Both the position numbers and the translations under genes were made by a program. Below are positions 1 through 64,000 of a DNA stretch of 64,000 bases, in pieces. The stretch comes from Morchella semilibera (taxonomy: Eukaryota; Ascomycota; Pezizomycetes; Pezizales; Morchellaceae), in contig CM018606.1 in the NCBI GenBank assembly GCA_009192285.1, forward strand, positions 2,284,081-2,348,080. The letters run 5' to 3'. Position 1 is the stretch's first letter. The number at the start of each line of letters is the position of its first letter. The notes below the pieces were generated by a model that was not told where the DNA came from, did no database searches, and was given only the letters and a program-made list of their open reading frames with translations.

Positions 1-2343
1 TTCGGAGAGATTACCCGTCGGTCAACTGCCGACTCTTTACCCTCCAACTCGATATCCGCATCAGCGACTGCCCTATCATCCAGCACAGAGGGACCGCCGA
101 GACTTCCAGAAACGCTGCGGATATATCGTGCCAGGACATTGTTGTACATTGCGCTAACATGCCGCCGGTTCAACGAAATTCTGTGGGATCCCTTTATTGA
201 CGAAACATTTTGGCGCGACGCAGCAAGATGGTGCTGGAGTTGGTTACCGGAAAAACTAGCAGATGTACAAGGGTTCCAGGAGGAGCATCAGTCAAGTTGG
301 AGGAATCTGGTGGGAGTATTTATGAGGTCTGAGAATGGGCTATTTAAACAACAGGGGGGAGGGAAGGGCGGGGTAGAGAGCTTCGGGGGTAGCAATGCGT
401 GTGCTCAGGCCGTGTTATGGAAGGATGAAGGGGCAAGGAAGATGCTGCAATTGAAGACTGCAAAGAAGAGGAGGCTTTTAATGGCATGTGCACAACCAGG
501 ACCAGACCTATTTCATGTGTCTCACGATGCGGAAAAAGGTCATCATACAATTAGTCTGAATCTAAGGGGAGGCGCAGATTACTTCGTTACCATCGACGAA
601 TATGGTCGTTTTAGCAGGAAACCGGCCAGACTTCCAGGCGGCCTCAAACGTAATGAGAGAAGCATGGGATACTTCCCACCCGACATATTTGAAGTCGAAG
701 GCGACCGATTTCAGTTGGTAAAGGTTCTTAAGCGCCTGGATCATTCTACTACAATTCCTCCCAAAGCTAACCCCAAAGCCAAACAAAACCCTAAACCTAC
801 AATGGAAGAGGTTGTGACATGGGATATTAGTTGTGTACGGGAATACGAGTCTGATCCCACTGCCACGGTTGCTAGGTGTACGAGTAAAGATGGGTGGCTG
901 GCGTTCAATCTTTTCACCCATCGTAATCGCGATAATTCGAGCATCGACCTCCTACTAGACCCACCTCTCGATCCCCCAGAAGATCAGAGACTGTTCTGTG
1001 TTCAGGCTTTTGGTTACCCAGGCTGCCAGACAGGGGCCACCACAAGTGGTGAAACCATGAGCGAGAAGCGTCGAGGCAAGATGAGAGAAACAGACTGCAT
1101 ACCTATGGAACTCGACACTGAGGAGCCCCAAACTCTTTTTTGCTGGCGTCGCGAATTTGAATACGAGCGAGCGAGCGACTTTGACGCCGCCCGCCGACTA
1201 CACTATGTCATCTGTAATCTTCAATTGAACTCAACAAAAGCTGCTGTTCTGATCCGGTGGAACATACGAACACAGTCTTCAAATGAAGAATTAGTTGACC
1301 GACAATTCCAAATCTTGGATCTAAAAACAGGTGCTACAATTCGCATCTTGCAATTTCCGAATCTCTACTGGGACCATCGACACCACGACATGTGCGTCGC
1401 GTACAACGAAATGCGGCACAAGAAAATGAGTAGACTGTATAATCACATGGGCCCCGACGAAGTAATGGGTGCTGGGAATAGGTGTACTCGCATTCACGAG
1501 GATAAGTTTATCCTTACGGAGGATAAGATAATCTCTGGTAGTCATGATTACTGTAACTGGGTATGGGATCTCAACGCAGAACCAGTGTCAGATTCGGTGC
1601 TCATTTTCAATGCTGAGCAGAATGATGCTGGTAAAGCAGACCCATTTATTGTGCTAGATGACTTCTACTGGGATGAAGACCAAGAGGGATCAGCTGCTCT
1701 TTCTCAGAAGAAGGGAGATTGGAATACCAAGAACGAACGCGCAGGGTGGTGGGTGAGAACCCCGAACCAGGTGATGTGCTATTGGCACGGTATCGCAAAA
1801 AGCGTCGATAGCCGGTATTTCGCAGCCTGTAGATCTGGAAAGATGTTTGTATGGGATCTGGAGGATAGACGAAAATCGATTTTGGGGTTTCAAAACTTCA
1901 GCAACGATAACAATACCCGTTGGCTAGGGAGACTGGCAGCACACGCGCAGAATTTGAAACACCGGTTACGGAATTGGTTTGTGTGGGAAGATGTTCTGCC
2001 AGAGCAGGGTCTGTGGCTGCTGTTTGATGATTTGGAGGCAGTTTATCTGGATCGAGACGACATCTTGAACGCCTGTGGCCTCAATGGCAGTAAGCAAACA
2101 TGGCCATTTCAGGAAGACGATTTTACGTTCGTTGATCGCGACAAGGAGACGGGAGGGGTAAAAAGAGAGGCCCAGCTAGACGAGGACGAGGATGACGATG
2201 ACGAATTTTACGAGTCGGACGAAGGAAGCCTGCATGGTATTAAAAGAAGGAGAACTAATTCGCTTGGTCGTGGATCATGCACAGAGGAAGGCGTCGGGTT
2301 TATGTTTGATAATGAGAGGGAGATGGATGAGTTTGGGCAGTAA
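1..2343 (+). CDS. F-box-type protein with WD-like C-terminal part, 5' partial
   Basis: The frame is open from base 1 to the TAA at 2341-2343 (780 residues visible). The first in-frame Met is not reached until about residue 108, inside a conserved-looking region, so the true start lies upstream of the window. Residues about 35-75 look like an F-box: an LPETL start, then a helical segment with LTCRRFNEILWDP and a Trp-rich tail. F-box proteins bind Skp1 and bring substrates to SCF ubiquitin ligases. Two short WD-like strands occur later (WVWDLNAEP and MFVWDLEDRR), suggesting a degenerate beta-propeller for substrate binding. The C-terminus has an acidic run (coordinates about 2180-2225) followed by a basic GIKRRR stretch, a possible nuclear signal. 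The F-box and propeller calls come from motif reading; the substrate is unknown. It converges on the cyclophilin gene. Confidence 0.72.
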   Translation, partial: FGEITRRSTADSLPSNSISASATALSSSTEGPPRLPETLRIYRARTLLYIALTCRRFNEILWDPFIDETFWRDAARWCWSWLPEKLADVQGFQEEHQSSWRNLVGVFMRSENGLFKQQGGGKGGVESFGGSNACAQAVLWKDEGARKMLQLKTAKKRRLLMACAQPGPDLFHVSHDAEKGHHTISLNLRGGADYFVTIDEYGRFSRKPARLPGGLKRNERSMGYFPPDIFEVEGDRFQLVKVLKRLDHSTTIPPKANPKAKQNPKPTMEEVVTWDISCVREYESDPTATVARCTSKDGWLAFNLFTHRNRDNSSIDLLLDPPLDPPEDQRLFCVQAFGYPGCQTGATTSGETMSEKRRGKMRETDCIPMELDTEEPQTLFCWRREFEYERASDFDAARRLHYVICNLQLNSTKAAVLIRWNIRTQSSNEELVDRQFQILDLKTGATIRILQFPNLYWDHRHHDMCVAYNEMRHKKMSRLYNHMGPDEVMGAGNRCTRIHEDKFILTEDKIISGSHDYCNWVWDLNAEPVSDSVLIFNAEQNDAGKADPFIVLDDFYWDEDQEGSAALSQKKGDWNTKNERAGWWVRTPNQVMCYWHGIAKSVDSRYFAACRSGKMFVWDLEDRRKSILGFQNFSNDNNTRWLGRLAAHAQNLKHRLRNWFVWEDVLPEQGLWLLFDDLEAVYLDRDDILNACGLNGSKQTWPFQEDDFTFVDRDKETGGVKREAQLDEDEDDDDEFYESDEGSLHGIKRRRTNSLGRGSCTEEGVGFMFDNEREMDEFGQ

Positions 2344-3040
2344 TCCTTTGGTTTAATTGCCACGATAATGTCTCATGCTTTATGGATCGGTTATGGCTAT
2401 TTATGGTCGGAGTTTGAGGCACCTTGGGTTCCTTTCTTTCTTTTTTCGTTTTATCTTGGAGCGTCAGGTCTTGGTCAATAACAACTTATATGTATGATTG
2501 TATGCACAATAGTTTCTTAGAAGTTAGAATAAATAGGATATCATTAATTTCCCTCAAGTCTTACGAAACTTGATTTAGCGTTAATTGTGGCCGGAAGGTA
2601 TTTTTGATTGTATATACCACTTGGAACTCCATGGGACTATTGAAATATGAATTATGCTCGATGCAACTCCATCAAGGAAGGTGGATAGAGCAGTGGCGGG
2701 GGTGAGTGAGAGTGGTGAATGGAAAGTGACAAAAATGCCATCAAACTTTGGAGAATTAGGGCATACGATCCCGTAGCAGCCGCTTCCTATGGACGGGGAG
2801 AAGTTCAGAATCGTGCTAGTGATGCGGGCCTTGGCTATGTGCTAAGACGCCCGAGAAATGAATTCAGGTAGGTATCTTCTGAGTACTTGGTTTAAGGCAT
2901 ATTATGACGCCCCACAAATGTGGTGTGGTGTCGATAGAGAACACGCCAGAGGTTCTACTATATAATCTATGTATAGATTTTGTTAATGCGATTTTAATGC
3001 TTTTCATTACATATTCAAGAGGGACAGAGAGAGTGCCCGT
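2344..3040. other. convergent intergenic region
   Basis: This 0.7 kb separates the 3' ends of two convergent genes. It is AT-rich with T-runs and no frame with coding character. I see no RNA gene or repeat in it. Confidence 0.6.
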
Positions 3041-3860
3041 TTAACATGTGCCAGAACTAGCGATAGTGATAGTGCCATTAGTGGCACCAGAATTTCCCTT
3101 AGACTTGCTCTCCATTTTATCGCAAATATCCTGCCCAGAAACAACTTCGCCGAAAACGACATGCATACCGTCAAGATGAGGAGTATCGCAGAATGTGATG
3201 AAAAATTGGGATCCTATTCTTGTTAGATGTGATGATAAAATTTTCAATGATGGTCAAGAAACTTACCATTGGTGTTTTTGCCTGCGTTGGCCATAGAGAG
3301 GAGGTATGGCTTGTCATGCTTCTCTACGAAGTTTTCATCGTTGAACTTCTCTCCATAGATGGACTTTCCACCAGTACCCTGCGTGAAAATACTCATGAGC
3401 ACATTATATCTAACAAGCTAGGGAGAAAAATGACTTCTCACATTTCCCCTGGTGAAGTCACCACCCTGAGCCATGAACCCTGCAATCACGCGGTGGAATT
3501 TGGATCCTGCGTAGCCGTATCCATGCTCACCGGTGCAGAGTTCACGGAAGTTCTTGGCGGTCCTAGGAACGACATTGTCATAGAGTTTAAATACAATCCT
3601 GCCCCAGTCCTCCTCTAATACTCAAGTTAGCCTCTTTTCCTCACCTTGAATTGATAACAAAGTGCTTCAAGCAAGGCTTTGTCAACTGAAGTATGGTCGT
3701 CTCTCCGAGGCAGCAGTTTCTATCATAGCTTGTATCTTCCAGTGCTGGGTACACCTGATTCGTCATCGTAGACGAAAATTTCGAGAATAAGAAAGGAATA
3801 GATATATATACTTTGGCCTGAAGTTGCTTGGTACTGGATATCAAAATAAACTTGCGACAT
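3041..3860 (-). CDS. cyclophilin-type peptidyl-prolyl cis-trans isomerase
   Basis: Four exons on the minus strand: 3812-3860, 3442-3614, 3267-3378 and 3041-3213. They join in frame to 168 residues, the usual size of a single-domain cyclophilin. The enzyme isomerises Xaa-Pro bonds and assists folding. Visible signatures are [11 protein letters not shown] at the start, FHRV with the catalytic Arg, [12 protein letters not shown], the [18 protein letters not shown] core, and [11 protein letters not shown] near the end. There is no signal peptide, so it is probably cytosolic or nuclear. The position equivalent to human CypA Trp121 is His (TPHLDG), as in CyP40-type proteins; in known cyclophilins this change weakens cyclosporin binding. 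The start was chosen as the ATG that gives the conserved N-terminal strand and the correct intron phase. Introns are 197, 63 and 53 bp. Confidence 0.93.
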
Positions 3861-4484
3861 GGTCTTTGAATGGAGGCTTGATTTTAGAGAAATATGTGGT
3901 GAGGGCTATAGTTGGGGTTGATTGATGGATGAATGATTTGGTGGGGTAGGAATAGCAGAAGGGATGAAAGAAGCGGGGTGAAGAGGGGTATTTTAAAGTA
4001 GAGCTGGGGGAAGAGTGATGAGCAGATGTACCTACGTACGTGTTTGGGGAGTTTGGCACTGAACACCCAATACTGTAACTTAAGGGTAGCGAGATGCATG
4101 TATATGTGTTTGGATAGAGATCCCCACACTGCGTTCGATGATTCAATCGATGATGTGCATATACCAAGACAAAAACAAATTATAACACAGATGCGCATTC
4201 CAATTAATGATACACTTATGCCAATCAACACCACTTCGGGCAGAATCGGCCGCGCAGCAAATCGTGGCCGTGCACTCGATTAGTCAGGTAAATCTCTTAC
4301 TTTAATATAAAGTAAAAGCAACCAATTAGATGATTTGAGCCCGGGTAAGTAAGTCCAGTCTTAGACACGAGTCCCAGTACCTACTGTCAACAGACCCCCC
4401 CCGTAGTATACATGTAGCTACTAGCACGATATAGATTAGCTTAAAGATGGAAGCTGCGAATTTGAGCGCCCATTATCACTTTTA

Positions 4485-4672
4485 CAGTACGAAAAACGGG
4501 CGAAATCACTACTACCTAATAGGAATATCGAATTCTGTGAAGAAAACCGAATTGGACCGGCATTGGAGGAAGAATACTGTATCAATACCGTATACAGTTT
4601 TGCGTGACAAGTGGGCCTCCCTGCACCGCCGACAGCCGTTCTTAGCAAGTGACTGGTTTTTGTATGGTGAGC
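4485..4672. mobile_element. MITE, CAGTA-end family, degraded copy
   Basis: The left end reads TTA-CAGTACGAAAAACGGGC followed by GAAATCACTAC, matching the ends of the copies at 4.9, 16.7 and 17.5 kb. The internal part AGGAAGAATACTGTATCAA is also shared with the 4.9-kb copy. The right end is eroded and its position is approximate. It is too short to code for a transposase. Confidence 0.5.
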
Positions 4673-4925
4673 CACAGATTGGCATAATACAGGCAAAGAC
4701 ATATGTAAGTTTACCCCATACTTTATAATTACTAGAACCCACGACTATTTATTTATTTCTTTATCTGGAGCCCACACGACTTCATTCTCACTTGGTACGG
4801 AAAAAGCTATCAGGGTCTACCCTAGTAAAGGTTTTGCAGTGTATTCCCTGCTTATTAATATCGTTCATGATGTCCCCACAGTATGTATGCATCCTAGGCT
4901 TGGGAACATACACCCGTTTATATTA

Positions 4926-5058
4926 CAGTATAAAAAAATGGGGTGAAATCGCTACTTAAACGTACCTGCATTAGAGGAAGAATACTGTATTCTTACCGGA
5001 TCGATTGCTAGCGTATTAACGGGATTACCGTAGTGACCCCACCCTCTTTTTGGTACTA
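4926..5058. mobile_element. MITE, CAGTA-end family, internally deleted copy
   Basis: It starts TTA-CAGTATAAAAAAATGGGG followed by TGAAATCGCTAC and ends CCGTAGTGACCCC then a TTTTTGGTACT tail, with both termini in TA context. Compared with the 17.5-kb copy it lacks roughly 70 bp of the interior. TA target duplication and CAGTA termini fit Tc1/mariner-pogo-driven non-autonomous elements. Confidence 0.65.
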
Positions 5059-5203
5059 TTACATGTAGTACTATATATACATCGAATATTGCCCTAAATG
5101 AGTAGCTGATATGATCATTATATATACGTACCCTAAGTAAATGAAATACGGTCAAAACGATCTTATCCGAACTACTGCCTTAGATACGGAGTAGTCTATT
5201 GAT

Positions 5204-5449
5204 TAAGGGCGCGTCCGGGAGCTTTTCAAAGTGGGAGCTCGAGCTCCGCTTTAGAAAAACGACGTTAAGTGTGTTGTTAATAGAGCTCCGGAAAAGTAGG
5301 TATGACCTGATTTTCAGTTTAATGGGATTTCCCCGTTATGTCTCCGTTATCTCATCAAGACGGAGTATTGAGTGGAATGCCGGATCGCGGACACATTCAG
5401 TTTTTATCAAACGGAGCTAGTTTCCCTCTGAAGCTCCGTTTTGGCCCTT
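5204..5449. mobile_element. inverted-repeat element candidate
   Basis: The left edge reads AAGGGCGCGTCCGGGAGCTT. The right edge, reverse-complemented, reads CAAGGGCCAAAACGGAGCTT. The termini are therefore imperfect inverted repeats enclosing about 245 bp with further GGAGCT copies. The AAGGGC end resembles short hAT-type termini, but no clean target duplication is visible. Confidence 0.35.
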
Positions 5450-5857
5450 GATGATATGAGAAGAATATACATGTACATGTATGTTGATAACGACATGCGT
5501 AAGCGTACCTACATATATAAAATTTAACATTTGCCAGCTCCTCTTCGAATCACCCATCACGACGCTCCGTGTTTGCGGGCCCTAGTGGCCACTCATCTGC
5601 AGCCTCCTAACTCTTAAGATCTTGTAACTGGCGATGGGGGAATTTCATCTATAAGGCTAGGTAAAAGTTCCTCTGAGCGGGGGAGATAATTCTTGTTCGA
5701 CACACTTTCAATTAATCAACAGCTAATCTAAGATGCGGGTCTAGCTTAAGCTTAATTATAAAGGGCCATGACACCAACCAATCATTCAACTCAAAGCGAT
5801 ATCTCTATCAGTCTCCCAACTGAAACACAAAATCTAAGTTGTCCAGTACACTTATAT

Positions 5858-6664
5858 CTAATATCCGGATTCTGCCCTGACCGCCTTGGACCTTTTAACG
5901 CTCTCCCTCGCCTCCAACCTATCAGTCCAGGCTGCAAGGACTGGGAAGTCATTTCTCCACCCGTCGAGTTCCGGCTTGATCGAATCGGCGGCCCATTGAT
6001 ATGGCACAAACGCAAGGTCCGCATATGAAAGCTTGTCATTTACCAGATACTCTTTCCCCTCAAGAATTTTCTCAAGGACACTCATGATGCGGTTGGTTTC
6101 GGCGCGGTAGCGCTCGATTGCGCTAGGGATCTTCTCGTGGTGATACCTCAAAAACCAGGCGAACTGGCCCATATACGGTCCCTGGCCTGTAAATTTTATG
6201 AGGTCAGTAAAGTCCATTAAACACTACTAGAGATAATTCATCGATCAAAAGACTGACCGGACATCTGGAACATCAGGTACTGGTTTGCAATTGCGGTCGA
6301 GTCGAAATCTGCGAATGAGATCTTGTGTTCTGTGTCATACTTGCCGACAAGGTAAAGCATAATAGCACCGGACTCCCAGATGGTGAAATCATTATTAAGA
6401 TGGTCGACAAGGGTGGGGGTGCGTCCGTTGGGGTTGAATTTGGTGTATTCCGGCGCCTTATTCTCACCTAAAAATCCCGACGAATTAACGACAAAATCAT
6501 ATTTTCAAGTCAATGTTGATATCTATACCATTGGTGACATCTATTTTGACCGTTTTGTATGTAAGACCGAGTTCTTCAAGAATAATTGCAACTTTCCAAG
6601 CGTTGGGGCCTCCGGAGACAAAGAGGGTGAATTGCTTTCCGTGGTTAACTGCTGAGGACGACAT
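5858..6664 (-). CDS. glutathione S-transferase, Ure2p-like (copy 1)
   Basis: Three exons: 6529-6664, 6258-6467 and 5858-6186, joining in frame to 224 residues, normal for a soluble GST. The enzyme conjugates glutathione to electrophiles or reduces peroxides. The N-terminal thioredoxin-like domain (about residues 10-90) has FTLFVSGGPNAWKVAIILEE, NGRTPTLVDH with the cis-Pro loop, and WESGAIMLYLV for glutathione gamma-glutamyl binding. The all-helical C-terminal domain has GQGPYMGQFAWF, LEGKEYLVNDKLSYADLAF and a closing FPVLAAWTDRLEAR. This order matches the fungal Ure2p/GTT class. The intron positions and phases equal those of the neighbouring copy 1.5 kb upstream, showing tandem duplication. 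It has no signal peptide. The start ATG at 6664 is the first in the exon and aligns with copy 2. Confidence 0.93.
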
Positions 6665-8184
6665 GATTCTACAGTTACTTTTGGAGATGTGCTGACAGGT
6701 TATCTTTAAAGTGCGTAGATATTGGTGCTTTGTTGTATGCTGGTTGGAATATAACCCCCCAAGCTAGTTCTGGCGCAGAGCAGTACTTATATTCGTCTCC
6801 AATGTTAGTGTGAACCTCGTTTAGTTGCGAAGTCGGTGCCTATGACCCCTAAACTGCCTGTTCTAGCAAGTGTACAACATATAGACAGTTAAGTTTATTG
6901 GGCATTACCGCGCCGTTGTAGCTACTAGGGACTTTGCGCAAAAGACTCCAGAGTCTTTTTCCACTTGTATTGTTGGCTGGGGAGAGGATCGGCGCCAATC
7001 AGGTTACCGGAAAAAGATTCTGGGATCTTTTGCGTAAAGTCTCGTAATACAAGCTAGGTATACTCGGGCGAGTAGTTATCACGTGATCCGAGACACGGGG
7101 AGAAATTTCTCCGCTTCTTACAAAGCACCAAACCCCGGTGGAAATTTTGCACCGTAGAATTCGTGATTTGGCATCAGAGACTCCCGGATTGTTCATACTC
7201 AAGGGTTAGTCCGTGGGTTTGGTTTGGCCATATACAATTCAAACTTAAGGTGATCTGTAACACGATATTTTACGAGCTATATCGGAGTAATGCAACCAGT
7301 TATATTACTCTTTGGACACACTGAAAGTGAGTAATCAAGAGTACCATGCATATACCCTGACAGAAGTCAGCTCGGGAGTTAATGGCTGCGATTACTATTA
7401 AATACAATACGGATCGACTCTTTATAACATCAGACCGATTAAAGAACCTGGCCCAAAGGGATACCTACTACTGTTGCCGTAACACCGGCCCGGCCCCTCA
7501 ACAGAATTTCGAGTTATTAAATTCTTGCACGGTTTATTAATATTACATATTCAGAGGCCCTGGGTATGTAATTTCTGACCACCCCCGAAACCTCGAGGAT
7601 TAGAGTATACTGTGCGTCAGGGCTTATAGCATCAAATTCATAGCAATAAACTCGGCAGTTGAGTCGTAGTTGAACGGTTAGTCTAGAGATAATCTTTAAT
7701 AAATGTTTGGCAAGGGTTGAGTAGTGAGATAGCTTTTCATGGAATGTCACTCGTAGGAGGTCCCCCGCCCCAGATATAAGGTGGAGAAGATAAGATTAGA
7801 ATGGGCCTTACTACGTGGGTGAAAACACTGGGGCTGCACAGACTCAATTTCATTCTCTCCAGAATTGCGTGGTTCTTAACTGAAACTGCTGTCTGGATAT
7901 ATATATATGTATCTTGGGCCCCACCATCACCCTCACATATCATCAGTTATGGAACGGGTCGAAGTCCGGCGAAGGTTTAAAGATATGAGCTGTACCACAG
8001 CCATAAATTAACAAGACTTCTTGCAATTTTTGTAAACAGTTGTTACTAATTTGTCGGCCATACATATACATAAGCTTTGCACTCCGGATGCTACGCATAG
8101 TTGGAAATATTTGATTCCGTAAATTTATTTTAACAAATACTCTTTGACTTGCTAAGTTCAATTATAGCTTATAAATAAGTATCT
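6665..8184. other. spacer between tandem GST genes
   Basis: About 1.5 kb holding the promoter of GST copy 1 and the 3' flank of copy 2. It contains a 127-bp inverted-repeat element at 6923-7049. No coding region is supported. Confidence 0.6.
6923..7049. mobile_element. MITE with about 35-bp terminal inverted repeats
   Basis: The left arm GACTTTGCGCAAAAGACTCC (continuing to CTTTTTCC at 6962) pairs with the right arm, whose reverse complement is GACTTTACGCAAAAGATCCC continuing to CTTTTTCC. There are about five mismatches in 33 bp. A TA lies at each edge. A loop of about 45 bp separates the arms. Confidence 0.65.
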
Positions 8185-8969
8185 CTAATGCTTTGAAGCT
8201 GCGGCCTTGACCTCCTTCATCTTCTTCACACTTTCCAATTCGCTCAATCTCGCATCCCAGGCAGCAACATTTGGAAATTTCTCCTCCCACCCCTCGTATC
8301 CAGGAAGCCATCCGCTTTTCACCAGAGCATTCCATGGGAGGAACGATAAATCTGCATAAGAGACTCTGTCATCCACAAGGTATTCCTTGCCCTCAAGGAT
8401 ATTCTCCATGACACCAAAGACTCGTAAAACCTCGTTCTTGTATCTTTCGATCGCACTGGGGATCTGCTCGGGGTGGTATTTGCTAAACCACACTGCCTGC
8501 CCGAAGTATGGGCCCTGACCTGAGGTATCATGTCAATATCTATGATACAACTTAGGCAAAGTCGAAAAAACTAACCGGACATCTGAAACATCAGGTACTG
8601 GTTCGCGATCGAGGTCTTATTAAAATCTGCGAAAGAGATCTTATGTTCCTTATCATACTTTCCAACAAGGTATTGTATGATTGCGCCAGACTCCCAAATG
8701 GTGAAGTCGTTGTTTGAGTGATCAATGAGCGTAGGCATACGCCCATTGGGGCATAGATCCGTGTATGGTTTCTTTTTGTGTTCCTCTGGTCATGTATTAG
8801 TTGATTTGAAGGTCGGGGGAGGGGGGGGGGGGGAATAATTACGGGTGCTAGAATCGACATTAATGATGTGATAAGTGAGGCCCAGTTCCTCGAGAACAAT
8901 GACGACCTTCCATGGGTTGGGACCGATGTGGGCGTAAAGGGTGAATTGCTTTCCGTGGTCGGCAGGCAT
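8185..8969 (-). CDS. glutathione S-transferase, Ure2p-like (copy 2)
   Basis: Three exons: 8843-8969, 8576-8785 and 8185-8519, joining to 223 residues. Domain order equals copy 1: FTLYAHIGPNPWKVVIVLEE, NGRMPTLIDH and WESGAIIQYLV in the thioredoxin-like half; GQGPYFGQAVWF and LEGKEYLVDDRVSYADLSF in the helical half. Exon 2 is 210 bp in both copies and intron phases are identical, so the pair arose by tandem duplication and then diverged clearly in the C-terminal third (lysine-rich tail ending SKH here, RAESGY-type tail in copy 1). The first intron carries a long G-run (about 8818-8833). A TATA-like sequence lies about 90 bp upstream of the ATG. Substrates cannot be inferred. Confidence 0.93.
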
Positions 8970-9054
8970 GATTATGGTTTTGAGGATGGATTGATCAATT
9001 GGTGGTATACGTAGGGATGCTCTGATGTTCTGGATACTCAGCGGCGGGGCAAAG

Positions 9055-9065
9055 CCTTATATAAC
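9055..9065 (-). promoter_or_regulatory. TATA box of GST copy 2
   Basis: The minus strand reads GTTATATAAGG about 90 bp upstream of the ATG at 8969, a usual distance for a fungal TATA element. Confidence 0.5.
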
Positions 9066-9546
9066 TTTTGCCACCAATGCCTATTTGCTATGTTTCCAAT
9101 CGTTTCGAGCTAGGTATCAATGGTCCATCAGTGATTTTTGACATATATATCCAGCTGATGTGGCAAGGTTCCCCGCAAATCTGATCTACTACCAAGCTGT
9201 TTCGGCCTCCGAGGGTCAATTGGGCGGCCCGTACTGTACTAGCGGAGAGGTGGAACATTTCCAAAGCTTTGTCAGTTCCGCAAAGAATCGTGAAGAATCG
9301 AACAGTAAGTGCCCTACATTGGCGCACACATAATACATGTAGTTAGTGTGTTACAAATCAAATGCCCATCCCTGCATTTGCGCTTGTTCTGCCACTGCAG
9401 CACGGGCACTGAAAGTATTTCTCGGCCGAATGAGAATCGAATCTCGTATATCGAGGAGTCAAAGGCTCGGACTGATTACAATTAATTGAGATACGCGATA
9501 GATATTGTATATATGGTACCTACATACATACTTACATGTATACTTG

Positions 9547-9669
9547 CTCGTACTTTCCTGACGTTTGTAAAGGGGACCACTATTGCATACCATACTAAAT
9601 TTTGGGCTTGGCGCGTATTTGTATGGCATGCAGTAGCGGTCATTTTCATAAACGTCAGGAACATACGAG
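9547..9669. mobile_element. MITE, CTCGTA-end family, copy 1
   Basis: The left end CTCGTACTTTCCTGACGTTT pairs with the right end, reverse complement CTCGTATGTTCCTGACGTTT. The interior GGCGCGTATTTGTATGGCAT recurs in opposite orientation in the element at 43.82 kb. It is non-coding. Confidence 0.7.
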
Positions 9670-10041
9670 TACTAGCTACCTTGCCTACATGTAATTAATT
9701 AAGCGAGGAGATTGAATTTGTGGAACGTTGTGGAACCTTGATTAGATCGAATACGACAGAATACATGTAGAGAATACATGTACAAGTACTGTACTTATAT
9801 AGATTACAAATCAAACTAGCTGATATTCATACAAATCAAAATAAAGAGTAGGACACAATGGATATGAAACCTGCGAGCGTAAATCCCGTAGTTAAGGTAA
9901 ACAAAGTTACAGTCAATAGACCCGAAGGTGCATTGAGGCTTTGGACTAGCTAGCTGATTACATGTAACCAATCGGTGATGGCAATATTAAGTACATGTAA
10001 TATATCAAGTCTGAGCTGAAAAGGTCTTGGCCGAGACTCTT

Positions 10042-10208
10042 AACTTATCCCTTAGCTGTCTATCAGTAAAATGCTGACCCCCCCAGAAGAAGCAAATTTT
10101 GTGTGACTTTACTAGCAAGTCCCCTTATCAAATAATAGATTTTCCATACAGATTTAATTCCTCTATTACAATGGGGTCAGCGTACGTGGACAGACTAAAG
10201 GGATAGTT
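10042..10208. mobile_element. inverted-repeat element
   Basis: The left arm AACTTATCCCTTAGCTGTC then ATGCTGACCCC pairs with a right arm reading AACTATCCCTTTAGTCTGTC then ACGCTGACCCC in reverse complement. The arms are about 35-40 bp and imperfect. No clear target duplication is seen. Confidence 0.5.
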
Positions 10209-10555
10209 GAAGAATTACATGTAGTATCGATCTTTCAGTATGGGGGAAATAGTAGAGGCCTCACGGATCATATATCATGGTATACGTATTATCAGGTTAT
10301 ATATATATATACTAGGAATATACATGTATTATACAAAATCTATCTTTTTACATTTCAACAGCATGTAGAGAAATTCATGGAGCCGCACTGGGGAGTGGAA
10401 ACAATGTATACGCTGTAAAAGTAACAATCGATCTCAGTTCGTGATAATCGCCTGCAATGCAGTTATCTCACGTAAACTAGATGTATCGAGCAAAAGTTCC
10501 CAGCGGCCAACAGCTGCAGGTCATCAATGACACACCACTATGTTTTACAGATGAT

Positions 10556-10738
10556 TATGTCCTGGGTGGATGAGACAGAGGACGAAATCTCTCTCATGCA
10601 TAAGTGCCCAAAACCTGCTGTAAGGACATCCGGGTAAGCAACTCTAGTCTCTAGAATACTTTAGATATATATGATACAAAGTTCACAGGTTTATGCATGA
10701 GAGAGATTTCGTCCTCTGTCTCATCCACCCGGGACATA
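10556..10738. mobile_element. MITE with near-perfect 48-bp inverted repeats
   Basis: Arms 10556-10603 and 10691-10738 match 47 of 48 positions. The arm begins TATGTCC(T/C)GGGTGGATGA and continues with GACAGAGGACGAAATC. TA at both outer edges fits a TA target duplication. The 87-bp loop is AT-rich. The near identity suggests a young insertion or active hairpin correction. Confidence 0.8.
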
Positions 10739-10886
10739 GGATAACCATGTAGTTATCTGTTTCTATCAGGCGGGCACTACAAACCCCCTTGTCTGCTCCC
10801 GAAATCCACCATCCAGCCCATAGCGGTAATCTGAGCAATAATCGGAGATTGGAAGAGGAGTGACAATTAAAACTACATGTACCTTT

Positions 10887-10984
10887 TACTTGCTGAAAAA
10901 TAAAGTATGGTCTCTAGGCTAGGTGAGCTAGAAAGCAACTGGGGATGTTCGGGTTGGGACCATACTTTTTCTTTCAGCAAAGTA
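10887..10984. mobile_element. short MITE, TA-flanked
   Basis: The left arm TACTTGCTGAAAAATAAAGT then ATGGTC pairs with the right arm whose reverse complement is TACTTTGCTGAAAGAAAAAG then TATGGTC. It is about 98 bp with TA at both ends. Confidence 0.6.
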
Positions 10985-11373
10985 GAGTAGCGGTTTCATA
11001 GTGAAACACGCTGAAGAGGGGTGGGGCATTTGAGATTTTGTTTTTTTGTGGTGTGGGTCAGCTTTGTGCCTTTGATTGGGCAAGATTTGCTACTGGTTTG
11101 GTTTGAACTCTATCATTGCAATTGATCTGCCCCGTAAACCGGTCGCCAAGAACCAAGTATTTCGGGGGTAGATACGTTGGTGGGAAAAATTAAAACGCTC
11201 TACCTTTGAGTGAGTTAGGGTTAGCTAGTAGACTTATTTGCATTATCGGTGCAATTAACTCTCAGTTTGCTGACCAATACTATATCTGATGATGAACCTC
11301 TCCAGGGATGTGTATAGTAATATATGAGTGCTTTTAATAATTCAATTGCCTCGTCCTAGCTTGTAGATACATG

Positions 11374-11460
11374 TACTACGGTGACAAGGGTAAGTGATTA
11401 GAACACGGCGGTGCGGTTTGCGTTGCTACGTTCTACTCACTTACCCTTGACACCGGAGTA
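11374..11460. mobile_element. short MITE, TA-flanked
   Basis: Left arm CGGTGACAAGGGTAAGTGAT; right arm in reverse complement CGGTGTCAAGGGTAAGTGAG. About 28 bp pair with a few mismatches around a 30-bp loop. TA lies at each edge. Confidence 0.65.
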
Positions 11461-11661
11461 CAGCGTTGTACTCTACTAATAAACTGTACGTTGTCGGAAA
11501 CCTCCAGGGAACTACATGTACTGGCCTGTTACAACTGGCAAGTTCTGGATAGACTTTCCCCTGCCTGGGTACATGTATATAACGTATATGTATACATTAT
11601 AATTACCGCCGGTGGTATAAGCACTGAATTTCAGCCCCCGCGCCACGTCTTTTTTTTTTTA

Positions 11662-11987
11662 ATAGAGCGTATTTACCAAGTGTCAAATTCAACAATTGAC
11701 ACTTTAAGAATGACGGTTGCGAGAGGCAAAATTGACATTTCCCCTCAGTTACCTAATTAACTACATCAGGAAGGATGATAGGAAAAACCCCATAGATAAA
11801 TAATTCTTCACGCTTACTGTGAAATACGCTGGATGGATATGAACTACACACAGTATAGTAAACATATCCAGGCGTATCCTACATCCCCCACCTGTGGGCC
11901 TAGTCAGAACTGACAGTTTCGGCAACCCACTTTTTAATATGGCAAAGTGTAAATTGTGGGTTTTGACACTTCGTAAATACGCTCTAA
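11662..11987. mobile_element. MITE of about 325 bp
   Basis: Left terminus AGAGCGTATTTACCAAGTGT then CAAA; right terminus in reverse complement AGAGCGTATTTACGAAGTGT then CAAA. There is one mismatch in about 24 bp and TA next to both ends. The interior contains a second, smaller inverted repeat (ACGCTGGATGGATATG against CATATCCAGGCGT). Open frames inside show no family signature. Confidence 0.65.
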
Positions 11988-12541
11988 TTCATACTTTCAT
12001 ACAGGGACTAAACAAAACCTATCCCCGCGCCACGCCGTCCTGGGTTAGTATAACATACATGTACCCCGGGGGTCCTCAAAGTGATGCAACGGCGACAAAA
12101 ACCACAAATTTCGTAGCTACTGGCCACCATGTCCAAAAGTTGAGAAGTAATTTATATATGTCCAATTGCATCAGGCGGAGCTATATAATAAATACATATA
12201 GTAAATGGAAATACAAATGGAAAAAATTGACTAGGTCTAGCTTTGATAGTGGTCGCGACACTAGAATATCGAGCCTGTTGCATGTAAGCGCCGTGAGGAA
12301 ACGTAGCGTTTAGCCATTACTACAGGTGTCCGCACCAATGTCATCTCTAGCTACTTAAGCAGTCTTTTGTCTTGTTTTCACTTATCATCTTCAAGAATAA
12401 TATCATCCCTTGGTCAGTCGAAGTTAGGACAGTCTTTAATTCGTATCATTCGACGAAGCAGAGACTGTACACAACAACCGGCCAACAATGCCCAAAACAA
12501 TATGGAGGTAAAAAAAAACTTGATTCAAATTTAACTACGGG

Positions 12542-15500
12542 CTATAATTTCCCAGCTGCTCCATGTACAAAAGTCCTTGTCGGGGCTGGTACCTTGGAAA
12601 CAGATGCCTTCTCGCCCTCCTTCTCGCCCTCCTTCTCGATTTTATCCTCAAACTCAGCCGTCAATGCCAGCTTCAGACTCATCCCGTAAAGGTTATCGGC
12701 GATGTCTAATGCCCTACCAGCATGTACAGCTGATTCCACGACCGGTGGCTCTTTGACATAGGGTCTATCCGCAACCTCGTCGAAGATGGTATTAAACGGC
12801 TCGTTGAGGTCCAGATTAAGCTTCTTGCAGCTTTTGTCGTTGTTGATACGGCAGTATATGAAACCCCTAATCTCGGGGTCCAAATCTTCTTCGTATCCCC
12901 TCTTGCGGAGTTCACCCAGGACGTTCAGGACGACGTCACATAGTCCATCTTTTCCGAGCTTAGGCTTGAAGGCACCCTTTCTGGATTCAAGGCGGCAGTC
13001 GTTGACGTAGATCTCCAACGGATCACTCATATGTCTCTTTCTCTGGCTTGCACAGAGATCCGTACGGTAGTACGATTGGTGAGTGTCCCAGATGCCCATA
13101 CTACGCCATACTTGCTCAGTCTCGTCTCCCCAGAAGCCACACGAACAGGGAAGGTTCTTCTTGGAAGTGCTAGAGCTAAGTTTGTCGAAGTGTCCAAAGT
13201 CACGGAGACCATTGTTCCAATTATGGCGCGAGATGCAGACAGGGATGGTGAAGACACCAGCGGCGGATGGGTCTGCGATGGTCTCGGGGGAGGGACGCTT
13301 GTCTAGGCTGACAAGAATAGAGGTGTCATCGTGCGCGCCGAGGTGGCTACGAACAGAGGAGGTTATGACATCCTGTGAGCCCGTTGGGTTAGTGGGGTGG
13401 GTTCAATAAAATTGGGGAGGGACATTCTACCCTGGGATTAACGCCCCAATCATCCTCCCAAGTATCACTTCCTGCAGGCCTCTCATTGTAGTGCCTAGTC
13501 TTATCTCCACGAGTGGCCCACTTGTACATGTAGCAAGCAAGCTCTACCGGTTCGTCTCCAAGCCCCCTGGCACGACTCTGCTCTGAGGTGAGAGTTATGC
13601 AAGACTTGAGGTCTGCAGGTCCGGTATTGTCCTTACTGCAGCTGCTAGCGGGGTCACCAGAGTTGTGGTGCGGCTTCTTGCGGCTTTGGTGGTCGTGGGT
13701 GCAGGTAATATAGACCTTTTGAGTCTTCAATGCGGAGTTCAAGGCCTTGTGGAAAATGTTTTTGGTGATTTTGCTGGAAGTTGTTAGTGTGGGAAAAGAA
13801 GGATGAGAAGGAGAAAGAATTACTTTTCAATATCATAGTGGGTGAATTCCTTGAGCATATGGCTGTTAGATGGTAGGTAAAGCCCAGTGGAGAGGACGAA
13901 CGAAAGCGTTGTTTCGCCTGTGAATATTCCACAGCGATTAGCATAAGGACAAATATACTACAGAGCATTTATTTCCGGGAAACAAACCCGAAGTACCGCA
14001 CTCAGAAGGATTCATCATCTCATCGTGTGCCCTTCTCAGCTGTGTCCTCGCCTGTCTTGTACTCTCTTGGATTCTGAGTGACAACCAAGCCAGATTAATA
14101 TCTTGTTTCGGGGCCTCATCTTCGGCCGCGAGCCAATCGTTGATCTCTAGTAGGACGGTCGGCAGCCATCCTACGAAAGCCTTGATTCCAACTCTCTTCG
14201 CATCATTCTTCAGTTTCCACATTTTTCTATCTGCTTCCTCCTTGAATTCCCTCATCGCCTTGATCCTATCATTCTCCTCCTGGTAGAGGCCCTTCCATGT
14301 GTACTCAGCGTGGGATGGCGGATGAGCTGGCCCGCCCTCCCTCTCGAACAGCTCTCCTTCGCGACGTTTCCATCCACAGCGAGTTAGACGGTCAAAGATG
14401 TTGTTATACCCGCCCTTCCACGCACTCCCGTCCGGTTGTTTCTCTGTCTCGCGCTCTGTACCTTTATACAGCCACCACCACTCTTCGCCAGAGTTGTACG
14501 TCCGTCCATAATATTCTTTTTCGCGGCTCCCGCGCATGCCAGTAGCGTGCGCATAGAAGCCGAGATGCTGCTGGGCCTCGAGAGTATCCTTGAGTTGTCC
14601 GGGCCACTCGTGCGCGTAGACGGCATCAAACATTATAGCGGTGCGTAGGAAGAGCCACGAGACATGTTCCATCTCGACACGGCGCGCTATATCGGTATCA
14701 AAGTGCTCAAGCTGCTTGTGGAGATTCTCGATCACTTGTACAAAGGGCACGAACGGCGTAAGGAGCTCCATGAGCTGGCCCATACCGGTGATGACCAGGT
14801 GCAGCATCAACTTGACATCATCGGCGTGCGTGTGACGCTTGGACCAGAAGAAGTCGAAAGCCATTTTTGGCGCCATTAGCCCAACGTTGCTTTGCGCATG
14901 TGTAAGTCCGGACTGGTGATAATGTATTTTTATTAGTATTCATTCTTTGAAATTGCCAAGAAATCTGGAAATGATCGGTATTGCAGGAAAATTTAAAAGA
15001 GTCAAGGGTGTGGTTTTCGAACTTACATGGATCAAATCGGTAACAGCAGTGAAATGTGCGACAGAAGTGAGGACAAAGTAGACGTTCCTCGCCTCCTCAA
15101 GATCCTCGATCGCCATAACGATCTCCTTGCAAGAGACTGTACAGCCCTGAGTATTTCCCACGCTACAACTCCAGCCCTCCTCACCCAGGTACCTATATGC
15201 CAATGACCCTATAAGCCCATGGGTCTGCCTAAGAAAGTCGCCACTCGTAGCAGCGGTGTATGTCTCGAGAAAATCGGAGGCACCAGACATGATCCAATTC
15301 TCAGGGCTGAGGTTGAAGAACTGGTTTTGACAGATAACAGAGGCCTCCGAGACAGTAAGCGGAGTGGTACGCCGTGGTGATGTAGGTAATATTAGGAGGT
15401 CCTTAAGGGGAGGGGGGTACGAGCGCGAAAATAGGCGGCGGGGAATGTAAACGGGGATATCAGTTCCGTTATTTCCGTTCTCACGATCCTCATTAGCTTT

Positions 15501-15665
15501 AACAGCATTTTCGACCAAAACTTTAGTATTTTCCACCTGATTCGCCCCATATTGGGCCTCGAGAGGGGTTGTTATTGAGTGAATCGCGGCATATCGGGTC
15601 GCTCCCACAAGTATTTGTGGTGCGGTGAGCAGTAAAGCGATGACGGGAATGTATCCGAACTTCAT
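12542..15665 (-). CDS. large secreted protein of unknown family, 943 residues
   Basis: Five exons: 15027-15665, 13988-14912, 13824-13917, 13431-13773 and 12542-13372. All junctions keep frame, giving 943 residues. The N-terminus has a signal peptide (MKFGYIPVIALLLTAPQILV) and no later membrane span, so it should be secreted. The first third has paired cysteines (CQNQFFNLSPENW and WSCSVGNTQGCTVSC). The middle is Trp- and Lys-rich and helical (exon 2). The last third has VFTIPVCISRHNWNNGLRDF, LPCSCGFWGDETEQVW and a Cys-containing IRGFIYCRINNDKSCKKLNL. The tail is short and charged, EKEGEKEGEK. I do not recognise a catalogued domain; the spaced cysteines suggest disulfides. The exon 2 donor is uncertain: GTTTGT at 13987 is used here, with a GTACTT site 11 bp earlier also in phase. 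A TATA-like ATAAAAAG lies about 60 bp upstream of the ATG. Confidence 0.8.
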
Positions 15666-16738
15666 GTTTTCTGTGTGTAAGATGAGTGTTCAAAATGTGT
15701 GCTCTTGGGGGGGGGATTCTGGGCCTTTTTATCACTGCTAGCGCGGATGGTGCATGGCATTATTTGTGCGTTGAGGGGGGGGGGTTGTAACCCTCTCGCT
15801 ATCCCAAGGCCTCGGATTAGTGCGAGCAGATAGTCCGTCATTGCAGCCATTAATACTAGTTGATCATGAGTGCACAATTTTGTGGGATTGTGCGTGGAGA
15901 GCTAGAGGGGGTGTCCCAACTAGGATTGACTCCAAAGGGATTGACTCCAAAGGTATTGGTGGGATGTGTCATGATCCAAAAAGCGACGGAGAAAACTTAA
16001 AAATGCAAAAGTTTTGTCATGAAATGCATTCCTTGGAGATTCTAGATATTTAGGATAGATCATGGCCTGCCATTTCAGGAGTCGCCCGATAATCCGGAAA
16101 ATCCTCTGCCTGCAGCTACATGTAGTTAATATGAAATCTTCTCTCGAGTGGTACACATGCACACTCAACTTGGTCATATTGTGCCTAAAAGGCTGTAAGT
16201 TTTCAAGCAGATTTGGGCGGACATCACTACTTCATAGGTGTTGTAGCTTAATTGTTGTTAATGACTCGTCTCTATCTATCCTGATATATTAACCCTTTAT
16301 TCATGGTTTCATAACGTTTCCAGGCCCAAGTATATACTGATATTGCATGTAGACACAGGAAAAATCCGCTACTAAAGGGAGAGGTTAATACGGTAACAAT
16401 ACGTACTCTTTCTCTAATGCCGGTTTAATTCAACCCTGTGGTAGTGATCTCATCCCCCTTTTTCATTATACTATAATATGTAAACTACTTACCTTGACTA
16501 GCAGAAATGGTTCTTGGTGATGATGGACAAGCTTATACTAGTTACTTATTTAGAAAAAGATGTAATGACGCCACCGCTACCACCGCCCCACTCACACCCA
16601 TTTGATTGACTCTTTTACTAACTACATGTAGTATATCAGTAGCTATGAATTAAATATAAGCTATATGTATATACTACTACGCGCGTACTAATGTCCGTCT
16701 GTGATAATCATACCCAAACTCGAATCAGGGAGGAAGGT

Positions 16739-16908
16739 ACGGCACGAGGAAATAGGGTGAAATCACTACCATAGGACTACGGAATTTAGCGACAAGCACT
16801 TACGTACCGAATTAAATCGGCGCTAGAAGAAAGGCCCTGTAGAAATACCGCATTGCTAGAGTATCAGCGGGAATACCGTAGTGATCCCTCTCATCTTTTT
16901 AGTGTAGT
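16739..16908. mobile_element. MITE, CAGTA-end family
   Basis: The left part GGGTGAAATCACTACCATAG then GACTACGGAATT is shared almost base for base with the 17.5-kb copy in reverse orientation. The right end GCGGGAATACCGTAGTGATC then CC is shared with the 4.9-kb copy. Outer termini are eroded. Confidence 0.65.
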
Positions 16909-17459
16909 AGGTAAAATGCTGCTATGAAGTCCTCTTTCTGTCTTCAACCCTAACCCTGATTACACCAGGTGGTCCTCCACATAAGGTCAAACCCCATAAC
17001 ACACACAAATCTCAATACACAGTTAGATAAACATGTCCGTAATAACTCTTCTTTAGAGATTGGTTACATAGGTTTGAGGTAAGGATTTGGTCTCGCCCGC
17101 GGATGGGAAGTGTAATTTAATCCTTAAAGCCATGGATTTAAAATAGCTCGTCAATGGCCATGGCCATGGTAGAACACTGATCGCGAGAAACATATTAAGC
17201 CGAGATCCCGTAGAATACCGATCGGTGTTAGGTATACCTATAGTAACGCCTTCTTGAGCCGCTGAGGAAGCTACCGCGGCCGTTCTACCACAAATCTAGT
17301 GGGGGTAATTCAGGTACACTCTCAGATTCTCATCGCTGCTCAGATAAGTATAATCATAAAGTCTCAACGCAAGATCACATGTACAGGCCGGAAACGGGAC
17401 TAGAGGTGGGTCTACCCCCCGCCCCCCCCCCCCCACCCCCTAAGTCGCTCAACTAATTA

Positions 17460-17662
17460 CAGTACCAAAATTAGGAAGGGTGGGATCACTACGCTAGCAA
17501 TGCGGTAAGAATACGGTACTGGTAGTCTTGTACCCATCCCCTACGAGCAGCTTTAGGAGGGCTTGGTACGAGCCTACGGTATTGGTACAGTACTCTTTTC
17601 GGTATTTCTCACTGAATTCCGTAGTCCTATGGTAGTGATTTCACCCCGTTTCTTTCATACTG
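17460..17662. mobile_element. MITE, CAGTA-end family, fullest copy
   Basis: It is flanked by TA on both sides: ta-CAGTACCAAAATTAGG at the left and TTTCTTTCATACTG-ta at the right. Sub-terminal GGGTGGGATCACTAC and GTAGTGATTTCACCCC are inverted repeats. At 203 bp it is the most complete copy and defines the family. CAGTA termini and TA duplication fit pogo/Tc1-mariner-mobilised elements. It has no coding capacity. Confidence 0.75.
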
Positions 17663-18177
17663 TATATAATGAGAGCTCCGAATCTGTTTTGTAGTTTCCA
17701 TGGAGGCCGCTTCCGCCGAGCTAGCCCATTTGCATGGTCGGTTGATCACCTGACCATTTTTTGTGTTCCCACTCGGCCTTCCCCCCTTCAAAATAAAAAT
17801 AACAGTAATGAATATAAAATTACGGAGAAACGTAAAATGCCAGTTGAAAAGAGCTCAATTCTTGGTGGCCGAATCGACGGAAAGACTGGCGCATCATCCT
17901 CAATCACTCGCCCCCCATAGGTGATCGCTCGATACTGATAAAATACTAAAAATGAGAGCTCGTGTCTAGCTTCGATAAAGAAACTCAAATGTAGTCTAAA
18001 GTATTATGACATCACCATCATCGTGTACCACAAACTAGTCCCCAACTCAGGGAAAACTACTACGTACATGCATACGTGTTAGATCCCACCCCACCACACA
18101 CAGACGCCCAACCCAGCCTAGGGACAGCTAGAAAGCAGGCCACAGAACAACTAAACACACACCTGACATCTGCCACT

Positions 18178-18330
18178 GTAGCTTAACGGCTATGGTGTCG
18201 CCCAGAGGGGCCGAGGTCTACTCGAGGGGCATCCTTCAAGAAGGTTGTTGGTTCGAGTCACCTCCCAGGCTTGGTCGAAAGACTGTGTGACTGGGTTAGG
18301 GGGTTCAAGTCCCCCTTTTTGTTGGTTCCC
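18178..18330 (+). repeat. tRNA-related / SINE-like segment
   Basis: A box-A-like TGTAGCTTAACGGC is followed by two box-B-like motifs, GGTTCGAGTCACC and GGGTTCAAGTCCCCC. The second forms a perfect T-arm (GGGGG, loop TTCAAGT, CCCCC). No 7-bp acceptor stem closes either half, so this is not a functional tRNA gene. A polymerase III-derived SINE or a rearranged tRNA relic are the alternatives. Confidence 0.4.
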
Positions 18331-19322
18331 GATCTGAAACTGGAGGCCATGTTTTTTAATTCTAAGATAATAATATAATCTCCGTCGATAAAATTCTTTA
18401 TTATTTATTTCTTGAAGCGCATGCGCATCATGCGAATCACAAGCACATTTCATATTCATGAACGGTCGGAGGTGGGTAAGATGAATTATACCCAATCATG
18501 TGCTTAAGTAAACATCCGACTTTTTATGATCTGTGTGGGTGTTGGGGCGATAGTTGAAGCTTCCATCATGGGTGATCACGTCGCGTATTGACTGTTGCCA
18601 AGAACATGGCCAGTTGAACAACAACCTTCAACCAACGTCCCCTAGCATTCAACAACCAAACCTCACTCCCCCCACCATGGCCCATATTTCATCACTTTGT
18701 AGCTGATTGATGAGAGCGGACCTTCATCCTTTCTTGAATAGACATGCAGGCCGCTATGGATTACGATGTCACAAGGAGCTATCCTTAACCTCAGGCAAGC
18801 TGGGATGGGTACGTTGGGGTAGATAGAGATAACTTACTCTCCTCCGGTATTGGGGCTTTTTCGAGCGTGTGGTCGTGAGTAAGCTCCTATTATTGGCGGG
18901 TTTGCTACGTACGATATGAACGGGGTGGTTGCTCCTGGAAGAGGGAAAGGAAAGTGGGGAGATCAGTCATTGGCCCCCATTCGTTGCACTTAATAAGTGA
19001 ATCAGACAATCAATCCATAGTGGTGGTTGTTGGGGACGTATGGTGAGTGAGAATCTGTGATGGAGTGAAGTACTAACAAGACCGCTCGATCGTTGTCTTT
19101 TCCGAGTCTATCACTTTCGTGTGCCTATTTGTTATGCATCATGCAGAAAGAGAATATCTATATATATGCTTTATTAGGATGATCTGAAGTTTATATTAAT
19201 TGGCTAACGGTATGTAGGCGTCTTTGAGGTACACCTACACACTTTAAAGTATATACCTGGAATCCATAGCATAGCTCTGGTAACAATGTCGGCGATCTGA
19301 CCAGATCTCTATAATCCAGCCC

Positions 19323-19660
19323 ATGCCCTTCAAAGTGATCATCATCGGCGCCGGCCTCTCCGGCACGCTCCTCGCCAATGGTCTCAAAAACCACAACATC
19401 TCCTACGACCTCTCCGAGCGCTCGTCCCCCTCAAACACCCACACTGGCTACTAGATCCGCCTGGGCGCTCCCGCGCTCGTCGGCCCCCGTGCCTGCCTCA
19501 CGCCCCCGTCAGAGCCGCGGTTTGCGCAAGGAGGTGAGGAGGGCCGGGGAGACGTATGAAAGGGAGATGGTGGAGAGGGCGTTTGGGTGGGTGGAGGCGA
19601 GCGCGGTGGGGGGAAGATGGGGAGATGGGGGAGCTGAGGTTTGAGGGGTGGAGCGGGTGG
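19323..19660 (+). pseudogene. FAD-dependent monooxygenase relic
   Basis: The ATG at 19323 opens a good Rossmann start, MPFKVIIIGAGLSGTLLANG, with the GxGxxG FAD-binding motif. The frame is stopped by a TAG at codon 44 (19452-19454) just where the family continues with IRLGAPALVG, which is still readable after the stop. The central 300 or so codons are missing. A C-terminal helix typical of the family (GLRKEVRRAGETYEREMVE then RAFGWVEAS) follows directly in another frame. So there is one stop, one large internal deletion and a frameshift. The fragment is strongly GC-rich against its AT-rich surroundings. It is related to, but not a simple copy of, the intact monooxygenase at 30-31.7 kb. Confidence 0.75.
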
Positions 19661-19769
19661 GGGAGGATGTGGATTATGAAGGTAGTGCTGGGGATGCTGG
19701 AGGGTGTGAGCTGGGCGCTGAGAATTGCGGGGTGGGAGGTGGGGGAAAGGTTGGGGGAGTTTAAAGAGC

Positions 19770-21640
19770 TGTAGGTATATTATGTGGGTAGATATACAAC
19801 TTATGCAGATTATTTAGTTAATGAATTCTTTTGGTTGTATCAATAACGATTCTCTTCTGGTGTAATAGAGAACTATATTCACTGGCATTTATATCTATTC
19901 AGTCCAATCCATTACTACATATATTTACTTTCAGCCCCTGTGAACTCAAAACTCATACACAAAACATTATATGGCATAAACACCCCAAAGTCGGCGTATC
20001 CGGTCCATCATGAGTTCCGACTCGAGCCTGAGGCCACTCACAAAATCTCACTCGACCCAGATTCCGCTCGGTCAGGGTTAGGGTTAATAATGTATCCAGG
20101 ATCAATACATCCAACAGGTATGATAGACCAACGTATGATAACTCCCCCGAGTAACGTATCCCACTGTGTGCCCATACTTTGGTTTTGTATGTGGGGCGGT
20201 GTTGGAAACAGCGGGGGTGGTTAGTAGTTCATAATTAGTGCAGGATAGAATTGATATTAGCCTCCTTGGCCACCTATTCACCGCCCTGCTGGGGGAGCTG
20301 TAGGCCCTGGTCGCTGTAGTATTACTGGCTCTCCCCCTGCCCTGTATACCGCCCAGTTTGCGGACCCGCTGGCGCGGAGGAGCCCGCTGGTGGTATTCTT
20401 TATGAGAGGAGGATATATAACAATGGGAAAGAACCACGAGCAGGGTGGTATATAACTATCTTTGAAACTTATATAGATATCCTCAGACAGGTTTGTGACA
20501 CAGCGCACGGGTACGTGGCGAAGATCGGGTACCCGCCGAAACGGCAGGCCTAATTCGTCTACCCGCTCACTCTTGTCTATCGGGGTTGTCGTGAAGAACG
20601 TCCTGGTTCTTTTGTGCCTAGTCTAAGCTATGCTAAACCAATGTTTTGCGGATGCCGTTGTTTCATGAATACTCGTTTCTGAGCTTTGGATTCTACATGT
20701 ATGTTCCCTGGTCTGAAGCGTTATGTTCCGGGTTCATCTATACCTCAAAGTAGGACGTTATTTCACTGCCAATCCCCGTAACTGGGCGCCCGAAAAGCTA
20801 TAGCTAATCCAACGAAAGTGCATAAAATGTAGAGAATCGATGATACATCCGTTTCCTCTGGTTACGAGAAAAATCAGAACTCCCGCGGGACAAAATGCTT
20901 GTGATGAGTTGAGTACCGTCCCTCATGAGCGAACTTTGCTATTGTGTCGATTATTCCCACCGTTGTTTCCACCAGGGCTTGAGCTGGATTGTCATAGCGT
21001 CCTAGCCACATGATGCCACCGTACCGGCCGTTGTTCTCTAATGATATAAAAACAGAACTTAATGTATACTTGTAAGTACAATAAGAACCTCATGCTCATG
21101 AGATATCTTATCGGATCCATATCGCATCATTAATCCCTAGTTCTGTACATATGTTTGAGGGGTCTGCCGAAGCTACTGGTCCCATCTGATCTTTTTTTCT
21201 TTGAGCTTAGGTAAGTAGGATAGCCCTCCTGTTTTATTGTCCTTGCCGCCCGAATTCATAATGGCCGGCTGGTTGAACTCCTAATAACATACATATCGGT
21301 TATTGTAACAGAACAATTCCAGACTTGGACGGTATCCATAATCCACAACTTGATAATGATACACTTTTGTATATATTGGCTCTTCGTGTTTAGAGTATTC
21401 CTTTAACCGGGTTTCCGTAAATGGGGATATGTAGGGCTACTAAAGTATGTAGTACTCTGGTTAGGCCACCACCGTGCTTTATAAGCCTTTTGTATGCCCT
21501 CCATGACGAGTCCCCCTCCGATATCATGACAGGTCGTGATCTTGATTTGACTAAAGCATCCGAAAGCCGCTATCTGGCCACTACCGTCGCAATAGCCAAG
21601 GCCGAATGTAATTTCGCCGACAAGGTCCCTGGCTCCAGAG
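19770..21640. other. intergenic region
   Basis: About 1.9 kb with no supported gene. A telomere-like GGGTTAGGGTTA occurs near 20077. No inverted-repeat element was recognised here. Confidence 0.5.
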
Positions 21641-21641
21641 A

Positions 21642-21653
21642 CTCTATATAAAG
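21642..21653 (+). promoter_or_regulatory. TATA-like element
   Basis: CTCTATATAAAG is followed by a pyrimidine-rich leader (CCTCTTCTTCTCCTCTTCG), a typical arrangement for a fungal promoter. It would drive the spliced-looking locus downstream. Confidence 0.4.
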
Positions 21654-21679
21654 CTCCTTCCTGTTCCTCTTCTTCTCCT

Positions 21680-22425
21680 CTTCGTAATCATCACCATCAT
21701 CGAGGGTGTGTAGAGGAATTGCAGAGCTCATCTCTCAATTCTAATACCCACAAATGGAGAAAGCTCAAGCTCCCAAAGGTATCTTCGCCTTTCAGGCCTT
21801 CCTTTCCTCGCCTCTCCCCCAACACCTTCCTTACCGGCCACCTCGCTCTCCCGGCCCTTGCCGCTCTATACCTATGGGTAAGGCTGGCCTCCTGTCCTCC
21901 GATGAGGTTGGAAAAGCTCGGCACAACTGGTGGAAATCCGAACCCCAGTTGTCGCTTATTGGGAGTTGCTTGGTTCGTATTTCTCTCCACTTCCCTGATT
22001 GATTGTGCTAACATTATGCCTCCACGGGCAGAACCCCAGCTAGCGGTATAATCCATGGTTCCTGAGGGCTCACCCTGATATTGGCCAATCGTAAGTCACC
22101 CCTATAATCTCTTCTCGTCGCGGTATATTGCTGACAGTTTCTATCCAGGAAGGCTTTGGATGGGTCAACGCAATCACGGCCCCAGCGGCCTTGACGCAGC
22201 CGCCAGTAGGACACTTTCTCCAAGAAAGTACTGGGGAAGATTTATTGAGAGGGATGGGGGTTCGTAAGTCGCTTATCCAACCCTTTCCCGCCGTGATCTC
22301 TTGCTAATAACCCTCTTTTTAATAGCCCTCCCTCTCTCCCCAGCCTGCTAGTCCTGAGAGGGGTTTGGGAAGCCCATTACGACCAAGTCTCCAGTGTCGG
22401 ACCCGAAAGCGTTCATTTAAAGTGA
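21680..22425 (+). other. spliced-looking locus without a firm coding frame
   Basis: Behind a TATA-like box and pyrimidine-rich leader there are two strong introns. One runs from GTAAGTCACC (about 22091) through a GCTGAC branch to TATCCAG (22149). The other runs from GTAAGTCGC (about 22264) through TGCTAATAA to TTAATAG (22325). The exon between and the one after share one open frame ending at a TGA near 22420. Upstream, an ATG at 21754 opens an 82-codon frame that I cannot join to the later exons without meeting a stop. It may be a non-coding RNA, a decayed gene, or a gene whose first introns I have misplaced. Confidence 0.35.
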
Positions 22426-23990
22426 TTTGTCCCTTCAACTCTTTATATGTATTAGTTAATTTTCTAACATTATTTCCCGTAAAGCTTATCGATTTTCTCG
22501 GTGGTTTGTCGGGCCGTGCTAGGCCTCGAGTATTTCTTCCTGGTCAAGGGGTCTGTGGAGAGGGTAGTCTCGACTTCTCTCTCGGCCTCCTCTTGGGGCT
22601 TTTGTTTTCTTTTTTTATTTCTTGATACATGTGTCTAGCTTCCTTGCGGGAAGGCAAACGTGGCCTGCCCATTTATTGGGTCGGCTTGGTGAGCGGGCTC
22701 TTTGGCCCAATACAATTTTCTCTTGCTTCTTCTCTCGATTGTTCACGTGATTCCCGTCTGCCAAAATGTGAAATATATCGTGACCCTCGTGAAGAGTGTT
22801 GCTAGCAATCTCCCGGAGAGTAATACTACGTAATTCAGTGTTGATATCTCCTACAGCCAACATTAGCCATGAATTTAATCATTCTCCCTCCATATATTAC
22901 GACAGGTCCTCGCGAGCACTTGTTAAATATATGAAGCCCTTATGAATAGCTTTCCAACACCAGCAATGCTGGTCTCTAGAACGAGCCGGGTACTTTGTGG
23001 AGAGGCTGTCCGCGATAGAAACATCAGCCCGCACCGTCCTGGTACTGTGCCAGAAATCGAGCACCCCCTGTAGATTAGCTTTTCTCCCGCCCAAAAACCC
23101 CGCGCCACGGTATAGACAGAGAGCTACCTATTTATCAACAACGTCGAAACCACTCAACCGTAAAGAGGACTACCTAAATCCTCAGAGAAACCTCGCACAC
23201 AAACAGAATCCGGCCGTTGTTCACCCTAGCTTTGTGGCATATAATCCCTCAGTCAGCATATTGTTAGAGCAGTCCACACAACACAACCAACCAACCAAGA
23301 CGTAGGGAAAAGAAAACCTCTCCTAGGACACCGCCTCCAACAGTCTCTCCCGGAACGGCAGCCACAGTAAAGGGCAAGAACATAGAGGGGTTCCAGCCCC
23401 AAAAGGCGGGGTAAAGCTCCCCGCAAACACCTTGCTGTAACAATCCCTACACACCCGCGTTAGCACGGCTGTCTCATTCCAACCCGGAATGTGGGAGAAC
23501 TGTGGCTGCGGCTGTCTTGATATCAAGAACGGAGATGGAGAAGGAATAGGGTATCGAGACTGGATTGGTGATGGTGATGGTGATGGAATGTGTACCCCCC
23601 CCTCCCCTCCTACTACATGTGGTAGTGGGGAAAGGTGCGTGTGCTGAGTAATGTAATACGGGCTTGGGCTCGGGGTTGGGGGCGGGATGGTGCATACATA
23701 CATGTACATACATGATGGGCCAGGCGCTGTCATCTCCCCGTGGTGTAGTGTAGTGGGTGTTGGTGGGGTGTGGTGTGGTGTTTGTAAGTGGGTGGGTGGG
23801 GTGGGGCAGGGCAGGGCAGGGCGGGCGGGCACTACCGGGTGCGACATGAGATATCACTCGAGCGTCTCTACGGAACTACAGCAAGTACCAAATACCAAAT
23901 ATCAATTTAAAGACTCTACGATACACACATCCAACCCAACAAATGAAAGCAAACAAATACAGCGGGCACCCTCCATCCCGATCCACCCAA
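22426..23990. other. intergenic region with low complexity
   Basis: About 1.6 kb downstream of the hydroxylase-like gene. It is rich in G-run and GGTGATGGTGATG-type simple sequence near 23565-23590 and GGGTGGGTGGGG near 23790. Open frames here are low-complexity and unsupported. Confidence 0.5.
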
Positions 23991-24914
23991 CTACCCAATA
24001 ACCAAGCACCTCACCTCAATACTCTGCCTCGACCCCCTCGCCTCCACCGGCGTCCCCGGATGCTCAAACGCCGTATGCGGCGTCCTCCCCCTGCGCCCCT
24101 CGGCGCCCCCGCCCACAACAGTGTCAGTATCAAAACACTTGATAAGGAGCACGTCGTCGGCCGTCATGGCGCTCCAGTACCACCACTGCTGGTCCGGCGC
24201 CCAGCGCACGCCCAGCGTCCCCCCCTCGCGGTCCGGATAGATGTGTCTCACGGGGACCAGGTCCTCCTCGCGCACGGACCTGCTGTCGGCGAAGGCGAGC
24301 GGGCTGTCGACCACGGGGCCTGGCCCGATCGGGCGCCACACGTTGATGATGCGCACGCGCTCGGCGCGGCGGACGACTTCGTCGGCGCGGGCGGGGGGGA
24401 GGTGCTGCCGCACGCGCTGGTACGAGGCGGGGACGGTCTGGTCGACGTGGACGCGCATGACGGGGGTGCGTGTGCCGTGTGGGCTGCGGATGGTGTGGTC
24501 GAAGATGACGACGTCGGTGGCGGTGGGGAGGTGGCGCTTGAGGAGCGCGCGGATCTCGGGGTAGTAGGTTGTTGCGATCTCGGCGTCGTTGGTGAAGGTT
24601 TTGAGGGTTGTTGGGGTTGCTGGGAGGGGCTGGAAGGATTGGCGGTCGAGGGTGAAGGTGGGTTCTTGGCCGCGGAGGTCGCGGATTGGGACGTTGTGGG
24701 GGGTGGTTTCGACGTTGGATTGTGGGCCCGTGGTGGGGGGGGTGACGTGGTAGTAGGGGGGGGCGCCGTCGGTGGTGGTTGGGGAGTGGAAGTTGAGGGT
24801 TGCGGAGGCGACGTCGCCGCTGGGGGGTGGGGGGGTGGTGGTGGCGGGGGCGGTGTGGGGGGTTAGGGTGGGGGGGTGGAGGGCGGAGACTTGCGTGAGG
24901 GTTGCGATACTCAT
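23991..24914 (-). CDS. AsaB/CmcJ-like hydroxylase/desaturase
   Basis: A single exon encodes 307 residues from the ATG at 24914, preceded by a 16-bp direct repeat and a TATA-like element. The order of motifs is that of the fungal AsaB/CmcJ family: YYPEIRALLKRHLP, VVIFDHTIRS, VMRVHVDQTVPASYQRV, VRIINVWRPIGPGPVVDSPL, FADSRSV, LLIKCFDTDT, TPHTAFEHPGTP and SIEVRCLV. HxD in VHVDQT and the later His in TPHTAFE could be the metal ligands expected of an Fe(II)-type oxygenase. AsaB acts in aspergillic acid synthesis and CmcJ in cephamycin 7-alpha-methoxylation, so a secondary-metabolism oxidation is likely, but no biosynthetic cluster is visible here. Codon use is very GC-rich, unlike the rest of the window. 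The first 90 residues are Thr/Pro-rich and poorly conserved. Confidence 0.87.
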   Translation of the reverse strand: MSIATLTQVSALHPPTLTPHTAPATTTPPPPSGDVASATLNFHSPTTTDGAPPYYHVTPPTTGPQSNVETTPHNVPIRDLRGQEPTFTLDRQSFQPLPATPTTLKTFTNDAEIATTYYPEIRALLKRHLPTATDVVIFDHTIRSPHGTRTPVMRVHVDQTVPASYQRVRQHLPPARADEVVRRAERVRIINVWRPIGPGPVVDSPLAFADSRSVREEDLVPVRHIYPDREGGTLGVRWAPDQQWWYWSAMTADDVLLIKCFDTDTVVGGGAEGRRGRTPHTAFEHPGTPVEARGSRQSIEVRCLVIG

Positions 24915-24919
24915 TGTGG

Positions 24920-24960
24920 ATGTATATATGAAAATGGTGTATGTATATATGAAAATGGTA
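24920..24960. repeat. direct repeat in the AsaB-like promoter
   Basis: TGTATATATGAAAATGG occurs twice, 21 bp apart start to start, directly upstream of the AsaB-like start codon. It could be a duplicated regulatory site. Confidence 0.5.
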
Positions 24961-25485
24961 GTTTTAAGTACAGATGATGTAGACTCAACTCTGGTGATAT
25001 ACTGACTTGCTGGACAGTCAAGCAGAGAACAGGACCTCTATATACCAGTCAGTTCCAGCGCAATAAATAATCAAGCAGCTTATCAATCAATACTTCACCA
25101 TTCAGATGTTATCGAACCCCGTCCCTATCACGCAATGCACAAGGCTCTGAGACAAACCGAGTGAGCGGATCAACACCCCTCATGACCACTCCACCGCAGA
25201 GCTGTGCCACAGCACTGATAACTACCTGCCTGCCCACCAACGATAACCACCCCCGATATCCAACCACGGCGCAACAATTCCCCGTCGGTCGGTGCAAATC
25301 AGATTAAGCTTTTAATTCCCTCCCCACATTAACAATCCACGTCGGCGGCGGAGTTAAGCGTGGGTTAGGGTTGAATTCAGTGCATTAGTAACCACCGTGG
25401 ATTTGTAATGCTGCGTGCGGCACAAACGTCAGTCTGGCGCCCGAGCACGGAATCGCTGATCAGGTCAAGGAGAATGTAATTACCG

Positions 25486-25510
25486 CAATCCAATCCAATC
25501 CAATCCAATC
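25486..25510. promoter_or_regulatory. tandem CCAAT array
   Basis: Five perfect CAATC units create four CCAAT boxes in a row. CCAAT is bound by the Hap2/3/5 (HapC) complex in fungi. The array lies between divergent genes and may serve both. It may also be a simple microsatellite without function. Confidence 0.5.
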
Positions 25511-26099
25511 ACGGCCCGTCACTCGACGCTGTCCACAAAAACCCCTCCCTCCCTCCCTCCCCTCGCGGCAGAGGATGGTGATGCGAGCACCCTGGGAGTG
25601 TCACGGCTGGGGCGTGGTGGTGGGCGGGGGAGGAGTTATATAGCGGACCCCATCACTCGGCCGAGCCCCCAGTACGTCTTTCGGCCGGGAGAGGGCCCGT
25701 GGGGGTACTAATAGTGCGGGGTGGGTACGGTATTTGGTTGTGGGCTGCGAGTGATCGCTGGTGGTTTACGGGTGTTGTCAACAGGTGGAATTAGATGGCA
25801 TTAATACTTGGCTGTTGCATGTAAACACCGGGACAGCCAATGTATCCCAGGACAGCCCGTGTGCAGCTTGCCAGAGAACAGCCACAATAGAATAGAACCG
25901 GGCCCGGGTGCAGTAAATAAAACAAACAAGTAAATACATGACATCACCCCAGCAACCACACACGTGACCCCCACAACCCAACGCAGCAACCAACCACCAA
26001 AACCTCCAACCTCAGTCTCCAAACCCCCATCACGACCACCACAGCCCTACCAGCCCTCCTCACACACAGACACGAAACCGCACGCGTCCAAAGAGCCCA

Positions 26100-28411
26100 A
26101 TGCTCGGGCACACAACAACAACCAAGGTCCCCCTCCGCGGAAGTCCCGCGCCCCCCCACACCGCACCCAACAAGCGCCGCGCAACACCCGCCCGCAGGCG
26201 CACACTCACGCCCGCCGCGCCCGAGCCGACAAAGCCCGGGGGGGGGTATGGGGCGGGCAGCAGCAGCGCGGGCGACGACGACGAGGACATGGAGGGCTTC
26301 AGCTACATCGACACCAACAGCTTGCCGGGGTTCTCGAGCTCGAAGACGCCCATTGCCGAGGAGGAGGAGGAGGAGGAGGAGGAGGGGGACGGGGAGGACG
26401 GGGACGGGGACGCCGGGTATGAGGGTAACATGCTGCCCTCAGATACCGATACCGATACCGAGGGACAGGGACAGCGACAGGGACTGGCACAGGCGGAGTA
26501 TACCTATGCCGAAGACGACGACGACGACGACGACGGAGATGGAGACGGGCGCGCAACAATGTGGGCCGACAACCCGGTGGGCGCGACCAGCTTCTACGGC
26601 GGCCAGCCCACGATCCGGAGCTCGCCGCCGCTGCTCCCGCTGAAGCGCCGCAGGACGCCGGAGGGCAGTCCGCAGAAGCAGAGGCAGAGGCACAAGCGGG
26701 TGCTGGCGCTGGAGGAGCAGGAGGAGCTGGACCGCAGGGAGCTGGAGGCCATGATGGCCATGAGCAGCGAGGACGAGACCGACCCCGACGCTACAGAGGA
26801 GGACACAGACCCGGACGCTACCGAGGACGACACCGAAATGACGCCCCTGCCCTCGCCGCCGCCGCCGTCCTCGCCACCGCCAAAGTCGGTCCACCCCCTA
26901 GAGCGCGCGTGGGCCGCGCAGCGCGCCGCAGTCGTTGCTGCTGCCACCCACGCGGCGATCACGATCGCGGACGACGAGCTGGAGGAGGACACGCTGGAGG
27001 CGGAGCGCATCGTGCGCGACATGGCGGGGCAGCATACCCCGGGGCCTGTGCAGCAGGAGGAGGAGGAGGAGGAGATTGGAGACACGATCGTGGTGCGGCA
27101 GCGGACGCCGCCGAGGAAGGAGCGGCTGCGGAGGTCGACTAGGGAGGCGTCGGCGACGCCGGTGCCGGGGACGCCAGCGGCTGCTAGGGCGAGGGCGAGG
27201 GCGAGGACGGAGACGCAGTCGCAGTCGCCGCAGCGGCGGCCCCCCGGGAGAGGGGCGACGCCGGGGATGAAGCAGAAGGCTGTGGCTGCGCCGCGCAGGG
27301 GGGGTTCGGCTACGCCGGGGAAAAAACGGGCTGCCGTAGGTACACGACAGTCGTCTGCTGCTACGCCGAGGAAACCGGCTGCCCTGGCTATCACCACAAC
27401 CCCACGACGGCCATCCGCGCGCGAAGATACCCCCCGCCGCATCACCGCAGAGCACCCGCCCTCGCCGCGGAAACAATCGCCCCAGAAAGCCACCACCACC
27501 GCATCGCCGCGAAAGCAATCGCCGCAGAAAACCGCGGAGCACCCCCCCTCGCCGCGGAAACAATCACCCCAGAAACCCACCACCACCGCAGAGCACCCGC
27601 CCTCGCCGCGAAAGCAATCCCCCACGAAAGCCCAGCGCCTCGAGCGCGCCAACGCCCGCCTCGCACGCATCCGCGAACGTAGGGCTGCTGCTGCCGCCGC
27701 CGCCGCAAAGACAAAGGCAAAGACACCCGCAAAGACCAAGACGCCCGCGAAACGGGCCTCCCCGCCGCCGCAAGCGGGGAAGCAGGACCTGCCCACGCCG
27801 CCCGTGGAACCGACGCCTCCGCCGCAACCGCAGCCACCGAATCGGCTTTTCGATAACCGCCCTGAGCTTGCGCCGCGGGTGGAGGCGCCGCGGAGGAGGA
27901 GGGGAGGGTTGCGGCGGGGGCGGCCGTGGGGAGGGCTGCGACGCTGTTTGGAGAGGAGGGCTCGGCGTCTACCCCCTCCACCACCACCACCACCCGGGAC
28001 TCCACCGCCCCCCGCACATCCGCCTCGACATCGTTCGCAACCGCGCACGAGTCCGCGCCCCCGGCACCCGTCTGGGAGAAGCGGCACTGGAAGCTCCTAG
28101 AGCGCTACCTGCAGCACCCCGCTGCGGCCCCCCACCACCACCACCACCACGGCGACAACGAGCGGACAACATACACCATCTCGATCGACGACCCGGGCGC
28201 CATCGGCGAGGCGGTGCTGCGCGACCCGGCGCTCGAGGTCACGGGCACGCCCGGCGGCGGCAGGGCCCTCGTGTTGCGCGGAAACGAGGTGGCCGCGGTG
28301 AAGCGCTTTGTCGGCCGGGTGGGCGCCCGCTGGGGCGTCCAGTTTGTGGCTGGGAAGGTGGCGGCGTGGAAGTTGGCGGGGGTCAGGAGGCGGATTAGGG
28401 GTGGGGGGTAG
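26100..28411 (+). CDS. long intrinsically disordered protein, possible nuclear/chromatin role
   Basis: The ATG at 26100 opens a GC-rich frame of low complexity. In order there are a basic N-terminus, an EEEEEEEEE run, Asp runs, a DTDTDTEGQ stretch, PKRRR-type basic clusters, DPDATEEDTDPDATEDDTE repeats, and an array of about four SPRKQSPQK units (coordinates about 27455-27640). An Ala/Lys-rich KTKAKTPAKTKTPAK segment follows. SPRK/TPRK units are typical CDK-phosphorylation and DNA-binding style repeats. Near 27870-27930 the coding signal moves to another frame, which continues to the stop at 28409-28411 and contains the only globular-looking part (PVWEKRHWKLLERYLQ, TISIDDPGAIGEAVL and VAAVKRFVGRVGARWG). 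I found no good intron there, so a frameshift, assembly error or unusual intron must join them. No known family was recognised. Confidence 0.6.
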
Positions 28412-29960
28412 TTGGGGGGGGTTGTACTGTAGGGTAGTGTAGGTAGTGTAATGGGGGGTATTGGTAGCCTTTTTTCTTTTTTTTTAAAAATTCGTTTTAT
28501 ATTTTTTGTATTGGGTTCACACGCTGAATGGCGTAGACTGTAGATGTAACCACCCCACCATCACTATTACTACTATTACCACTATTACAGCGAAAGCTCG
28601 CTATAAGGGTAGATTTGCTATAAGAATACCCATCGACCTATATAAAATGTTCTGCTGGCGTACCTTTATATGAGATGTAGGGTTAGGGTATTTCGACGAG
28701 TTTTCAGCCAATTCTTGTAATGTATATGACCCATTCCTAGCGCCAACCACTATTATTGTGCTTCTGTATCTGCAGCTCCCTTGGACGAGCCTATGTATGT
28801 ACATGTAGCCACACTGATGTACATACCTACCGATAGATAACAAGCTTCCCCCCCCCCCCTTCGCTCTCTAAAAGGCGGTTTCCGGTCCCGAGTAAAAAGC
28901 TTCCACTGTGCTACTATCGCTACTACCACCGCAGCCTGTACCCCCCCAACCGCCAGTCCGTCACACGCAATCACTCGTTTGCCCGCCGGCGTGAGTGAGT
29001 GCTCATGATGCAGATCGTTAAGGTACGCCACCGCCTTTTTCTATCGTGGTGTGAGTCAATGATCGCGGCATGTCTTAGACGGTCGGTGGGGGTTAGGGTA
29101 GGGTAGGGGTGGCCGTCTGTGTGTGTACTTGTATGTTGGCGGGGGTTTTGCGTGTGGCGGGCGGGCAGGCAGGCAGGCAGGGGTTGACTACATGTACATG
29201 TAGTAATGGTGTGGATGGAATTGTCGTGCGTGGGTTTATCATGGCTGCGCCATGTGTTAACTTATGTATGTCCTGCCCATGCTGGTCTGTAGACATATGT
29301 CCCCCCCGTAGTTCACCAGACCCTCCCCCCCCCTCTCTCCGCACTTGCACGAGTACAAGATTCGGACTACATGGCGGCGGTAGATGCAGACTGACAGGAT
29401 CCGAGTATACATGTATTGCACAATCCCTACGGAGACGGGGGGTTGAGTCCGTACGTTCTTCAAACTTCCCACGGATATGGGGCATGGATGATATATTCCG
29501 CTCTCTGGCAAAGGCTTATCGTTGGGGACTATGACCCGGCAAGGATCCAATCAAGGACCAGGGATGTATAAACGCCACCACCATCACCAATTTAGCAACA
29601 ACGAGAGGAATTCCAATTGTATCTGTCTACCTCACTCTACACCGGATTGTATATCGATCCTAGCAAAACACTCCCCCCCCCCCCGGTAAACCCCCGACAT
29701 AGAAAAACAATATAAAGGAAAGGACTGCGCTTCAGGCTGCATAAAAACATGCACTTCTGATCATTCCATAACATAACCCACGGGAAAGAAAGAAAGAAAG
29801 AAAGAACGGGAAAAGAATGGGAAAGAAAAAAGCAAAAATTCTCGCCACCAGAAACCCTCTACCGGAAACCCTCACCAAAAACCCTCACCAAAACCCTCAC
29901 CAGAAACCCTCACCAGAAACCCTCACCTAAAACCCTCACCTGAAACTCACCAGAAACCCT
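28412..29960. other. intergenic region with simple repeats
   Basis: About 1.5 kb containing telomere-like TAGGGTTAGGG (near 28680) and GTTAGGGTAGGGTAGGGG (near 29093), a (CAGG)n tract near 29163-29180, a (GAAA)5 tract near 29787 and the AAACCCTCACC minisatellite listed separately. No gene is supported. Confidence 0.6.
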
Positions 29961-29961
29961 C
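29851..29961. repeat. AAACCCTCACC minisatellite
   Basis: Eight or so imperfect units of AAACCCTCACCAG (13-14 bp) run up to the stop codon of the monooxygenase. The unit contains AAACCCT, a telobox-like string. It forms the immediate 3' flank of that gene. Confidence 0.75.
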
Positions 29962-31705
29962 TACATAACAACAGAATCCGGATCACCATTGGGCGGGATA
30001 AAGATCGCCGACATACTCTGCTTAGCATACTCCAACACCCTGTGGGAGAAGATAAACTGGTGCACCTCCGCAGCTTTTTTATCCCCGACAAGTCAGCCAC
30101 ACCGAGCTCGGTAGAAATGGAAACGGGAAATTTAGAAAGAGTGAAAACTTACGAGAAGATCCGACTCCCTTCTTCGCCAACCCCAGTTTCCTGGAGAACT
30201 CCTGCACCGTCTCTCCTCTTTCCTTCCTGACATGCTGATACACCTTGAGTCTTGTCTCAATGCTCTCCGTTCTCGAGCCAAGCGGGATCAGAATACCGAG
30301 GGCTGCACCATCCTCAATGGACTGTCCGCCGCCCTGGCCGAGATGCGGCATCATGGGATGGCATGCATCACCGAGGAGCGCAAGGCGGCCCTTAACCCAT
30401 GCATCCAACGGCGGAAGTGTCCGGAGCTGCCACAATGTCACGTCACCCTCGGAGAGGTGCGTGAAGATGCGCTGGAACTGCTTTGAGTAATCAGTGAAGA
30501 CGGATGTGAGCGAAAGAATGTTTGTTGGTGTGTTCCAGTCTATCATGGCCCATCAGTTTCCCTCTGCCTCTGAGCATAAAATATGCGAACTGGTTTCTAC
30601 TTACAGCCTTCTTGCGGCGAGGGGTCGTTCTCACGGAAGCTGTCGGGATGGATACAGACAAAGTTCATGAGCTCGCCGTTCCTGCACGGATACATGACGA
30701 TGCGGCGGTCCGCATCGAACGCAATCTTCATGGCCCATCTCTTCCCGCCGTCGCGATCAGGCGTGCCGAATTGCGCGGTTTCGGGGTCGGAGCGGAGCTT
30801 TGCGGTGGGGAGCACAAAGCGGAAGGCAGAAAAGCCAGAGGGTATCGCGCGGACGGTTTCGGGGAAGACGACCTGTCGGATTCTGGACTGGAGGAGAATG
30901 TTAGCTTTAGCGGTAATTGACCTCGAAGATCGAAGGGGGTTAGTAATACGTTAATTCCATCGGCGCCGACTATGAGGTCCCCTTTGCTCGGGATACTGGG
31001 GGGGCCATTATGCTTGATTGTTCCGGCCTCGGCATCGACGGAGGTGACGAGAGTGGAGAGGTGCAGGATACAAGGTGGGTAAGGGGATGTTTCGGGGGAG
31101 AGCGCGAGATGCTTAAGCTCGGAGTGAAGGTCAACTCGGTGGGCTAGATACCATGGCTATATATCACGGTTATATGAGTAAACAGTCGAGACTCCAAATG
31201 AGGTGGGGGGAGCTCTCACAGATCCATGGACTTCCCGAACTTTGGTATTGTCCATAGTATAGACGATTTTCCCGGTCTTATCTTGCATCTCCGACTACAA
31301 TACTCCATATCAGATCCCGTCTCATCAATAAAGACCACACTTCTAGACACTACTTACATATGAACACTCCACCCCGCCCAACCTTTCAGGCGAGTACCCG
31401 AAATGGCCCAGCACTCTGGACGCATTCGGTCCTACATGGATTGCTGCTCCAACCTCGTTCGCAAATGCGGATTTTTCAAACAGCTATTCATCTCAGTCAG
31501 CTAAATCAATATATAAGGGGCTAAGGATGAGTAATACATGGACGATATGCCCCGCCTTCCTCAGCGCGATAGCAGCTGATAACCCGCCGATTCCAGCACC
31601 GATAACGAGCACGGTGAGGGGCCCGCCGGGTGGGGTACCCTTTGGTAGTTCTGCGGGCCTTGGTGTTTCGGTCTCGGCGGGAGCAGTAGCGCTTGGTGGT
31701 GTCAT
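29961..31705 (-). CDS. FAD-dependent monooxygenase, salicylate hydroxylase-like
   Basis: Seven exons: 31538-31705, 31358-31483, 31220-31294, 30950-31156, 30605-30887, 30153-30539 and 29961-30073. They join in frame to 452 residues. The fold is the class A flavoprotein monooxygenase type. It shows GAGIGGLSAAIALRKAGH (FAD ADP-binding GxGxxG, residues about 35-52), a substrate-side R in PWYLAHRVDLHSEL, LIVGADGINSRIR (the DG motif, spanning an intron) and ALLGDACHPMMPHLGQGG (GD motif for FAD ribityl binding, about residue 343). Such enzymes use NAD(P)H and O2 to hydroxylate aromatic substrates; salicylate-type or a secondary metabolite is possible, not provable here. The first 28 residues are Pro/Thr-rich with no clear signal peptide. 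The sixth exon begins at the AG in GATAG, the only in-frame acceptor. The 3' end abuts a minisatellite. Confidence 0.9.
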
Positions 31706-34329
31706 CTTGGGTTTGGATATCTTTGGTGTTTCTTAGTCTCTTAGTCTTTTTAAAGCTTGTATATGTATGTTTTGGCTGTTTGTTGCGGTGCTTGGTTTTG
31801 GCCAAGTGAGCTAACCAGCCTGCCCTTTTAAACAATTTCGTAAAAAAGCAATAATGAAAGAGGGGGTTTGGGCTCATGATCTAATGCAGCTTACTGTGGT
31901 GAATATTGCGTTGTGGTCGGTCTTTGCAGATCCAGATATCCATGAATATACATGTCTTTCTATTGGGTCTAGCAGCTTGGGCCAGGTATCCGGCATGTTC
32001 CGGCGCCGGGCCCCCGGGGTTAAGTGCCAAGGGTCAAGAAGGATATATGATAAGTGATCAGCGGGCTGCCCGTGTCTTACTGAAACATCCCTTACGAAGC
32101 CCGTAGATCGATCCCGAAGCTTATCCTCTGCTGAGATTATAGTTATCTGTTCGTACAAAGCTTAATTCCTACCGGATTTTACTTCAGTTAACATTTTTGT
32201 CCCCATAAACGCCGACAATAAATAAAGTTATAATAGTACTACAAGTACTATTCTAACATAACCTTACTCCGTCTTATCTGGAATGTTAAAAGCAATTCTA
32301 CAAACCTGACCGCAAATGCCTTATTTTGGCAAGGTTTATTGCTCTATCTACACCCTCAATCTTTACAAATTTGCACTTTGTGGATCGATGTCACGAGAAG
32401 TCTTGAAATACGAGATCAGTAACCCGGCTGAAAAAAGATAATGAGTAAATATGATAGTCCTATTCTCTTTAAAGACCCCGAGTGACCGTTCGTGTTCAAG
32501 GTATCGTCACACTCTTTACCCCCCCAAGCTGTAATTAGAAGCTTGCTGTCTCGGTACTTTGCGGTGAGAGTTCCTAAGTAAATTATTTATAGAATAGAAA
32601 TCGGAGCTAATGAATTGTTTTAAGATCATTTACTCCGGGCCTCGGATGATAATGTTTATCGGGCAGTATCCTAGGAACCTTCGCGGTGTGCTCTCTTTCG
32701 TGACCCTTGCCCAAGTACCTACATACAGTCTTGTTTGGTATTTTTGCACTTTCGCATGTATTGGGTCTGCGTGCATAAACATACTCCACAGAGGCGTGAT
32801 TACACGTAATAGAACAGCAAGCCCTCCAATAGTAAGTATTTATAAACTCAACCTCCCCCCCGCTGCTGCCTTATCAGTTACATAGTTATTGGGCGGCTTG
32901 GAATGTGATTAATTGTTTACTAGTGGTTGCCCTGGGCGGGCAACAACAAACCCTGGTTTTGTTTCTAATGCAGAAGAAGCTTGAGCATACTGTTCTGGAA
33001 AGAAAAATTCGTATGTAGGTCCTTTTTTTTTCTTTCTGCGCCATTCATGTATGTACATGTAATCAAACTATTTTTTTTTCCCCTTCTCCCCTCCTCGAGA
33101 ATGCATCTTGCATAGTACGACCCTATGTATTCCCACATCTGCACTTGATCGATAAAGGGCAAGCCGACACAACCTACATACATACGTATATAAGCTACAT
33201 GTATCTCCCAAGGGCCCGGACAGCAAAACTCGGACAGAAAGACCTCTCTCGCACCGAGTGATAGACTATGAGTATAGTAGCTGCGAACAAGCTACCATGA
33301 TGCGCAGAAAATGTCAATGTCCGGAACATCCCGAGGAGGCGCCGCCAGGTCCGTGTCTAGCGTATGCAAGGGGTGACAACACCCCGCATCCTCCCCGTCC
33401 GTGATTGGGTTAGGGTTTGGCATTGGTAGCCTTGCTCTTCTTATGACGTTGCCAGATTGAGTTTGAATCTTTTTGTACTCGTTTGGTTGGATGCCTTTTG
33501 TATGGGTAGGTTTTGGCCCTTGAGTGCACAATGGTGGCCTTTTCGTGACTAAGGCTAGCCATGTGACTAACCTTTGCTTCTACCCCGGATCCTCACTCGT
33601 GATGTCAAGTCTCGAGAGAAAAAAAATCAATTGGGACTAAATTTCTCTAGGGCTATCCAAAGTTTAGAAGATCGATATCTCATCCAATGGGGTAATTTAT
33701 ACAAATATCGTACTGCCCACAATTTTTAAGGTGAACTTTAAATGATTCCAATAAAATACGTATACTATCTCGAATCGCAATTGCAAAAGCAATAACTCCT
33801 AACCCATTCCTTCTCCTAATGAATAATAGTCAAAACAAAACTCCTTTTTATGGATACCCCCCCAGCTTTTCCAAACCCGCTGTTATGTGCCCCCTCTAGT
33901 TATGAAATGTATGCCCTTCATGAAATGACGAAAGTAGGAAACCCTAGGAACCCCTGGCAAGGAGCGGAGGTGGATAACAGTGGCCATGCAGTGATAGAAA
34001 AAATAAACAAAGAAAAAAGAAAACCCATGCAGAAACAAACCCCGGTCGAAAAACAAAAGAAAAAAGAGAAAACCCATAATATAGGAGAGGAAAAAGGCAA
34101 AGCAAAGGATTACAAAGTGCGTAAGGGATACAGATTTCCAAAATCCGATAATATAAAAAAAGAAAACAGGATTTACAAAACCAGAATCACCTATAAAGGG
34201 TTCTTTGTTTGTGGAACTTTTGAAAACAGAAGCAAAGAGTTGGGTGTACTCAGTAAGTGGACGTATATACCTATACAGCACTTCTGCACCCACCAGCAAG
34301 CAAGAAAAGTATGCTGTTATCTGGCGTAA
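31706..34329. other. long AT-rich intergenic region
   Basis: About 2.6 kb with no supported gene. A small palindrome (ATAGTACTACAAGTACTAT) lies near 32233 and telomere-like GGGTTAGGGTTTGG near 33405. Open frames at 33.85-34.33 kb on both strands reflect long A/T runs in what is probably the 3' UTR of the next gene. Confidence 0.55.
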
Positions 34330-35112
34330 TTAATCTGACTCATCTTCTTCGACAGTGACGACATTCATCCTCAAAATGACCATTCCTGAAGATCCGAACA
34401 TTTCCTTTCCAGAGGATTTTGAAGATGTTGTAGAAGCGGCCAACTCGGCCCTTCCCATAATTCTCTCGCTCTTTCTGGTCTCCATGGTCTTTTTCGAGGC
34501 GGCAGGCTTCTTTTTCGGTTTTGGAATAAGCTGTTTCTTAGCCACAGCCCTTCCGAACTCCCAATCAGCATCAATACGGGCTCGAGCCTTCTCACGGCGC
34601 AGGTCATAGTCGGTGACGAAATCTTCAGGGATTGATCTCTTTTTTGATATTGATGAAACAGAATTCTTTGATTCAGGAGCGGGCGTATAAATTAGCTCAA
34701 ACCTGGCCTGGGGTGAAACTCCACTATCGTGGTGATAGTGATAAGAAGCATCCGTAAGGCCTTGCCAAGTTCTCGGCACCTCCGATTCGGAAGAGGTAAT
34801 CCCGTAATGAGCTGGACGGCCACCATCAGAAAGTTGGGAGTGGCCGGTATCAGATCCGATGCCGAAAGCAAGGACGAACCAGTCCTTACTGTTTTGTTTG
34901 TACTCGACTTTAATTTCATCTTTCTCGATAGGAGTGGTAATGGCGGGAGTGATAATAGCATTTGTATCAGTTGTAAGAGTGAGAGATGGTTTCTTAAGGA
35001 GAAGGGTAGTGTTGAAGTAATGAGATTCCATGCGGAGCTTCTTCTTCGAACGGTGGGTTGGGGCAGGGGTGGGTGCAGGGTAAGCACAGGTGGAGATGGA
35101 GTTTGAAGACAT
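34330..35112 (-). CDS. hypothetical protein, 260 residues
   Basis: One exon from the ATG at 35112 to the stop at 34330. The protein is polar, with Thr/Pro-rich and Lys-rich stretches. A possible folded segment lies at about residues 65-150 (IKVEYKQNSKDWFVLAFGIG and PRTWQGLTDASYHYHH), followed by FVTDYDLRREKARARIDADW and a basic KPKKKPAASKK nuclear-type signal. It ends in an acidic VEEDESD. No domain is recognised. A long T/A-rich 3' flank and a pyrimidine-rich upstream region fit an expressed gene. It is probably lineage-specific. Confidence 0.6.
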   Translation of the reverse strand: MSSNSISTCAYPAPTPAPTHRSKKKLRMESHYFNTTLLLKKPSLTLTTDTNAIITPAITTPIEKDEIKVEYKQNSKDWFVLAFGIGSDTGHSQLSDGGRPAHYGITSSESEVPRTWQGLTDASYHYHHDSGVSPQARFELIYTPAPESKNSVSSISKKRSIPEDFVTDYDLRREKARARIDADWEFGRAVAKKQLIPKPKKKPAASKKTMETRKSERIMGRAELAASTTSSKSSGKEMFGSSGMVILRMNVVTVEEDESD

Positions 35113-37735
35113 TTTATGTTACGAGGGGGGCGGATGTATTAAGATCGATCGATCGTAGAAGATCTTATGGGAGATGATGTGAATGTATGTACGCGGGAAG
35201 GCAGTACAGCACAGATAGATAAACAGAAATGTATGGTTATTAAGAGCTGAGGGCTTGGGATAGGATAGAAATGAAGTGAGTGTTTGGTTGTGGGGTTGTC
35301 GTGTGTAGAGGAAAAGAAGTTATGGAGGGGTGGTGTGTATGTAAGTAAGTTCAAGTAACAGTAGCGTGTGGCCAAGGACGTTGAGTTTGTGGAAGGGGTC
35401 TTTTTTTTTTCTTCTTTTCTTATAGAGCCCAGTAGGGAAATCTTGGGGTTGGGGGAGCTGGAGATGAAAAAAAAAGTGGTTCCTGCAGCGTTTGCTACGC
35501 TCTGCTAAGGCTGCGTGTTCTTGCTTTCTTGCAGTGAGTTGTCTGCTGTGTGCAAGGATTTCAGTCTGAAAAATCAGAAAAAGACTTACAGCTACTTGGT
35601 ATCTGGTTGGTATGTAGGTATGCGGTTCAACTTCGAACGGAAGAAGAAGAGGGTAGAGATCAAATAGAAGAAGGGATAGGGGTGATAGATGCTGCAGACT
35701 ATTTAGCTGCTGCTTCTCTGTTTTTTTCTGCTTCTACTTACGCGTTATTCAACGAAACGGGTGAAGCTGATAGAGATGAGGTGGTGAAAATCAGAAACCC
35801 CCCTGCACCGTTGGAACTCAAGTGAGGTGGTCAAGTCGAGCAAAAAAATGAGGGAAGAGAGCCGCGTCGCGTGGCTACATGCTTCACCTCACCTCAATTT
35901 AGGTAGTTCTCATTCTCATTTTATTTCTCTCTTCAACGCAACAAATATATCTAGATTTGGAAACAACATCATGTTATGACATCAAAGCTCATTATAATAT
36001 CATGGTCATCTAGATTCTAGCTTCCATCATCTCGCTGTCATGTCTGTCAGTCTTGTTTCATATACCCCAACTCCTTCTTTCCCCCTCCCCCTTCCGAAAC
36101 GCAACGGTTTCCTGGCAGCGGTTAAAATACGCAAGTATGGTATTCCCAATGGGACCTGGCATGGGCCCGGGTTTTTATTTACGCAGCTTCATCTTTCTGC
36201 GTGTGCTCCTAAAACCCGATATAACGGTAGAATTGCAGCGGGTAACCATGATATTCAGCCTCTATCTGAACTTTCCTTCCGAGCAGGAAGACTAAATTCA
36301 ATGGATTGCATGATGATATGACGCCCTGGGTGAAAGAGAAGAGACTTCTATCCACTACTTCTAACCTCTTTGCCATGAACGAGCCACACCAAAACTCCGA
36401 CCTCGGGTGCATTCGGCATCTCTAGAAGCTTTGGTATTCTGTAGATCAAAACCGGATCTTAATACTAGTGTACCCGTGGAAATCCGTCATCGGGCTACGC
36501 ACACATCCCACTTTGTGAGACCATGAATTGGTGTGGTGGTGTGACATCTGTTTTACGGATATAACATCGTTTAATGTAGCACTTTTTATGTAGCCTGGAC
36601 ATGGACTGTATTGTGATCACTCAGTGAAAGTGGTTTAAATAGGTTCTTAAAAACTTTATGTTTCCCAATCGTCTTCATAAACAATCAAACGTGAAAATGG
36701 GAACAAATGCCTTCCATAATCACCTATACTATTGGCAGAGTTGTGAATTACACACCCGAAGCCTTTGTCGCCCGAGAAAGGCGCTAGCGGTGAGCAGAGG
36801 TGGCCCCGGAGATCACAAGTCGATGCCTGGAGTACGTAGTCTGAATCGAAACAACACTCCCCCGGAGACTTCTACTTGCTCTGGAAGGTTTCAGCCTCGT
36901 TATCCCAGGCCAATGAAATCGTGCTTTCGATGCCACATTCAGCTTGATATTCATTTGACACATCTACCCATCACGATATTGAATTTCTGTGTCCAAGTAA
37001 GATTGCAGCAGACAAATTAAGAATATATCATTTGTCTAGGGTATCAAAGTAGTGGTATAACCTCAGGGCATCTCGCCATCTGAACAAACTGGTACAGATG
37101 GACATGCTTATCTGCATCCTTGCCTGTTTATCTACATGTAGGCCCTTGCTTTGTTGTATATAGGTTGAATGAGTCCAAAGCCATCGGCTAACGCATGCTC
37201 CAGCATCATCGGCTTCCTCGTGGATGAGCTGATGAGATCCCCTAGGTGCAAGTAGTTTGCCTGTCCTCTCAGTTTCTAGATACCGGCCATGCAGACTTGA
37301 ACTCTCCAAACAGCGAAATCGCGGGGGGTGAGAGAAAGCATACTAATTCGTCACATGATATGGACACTATCAGCGAGCTTAGCCATTGATAAAACACGAA
37401 CGTCATGGAATTGAGAGGAAAACTACGAAGGTAAACTTAATTTCTATTTCTACTCCCCAGAGTTAATAATTTTATTCTGCAGTTGTAGAATGAACCAAAT
37501 CCCTGCATAGTGAGCCAGGGTTTAGCCACACCTTGTCATCCGTCTTGGCCGTTCCTCGCCCTAGCAGGTCTTGGCTTGAAGATGTGCAAATTCGAAACCG
37601 AGTGATCACTCATGAACTAATCACAGATGTAGGATAAGGATATCGCTAAGAATTAATTATTCTACATAACAAAGGAACTACTCAACGCATAAAAACCATT
37701 ATGACTACAAGAAGAAAAAAACCCTACTCTCGAAC
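35113..37735. other. intergenic region
   Basis: About 2.6 kb with the promoter of the hypothetical gene at its left and the 3' flank of the catalase at its right. No coding region, RNA or inverted-repeat element was recognised, apart from a TACATGTA near 37134. Confidence 0.5.
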
Positions 37736-40342
37736 CTAATCCATGGCAAACCTTCCCAAGAACTTGAAAGTCTTGAGGCCCTCCTCAAACTCATCTGCGA
37801 TTTCCTGTGCAGAGACATTCGCATCTCTTACATATACACCATCTTGCTCCTCAATCGAGTTCACATCCAAAGCCTCGCTACCAGTACCAATCACACTAAC
37901 CGGCTTTCCGTACAAGAACGCATCGCGGACGATAGAAGCTGGGCGTTGAGCCGGGTACAAACTTGAGGCCTTGGAAGGCGCAAAGAGATCCTCGGTTCCG
38001 CTAACTACAATGATTCCGTCGAAAAGCACAGCATCAGATGCTGAGTAGGTCTGTCCAACACCCTCCTGGATGACTTCTGCAATGATAACAGGGTTTGCGC
38101 CCTTCTCCTTGAACGCCGCAGCGATAGCCTCGGCCTGAGCAAGAGAGCTAGAGCTGGATTTTGTGGCGAGGATACCGACTACAAGGGTAGCAATGGTAGG
38201 AAGGGGCTCGGAGAACACCGAGACACCAGATGTCGTGTTGTCGTGGTAATACTTTGAGTCAGGCTCAGGTGCAGCAACTCCGATAGCCATGGCGACACGC
38301 TTCGCAAGGTCGTTTGAAATCCTGTTCAACTGGGCAATTGAGGCCTCGCGAACTGCCACTGAGGTGATCTTTGAAAGCTCAAATCGTGCAGCGTTGACAA
38401 CCTGCTGTTGCTCGGCAGGCAAGAGCGAGTTGAAGAGGAGACGAGGCTGGGTCCAGTAATCGAGGAAAGTGGGGGAGATATCACGGACGTAGGCAGCATC
38501 GACAATGCGGCGGGCAGGAGCGGAGAAGAAACCCTTGCCTTCTGTCATGTTGGCCTCCTTAGGTGAGCCGTTGTTGAGGCTGTTGACGCTGTAGGCGATC
38601 TTGTTGAAGGGAATCATCATCTGGCCGGCGCCGTCACGGTTGTTGTTGTGGACAGGGACATGCGGGCGGTTCTGCAGATTGGAAGTTAGTATATTACTCT
38701 CATATCGATGACGGTCATTTTTAAACTTACAATTGGGAGCTGCTCAAAGTTGGGACCACCGTGGCGGTTGAGCTGGGTATCAACGTAGGAGAAGAGACGT
38801 CCTTGAAGAAGCGGGTCGTCACTGAGATCGATACCGCGGACAATATGGCCGGGACAATACTAGTGAACAGTTAGCTGTCAATCTTCCGAAACAAGCATAA
38901 GAAATTGGGGAAGGCTTACCATAGCCTGCTCAGTCTCTGCAAAGTAGTTGATTGTGTTCCTGTTCAAGACTAATTTTCCGATTGGAGTAATGGGCACAAG
39001 CTCAACCGGAACAATTTTAGTCGGGTCCAGCAAATCAAAGCCAAACTTCAAAACATCACTCTCATCCATAATCTGCACACCAACTTCCCACTCTGGGTAG
39101 TTCCCAGACTCGATGGCGTTGAAGAGATCCTCACGGTGGTAGTCGGGGTTCTGGCCATTAAGTACCAAGGCCTCAGACCATACAAGAGATGCGAGGCCTT
39201 GCTTGGTTTTGAAGTGGTACTTGACAAGCTTAGATTCGCCGTCATCGTTAACAAAACGGAAGGTGTGGACTCCGAAACCGTCCATGTGGCGGAAGGAGCG
39301 AGGGATTCCGTGGCCGGAGAGTGCCCTGAATATTAAATAATTAGTCATCCGCTAAGACATAAGCTTCCCGAGTAAAACTTACCACATGAGAGTGTGCATA
39401 GTGGACGGGTTCTGACTGAAGAAATCCCATGCTGTGTCGTGAGCTGTTGCTGCCTGCGGAATCTCGTTGTTGGGTTGCGGCTTCACGGCGTGGATGAGAT
39501 CGGGGAATTGCATAGCGTCCTGCAGGAAGAAGACAGGGATATTGTTGCCGACAATGTCTAGGTGGGAGCATAATTAGCTACTGGCGATCACCTAGAAAAA
39601 AGGAAATATATCTGCGAACAACAACAACAACAAGACCCTGACGACAATCGCGGGAGGGGTGAAGGTAAGGGAACGGAGCACAAACCATAATTCCCTGCAT
39701 CAGTATAGAAACGTAGTGCAAACCCATGGACATCTGTTTACACAATTAGTATTAAAATTTATATACACAAGATGTAAGGGGGCCAGGAGGCCAGGATAAC
39801 ACAAACCTCTAACAGTATCTGCACTACCGCGAGATCCAGCAACTGTTGAGAACCTCAAGAAAATTGGAGTTTGCTTTCCTTCCTCACCCAGGAACGACGC
39901 AGCAGTAATGTTGGACCAATCGGCATAGGACTCGAAATATCCATGAGCAGCAGCACCGCGAGCGTGAACTATTATTCCATAAGTTTACAGAACGAGTATG
40001 AATAATTAATTAGTATATTGGGCCGTCATTACCTGCACGTTCAGGTACACGCTCATGATCAAATCTGGTGATCTTAGTCCTCAGAACAAAGTCCTCCAAG
40101 AGAGTCGGCCCCCTCTCGCCAGCCTTCAATGAACGCCTGTCCGAGACGGGTGTTCCAAAATCAGTGGTTGTGTACACATCCGTATCGTCGACTACGAATT
40201 GATCGAGGAAACCATCGTCACCCGGAAGACGATCTTCTCCGGGATCACGTTTCTTCAAGCCATCCCCGCCGTCCATGAAAGGACAGGCTGCATGGGCGAG
40301 CAGTGCATTGAGCAAAGTGTAGGTGATGATTGAATGCTTCAT
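37736..40342 (-). CDS. secreted large-subunit catalase (CatB/Cat-3 type)
   Basis: Seven exons: 40033-40342, 39807-39968, 39686-39733, 39383-39557, 38920-39325, 38731-38859 and 37736-38671. They join to 721 residues, the classic length of fungal CatB. It turns H2O2 into water and oxygen. A signal peptide ([19 protein letters not shown]) implies export. The catalytic His is in [13 protein letters not shown] (residue 105), the catalytic Asn in DAGNYDIVGNN, and the proximal haem ligand Tyr in [15 protein letters not shown] (about residue 392). The last 160 residues form the flavodoxin-like domain unique to large catalases ([15 protein letters not shown] and [20 protein letters not shown]). After the signal peptide, [11 protein letters not shown] contains a KR dibasic site suitable for Kex2 processing. 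A TATA element lies about 80 bp upstream. All key residues are intact. Confidence 0.96.
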
Positions 40343-40422
40343 TGTGAATTGATGTGCAGAAATTCGAAAGCAAACCGCTATGAAGCAAGTATGGTGAATG
40401 GGAAAGGTGAGGTGAGTCGTGG

Positions 40423-40432
40423 GTTTATATAT
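40423..40432 (-). promoter_or_regulatory. TATA box of the catalase gene
   Basis: The minus strand reads ATATATAAAC about 80 bp upstream of the ATG at 40342, the usual fungal spacing. Confidence 0.55.
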
Positions 40433-41424
40433 CTATACCATCTTAACTCACTCTGCACCTTATTGGGTGGGTGGGACAATGGGGGGGGAGGAACTCTAGC
40501 CCATTGGGGCTTCAGTGCACCAAGGGTGGGATGATGGTCCGCCTGCAGGTGAGCCATACTCTACACCACTGACTCGTAGGCTCCCCTTCCTTGCCAACTA
40601 ATGAGGGCAGATGGATTTCTCAGCCCAGACTGTCTAAAACGACTCTTACACAAAATTAATACAGCCCTAGCTTATGAGCTTGCTTCTGTGATGTCTCTAC
40701 TGCCGATTAATCTGGCGGCCAAGGCGTGATCGGTTGATAGGATGCACCCGTCTAGAATTCCAGCTGCTGTAATCATCCAGCTTGGTATCTTACAGACGTA
40801 ATACGTCCCATGTACTGTATGCACGAAGAAAAAAAAGGAACTACATGTAGTACTAATCTCCTAGCTATCGAGGTTTGTAATACCATAGGAGGCCTGACAC
40901 GGAATGGCCGATTTAATGTGATGAAAATAAAAGTGGATACTCACCTTGATAACATCCATAGGTTATGAAAACTATGTGGCTGAGAAAGCATCCATATTCT
41001 AGACTCTAGCTTACGTTGAATGAGTTGTCTACAACCCCCCATAATCCGGTATCAAAAAAGTGGTCCCCTTGTTAAAAATAAGGGTCTTGGCAGCTAGGAC
41101 GTTGCAGCCCATGACGATCTTGGCGTTGACCTTGTCTACTTTACATGTACTTTATTCTAACTAGATTACATAAATGTACTCTTACTGCAACCCGGGAAAA
41201 TCGATGTCAAATTAACCTGCTAGGAACATGATGCGTACATGTATTCACTGAAACTAATATTCACGCCAAGAAGCACATATCTGCAGGCACAAATCCGTAC
41301 ACACACCCCGATCGAGTGGCACAGCGGACGGAACTCCCCCCCTGTGTAGTGTTATACAACCCCGCCAATTGATGGATTATCTTCACACTTTGTTATTTAT
41401 ACTCTGTTTTAGAGTATGTCTGTT

Positions 41425-41543
41425 CTATATAGGTACCGTGGTACTGGTGATCCCCCCTTTCCGCCTGTTCATATCCCTTAATATTTTTAAACTTCAGTTC
41501 AAAGGCAGTTGTACAACAGTACAATAACCACGGTGCCATAGAA
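41425..41543. mobile_element. weak inverted-repeat element candidate
   Basis: The left edge CTATATAGGTACCGTGGTAC pairs imperfectly with the right edge, reverse complement TTCTATGGCACCGTGGTTAT. CCGTGG is common to both termini, with CAGTAC near each. The match is short and gapped. Confidence 0.3.
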
Positions 41544-43689
41544 TCCGGATCCCACCCCCCCCCCCCCTCTCCCCCAGCTGGCCAGATAAGCTCCTAGCTA
41601 CTCCTCCTTTATATACCCTACTCTCTCAATATCGCCCGTGCTGGCTTTCCGAGTGACGTTCCTGCCCCACAACACACTTAAAGCACTCTAGGGAGGCCTG
41701 GGTACCTTTATGTTCCACTCCTAATTCATACGGTCGATGCACCTCCACCGCTTACGGCAAGGTACCCGGAAAAACTAACAGGTTCAACCGACAACTCCAG
41801 TTACTAATCTTGAACAGTCTGGAACACGCTTGGTTATAAACATCAAATTCACCAACCACCTTCCAAAGATTTTCTGCCAAGTAACACCATCAACCGGCTT
41901 CCCTATTGGTGCCCTTCATGTCGTCACCAATAAGAATCTCGGTATTAGTATGACATTTTAATATGGCTGATTGGTACCTTTTCTCCCGAAGCGATGAATC
42001 GTGGATGTGTGCACTCAGGATTCGGGGAAAATTAAAAAAAAAAAAAAAAAGGATTCTTTTCTTCTTTCCCGAAGGCTTTCATCCCAAATTGGGAAAGCAA
42101 ACTTACATCGAGGCTGAGGAAAAACAAAAAAACATAAACAAAGGATCCCTAGACCATAATGGTGGAGGCAGCAGCTCAAGGCTGAGGATAAACAATCTGC
42201 AATTGCAAATGACGTCTACCTCCCAAAATGTAAATTCTGGCCCCCCTATCTACTCAGCATAAGTACATGTATGCAATTGCAGTTGCCCTTGGGCTTACGC
42301 GTGCATGTCGTTACGTTCAGATACATATCCGGCTAGCGGGGCTCTCTCTACAGGGTTCACAGATCCATCCTTCTGAAACATAACGGAGCTTAAAATACAA
42401 TTACCTACATCAATAACGTGACATGAGCGTGACCGCACCCCAATCGCGTAATAAAGCACCAATAGCGCCTGGATCATCGATATGTGCGTTGTTATTGTTG
42501 CAGAGCGGGAAAGGGACCTCATCGACCGTCGAACATTCAAAATAAGGATAACCTGCACGTACACATGACCAGTACTCTACACTCTTCCTAGATGAATGTA
42601 GCAGGTTGCCCCTTTAAAGCGCCAAAAAAAAGGAACCAGGGACGAAAAGCAAAAAAAAAAAAACTCAAAATCGTTCCAGCGCCAGGTTTGATGCAAAAAA
42701 GAACAGAGCAATAGTTAGGGGGGCAAGACGGAAAGCAACCAATCAGACGGCTAAGATTTTGACCTCTTTGAGCCCGGGCTGTTCTTTATGGTAAACTAGT
42801 AAATTGTCATATCTATTGTCTCGCTTTGGTATTGACCGTGTTGTTGCCAACCCCTGAGGTACAGCATGTAGCTTCTTGTTAGAGCGACTACCTGGGAGGG
42901 AAACATATTGGCTGATCTTACGTACTTGTGGGCGCGATTGATCTCGCTCATTATTCGCATATCTGGGGTAATAGGTAGAGTATTATGGTACTTACAGCTG
43001 ACCCTAACATAAGCGGCATAATATCACGATGAGAGGTGGTACGTCGGGACTCGCTTGTGGGGATAGGTAAGGCATTAGATTGCCCATGTACTGGACCTGG
43101 AATTTTAGCTGGAATTGTGGTGGGATAAAGTTCAGATAAAAGAATGTTCGCTTTGTTTTTTTTATGGGAATATTTCTACGAAGCAGTTTTTAAGACATCA
43201 GTGCTAGTGGCCTAAATATAACTGCTAACTTGACTCGCCATGAGCTCTTCAATACTTATTCTCAATCGGCGCCTTGCAGCTGTACTTGGGGTCTGTCGCT
43301 CGACTTTTCAGTGCATGATACATACTTAACTGCTTAACATCTTGAGGGAAATCGAAAGTACAAACCGCGATGCTTAAACCTTACTGCGGTTGAGTTTCTG
43401 GTATTTGCCCACGTATCTTCCTGTACGATGCAGGAAAATAAGTTTTCTGCATCCGTTCTACAAACGATCGAAAACCCGGATTTAAACGGAACGGGGCCAG
43501 GTAAGTATGTACACTGTACAGTTATGAACCTAGGGCTTGGGAGTGAGTAGTAGATGTTTTTGACACATAAATGATTGACTAGCAATTATACGATTGTCAA
43601 TTACTCAACACATGCGTCCTGACAGCATGCCAAAGATCGTAAGGCCCCCACCATGTGGTAATACAATTAGTATCGAGCCTTGAAATAAA

Positions 43690-44755
43690 GACCTTCCGCC
43701 CCGGCTCTATCGTTGCATACCATTCCTTCGTGGTGCCAATTGGAAACTTGTCGTTCGAGTTCCTCTTCTGTAATTGCCAAGTCTCCTTGATGAAGTCTGT
43801 CAACGGCATTCCTATCTCTCTTTCGTACTTTCTGACGTTTGTAAAAGGAACCGCTATTGCATGCTATACAAATACGCGCCAAGTATGGTATGCAATATTG
43901 GTCCTTTTTACAAACGATAGGAACTTACGAGTACTTAACCATAACTAATCAGTAACCTAGACACAAAGGTAAAAATGGATACGGACTACGTACCGTACCG
44001 GGCTGGAGCTCCTTGTGGTGCAGCTGTGTCTGCACTGCTGGTGGGATACCGTTCGTTCGGACGGTTGCCAAGAGTGGTGTTGGCTGTGAAAGGCTCTGAT
44101 CTCTTCCTTTGTGATATTTTTCAGCCCCTCTGAGATTTTGCGGTAATCTCGAGAACCCTCAGTTTTATCCCCTCCAGGTGGATACGTAGGCTCATGAGGA
44201 AATAGTGTAGCGCGGCCTTTGCCGCGTAGCAGTTGAGGCAGCGCGCAAACGGGACGAGCGCCAATCCGGAAGTGACATGAGCTAATACTGTCTGAAGAGC
44301 GCCGGGAGGAGTGCGTACGTGAGGCGTAGGAGGTGTAGTTTGTAATCAGCCCTGTCTGCTGGACGGAGAGGTCCACACTCTCCGGTTTGGAGAAGTTAAA
44401 GCCCCATGGCCCATTGAATCCCAGAGGTGAGGAACACGGCGTCGAGCTTTGGGTGCGCTAGCAATATTCTGTGTGCGGGGTTGGTTATACAACTCTAAAT
44501 AATGGTGCCAGTTTAGGGTTAAACCTACTTCTCTACCCAACTAGGGATCTCGCCGAGTTTAGTGATATCAAAGATGTAATACATGAGGCGGTCGCCATAT
44601 GACGGCTTGTATTCCTCCCCAGTCTCCTTCAGGCGATCTGATCTCCAGCCTATGAGGATGATAGCTTTGCCCTCGGCGAGAAACCCCCCGGCCATCGCAA
44701 GGCCAATTCTGCTGGTGTTCCCGATTAGGAGGATGCGATTATATGGAAACTGCAC
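43690..44755 (-). pseudogene. short-chain dehydrogenase/reductase relic interrupted by a MITE
   Basis: The minus strand from 44755 reads MQFPYNRILLIGNTSRIGLA then GFLAEGKAIILIGWRSDRL, a Rossmann start with a degraded TGxxxGIG motif. Pieces in changing frames follow: AHPKLDAVFLTSGIQ, then GFNFSKPESVDLSVQ and ITNYTSY, then LALVPFARCLNCYAAKAALH. In the last, the active-site YxxxK spacing is lost. The C-terminal piece EIGMPLTDFIKETWQLQK with IGTTKEWYATIEPGR resumes at about 43820, directly at the edge of a MITE. There are at least three frame changes plus the stop at 44525-44527. A TATA-like sequence survives about 60 bp upstream of the start. It belonged to the fungal NAD(P)-dependent SDR family. 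It is dead beyond doubt; the exact order of events is not. Confidence 0.75.
43822..43931. mobile_element. MITE, CTCGTA-end family, copy 2
   Basis: The left end TCGTACTTTCTGACGTTTGT and the right end, reverse complement CTCGTAAGTTCCTATCGTTT, are inverted repeats. The interior ACAAATACGCGCCAAG matches the 9.5-kb copy in reverse. It sits inside the SDR relic. Confidence 0.7.
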
Positions 44756-44811
44756 TTTTGGTACTTGAGCTTTCCGTGTGAATTAGCGATTAGTGTTGAA
44801 TCAACGACAAG

Positions 44812-44824
44812 CTTTTATATATAG
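44812..44824 (-). promoter_or_regulatory. surviving TATA-like box of the SDR relic
   Basis: The minus strand reads CTATATATAAAAG about 60 bp upstream of the relic start codon, suggesting that the promoter outlived the gene. Confidence 0.4.
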
Positions 44825-44829
44825 ACGAG

Positions 44830-46806
44830 ATGTGGGGAAGTATCGAGGGGCAATAATGACGTCTCGGACTTAGAGCTCTATGGACTTAAGCGTTTCCATC
44901 CTCTCGGCCGGATAGACATATCAGCTCAGGAGAGCTATAGTACGAATTAGATTAACAGTCCCCAATGTAAAAGACTTGCGAGCTTTGAAACCTCGAGAGC
45001 CTAAACCCATAGATATCAGCCATCACGAAACCACCTAAACCCTAACCCTTAGTGCGCAGTTGCTTGGTGAGTGATAATCTATGATCTGTAAGTCTCCCAA
45101 CTGTGCAAATCGAATCTTCTGGTCTCGTCTCGTCTTTTCCAAGAGATATGTAAGGGGAGTTGTGACAATCTTCGCCGTACCTGCATTGCTCCGTTACATC
45201 ATGTGCCTTGCCTCGAGGATGCGGGTGGTTGGTGCGGAGCAAAGCTTGTTTCTGTCGCGCAATCGATTCTCCCTTGGCCGTACGTGTCGCACCTAGACAA
45301 CAACTCACCACCTACTCTATGCGACCCATTACCGCCCTCTGGAAATGAGTTTGATTCTCCTTTTCCCCCTTACCGATACCTACTTTAACGCCGGATCGGA
45401 TATTCCTATAAGCCTTAGTCAAGGGTTAGTCTAATAAAGGCCTTATATATTCCTCAAATCACTCTTAAAAATGCTTGAATAAGGTCTTTATTAGACTAAC
45501 TTTTCACTAAGCCCTTTTTAAGGCTGAAATCAGGCCCATAGGAATATCCGACCGGGCGTTAAAGTACGTCTCTCAGCCGAGTTAAATGACGTTTTACTAT
45601 ACATCCCCCCTCAGATCCCCTGTTACACGCTGCTTGTCTCTTTCCGGCATGTTCCAGTTTCGTCCGAGCATCTGCGTGCTTATCGTTTCATGGGAACCAG
45701 CGCTATATATAGCTCATACACATGCACACTTATTCTACGTGGTGGAGTGTCCGCCTTTTAGCCGAGCGAGAGTATTCATCGCGAAAGGGATAAGGTTTCA
45801 GTGACAGCTGCAATTCTAGGCACCCCGAGAGATTGAATATCTAGGTTAGGTACTCGGAGGAAAGTATTCGTGAGTTTTTCACTTTTTGTTACCTACGAGC
45901 CTGGAAGTTTTGTATATGTGGGGGTTCGGTTGTCGCTTTTAGCGTAACTACGTGACAATTATTACCATGTTAGGTGGAAGGCTCAGGAAGGATTCCAAGT
46001 CACGGCTTTCATCCAGCCGTGAAAGTGGGTGCCGGATTTGCAGATCAGCACTGATCGTCGTTAGGAGCACATGTGTCCTCCCTCGCCTTGGGGGAAATTT
46101 CAGAACGGCATCCACGGCACTGCAAGGTGGATATTCTACGGCAGAGTCTGTAGAACATGTAAAGCATGGCCGACACTAAATTATGACACGTAAAGAAGCT
46201 AGCAAATATCCTAAGGATACATATTATTGTGTGGACCTATCAATAAACACCCGAGTCTGAGGATCTGACCACTCGCTTTCGCGTCGGACCGCTCAATGAT
46301 GGTCTTAAGTAAGAACCTACCAGCTGAACACCCCCCCCGGGCACCAGCTGGGGTGCAATTGGCGATTCTTAAGTTCGAATGCGGTTGATGCATGCACTTC
46401 AATAGCCCTGCGACAGCTTGGGCTCAAAACTCTGACATTGGTATCCTTTCTGTCGTGGTCATGTCATTTAATTGACTCTGAGAAATTTTTTGGTCTTCAC
46501 CTCTCCTTGTTTTGTTTTTTGGATCACCGAAGGTCACTCGATATGGTCGAGCATGTGGGTCATCATAACGTGGTTCGGGCTACATGTACTTTCAAACCAA
46601 TCAACCAAAACTCCAAACACCATGCATTGTGGCGCACTGCATTGCCCTATGCTCACACCCCCTTATCAAAAAGTGGGGTCATATATACAGCTAACCAAAA
46701 AAAGAAAGAAAGAAGGAAAGAAATAGAAAGAAATGAATAAAAAGAACAGAATCTATAATAACGCCGCGTCATCGGTCATCGGCCTGCATAATTAATTTTC
46801 TTGGGA
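44830..46806. other. intergenic region
   Basis: About 2 kb with a telomere-like AAACCCTAACCCTTAG near 45023 and a strong MITE at 45381-45565. No gene is supported. Confidence 0.5.
45381..45565. mobile_element. MITE, 185 bp, long hairpin
   Basis: It is bounded by TA and has termini CTTTAACGCCGGATCGGATA (left) and, in reverse complement, CTTTAACGCCCGGTCGGATA (right), followed by TTCCTAT in both. A second inverted pair inside (TTAGTCTAATAAAGGCC against GGTCTTTATTAGACTAA) makes nearly the whole element self-complementary. Confidence 0.8.
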
Positions 46807-48037
46807 TCATTTATTAAACGAAAATTTATCTTTCAAGTCACCCAGTCGTTGGAAAACACTGCCTTTCGAGTATTCAGGCTCTCGAACTATGATTGCGTCT
46901 TGGAATTTTTGCTTCTTTGTTCGGCCACCCCAAAAGCCGAGGACGATTGTGGGTATTATTAGGCCATGTGCAATTGTGCACATACAGGCGGCTACCCAAG
47001 CTCCTCTCTGTGCAGTATTAGTATAATTACTAGAGTGGATGGATATTAAAGTGGGTTTACCTGCTCACTACAATGGACTGCAAAATCCATGATCGCTAGG
47101 TCCGCCTTCTTTTGGTACCCGGTACTGCAAACCCAGAACCTGCGGGAAAAGTTTTCTGTGAGTCTCAATCACCATACAGATTTCAAGTCATTAATTTCCA
47201 CCTACATTGATCGTGGGTTTTTCTTTTCCTCGGATAGCACCAGAGCAACAATTCCACAAATAAAACTGATCATTGAGTGAAGCAAAGCCGCACTTGCAAG
47301 TAGCCTGTTCGTCAAATATCTCCCCTATTACTCATCGTTAGCTTACTTCTATATCATATGAACAAACATACGCATGAATAGATGGGGGGGATCACGAACA
47401 TTCGGCCAAAAGCTAACCACCGAGAATATCGAATCGAGCACAAAAATATACGAACTGATACTTAGCAGGAGGATCGTTGGCATCAGTGATAGATTTGGGT
47501 CCCATAGCGGCCCTCCGTCACTGTTCTCCTTATCCTTAGTATCGATGTAATGGAACATAATATGCCCCGCCGATCCCAACACCGCCCCTGCCGTCACCAA
47601 TGAAAACATCCGAAGCACCACTCGTGGCCGAGAGAGTACTTTCGCGCGGTCAGTTTTGAAGTTCTTGAGAATCGATTTCCGTGGAGGTATTGTGGCTTTT
47701 GATAGAAGCTTGATGGTCTTTACGCCAGTGAGTGGTCGAACTTCATCTACCGGTGGAGGAGAGGGCGAGCGGCTGCCCACTCCTGTGTAACCCTTTTCGA
47801 CTTTTGCACGGGTATCCTCGCCCTCATCCTCGTTATCATCTTCGTCAAAGTAATCTCCCTCCTCTAATAGAGGTTTAGCTATCTGCAATTGAATGGTGTA
47901 CAGAGGATGGATATACCATCGAGAAGAGTAGACCCCTCAATATCTCGTAAGTCCTCTTCATCAGTGCTCATCGTCTGACTCCGGGGTCGCCGCCCTGTGG
48001 AGAGCGTTGAGACGTCTCGGAAACCGCCTGAGGCCAT
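46807..48037 (-). CDS. four-span membrane protein of unknown function
   Basis: Five exons: 47917-48037, 47368-47878, 47206-47304, 47061-47139 and 46807-47007, in frame to 336 residues. The first 100 residues are cytosolic-looking, with an acidic GDYFDEDDNEDEGEDT patch and RSPSPPP and PPRKSILKNF segments. Four hydrophobic segments follow: RMFSLVTAGAVLGSAGHIMF, LMPTILLLSISSYIFVLDSI, LLASAALLHSMISFICGIVA and WVAACMCTIAHGLIIPTIVL. The order suggests a MARVEL- or tetraspan-like topology, but no signature confirms either. The tail is basic and hydrophilic. Exon 2 starts at the AG of GATAG because the nearer AG leads to an in-frame stop; its donor is GTTTGT at 47367, which alone keeps frame with the third membrane span. 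Confidence 0.82.
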
Positions 48038-48899
48038 ACTGATATCGGTGCTAATCTGTGCTTAATATTATGATGAGGTGGGCGGTTGATATCTCTAATC
48101 ACTAGTTCTGTCGGAAGCGGAGATTGTGATAACTAGAAATCAGGAGGGGTTTGATCTAAAACCCTAAAAAGTGCGGGCAGGACGTACACTGGCTATTGTT
48201 TATATAAATCCATTGTGCGTCCGGGTCGTGGGGTTTGTCTGCACATCTTGGGGCTGATTGTGAACTGAGACAGGCAATGCATGTAATGTAAGCTTTGTGG
48301 GAAAGCAAACCCTCCAAAGATCGACCACGTTGAAAAAGCTGAAGCACAATTCTGCCAATCGTGATCGACTCAAGCCACAGAAACCCCGAATCGGATCTAG
48401 GAGCCTCTTAAAATAGCATTAGTGCTGACCACTGCCCTCCCCGCTCACCACCCCTGCGATTGTAAGGCTGTGAACCGATTCCTAAAACGCTTATTATCAA
48501 GCTTGCATTTCTCTCAGCTTCAAAGGAGGGAGTGATTAACTTGGCCTTCCCTGCGAGTCCAAAACCCAGGGAACACCTAGCTAGTCTGCGCAGTGTGTTC
48601 GGGACCACCAATACACATATCAGCATCTACTAGCTCGTCTACGGCACAAGGGCTCTTTCCGCAATGAGCGCGGCTGTTGCCTTGGTTGGAATGTGCAATC
48701 GGAAAGATCCACAGATTTGGCATACTAGAAATTTAATCAGCCCTATGGATGAGGGGTTGGGTTTATTTTTGCATGGTGTGTGATGATAGTATGATGTAGC
48801 CTCATGTGTGGCGCAGTCAGGTAGGCAGATCATGGATCAAAAGTGGAAATGACTGAAAGGTCAGTAAGCGACAGGGCGGTTAAATTTGATGTGTAATAC

Positions 48900-49037
48900 T
48901 ACTCGGGGCAGGTAAAAAGTACCGGACAATAGAGGTTTTTGGTTCACCAATGGGTGCGCGTACTAGGCGAGAACTCCTGCAAAAAAAGCCCAGAGACAAA
49001 ACTTGCATTGTCCGGTACTATTTACCTGCCCCGAGTA
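48900..49037. mobile_element. MITE, 138 bp
   Basis: Left arm TACTCGGGGCAGGTAAAAAG then TACCGGACAAT; right arm in reverse complement TACTCGGGGCAGGTAAATAG then TACCGGACAAT. There is one mismatch over about 31 bp, with TA at both ends. Confidence 0.8.
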
Positions 49038-49741
49038 CTAATTTGTATCAGGCGTCATATGTAAGCGTCGGCTGTTTTAAGAATGGGTTGATCATGTTAA
49101 AATAATTTATTTACGGACATCACCACTTATTGTATGATAAAAAAAAGAGAGACAAGACTTTTACCAAAGAAAACATGAAACAGAGATAAAAAGTATTTAT
49201 CACAGAGGAAGCACGAAGAAATACCAGAGAATAGCCTTATGGGGTAAATAGCTTGTGCTAAACAAGGCAGCATTGCCCTGAAGTCTACCTCGAGCTCAAT
49301 ACCAAGCGGACATCAAATCCCCAGTCGTTATTTACCCGTACTCACAGGACACATGTAAGTCATTTTAATTTACTTAGTGTCGGAGTACAATTTCGAGTCA
49401 TACTTCATGACGGAACGAGTCAGGCTCTATGATGTAGCCTCGAGCAGGGAATTCACATGCATTTTCGAGTAATAACAGACACATTCCACATAGTATCTTT
49501 GAGTCATATTCCATGAACCAAACAAATGTGGGGTGGTAGGTTAGGGTACCGGATTAATGTCAAGATCGTCCTTGGCGAAGGTAAAATTTGACAACCTAAT
49601 ATATATACAAGTTTAAGGGTTCTAGAACCACAACTAGCTACCTGGATCAATGGTCGTGGGAGTGCTTTAAAGAAATCTTTCACCTGCAACCCGTGGGTTA
49701 CTAAGAAACGGGAATATCAGTAATAAGCCCATAGATAATAA

Positions 49742-49780
49742 TGAAGAAAAAGAAAAAGAAAAAGAAAAAGAAAAAGAACT
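49742..49780. repeat. AAAAAG microsatellite
   Basis: About six units of AAAAAG (GAAGAAAAAGAAAAAG...) in an intergenic position. Confidence 0.7.
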
Positions 49781-50419
49781 TCAAGTTGCAGGGGGTTACA
49801 ACAAACAAATGGGACGGATACGACTGGAAATGAAGGGAAATGAACGGAATACGTTGAAATAAAGGAAGATTTTAAAGAAAAAAAAAATAGAACAAAAGCC
49901 CTAAAACTTAAGAGCGAACTCTATTGCCTCTATTTTGATAGGCAGAGATATAGACAATATCCTAGGGAATTTTCGTATGTAGGGTCTTTACAGACAACAT
50001 ATGGCCAGTGCTGTTAGTTGATGCCAGTCAGCCTGACCATGTTCTGCCCACAGTATTCCACTTCCTACACTTCCTTTTCGTACGACACTTCCTACAAAAC
50101 CTCCTCTTCCTATGACAACTTCCTCATATACACGAATTCTTCCCCAAGAATCTTTAAGCTCCTGTCTTTAAGGCAAGAAACTTTTTATAACAGTAAGGAC
50201 AGATTTAATTTGTGTTCATGTACTAACTAGTATTCTAGTATTTTGACAAATGACAGTACAACGGAGTTTTTTTTTAAAAAAAAAAAAATCTAAAATCTAG
50301 CCTCCACCTCCCTATCTCCCTCAAATAGCGGACCAAGTAGGGGGAAAAAAGTAGGGGGAAAAAAGCTCCTCCAATATGCATGATGACCCATCGACCAATT
50401 AGTGAGCTTTGTTCCAAAC

Positions 50420-53035
50420 TCACTGGCAATCCCCCCAGTTGTTGCTAAGATCCTGAACTTCATAGGCCTTGAAGGTTGTAGAAAGGAGAAAGTCTTCGGA
50501 AGTAGTGAGCTTGAGCTTCCTGTCTTCTATCTTATTACGGGAGCCCATCTCGGTATGCTGCGGCTGGTTAACCGCAGAAGAAGTATAGGCCATCCTTGAT
50601 CCTTGAGCATTGAGTGTTGCCGGAACTCCAGGACTGCGGGCAGGGATGGCGTGGGAGAGCTTTGGGGTGCTAGGTTCCTTGTATGAATTGTATTCATTGG
50701 CACTGATCCCCTGGTAACCAAATCGACCGCTATCGTAGATTCTCCTCTTGGACTCGGGGGTGTCTTCGTAAGGCTCAAGCTCGTTCATCTTCTGCATTTC
50801 GAACAAATCTCCATTATCATCATCTTCCTCCGCGGTGGCGCGCTGCTGGAGCCACTGTTGGGTACGGCTGTATGAGGGTGGGTTAATAGGGTTGGGGTTG
50901 GTGATGTCTACTCTCTGGCTAGTGGGTAGGTTGACGGTCCTATGGGGGAAGTCGTCGCTGTAGTCTAGGAGTCTGTCTCTGAAGCCATCAATGACCTTAT
51001 ATCCATCAGCAGAGATATACCGATCACAGATGCCAGATGGTAGGGCGGCATTATTTTTCTCTTGTTGATCTGCCCTGCCGGCAGGAAGAGTGTTGGTCTC
51101 AGTGTCGGTAGGCTTATCGTAGTTATCCGATCCTAAGAGGTTGTCCATAGATCTCCTATGCTGGCTATATTCATCTATATACTCACCACTAGAGTAAGAA
51201 GACCCTAGCTGCTCTGGTTCCTTCTTAAAATGTGGTAAAGTCGATGGTGGCTTAACCGTAAATGGCGGAAAGACCGGAGGCTTAAAAATAATAACTGGAT
51301 TATGCCTGGGGTTGGCGGGCTTCTGCTTCTGCTTCTGCTTCTGCTTCTGCTTCTGCTTCTGCTCCTGCTCCTGCTCCTCCTTATCCTTGAGCTCCCGGGA
51401 CGTTTCTCCCCAGTGGATAACCTCCTGATGCTCGTCGCAATTGGCGACTCTCCTGCCATACTCATGCATAGACATCGGAATTTGGGCAAAGCCGGGTGGG
51501 GGAGCGATAGGCTGAAAGGTTTCCGGCTCCTCGGACTCGGAGGTATCGGTGGTCTCGTTGGAACTGCATTCCACCGGGCTTGTCCTGGAGCTGGCACTGG
51601 CTAAGTCCCAGTGGGTGTGGGTGTGAGTGCACATAGCTAGAGCTCCGCGCTCATCGACGTCACCACGGATACGCTTTTCGATAGCTTCGAGTCTATCAAG
51701 CTCAATTTGCCAGAAGCCACCCTCGAGCTTAATTCTTGTGTCGAAGAAATGCTTGAGTTCTGGAGAATCGTATCTATAGCCATGTATGTGCATGTATTCC
51801 TCAAAGTTGGGGCCTTTAGCAACAACCTTAGTGGACGGCTCAGGGCCGTACACTTTTGGCTTGACGCCAAACTTGACAAGAAGTTCCGTCTGCCAGGCCG
51901 GAGAGTTAGTAGGGGCGGCTATAGGATTACGGTCAAGATATTTGGCCAATGTAATCCCGTTTCCACTGTTAACAATATTCTCGGTTTTGGCAGGCTTATT
52001 CCTAACTTTGGGCTTGGGCCGATGCCTCCCCCTCTGGGGATTAAAGTTGAAGCCGAACTTTTCTACCAATTGGACCTGACCAGGGTCAAGACCGTCGTTA
52101 AAGATATTATCGCCGTTATCGTAGCCTTCATCATCAGTGTCACTGTCGACCTCGTCATACACGAACTTCGAAAGCTCCTCAGACGTCACAACTGGCAACG
52201 GCAACGGCTTCTTCTTAATATGGTTCTCGAAGATATATTTGCGGTTGCGGTTAATGAGAATTTGCTTGCAGCGTCTTCCCTCCTCCGATAGATGCTTATC
52301 TCTGTCTAAATCCCCCACACACTGCGCCTCGTCCCTGGAAACCGACGAAAGTGGTCCAATAGACTTTGGTGCCTGGAATTGTACAGTTCCAATACGAGTG
52401 TAATTATCAAAGACGTTAGTAGCATCAAGGTACGTCTTCTGCATGACATAGAGCTGAACCGCCGGTGAGATAGTGAAGTAACCATTCATTATCATTGTAG
52501 CGTCAAGGACACCCTGCCTTTTCATGTCCATGCGGATATCGAGTGAGGACCAGTGCCTGCAGGCAACATGATAATCCTCGCGGTCATTGAGCTCTTGGCT
52601 AATAGTGAAGGCCTGTTGGGAGTATTCGTTCGGATTTCTATCAAGACGTTTGCGAGCCGTGAAGAGGCGGCGGACTCTGCGAGCGTAAATCTCATAGTGG
52701 AGGAGATATCTCTGGTAGTATTTGCGTGGGGAGTGGAACTCATCCTGCCAGAGGCCTAAGCTGAGGGCAACAAGTAGCCACCTTTGGGTGCTTTCGACAT
52801 AGTCGTAGCCGCCCATGTTGATAACGGAAACATACAGCTGCTGGAGGTCCAAATGTACTCCAGCGTCCATGGGGTCAAAGGCTGGATGGACAGGGCCGGA
52901 GACCCATGGATATGTGAGGTTCGGGTCCGGGTACCAGTTGCCAAGTGTAAAGGAAATGAGAGAAGCAAAAAATTGAGCCCGGGTGACCCTCTCGGGGATG
53001 AGAAAAAGAGTAATGGAACTCAAGTTTGCGGGCAT
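50420..53035 (-). CDS. ARID-domain protein, 871 residues
   Basis: One exon from the ATG at 53035 to 50420. The frame is open further upstream, but only with a TTG at 53089, so the 53035 Met (MPANLSSITLFL) is the start. Residues about 20-115 form an ARID/BRIGHT DNA-binding domain: RAQFFASLISF, VHLDLQQLYVSVINMGGYDY, RWLLVALSLGL and SPRKYYQRYLLHYE fit its helices in order. ARID proteins bind AT-rich DNA and often belong to chromatin-remodelling complexes. The rest is mostly disordered, with an acidic VDSDTDDEGYDNGD, basic GRHRPKPKVRNKP, a THTHTH run and a KEEQEQEQKQKQKQKQK tract, probably a variable microsatellite. No second domain is seen, so its complex cannot be named. A T-rich 3' flank follows. 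Confidence 0.82.
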   Translation of the reverse strand: MPANLSSITLFLIPERVTRAQFFASLISFTLGNWYPDPNLTYPWVSGPVHPAFDPMDAGVHLDLQQLYVSVINMGGYDYVESTQRWLLVALSLGLWQDEFHSPRKYYQRYLLHYEIYARRVRRLFTARKRLDRNPNEYSQQAFTISQELNDREDYHVACRHWSSLDIRMDMKRQGVLDATMIMNGYFTISPAVQLYVMQKTYLDATNVFDNYTRIGTVQFQAPKSIGPLSSVSRDEAQCVGDLDRDKHLSEEGRRCKQILINRNRKYIFENHIKKKPLPLPVVTSEELSKFVYDEVDSDTDDEGYDNGDNIFNDGLDPGQVQLVEKFGFNFNPQRGRHRPKPKVRNKPAKTENIVNSGNGITLAKYLDRNPIAAPTNSPAWQTELLVKFGVKPKVYGPEPSTKVVAKGPNFEEYMHIHGYRYDSPELKHFFDTRIKLEGGFWQIELDRLEAIEKRIRGDVDERGALAMCTHTHTHWDLASASSRTSPVECSSNETTDTSESEEPETFQPIAPPPGFAQIPMSMHEYGRRVANCDEHQEVIHWGETSRELKDKEEQEQEQKQKQKQKQKQKQKPANPRHNPVIIFKPPVFPPFTVKPPSTLPHFKKEPEQLGSSYSSGEYIDEYSQHRRSMDNLLGSDNYDKPTDTETNTLPAGRADQQEKNNAALPSGICDRYISADGYKVIDGFRDRLLDYSDDFPHRTVNLPTSQRVDITNPNPINPPSYSRTQQWLQQRATAEEDDDNGDLFEMQKMNELEPYEDTPESKRRIYDSGRFGYQGISANEYNSYKEPSTPKLSHAIPARSPGVPATLNAQGSRMAYTSSAVNQPQHTEMGSRNKIEDRKLKLTTSEDFLLSTTFKAYEVQDLSNNWGDCQ

Positions 53036-54937
53036 TTTGACGAAATAAATTGAAAAACAGGTTTTTGGTTGGTAAAACCCGGAAGCCAAGGAGTGGTGAG
53101 TGATGGGTTATGACTGAAACAAATTGGTTTTGTTCCAGTCAAGTGCAGGGAAAAGACAAAAGAAAAAAGGTTGACTAGATAGGAAAAGCAGGAAATAAAT
53201 TAGAGAAAGTTCATTGATGAACGAGGGAAAGGCAAAGACCTACACCGTGAGTGTGGAACCAACTAACTAAGCCGGCGCTGTGATGGAGTCCAACACCGGG
53301 CCGAGTCAGAGTAACTGGGCCTTAAAGACAGTACTTATGTTAAGTTAAATAGAATGAATGATACGAATTTTGAAAAAGAGAGGTAAATAAAAGGAAGGGA
53401 CCGGATCGACTGATAGGAGAAGATGGTGAGGATGGAGGATGGAGAAGGATTGTGGTGATGGAGGAAGAGGCGATGGAGGGGGGGAAAGAACGAAGGTGGT
53501 TGAGAGAAGAAACAAAAAAGAGACGACGACGAATGAGTGAGGAACACCGCAACAGCAAAGTTTTTGTGTAGGGCAGCGTGTAGTGCTGGGTGAGCTTGGT
53601 GGGGTAGTAAGGGAAGGCAGGCCCTGGCGGCACCGGCGAATATACACTCACCAAAAACCACTGCTGGACTTCTATGTTAACATTTCATCGTGGGCAAGAC
53701 TGGCACAACTAGCTAGGCAGTATAGCGAGTAATAACCCATGAAATCGATCAATATATTGGATAGCAGGGGAAATGAGTTGTGTTCGTGGCGTCGTGTTTC
53801 TTTGGCCTCAATTTGCACTTATTGGCTCAAATTGATGTTAACTACAGGTACGTCTTTTGCCAACCCACTTGATCCTACTCCACACCATCCGCAAATATGA
53901 AAGTAGATAGATATCAGGGCCTAAGAGGCGACAGGATAGACTACTATACCCCTTCGAGGCCTACTGAGCTGAATCTCTGAGCTCATCGTTTTAAGCCACC
54001 ACCACTACTAGCTCAAAAACAAATCAATTGATAAATCACTCGCCTTTCATTCCAATGCCAGTTCTATACAGCAGTAAGTGGCATTCGGGACCTTTTCCTA
54101 TCAATCAGGAACGACGGGCCTGTCCAAGATCCAGCAGAGATAACTGTGAAGGGCGACTTTGCAAGACCTCCGTCCCAGCGCAGCGGGGTATAAAGGAACC
54201 ATCCAAATACATGTAATCATCCACTGGCTTAAATATCATGTCATCAAATATTAGGAATCTTCCGGGTCTAAACCCAAACCGCACCCGCTACTAATCTCTC
54301 CTGTAGACGAAAGCGGGAAGGCGGGCACCTAATACTTCGCTCACGCTAGAGAGCTACAAACTTTCCCAGCCGTGTGCATCAACGTCATTAATCGGGGACG
54401 AGAGTTAAAGTCCTGTATTTAAATTACGCACTCTAAGGACAAAAGCGGAAGGAGCATTAAATGGTATATTTGGTATATGATTGAATCTGACCGAATTCTT
54501 TTCAACTGCTGAGAAAGAGATCGAGTGTGGATGTTTGAGATTCAAGTGACTATCGTTAAAAATAAGAATAAAAAATATGTACCTTGAAAGGCAATGATAC
54601 AAAGTAAAGAATTTAGTAAAGACTAGAGTGAAGACAAACAAAGTTTTTAAAAAAAATAAAAAAAAATAAGCCCGACCAAAGAGAATATTTATGTAGAAGA
54701 TTCCAGCCCATAAGCACAAAACATAGGAAACGAAAACCATATACAAATTTGCCGCCTCCCAATTGAAAAAAAAACCACAAACACCCACACCATACCCTAT
54801 ATCAGTTACCGCAATATCAAGCAAGAAACAAAGTTAACCTCCCAAACAGAACTGCAAAAGAAACACATCCCAAACCGCAAAACAAACGCCAGCCATCCAC
54901 CCAGATCTTCAGACCCCTAGCTATCCAGTCAAAAATT
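53036..54937. other. intergenic region, 5' leader of the ARID gene and 3' flank of the kinase-like gene
   Basis: About 1.9 kb. The part next to the ARID gene is purine-rich on the plus strand (pyrimidine-rich on the coding strand), typical of a fungal leader. 54.4-54.9 kb is A-rich, the probable 3' UTR of the kinase-like gene. No RNA gene was found. Confidence 0.5.
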
Positions 54938-56659
54938 CTAAATTGCCATCCACCTCTTATCCGAACTGTTAATCGTCGAGATAGTCGACCTCTTCGACGC
55001 TCTCCCCAGGCTACTAGCCAACGACAGCGAGCGCCCGCTCTCATCCTTCCACCCTGTAAACAACCCCATTTGCGTATCCACCGAGGCGCTGCCGCAGTGC
55101 GGAAGCTCAGGTGCCACTGCCGGTGCCACAACCGTGTGATACAGACGCTCTGCTACACCGCGCGGGTCCGGCCGGTTCTCTGGGTCCCGCTGCAGCATCT
55201 CGCGACATAGTCCGAGGCCGTCAGCGAAAGGAATGTCCATCTTTTTCCTCGCGTCCTTCATGAGACTTTCGGTGATCCAGGTCTCGACCTGCCCGAGGTT
55301 CGAGTGGAATGACGAATCTGGGGGTGCGGACTCGCGTGAGCGCCGGTTCTTGTGGGACCGGTGCGAAGCGAATGCGGTTGTCTTGCGCTTTGCATGGAAC
55401 GTTAGAATCTCTAAGAAGATGCACGCGAGCGAGAAGACATCGGATTTGGACGGGTTAGACGCGAAGGCCGTCCATTGCCCGATCTGGGTGCTGTTGGTGA
55501 TCGAGATGCTGTCCTCCGAATGCGTGGATGATTTGCGGTACGTCCGGCCGGAGAAGATCGTATTTGTAGGGGGGCTAGATGATTCCTGAGAGACGAGGGT
55601 GCGCTGCCACAGCTCTGGAGCTCCATACTCGTAGGCCTCCATGTCCTGGATGCCACCGCAGTTTGGTGATTGCGGGATGTTCTGCGTGGGGTCGAGACGC
55701 TTCGAGTTGCTGATATCGGAGAGGTAGATGCGGTTTGTCTTCTGGTCGACGATGATTGAGGATGGCTTGATGTCGCCGTGGGTAATCCCCTGGTCATATA
55801 GGTATGCCAGGGCATCACTGAGGCAGAGCATCCAATTGAAGATGGTCCTCCGCCGTTCTTCTTTTGTATTCGATTTCCATGTCGTAGGTGGGTACTGAAT
55901 AAAGGACTTGATATTTGTCTCGAGTGCCGGTGATAAGACTAAATATCCTACGTTCTCGTGGGTATATGAAAGATGTAGCTTCACTATATGGTCATGCTTG
56001 ATTGAATTTAGGGTCTCAATCTCCTCAAGGAATGACTCGACTGGCAACTGATGGCTTCCATATCCCAATGGCACCCGTCGTCGAGTATAATATACTTCTC
56101 TCGACCTGGCAAAATACACCTTCTCCACCGTCTGCTTTGCCAACCCTGATTGCGTCCTCCTGGACATAACCTCCAACGGCACCAACTCCTCATCTTCAAA
56201 GTCCGTGTGTTGCCCCTCCGCTAGCTCCCTAACCAAGTAAGAATACTGCTTCTTCGCAAACTTTTTATCCTGTGAGACAGCCGGCAGCTCTAGCCTCTCG
56301 ATAGTCGCCATAGACAACGGCAAGTCTTCGTCGTCCCATGACCCGTCAATGATATTAAAAATATACTCTGGGCACCCCAGATCACATAGGATCAGAAAGA
56401 ACTTTTTTGTGTGCTCCACGATCCATTCTGAGTAGGTAGCCTCTGTGAGGCCCTCTCCAAACTTCAACGGCTCCTCCAACTTGCGCCTCAAGGCACTATC
56501 AGTGATACGCTCCCGGATGTACTTTGGGGAGACTGTTTCCTCGATCTTCTGCTCATCCCACCAGGTCGAGGTGAGGACTAATGGTGGAGGAAGGCTGGCT
56601 CCGTGACCTCCGTATCCGTACATGCCGTATAAGATGTCTGCTCGTGTTGGTTCTGCCAT
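54938..56659 (-). CDS. protein-kinase-fold protein with atypical catalytic motifs
   Basis: One exon, 573 residues, from the ATG at 56659. Residues about 1-150 are a fungal N-terminal extension (SALRRKLEEPLKFGEGLTEA and FLILCDLGCPEYIF). The kinase domain follows: VYFARSREVYYTRRRVP in the ATP-Lys region, FLEEIETLNSIKHDHIVKLH with the alpha-C Glu, GYLVLSPALETNIKSFI hinge region, ITHGDIKPSSIIVD catalytic loop, LSDISNSKRLD in the DFG position, and YGAPELW plus SDVFSLACIFLEIL in the C-lobe. The usual VAIK Lys is Arg/Thr-like, HRD is HGD and DFG is DIS. The catalytic-loop Asp and Lys (DIKP) remain. Activity is therefore doubtful, though HGDIKP is common in related fungal kinases. A TATA-like TATAAGG lies about 40 bp upstream. 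Confidence 0.82.
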   Translation of the reverse strand: MAEPTRADILYGMYGYGGHGASLPPPLVLTSTWWDEQKIEETVSPKYIRERITDSALRRKLEEPLKFGEGLTEATYSEWIVEHTKKFFLILCDLGCPEYIFNIIDGSWDDEDLPLSMATIERLELPAVSQDKKFAKKQYSYLVRELAEGQHTDFEDEELVPLEVMSRRTQSGLAKQTVEKVYFARSREVYYTRRRVPLGYGSHQLPVESFLEEIETLNSIKHDHIVKLHLSYTHENVGYLVLSPALETNIKSFIQYPPTTWKSNTKEERRRTIFNWMLCLSDALAYLYDQGITHGDIKPSSIIVDQKTNRIYLSDISNSKRLDPTQNIPQSPNCGGIQDMEAYEYGAPELWQRTLVSQESSSPPTNTIFSGRTYRKSSTHSEDSISITNSTQIGQWTAFASNPSKSDVFSLACIFLEILTFHAKRKTTAFASHRSHKNRRSRESAPPDSSFHSNLGQVETWITESLMKDARKKMDIPFADGLGLCREMLQRDPENRPDPRGVAERLYHTVVAPAVAPELPHCGSASVDTQMGLFTGWKDESGRSLSLASSLGRASKRSTISTINSSDKRWMAI

Positions 56660-59600
56660 CGTGAGGGCAGCAATAAGAGGGAGCGAGGTACAGGCCCTTA
56701 TACTGGAGGTGAATAAAGGGTCCTCTTGCTCCCTGAATTTTGACTAGAGTAGTCCTTCTGCTAATTGCTCAACTTGGATGGGGATCGGTTTAGTTCGCCA
56801 CCAGGCTGGGAAAAGCGCGGGATATTTTTTGCACTTTGGAATGTGACCACATGTGGGGCCCGTGAAACATTTTAGGACCTCCCCGAAAAAATAGTCCCCC
56901 CCAGTGGCCCGAGGCTGTCCAAATGGAGGTTTGAAGTACGTACATACAGCAAAAACGTTGTGTCCCGGGGGGGGGGGGGGGGTGGCAGGGCGGGCAGGCA
57001 CAGACAGGCAGGGCGGTTTGAGAAGAGATCAGATCAAATGGTAAGAGGTACATGTATGTACATGAAAAAAAAACCAGCCTAGGTGACTAGGATTTGTCCT
57101 TCCAAGGCTTGCTCCGTCGATGACATGAGTAACCTTTGCCGTCGGCAACCTTGTCTGTCGCATGTCTTATTGCCATAGCTTCCTTGGCTTCTCTGATAGG
57201 ATGTATGGAAGAATAGGAAACTGGTAATCTGGTAGATGTCGTACTTCTAAAACATCATGGGGCTGTTTCTCGCGCGCTCCAAGATAGATTGATATCTGGG
57301 ATTCCTACTTGTAATTGATAGGATATCTGTAACCTACAGATATATGTCATACATACCATCATTTCTGGTATCGAAATTAGATGGCATGGCAAAAAAAGGG
57401 TGTGATGATAGTATGTAGCTACCAAAGTCGAGTTACCCACACAACCTATCAAAATTCCTCGTTTATCAAAAATTAGGGTGCCATCATGCCACGCGAGCTG
57501 CGCATAATTCCCAAGGAACAACCGAGAATGAGGGGTTCATGGTTAATGGGATGGCCTACGTCTTTAGTGCCCCTGCTTTTTCCCTTCCATGATTCAATTC
57601 TCTTCCCCATTCTCTTCCCAGTTCTCTCGCTTAAGATATCATTCTCGCGATAAGGAAACAAAGGGGCGACGGAGAAGCACCTTCTCTATCCCACCCAGAT
57701 ATCGCTTGAGTCTCTAGCCTCCTTCTCACCACTGCCCTACTCTGCCATGCTATGCCCTGCCCTGCCATGCCATGCTATGCCCTGCACTGCACTGCACTGC
57801 ATGGAATGTAGAGTAGAGCAGGCGGACTTGGTCCCGGGCTGGTAAACGAGATGCGAGAAAGACCGTCGAGTCAGTGTGGTACAGACAAGGAGAGAATTAA
57901 AGAAAGTGAAGGGTTATTTGCCAGCGCGATAGGATAGCTAGCTGTGGCTTGCTGCCTAGAGATTTTTCATCTCTGGAAGCGGCTATTACCGTTGGCTGTT
58001 GCACCACCAACGGCGAGCCCTTCCCTCTTCATGTGATGGCCGTTCTACAGTACAGGGGGTTCGATGCGACCCCCCACGGAGTACCCAATCAATCTCCACA
58101 AGTCCAATCGATCATCAGCTTATTCCTCCTCCGGCCCAGTTTTTGAGGGATAATTTTGTACCTAGATTGTTCATGGTTCACCTACTAAAGTACAGTACTG
58201 ACCAGGTATGTATTGACAATCATGCCAAACCAATTAAACCCTACCCTAATCTTTTCCTGTTTATGATGTTCCGGCATTCCCCAGTAGAAAAAATCGATCT
58301 ACTCTATATAAACTAACTCTAGTCAAGTAGGTCATATCTGATAGCCATATGTGATGAGATGTACCAGCCTAAACGGAAGATCCGTTCATAAATTTAACTT
58401 GTATCTAACTCAGCCTCAATAACAAGTACTTTCTCTGCTCAATAAGCCTATAACAGACAATCCCTGGGCTATATAACCAGAATCCCTCGGAAATTTACTT
58501 TCTGGCTCAGTTCTGGCTCCTGTCCAGCGGTGCATCGTGTCCCGCCCATACATAGTTGAGAATTGTACTATCCGTGGACAGACTTTTTTCCTCGAGAGGC
58601 GTTCGTTGTTGAATTTGCCCTCGCGGCAAAGGCGTTTCTTTTGCATCCTCTTACGGAGCCCTGTGACACAACAGTAACACTCTGGGGGGTACACTGACAC
58701 TGATGAGCAACCTACATCGATGCATCTCATCGATTGCGAACCTTTTTGCAAAAAAATTGCTGTGGGGGCCCGCCGTCACCAAATCACAGACCCTTCCCTT
58801 CCGCAGGGAGGGACCCTGCGCTAAACTGCAAACCACGCCTTCGGGTCCTGTTATCTTTTTCGAACCTCTTTCGGCCCGGGGGTTGAGAAGGATGATCAAC
58901 TTGCCAAATAAAAATCACTAATAATTACCCGGAGGGCCTAGCTTGTTGGCATTCTATATCGAGAGTGCTGCCCGACGGATCGGGTTTGTGCGAGTCTCCC
59001 CCGTACCGCATGCATGTAAGGTATTCTCACTCGGCCCAGAACGGGGGGACGTCAACAATGAACTGGGTTGCGGGTGCTCTAGAACTCGTTGCTGGAGAAT
59101 ACAGTAAGCAACATATACATGATTCTAACTGGATATGTTTGTAGCTAATGAGACATGCATCCGTAGTAGCTACTTTGTACCTACACCCATACGGTCCAGA
59201 GTACATTTCAAGTACCTAAGGAGTATCCCAAGTGGAGACTTAACTGGAGATCGACTCCGTGAGCAGAGTTCTCATACATGGCTTGCTCTCCAGCCTCAGC
59301 ATTGGGCACAACCACGTATACAAATACCTGGCTAGAATCTTGATCTACTGAAATTAATCGGTCGATCCCTGTAATTTCTTTACTTGCCTACTTACTTAAT
59401 CCCATTATATTTTACTGTTTTAGTTTCCAGAGGAACGTGTAAACCAATCTAAAGCCGTAAGGATCTTGAAAAATTCATTAGTAAGGCAGGACTCAGTTCA
59501 CAATACCTCACTCATGTCCAGGTTGCCTTTACAACAGGTATAACCCTTCTCGGACAGGGCAGCTTTGTTTTTCTTCCGGAAACCCGGATTTCGACGAGAA

Positions 59601-62600
59601 AGAAGCAACTCCTCACATGTAACCACGCGATTCGGCTGAATCGAAAGTATCATCTAGCTGTTCATATAAAGTCGTATGCAGTGCAATATATGCACCCCGC
59701 GCCCAGGAATCGAAGAAAAGAAAAAACAGAAGGTGAAAAAAAATCATGTAGGTGAGACCCGAATTTATATCTCCAAATCCCGCAAGAAGCGATGGATTGC
59801 AATCAAACGGCTGGCGGTGGAAGGGAGAAACATCTACGGCGGAGTCTTGGTTTAAACTAGTAGAGGAAATACGGTATCCTGGGACTCGGTACCCATTGCT
59901 TTCGATTCCCCTATGTCCCCCTGGTGGTTGTTTTTTTTCTTTCTTTCTTTCTTTCGGACTACTGCGCCCCCGTGGCCATGGGTTTTTGAGAATCGACTGT
60001 ATTACATTACTCCGCTGAATACTTTAATTTGCTGTTGGGGCCAAGTGTTGATGCTACTCCCCACGTGAAACCCCCAGTATTGAGTTCTGATACTTCATCT
60101 ATGGCAATCTCAAAACTTGGATATTCTGAATTAGTCCTTTTTTCCCCATGATACAGGAGCAAAAGCATATAAACAATACACGTATCATCCCGTGCTGCAT
60201 ATACCGATATTCCCCTTTCCCTTATACTCACACCTGGGTATTTCTATTATGCGAATGGCCTGGCACCTACCGGCCGTGTCCGCTCGCATGATCCCTTTGA
60301 TGCGGGGTATGCATTGCAGCTTTGATTCTTTTTACAGCTCAATCGAGGGCTTTGCGTAGCCGGAAATGAACCCCCAAACCTGGAGAGAATGTGGAGAGTC
60401 TTCAGTGGAGGAGGAGCTGGAGGAGGAGCTGGGAAATGATCGAAGTTGACATAACTAACACACGGCAGAAAGAAGCATTGACGTTTCGTGGGGGTGATAG
60501 ACATGTGGGGGCACATGTGTAATGCCTATGGCGCTCCCACTAGACGCTCGCGCTTCTTTATCGATAGAATTAAGCTCATCGTGCGCTAGATACCCGTCGC
60601 CCAGCCTATGCCTTGGGGGATTCTTCGATTTTTTTTTCTTCTCAAGTCTTGTGGTGCCGCTGGTGCGGCGCGGGGAAATCGACTAGCATACTTGATATCG
60701 ATCATGGTATGAAGCTAGCACTAAGCACTAGGCCATGAATAAACCCCACACGATGTTTTTTTCTTTCTTTTTTTTCTGTTTATATACCCCTGATATTAAG
60801 CGAAAGGTAATGTTGCTCCGGTGCGCTGGTAAGCAACTACCGAATTGCGGGAAGAAGTGACTTAGACATCGTATGGCTGCTGCTGCTGCTGCTGCACAGG
60901 GATCCAAAGTCTCCAACCTCGTGGACATATCACGCGAAATTTAGGGGTGAGTCAGACATTTCACCCACATAGGTTGCTTTGAATCGTGAAAATTCTCCCC
61001 CGAGAAAGTCTTGAGGTTGAAGATAAAAGGTTCTGGTGTAATGAGCCCCGAGAGTTTGTTTGGAAGTTGATACATCTTCTCCTGATAACACGCACAGACG
61101 GTTCCGGGAAGGAGCGATGCCTCTTGACGCTAGAGAGATAGAGCTTCGGCGAGTTAAAGAATCTCAGTTTCTACGGAACAGACGACGTAGTTACTAGTCG
61201 CCCCTTTTTGGCCCAATGTTTCAGATGTGAAATGTGATGCACTTTTGCTTTGCCCGGCCAACCATGGCCAGGAAGCCAGGAAACCCTGGGAATTATGCGC
61301 GGGCTTTGTTGTAACATTCCAAGCAGGGCACCCCTAGTTGATCCTCCTCTGGCAGCTTGACATAAACTCTTTCCAAACATAGTCCCTTCGTGGCCGCGGA
61401 GAACCACGCCGGGGAAACCTCAATGAAGTTTATCAACCGGACAACCGCCAAGACTTTACCGAGTGATAGCTTGTGATGTTGACAAAAGAGCCCGTGTTCG
61501 TTTTGCGGGTCACTCGCGATCGACTCGACCCCAACATAAATGTACTCTATATAAAGCCCTAATATAACGTTTTTGCTCTTATCCAATAGTTTAGCTGAGA
61601 TCTCTTTACCTTCGCGATTAGTACCTTCCCTTCCCCTAGATCTTGCAGTTGCCACTGATAAGTAATCCCTACTAAGGATCATGGGTAATGATCACCAAAC
61701 CACTCAAATCTTCGAAAACCCCCCAGTTCTATTATCATTTGATTCTACCCCCAACAAAACTTTGTTACTTTTGTTGAGCCAGCGCATATACAGGGGGCAA
61801 TTCTCATATATGAATGACACTCACTTTCCACTCCGAGGGCCCTATTGATATTATACTACTATGTTATATATATATGTGAGCATGAGTCCCCAGTTAGATA
61901 TAACACCAATAACTTTAATGTTTGGTGGAATGTTGTAGCTTGGTAGATAGCCTGACTGACTGAAAAATAGGGGCAAGATAGTAATGGGACGGGGGGGGGG
62001 GTTGGCAGAAAGAGGCTTTGATATATAGATATAATTAGAACACATACCATCGTTCCCTACCCAGCGAGTTCACCACGTGCACCCATCGAGCGTGGCACCC
62101 AATTCCCACCCAAACATCTCTTAGCTACAGCTTTAGCGGCCATCATTTGCGTGTGAAAGGACCTCACACTCGGTAGGTAGTGAACCCGCTTGGTGGGGGG
62201 AATGATGGTATCAGTGCTATTATCGACACTATTACCACATCCATGTAATACAGGCCTGCGAAGCCACAGCTCGCGATCGGTCATAACGAGAGGCGTCTCG
62301 ATGGTTGTTTTAATCAGGAAAAAAGTTCCTATGGATCTTGGCTCAGGTCAGATGGTTCCATATGAAACTCTTCGACATCTGTGCGTGCTTCCCGTCGCGT
62401 CCCGCCCCGGGAGGATATTATCTAGAAGGTCCGGCCGACCGCCCTCTTATTTTTATAGTCTAACCCGATATAAATACAACTACAGGCTCCCAAAGTCGGT
62501 ACTCGAGAAGGTGCAGGTCTCCCGAGGGAGTAAGCTTTGATATACCCTCATAAACTATACTACAGGGTGGAATTTCAATTCAAGATTCATCGGGTGTCCG

Positions 62601-63053
62601 ATCAGTGATCTCAGGTACCGTAGTTAGGTTTGGCCTACTAGTGCGTTATGCATGATTGATATCTAACCCCATTTCTTATATAAAGCTCTAGCTAAACTGT
62701 GGTATTTTATAGCAACCCCTAGAATAACAGAACCAGACTATGTTGAAAGTCCGTACTCCTTTCATCCCCGAAACCAGAAACCGCCCAAATGCCACCCAAA
62801 TGTCCCAAACCTAGGTATACAGTATAAAAACCACAGATCCCCGTAAAAATGAAAACAAAATCCCGCAAAAAGACCGAACACCGAATAGATGAATACCGAG
62901 TGGGTCTAAAACAGAAAAGGAAAGAGAGGAAGAGAGAGAAAAACAATAAAACAAGATGTCCAGAAATCTAATCTGATTATTACTAAAAGAAAACAAACCC
63001 GAATGCTGCATGTTTACCACTTGCTTACATTCTCTAGGTCTTGGTTTTCTTGC
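56660..63053. other. long gene-free region
   Basis: About 6.4 kb without a supported gene. It holds a G-run near 56967-56982, (GGCAG)n near 56984-57012, a TGCCATGC/TGCACTGCAC simple-sequence tract at about 57748-57801, a (TTTC)n tract near 59937-59955 and a (CTG)n tract near 60878-60895. A frame of 129 codons on the minus strand at 61293-61682 is not supported by any family signature. Confidence 0.5.
57748..57801. repeat. TGCCATGC / TGCACTGCAC simple-sequence tract
   Basis: Imperfect units of TGCCATGCTATGCCC and then ACTGC repeats. It is intergenic and without sign of function. Confidence 0.6.
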
Positions 63054-64000
63054 TTATTCATGCTCCTCGACGGGAACACACGAACAGAACAAGTTGAGAT
63101 CACCGTATGCTAATATCTAGTTAGCGCTCATGAAAATAAAGAGGGAAAAGTGGCTAAAGGGTTGAAGGAACTCACAATCATCCACTCGGGTAACAGTGGC
63201 CCAGAACTTCCTATCCTTCAGATATGGCAATGGATATGCGGCCATCTCTCTGGTATAAGGCCTCTCCCATTCACCCACCAATAGATCCTTTTGTGTGTGT
63301 GGAGAGTTCTTGAGAATATTGCACTCCTTGGGCATCTCACCCTTCTCAATAGCAGCAATTTCTCCCCTGATTTTGATCAATGCATCACAGAACCTGTCAA
63401 GCTCCTGAAGGTTCTCCGACTCGGTGGGCTCAATCATAAGGGTTCCGGATACTGGCCATGACATGGTAGGTGCGTGGAAACCATAATCCTGGAGACGCTT
63501 GGCAATATCAATGACTTCAATTCCACAAGTATCCTTGAAGTTACGGACATCAAGAATGAACTCATGAGCACATCTGTCCTTGGAGTTTGTATATAGAATC
63601 TTGTAGTGAGGAGCGAGGCGGGCAGCCATGTAGTTAGCGTTAAGCATGGTAATTTTTGTAGCGTGAGTGAGGCCACGAGCTCCCATCATCTTAATGTATG
63701 ACCAGGTAATTGGCAAGATACTTGCAGATCCCCAAGGTGCTGCTGAGATAGGTGCAATTGCCTGCTCTCCGCCGGTTTTGATGAGTGGATGTCCGGGCAG
63801 GAATGGTGCAAGGTGAGACTTGACACCAATTGGCCCAACACCAGGTCCTCCACCTCCGTGAGGAATGCAGAATGTTTTGTGCAAGTTCAAGTGGCAAACA
63901 TCTGCACCGATCTCTCCAGGGCTGCAAAGGCCAACCTGAGCGTTCATGTTTGCTCCGTCCATATAGACCTGTCCACCATGAGAGTGGATAATCTCACATG
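63054..64000 (-). CDS. GCV2: glycine dehydrogenase (decarboxylating), P-protein, C-terminal part
   Basis: Two exons are visible: 63176 to beyond 64000, and 63054-63109. The gene continues past the window, so it is 5' partial. P-protein uses pyridoxal phosphate to decarboxylate glycine and pass the aminomethyl group to H-protein in the mitochondrial glycine cleavage system. The PLP-binding Lys is in [20 protein letters not shown], intact and followed by the Gly-rich loop. Other family hallmarks are [60 protein letters not shown] and [19 protein letters not shown]. The last intron (66 bp, GTGAGT to TTAG) joins RVDD to [11 protein letters not shown]; reading through it instead would give an unrelated tail, so the splice is well supported. 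Confidence 0.96.

Follow-up and report, generated by a model that had tools for sequence, protein, structure and literature searches.

The stretch of Morchella semilibera DNA considered here (64,000 nucleotides of contig CM018606.1, hereafter the window) raises the question of why one palindromic octamer, TACATGTA, recurs so often between its genes, and of how these copies arose. A sequence-only reading had counted about 37 of them; exact matching retrieved 37, spanning 4409 to 57056 and lying at most five bases from the positions given earlier. The over-representation claimed on that occasion was also recovered: none of 100 dinucleotide shuffles of the window reached 37 copies (mean 0.92, largest 4), and the order-2 expectation is 1.27, corresponding to a 29-fold excess. 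The runner-up by ratio, CGGCGCCG, occurs 4 times (0.47 expected, order-2), and the runner-up by count, TATATATA, 15 times (2.26 expected, order-2). The features of the window are listed below; the octamer copies are exact matches, and only the MITE A copy is assigned a strand.

4409..4416: TACATGTA site 1
5060..5067: site 2
5468..5481: sites 3-4, overlapping doublet TACATGTACATGTA
9334..9341: site 5
9533..9540: site 6, a few bases from MITE C (9547-9669)
9686..9693: site 7
9762..9769: site 8
9775..9782: site 9
9959..9966: site 10
9992..9999: site 11
10216..10223: site 12
10321..10328: site 13
10874..10881: site 14
11368..11375: site 15, sharing its right TA with the border of MITE E (inverted arms 11372-11404 and 11430-11462)
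11513..11520: site 16
11570..11577: site 17
11661..11988, plus strand: MITE A copy, test bed for 6-bp insertions (compared with the L044 and L075 copies)
12056..12063: site 18; a related stretch in L019 (40-bp match) adjoins TACATGTA (site 4716)
12232..12233: empty site, TA, against TACATGTA in the related L019:4797 (exact 6-bp difference)
13525..13532: site 19, within the open minus-strand frame 13392-13826
16117..16124: site 20
16623..16630: site 21
20694..20701: site 22
23699..23706: site 23
28800..28807: site 24
29189..29202: sites 25-26, overlapping doublet
29408..29415: site 27
33054..33061: site 28
33196..33203: site 29
37133..37140: site 30
40842..40849: site 31
41142..41149: site 32
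41236..41243: site 33
42264..42271: site 34
46581..46588: site 35
54208..54215: site 36
57049..57056: site 37

The excess extends to the whole genome, since the 56.76 Mb assembly harbors 22,206 copies (one per 2.6 kb), a number not near the Markov expectation, against 3,723 copies of the reversed word ATGTACAT. A 200 kb sample (L001-L020, the window left out) contains 75 sites versus 3.7 expected (order-2; 150 versus 7.3 on both strands), and the genome-wide excess of about 20-fold refers to this order-2 Markov expectation, extrapolated from the sample. The density is very uneven, with 20 sites in L019, 12 in L013, and zero in L001, L007, L009, L012, and L022. Overlapping doublets, TACATGTACATGTA, number 501 among the 22,206 sites (2.3%); for comparison, CATGTA follows 0.9% of the non-coding TAs in the sample. 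The coding split and the gene-edge, neighbor-word, TA-word, and site-pair counts given below refer to the window plus L001-L024 (L025, which duplicates L024, was left out). The search of the window on Rfam did not retrieve anything at gathering score. The start of C23, tried as an allele of the window, is 99% identical to it and was taken as an assembly overlap, useless for comparison.

To trace how single copies originated, 163 sites were probed against all the other sequence in hand; any two-sided match was retrieved for 15 of them, in agreement with the varied flanks described previously. Three clear and independent cases emerged, in each of which an ancestral TA has become TACATGTA by the insertion of exactly 6 bp. 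Two MITE A copies harbor it (L044:301 and L075:264) where the window copy has TA, the latter dinucleotide being present in 15 of the 17 aligned sequences at the L044 place and in 13 of 16 at the L075 place. The third case is L019:4797, facing the TA at 12232-12233 of the window with an exact 6-bp difference, in sequences that are 77-81% identical overall. Two of the clear cases share one MITE family. As for the remaining two-sided matches, 2 sites (L105/L107) share TACATGTA by descent, and 10 are weak or at element edges, the best match being obtained with the 6 bp removed in 5 and kept in 7, some showing both. A gain of a few bp with a duplicated TA at an ancestral TA, as expected of a Tc1/mariner footprint, was found in all three clear repeat-embedded sites; PMC7913693 gives 2-4 bp for such footprints.

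We consider it probable that most TACATGTA copies represent the excision footprints of cut-and-paste DNA transposons inserting at TA. Insertion would duplicate the target, giving TA-element-TA; an element with CA...TG ends, such as those of Tc1 and of the elements described below, if cut 2 nt inside its 5' ends, would leave CA and TG on the flanking TAs as a presumed 2-nt overhang, and end joining would then yield TA-CA-TG-TA, turning a TA into TACATGTA with a net gain of 6 bp. The same TA, if visited again, would become TACATGTACATGTA. Such scars would be tolerated in non-coding DNA and not in genes or their immediate flanks. The donor would be a CA-ended Tc1/impala-like family or a relative of it, now rare and with another target preference; a fitting one would combine CA ends with TAANTANTTA targets. 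A CA-ended pogo element may also be among the possible donors, and 96 matches to Fot1-like DDE_1 transposases were found in the genome.

The spectrum of TA-bordered words was also examined. Among the 16 self-complementary words of the TA-XY-Y'X'-TA form, counted in 195 kb of non-coding DNA, the one with XY = CA occurs at 125 sites versus 4.3 expected (29-fold), the TATATATA microsatellite at 67 versus 12, and each of the other 14 at 0-7 sites, with no more than 2.6 times expectation; the microsatellite apart, a strong excess is restricted to CA. CA...TG ends also predict the shorter products TACATA/TATGTA and TACAGTA/TACTGTA, which are likewise raised: the former (307 versus 150 expected) is second to TATATA among the TA-NN-TA words, and the latter (50 versus 28) has the top score among the TA-NNN-TA words. 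Part of the TACATA excess may be of microsatellite nature. The one-mismatch neighbors of TACATGTA amount to 175 versus 95 expected overall; since this excess is mostly concentrated in TATATGTA and TGCATGTA, it indicates neither a pure young burst nor a steady decay.

The flanks of TACATGTA are symmetric, like those of a transposase target, since 28.5% of the 256 examined have TA at +3/+4, versus 11.6% at non-coding TAs. For CA-ended elements, this TA is present in 25 of 91 flanks, and for MITEs A/B/C in 13 of 96, the latter being a control in which the flanks of A are colored by its own AAT border; it also accompanies other words (TACATACA 27.0%, TATATA 21.5%, TGTACA 21.4%). The preceding positions show C at +1 in 25% and T at +2 in 41% of the TACATGTA flanks.

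Elements with suitable ends are present in the genome. CA-ended Tc1 ends (TA followed by CAGCGGTGGGTAATAAG) number 365 at up to 3 mismatches, versus 15 for the reversed word; this Tc1/impala-like family includes full copies of about 1.4-1.7 kb and MITEs of about 100 bp with CAGCGG ends. A dead 1.4 kb Tc1 copy has a 27 bp perfect TIR together with HTH_Tnp_Tc3_2 and DDE_3 domains, whereas L105 and L107 harbor stop-free 361-aa transposase frames, residues 133-361 of the former matching Sleeping Beauty (E 1e-34). The TA border, the TIRs, the Tc1-type HTH, and the DDE_3 transposase identify the CAGCGG elements as Tc1 transposons, and their terminal bases are the CA/TG retained in TACATGTA. GTAC/ATGTACAT is the target at which the surviving CA-ended elements are located: among 91 ends, the outward base is C at +1 in 86% and A at +2 in 56%, another 24 fuzzy matches having been discarded for lack of TA. 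The flanks of TACATGTA agree with those of the elements at +3/+4 and differ from them at +1/+2, so that the surviving elements could be the chief source only if scars are formed or retained selectively at other targets. The CAGCGG MITEs were also rejected as a simple donor, their ends fitting and their +1/+2 flanks not. With about 22,000 TACATGTA sites against a few hundred CA-ended elements detected, the number of sites per element is very high.

Loci occupied by an element in one copy and by TACATGTA in another were sought and not found: two guessed C21/C22 contig-pair places gave no alignment, and no filled/empty pair across the junction emerged among the 9 searched of 22 joined-flank probes. 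A 2-nt footprint was found in neither of two repeat copies 4 bp over the expected length; the 4-bp insertions of L112 and L113 are neither TATGTA nor TACATA. TACATGTA is absent from the longer MITE copies L114 and L115, and no TIR was detected in the stretch fetched for the Tc1-like copies L108, L109, and L111. The possibility that pairs of TACATGTA are the two ends of resident elements was discarded: over 256 pairs separated by 60-2500 bp, the inward flanks resemble each other no more (mean 4.21 of 16) than the outward ones do (mean 4.22; random 4.29), which shows that the sites are not such ends.

The position of the copies relative to genes bears on a different explanation, that is, a selected site for a transcription factor or an architectural protein, such as an Irx-like TALE homeodomain or another CATG-reading factor. 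Coding DNA and gene edges were called by a home-made hexamer model rather than taken from an annotation. According to these calls, coding-scored DNA holds 2 of 128 sites and the remainder 126, so that the copies do lie between genes, as stated earlier. The single copy previously placed in a coding exon (13525) received no coding score; nevertheless, the minus-strand frame 13392-13826 (145 codons) is open and reads ...CYMYK... through it, and the exon is therefore possible. Sites are depleted on both sides of genes (6 in the 31.5 kb within 250 bp of the edges, 0.19 per kb), no upstream enrichment was found with these edges, and intergenic regions contain 14 sites in 19.3 kb if convergent, 41 in 68.8 kb if tandem, and 11 in 22.0 kb if divergent. 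The avoidance of coding DNA and gene edges, with divergent regions no denser than convergent ones, argues against a promoter site, as does the origin by 6-bp insertion in the three clear cases. Moreover, the sole Homeobox_KN match in the genome (one homeobox model was searched) reads NWFINARRRR, with Ile preceding the conserved Asn, where Irx has Ala. A binding site is thus improbable, even though there is a strong preference for the exact octamer (7 of the 12 one-mismatch words, which counted on both strands represent all 24 neighbors, are below 1.6 times expectation and 5 at 2 to 5 times), Irx proteins reportedly prefer TACATGTA (cited in PMC3520976), and in Phytophthora it correlates with infection-stage expression (PMC3520976). 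Among the three earlier readings, the binding site is not supported, given the lack of a promoter bias and the depletion beside genes, while the insertion target and the mutation-driven motif came near the mark, the motif being made by a mutational event, a 6-bp insertion at TA, that resembles transposon traffic at this dinucleotide.

A neutral, microsatellite-like growth, in which slippage or short-repeat mutation of TACA/ATGT/TACATG units makes TACATGTA, would account for the raised counts of TACATACA, TACATATA, and CATGCATG, for the part of the sites located within TACA/ATGT-type runs, and for the 6-bp doublets. We regard it as quite improbable, given that many flanks are non-repetitive, that the ancestral sequence at the three inserted copies was a lone TA outside any TACA/ATGT run, and that the non-coding excess of TACATGTA exceeds that of TACATACA (48 versus 10). 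The 6-bp micro-insertion might instead be due to another TA-cutting activity, either a domesticated transposase or an element with self-annealing CATG 3' overhangs, and not to the CAGCGG Tc1; the exactness of the product, the sites far outnumbering the elements, and the mismatch with the flanks of surviving CAGCGG insertions are in line with it. However, Tc1-type elements with fitting ends do exist in the genome, and only one of 54 TA-bordered inverted-repeat hits in 304 kb starts with CATG (window 16117-16630), consisting of just two TACATGTA sites; this activity appears unlikely, although it retains some weight. Lastly, TACATGTA could be chiefly a preferred insertion target: 5 of 91 CAGCGG ends adjoin it, as do MITE E and MITE C copies, and surviving elements favor TACAT beside their border. 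Nevertheless, such a preference makes neither a 20-fold genome-wide excess nor 6-bp insertions, and 0 of 96 MITE A/B/C ends share their TA with TACATGTA; this reading is disfavored by the insertion cases and very improbable. For the most part, TACATGTA is what an insertion leaves behind and not where it lands, although elements sometimes sit at its TA.

The earlier statement that no role had been described for the octamer was mistaken, since it corresponds to the Phytophthora promoter motifs motif-1 and M93 (PMC3520976, PMC3597505), to the reported site of the Irx homeodomain (cited in PMC3520976), and to taCATGta, reported as a rare footprint of Tc1 excision in Caenorhabditis elegans (Eide and Anderson 1988, cited in PMC3520976). 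The nematode footprint shares the same eight letters and the TA target, but it is cited as rare there, whereas the octamer spectrum of the present fungal genome is dominated by it, with about 22,000 copies. In Phytophthora, the same palindrome is very abundant upstream of genes and, unlike in the footprint reading adopted here, was interpreted as a transcription-factor site (PMC3520976, PMC3597505); PMC3520976 mentions the Tc1 footprint but discards it, citing abundance and conservation. The Phytophthora M94, TACCGGTA, likewise has the TA-XY-Y'X'-TA form. TA-bordered MITEs mobilized by a Tc1-type transposase are also known from the Fusarium impala/mimp system (PMC3599309), the main text of which contains no occurrence of "footprint"; mimps are 200-220 bp long (PMC3599309), against about 100 bp for the MITEs here. 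The impala/mimp TIR differs from the CAGCGGTGGGTAATAAG of the morel elements, and the mimp IR pattern ends in ...CCCACTG, followed by TA in 150 of 158 matches. HIP1 of cyanobacteria is, similarly, a single palindromic octamer vastly over-represented genome-wide; it is not known to be an inserted scar, whereas TACATGTA here is non-coding and inserted.

We tentatively advance, as a possibility falling somewhat short of probable, that this genome has gone through tens of thousands of rounds of cutting and resealing by a transposase acting at TA, either of the Tc1 type or domesticated, each visit leaving a countable 6-bp scar and few elements surviving, and that the same applies to Phytophthora, where the scars TACATGTA and TACCGGTA (the latter from CC-ended elements) would have been read as promoter motifs. 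If true, palindromes retrieved by promoter searches, such as the Phytophthora motif-1, may be transposon scars, a simple test being whether repeat copies or strains differ by 6-bp insertions at TA; the count of the octamer, in turn, would represent a census of past excisions, independent of the surviving copies.

The palindromic octamer TACATGTA, described as over-represented in a sequence-only reading of the window, is a real and striking motif. All 37 reported copies were recovered at their positions, compared to a mean of 0.92 and a maximum of 4 in shuffled sequence; this is 29-fold over the order-2 expectation, and no other palindromic octamer of the window comes close. The suggestion of a genome-wide motif was borne out: the window's assembly (56,756,124 bases, 23 contigs) contains 22,206 copies, a raw count inflated by the contig pairs C9/C10, C12/C13 and C21/C22, which leave the density unaffected, vs. 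3,723 for the control, the backwards-read word ATGTACAT. The 200 kb sample (stretches L001–L020, five contigs) harbors 75 copies vs. 3.7 predicted from trinucleotides, which would imply, by extrapolation, a genome-wide excess of about 20-fold. The palindromes CATGCATG/TGCATGCA and CTAGCTAG are likewise raised in the 200 kb and non-coding samples. Regarding the contigs, C9 and C10 are identical across the 9,952 bp compared, and the other two pairs look paired, judged from matched hits; moreover, the start of C23 (C23:1501-4000) repeats window 10820-12716, reversed, at 99%, with differences of 1–2 bp clustered near 11737-11870. The sequence shared between contigs and the C23 differences resemble redundancy of the assembly and miscalled bases.

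For a few sites, the making of TACATGTA by a 6-bp insertion at TA can be seen directly. The window carries several inverted-repeat elements that are repeated elsewhere in the genome; in the alignment of one of them (MITE A, window 11661-11988), the copy L044 reads GGATACATGTATGG and six other copies read GGATATGA, i.e., L044 has gained exactly 6 bp at a TA, and a second copy, L075, has the identical gain at a different TA. MITE A (copies L040–L045) seems to be bordered by 3 bp AAT/ATT duplications rather than TA, and thus probably belongs to a superfamily other than that of the CA-ended, TA-bordered CAGCGG MITEs considered below. All 163 sites with enough flank (duplicates L025, L047 and L084 omitted) were probed, with the 6 bp kept or removed, against all other sequence in hand. 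A two-sided match of some kind was retrieved for 15 sites. The three clear ones each show a TA lengthened by exactly 6 bp: L044:301 (TA at this place in 15 of 17 aligned sequences), L075:264 (TA in 13 of 16) and L019:4797, whose relative is the window itself, with TA at 12232-12233. At the L075:264 place, L070 reads ATGTA, as if three bases short of a full scar. L105 and L107, two young copies of one transposon, have a TACATGTA site common by descent, and the remaining ten matched sites are weak cases or sit at the borders of elements (removing the 6 bp gave a best match in five of them and keeping the 6 bp in seven, some counting under both). Origin by substitution had no clear case among the 15 sites with a two-sided match.

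Such a gain would be expected if a TA-targeting transposon with CA...TG termini were excised by cuts placed 2 nt inside its 5' ends: these would leave TA-CA and TG-TA at the break, and their joining would yield TACATGTA, a gain of CATGTA. According to PMC7913693, Tc1/mariner footprints measure 2–4 bp, and the element of that paper leaves 0–3; the sequence taCATGta is a Tc1 footprint reported by Eide and Anderson, as cited in PMC3520976. If the excised ends were CA, the 16 words TA-XY-Y'X'-TA should include a single strongly enriched one, that with XY = CA. The census of the window and L001–L024 gave 125 sites vs. 4.3 expected for CA and at most seven for each other XY, the microsatellite TATATATA excepted. 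Shorter products of the same ends are also raised (TACATA about 2-fold, TACAGTA 1.8-fold), and overlapping TACATGTA doublets, which a second visit to one TA would predict, number 501 genome-wide. The form of the insertion and the word census thus give good support to its being a transposon scar. We also considered TACATGTA sites as ends of resident elements and rejected this, since the inward flanks resemble each other no better than the outward flanks do (256 pairs, 60–2500 bp apart).

The placement between genes proposed earlier holds: according to a hexamer model trained on long frames, two of 128 sites lie in the 98.7 kb scored as coding, the other 126 being in the remaining 205 kb, i.e., 0.02 vs. 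0.61 per kb. The same reading had offered a protein-binding site as one of three possibilities. The first 250 bp beside 73 gene-like clusters have 0.19 sites per kb on each side (3 in 15.7 kb and 3 in 15.8 kb), the density beyond being mostly higher, and convergent, tandem and divergent intergenic regions have 0.73 (14 sites), 0.60 (41) and 0.50 (11) per kb, respectively. On these small counts, a low density at gene edges and divergent regions no richer than convergent ones are the opposite of what a promoter element would give, which makes a binding site unlikely. The sites cluster: 42 neighbour distances measure 8–200 bp, whereas 1000 permutations across non-coding TAs inside 10 kb blocks gave 22 such distances on average and never more than 35. 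Their density per 10 kb varies widely among loci, from 0 to 20 sites. The only window site within a possible coding frame (13525-13532) reads Tyr-Met-Tyr, and a 6-bp insertion there would preserve the frame. Window 26000-28100 has about 70% G+C, a strong AT skew and long open frames on both strands with repetitive translations.

Among the TA-bordered inverted repeats of the sample, one repeated family starting with CA is present, TA|CAGCGGTGGGTAATAAGT...|TA, of about 100 bp (the CAGCGG family; 365 ends at up to 3 mismatches vs. 15 for the reversed word). L048, a 1.4 kb copy, harbors a broken Tc1-type transposase and terminal inverted repeats perfect over 27 bp, or 30 counting the GTA border. 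Two related elements are full-length:

C2:3680500-3682700 (L105), Tc1 element of about 1.7 kb with a stop-free 361-aa frame
C9:245500-247600 (L107), Tc1 element of about 1.7 kb with a stop-free 361-aa frame

Both are Sleeping Beauty-like transposase frames; that of L105 has HTH_Tnp_Tc3_2 and DDE_3 domains, and its residues 133–361 match Sleeping Beauty (PDB 5cr4, E 1e-34). Transposition machinery of a suitable type, with fitting ends, is thus present in the genome, and the CAGCGG family is a candidate donor of the scars. TA-bordered MITEs often abut TACATGTA, with the TA in common or adjoining (window 9533 and 11368; L031, L034, L061, L063 and L087).

Some data speak against this donor. Next to TA, surviving CAGCGG elements have C at 86% and A at 56% (91 ends), and therefore sit in GTAC or ATGTACAT; this GTAC-type preference is absent from the scar flanks. 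A TA at +3/+4 occurs at 25 of 91 CAGCGG ends and in 28.5% of 256 scar flanks vs. 11.6% at non-coding TAs, a feature that is not scar-specific, being found also in some microsatellite words (TACATACA, 27.0%). No locus at which element and scar alternate turned up in a limited search, and two longer repeat copies, examined in a small test, did not show a 2-nt footprint. We conjecture that the two broken ends at GTAC can anneal through four bases and rejoin without a trace, scars then being retained mainly at other targets; alternatively, the main donor may be a different CA-ended element, now rare.

A full-text literature search, in the results considered, revealed no recognisable report of a TACATGTA excess in a fungus. 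In Phytophthora, motif-1 of promoters is TACATGTA, upstream of 12,070 genes; that paper mentions the Tc1 footprint and dismisses it for the abundance and conservation of the motif (PMC3520976). In a further paper, TACATGTA appears as M93, beside M94, TACCGGTA (PMC3597505). Both palindromes have the footprint-type form, and the indel test used here on the morel sites could be applied to them, too.
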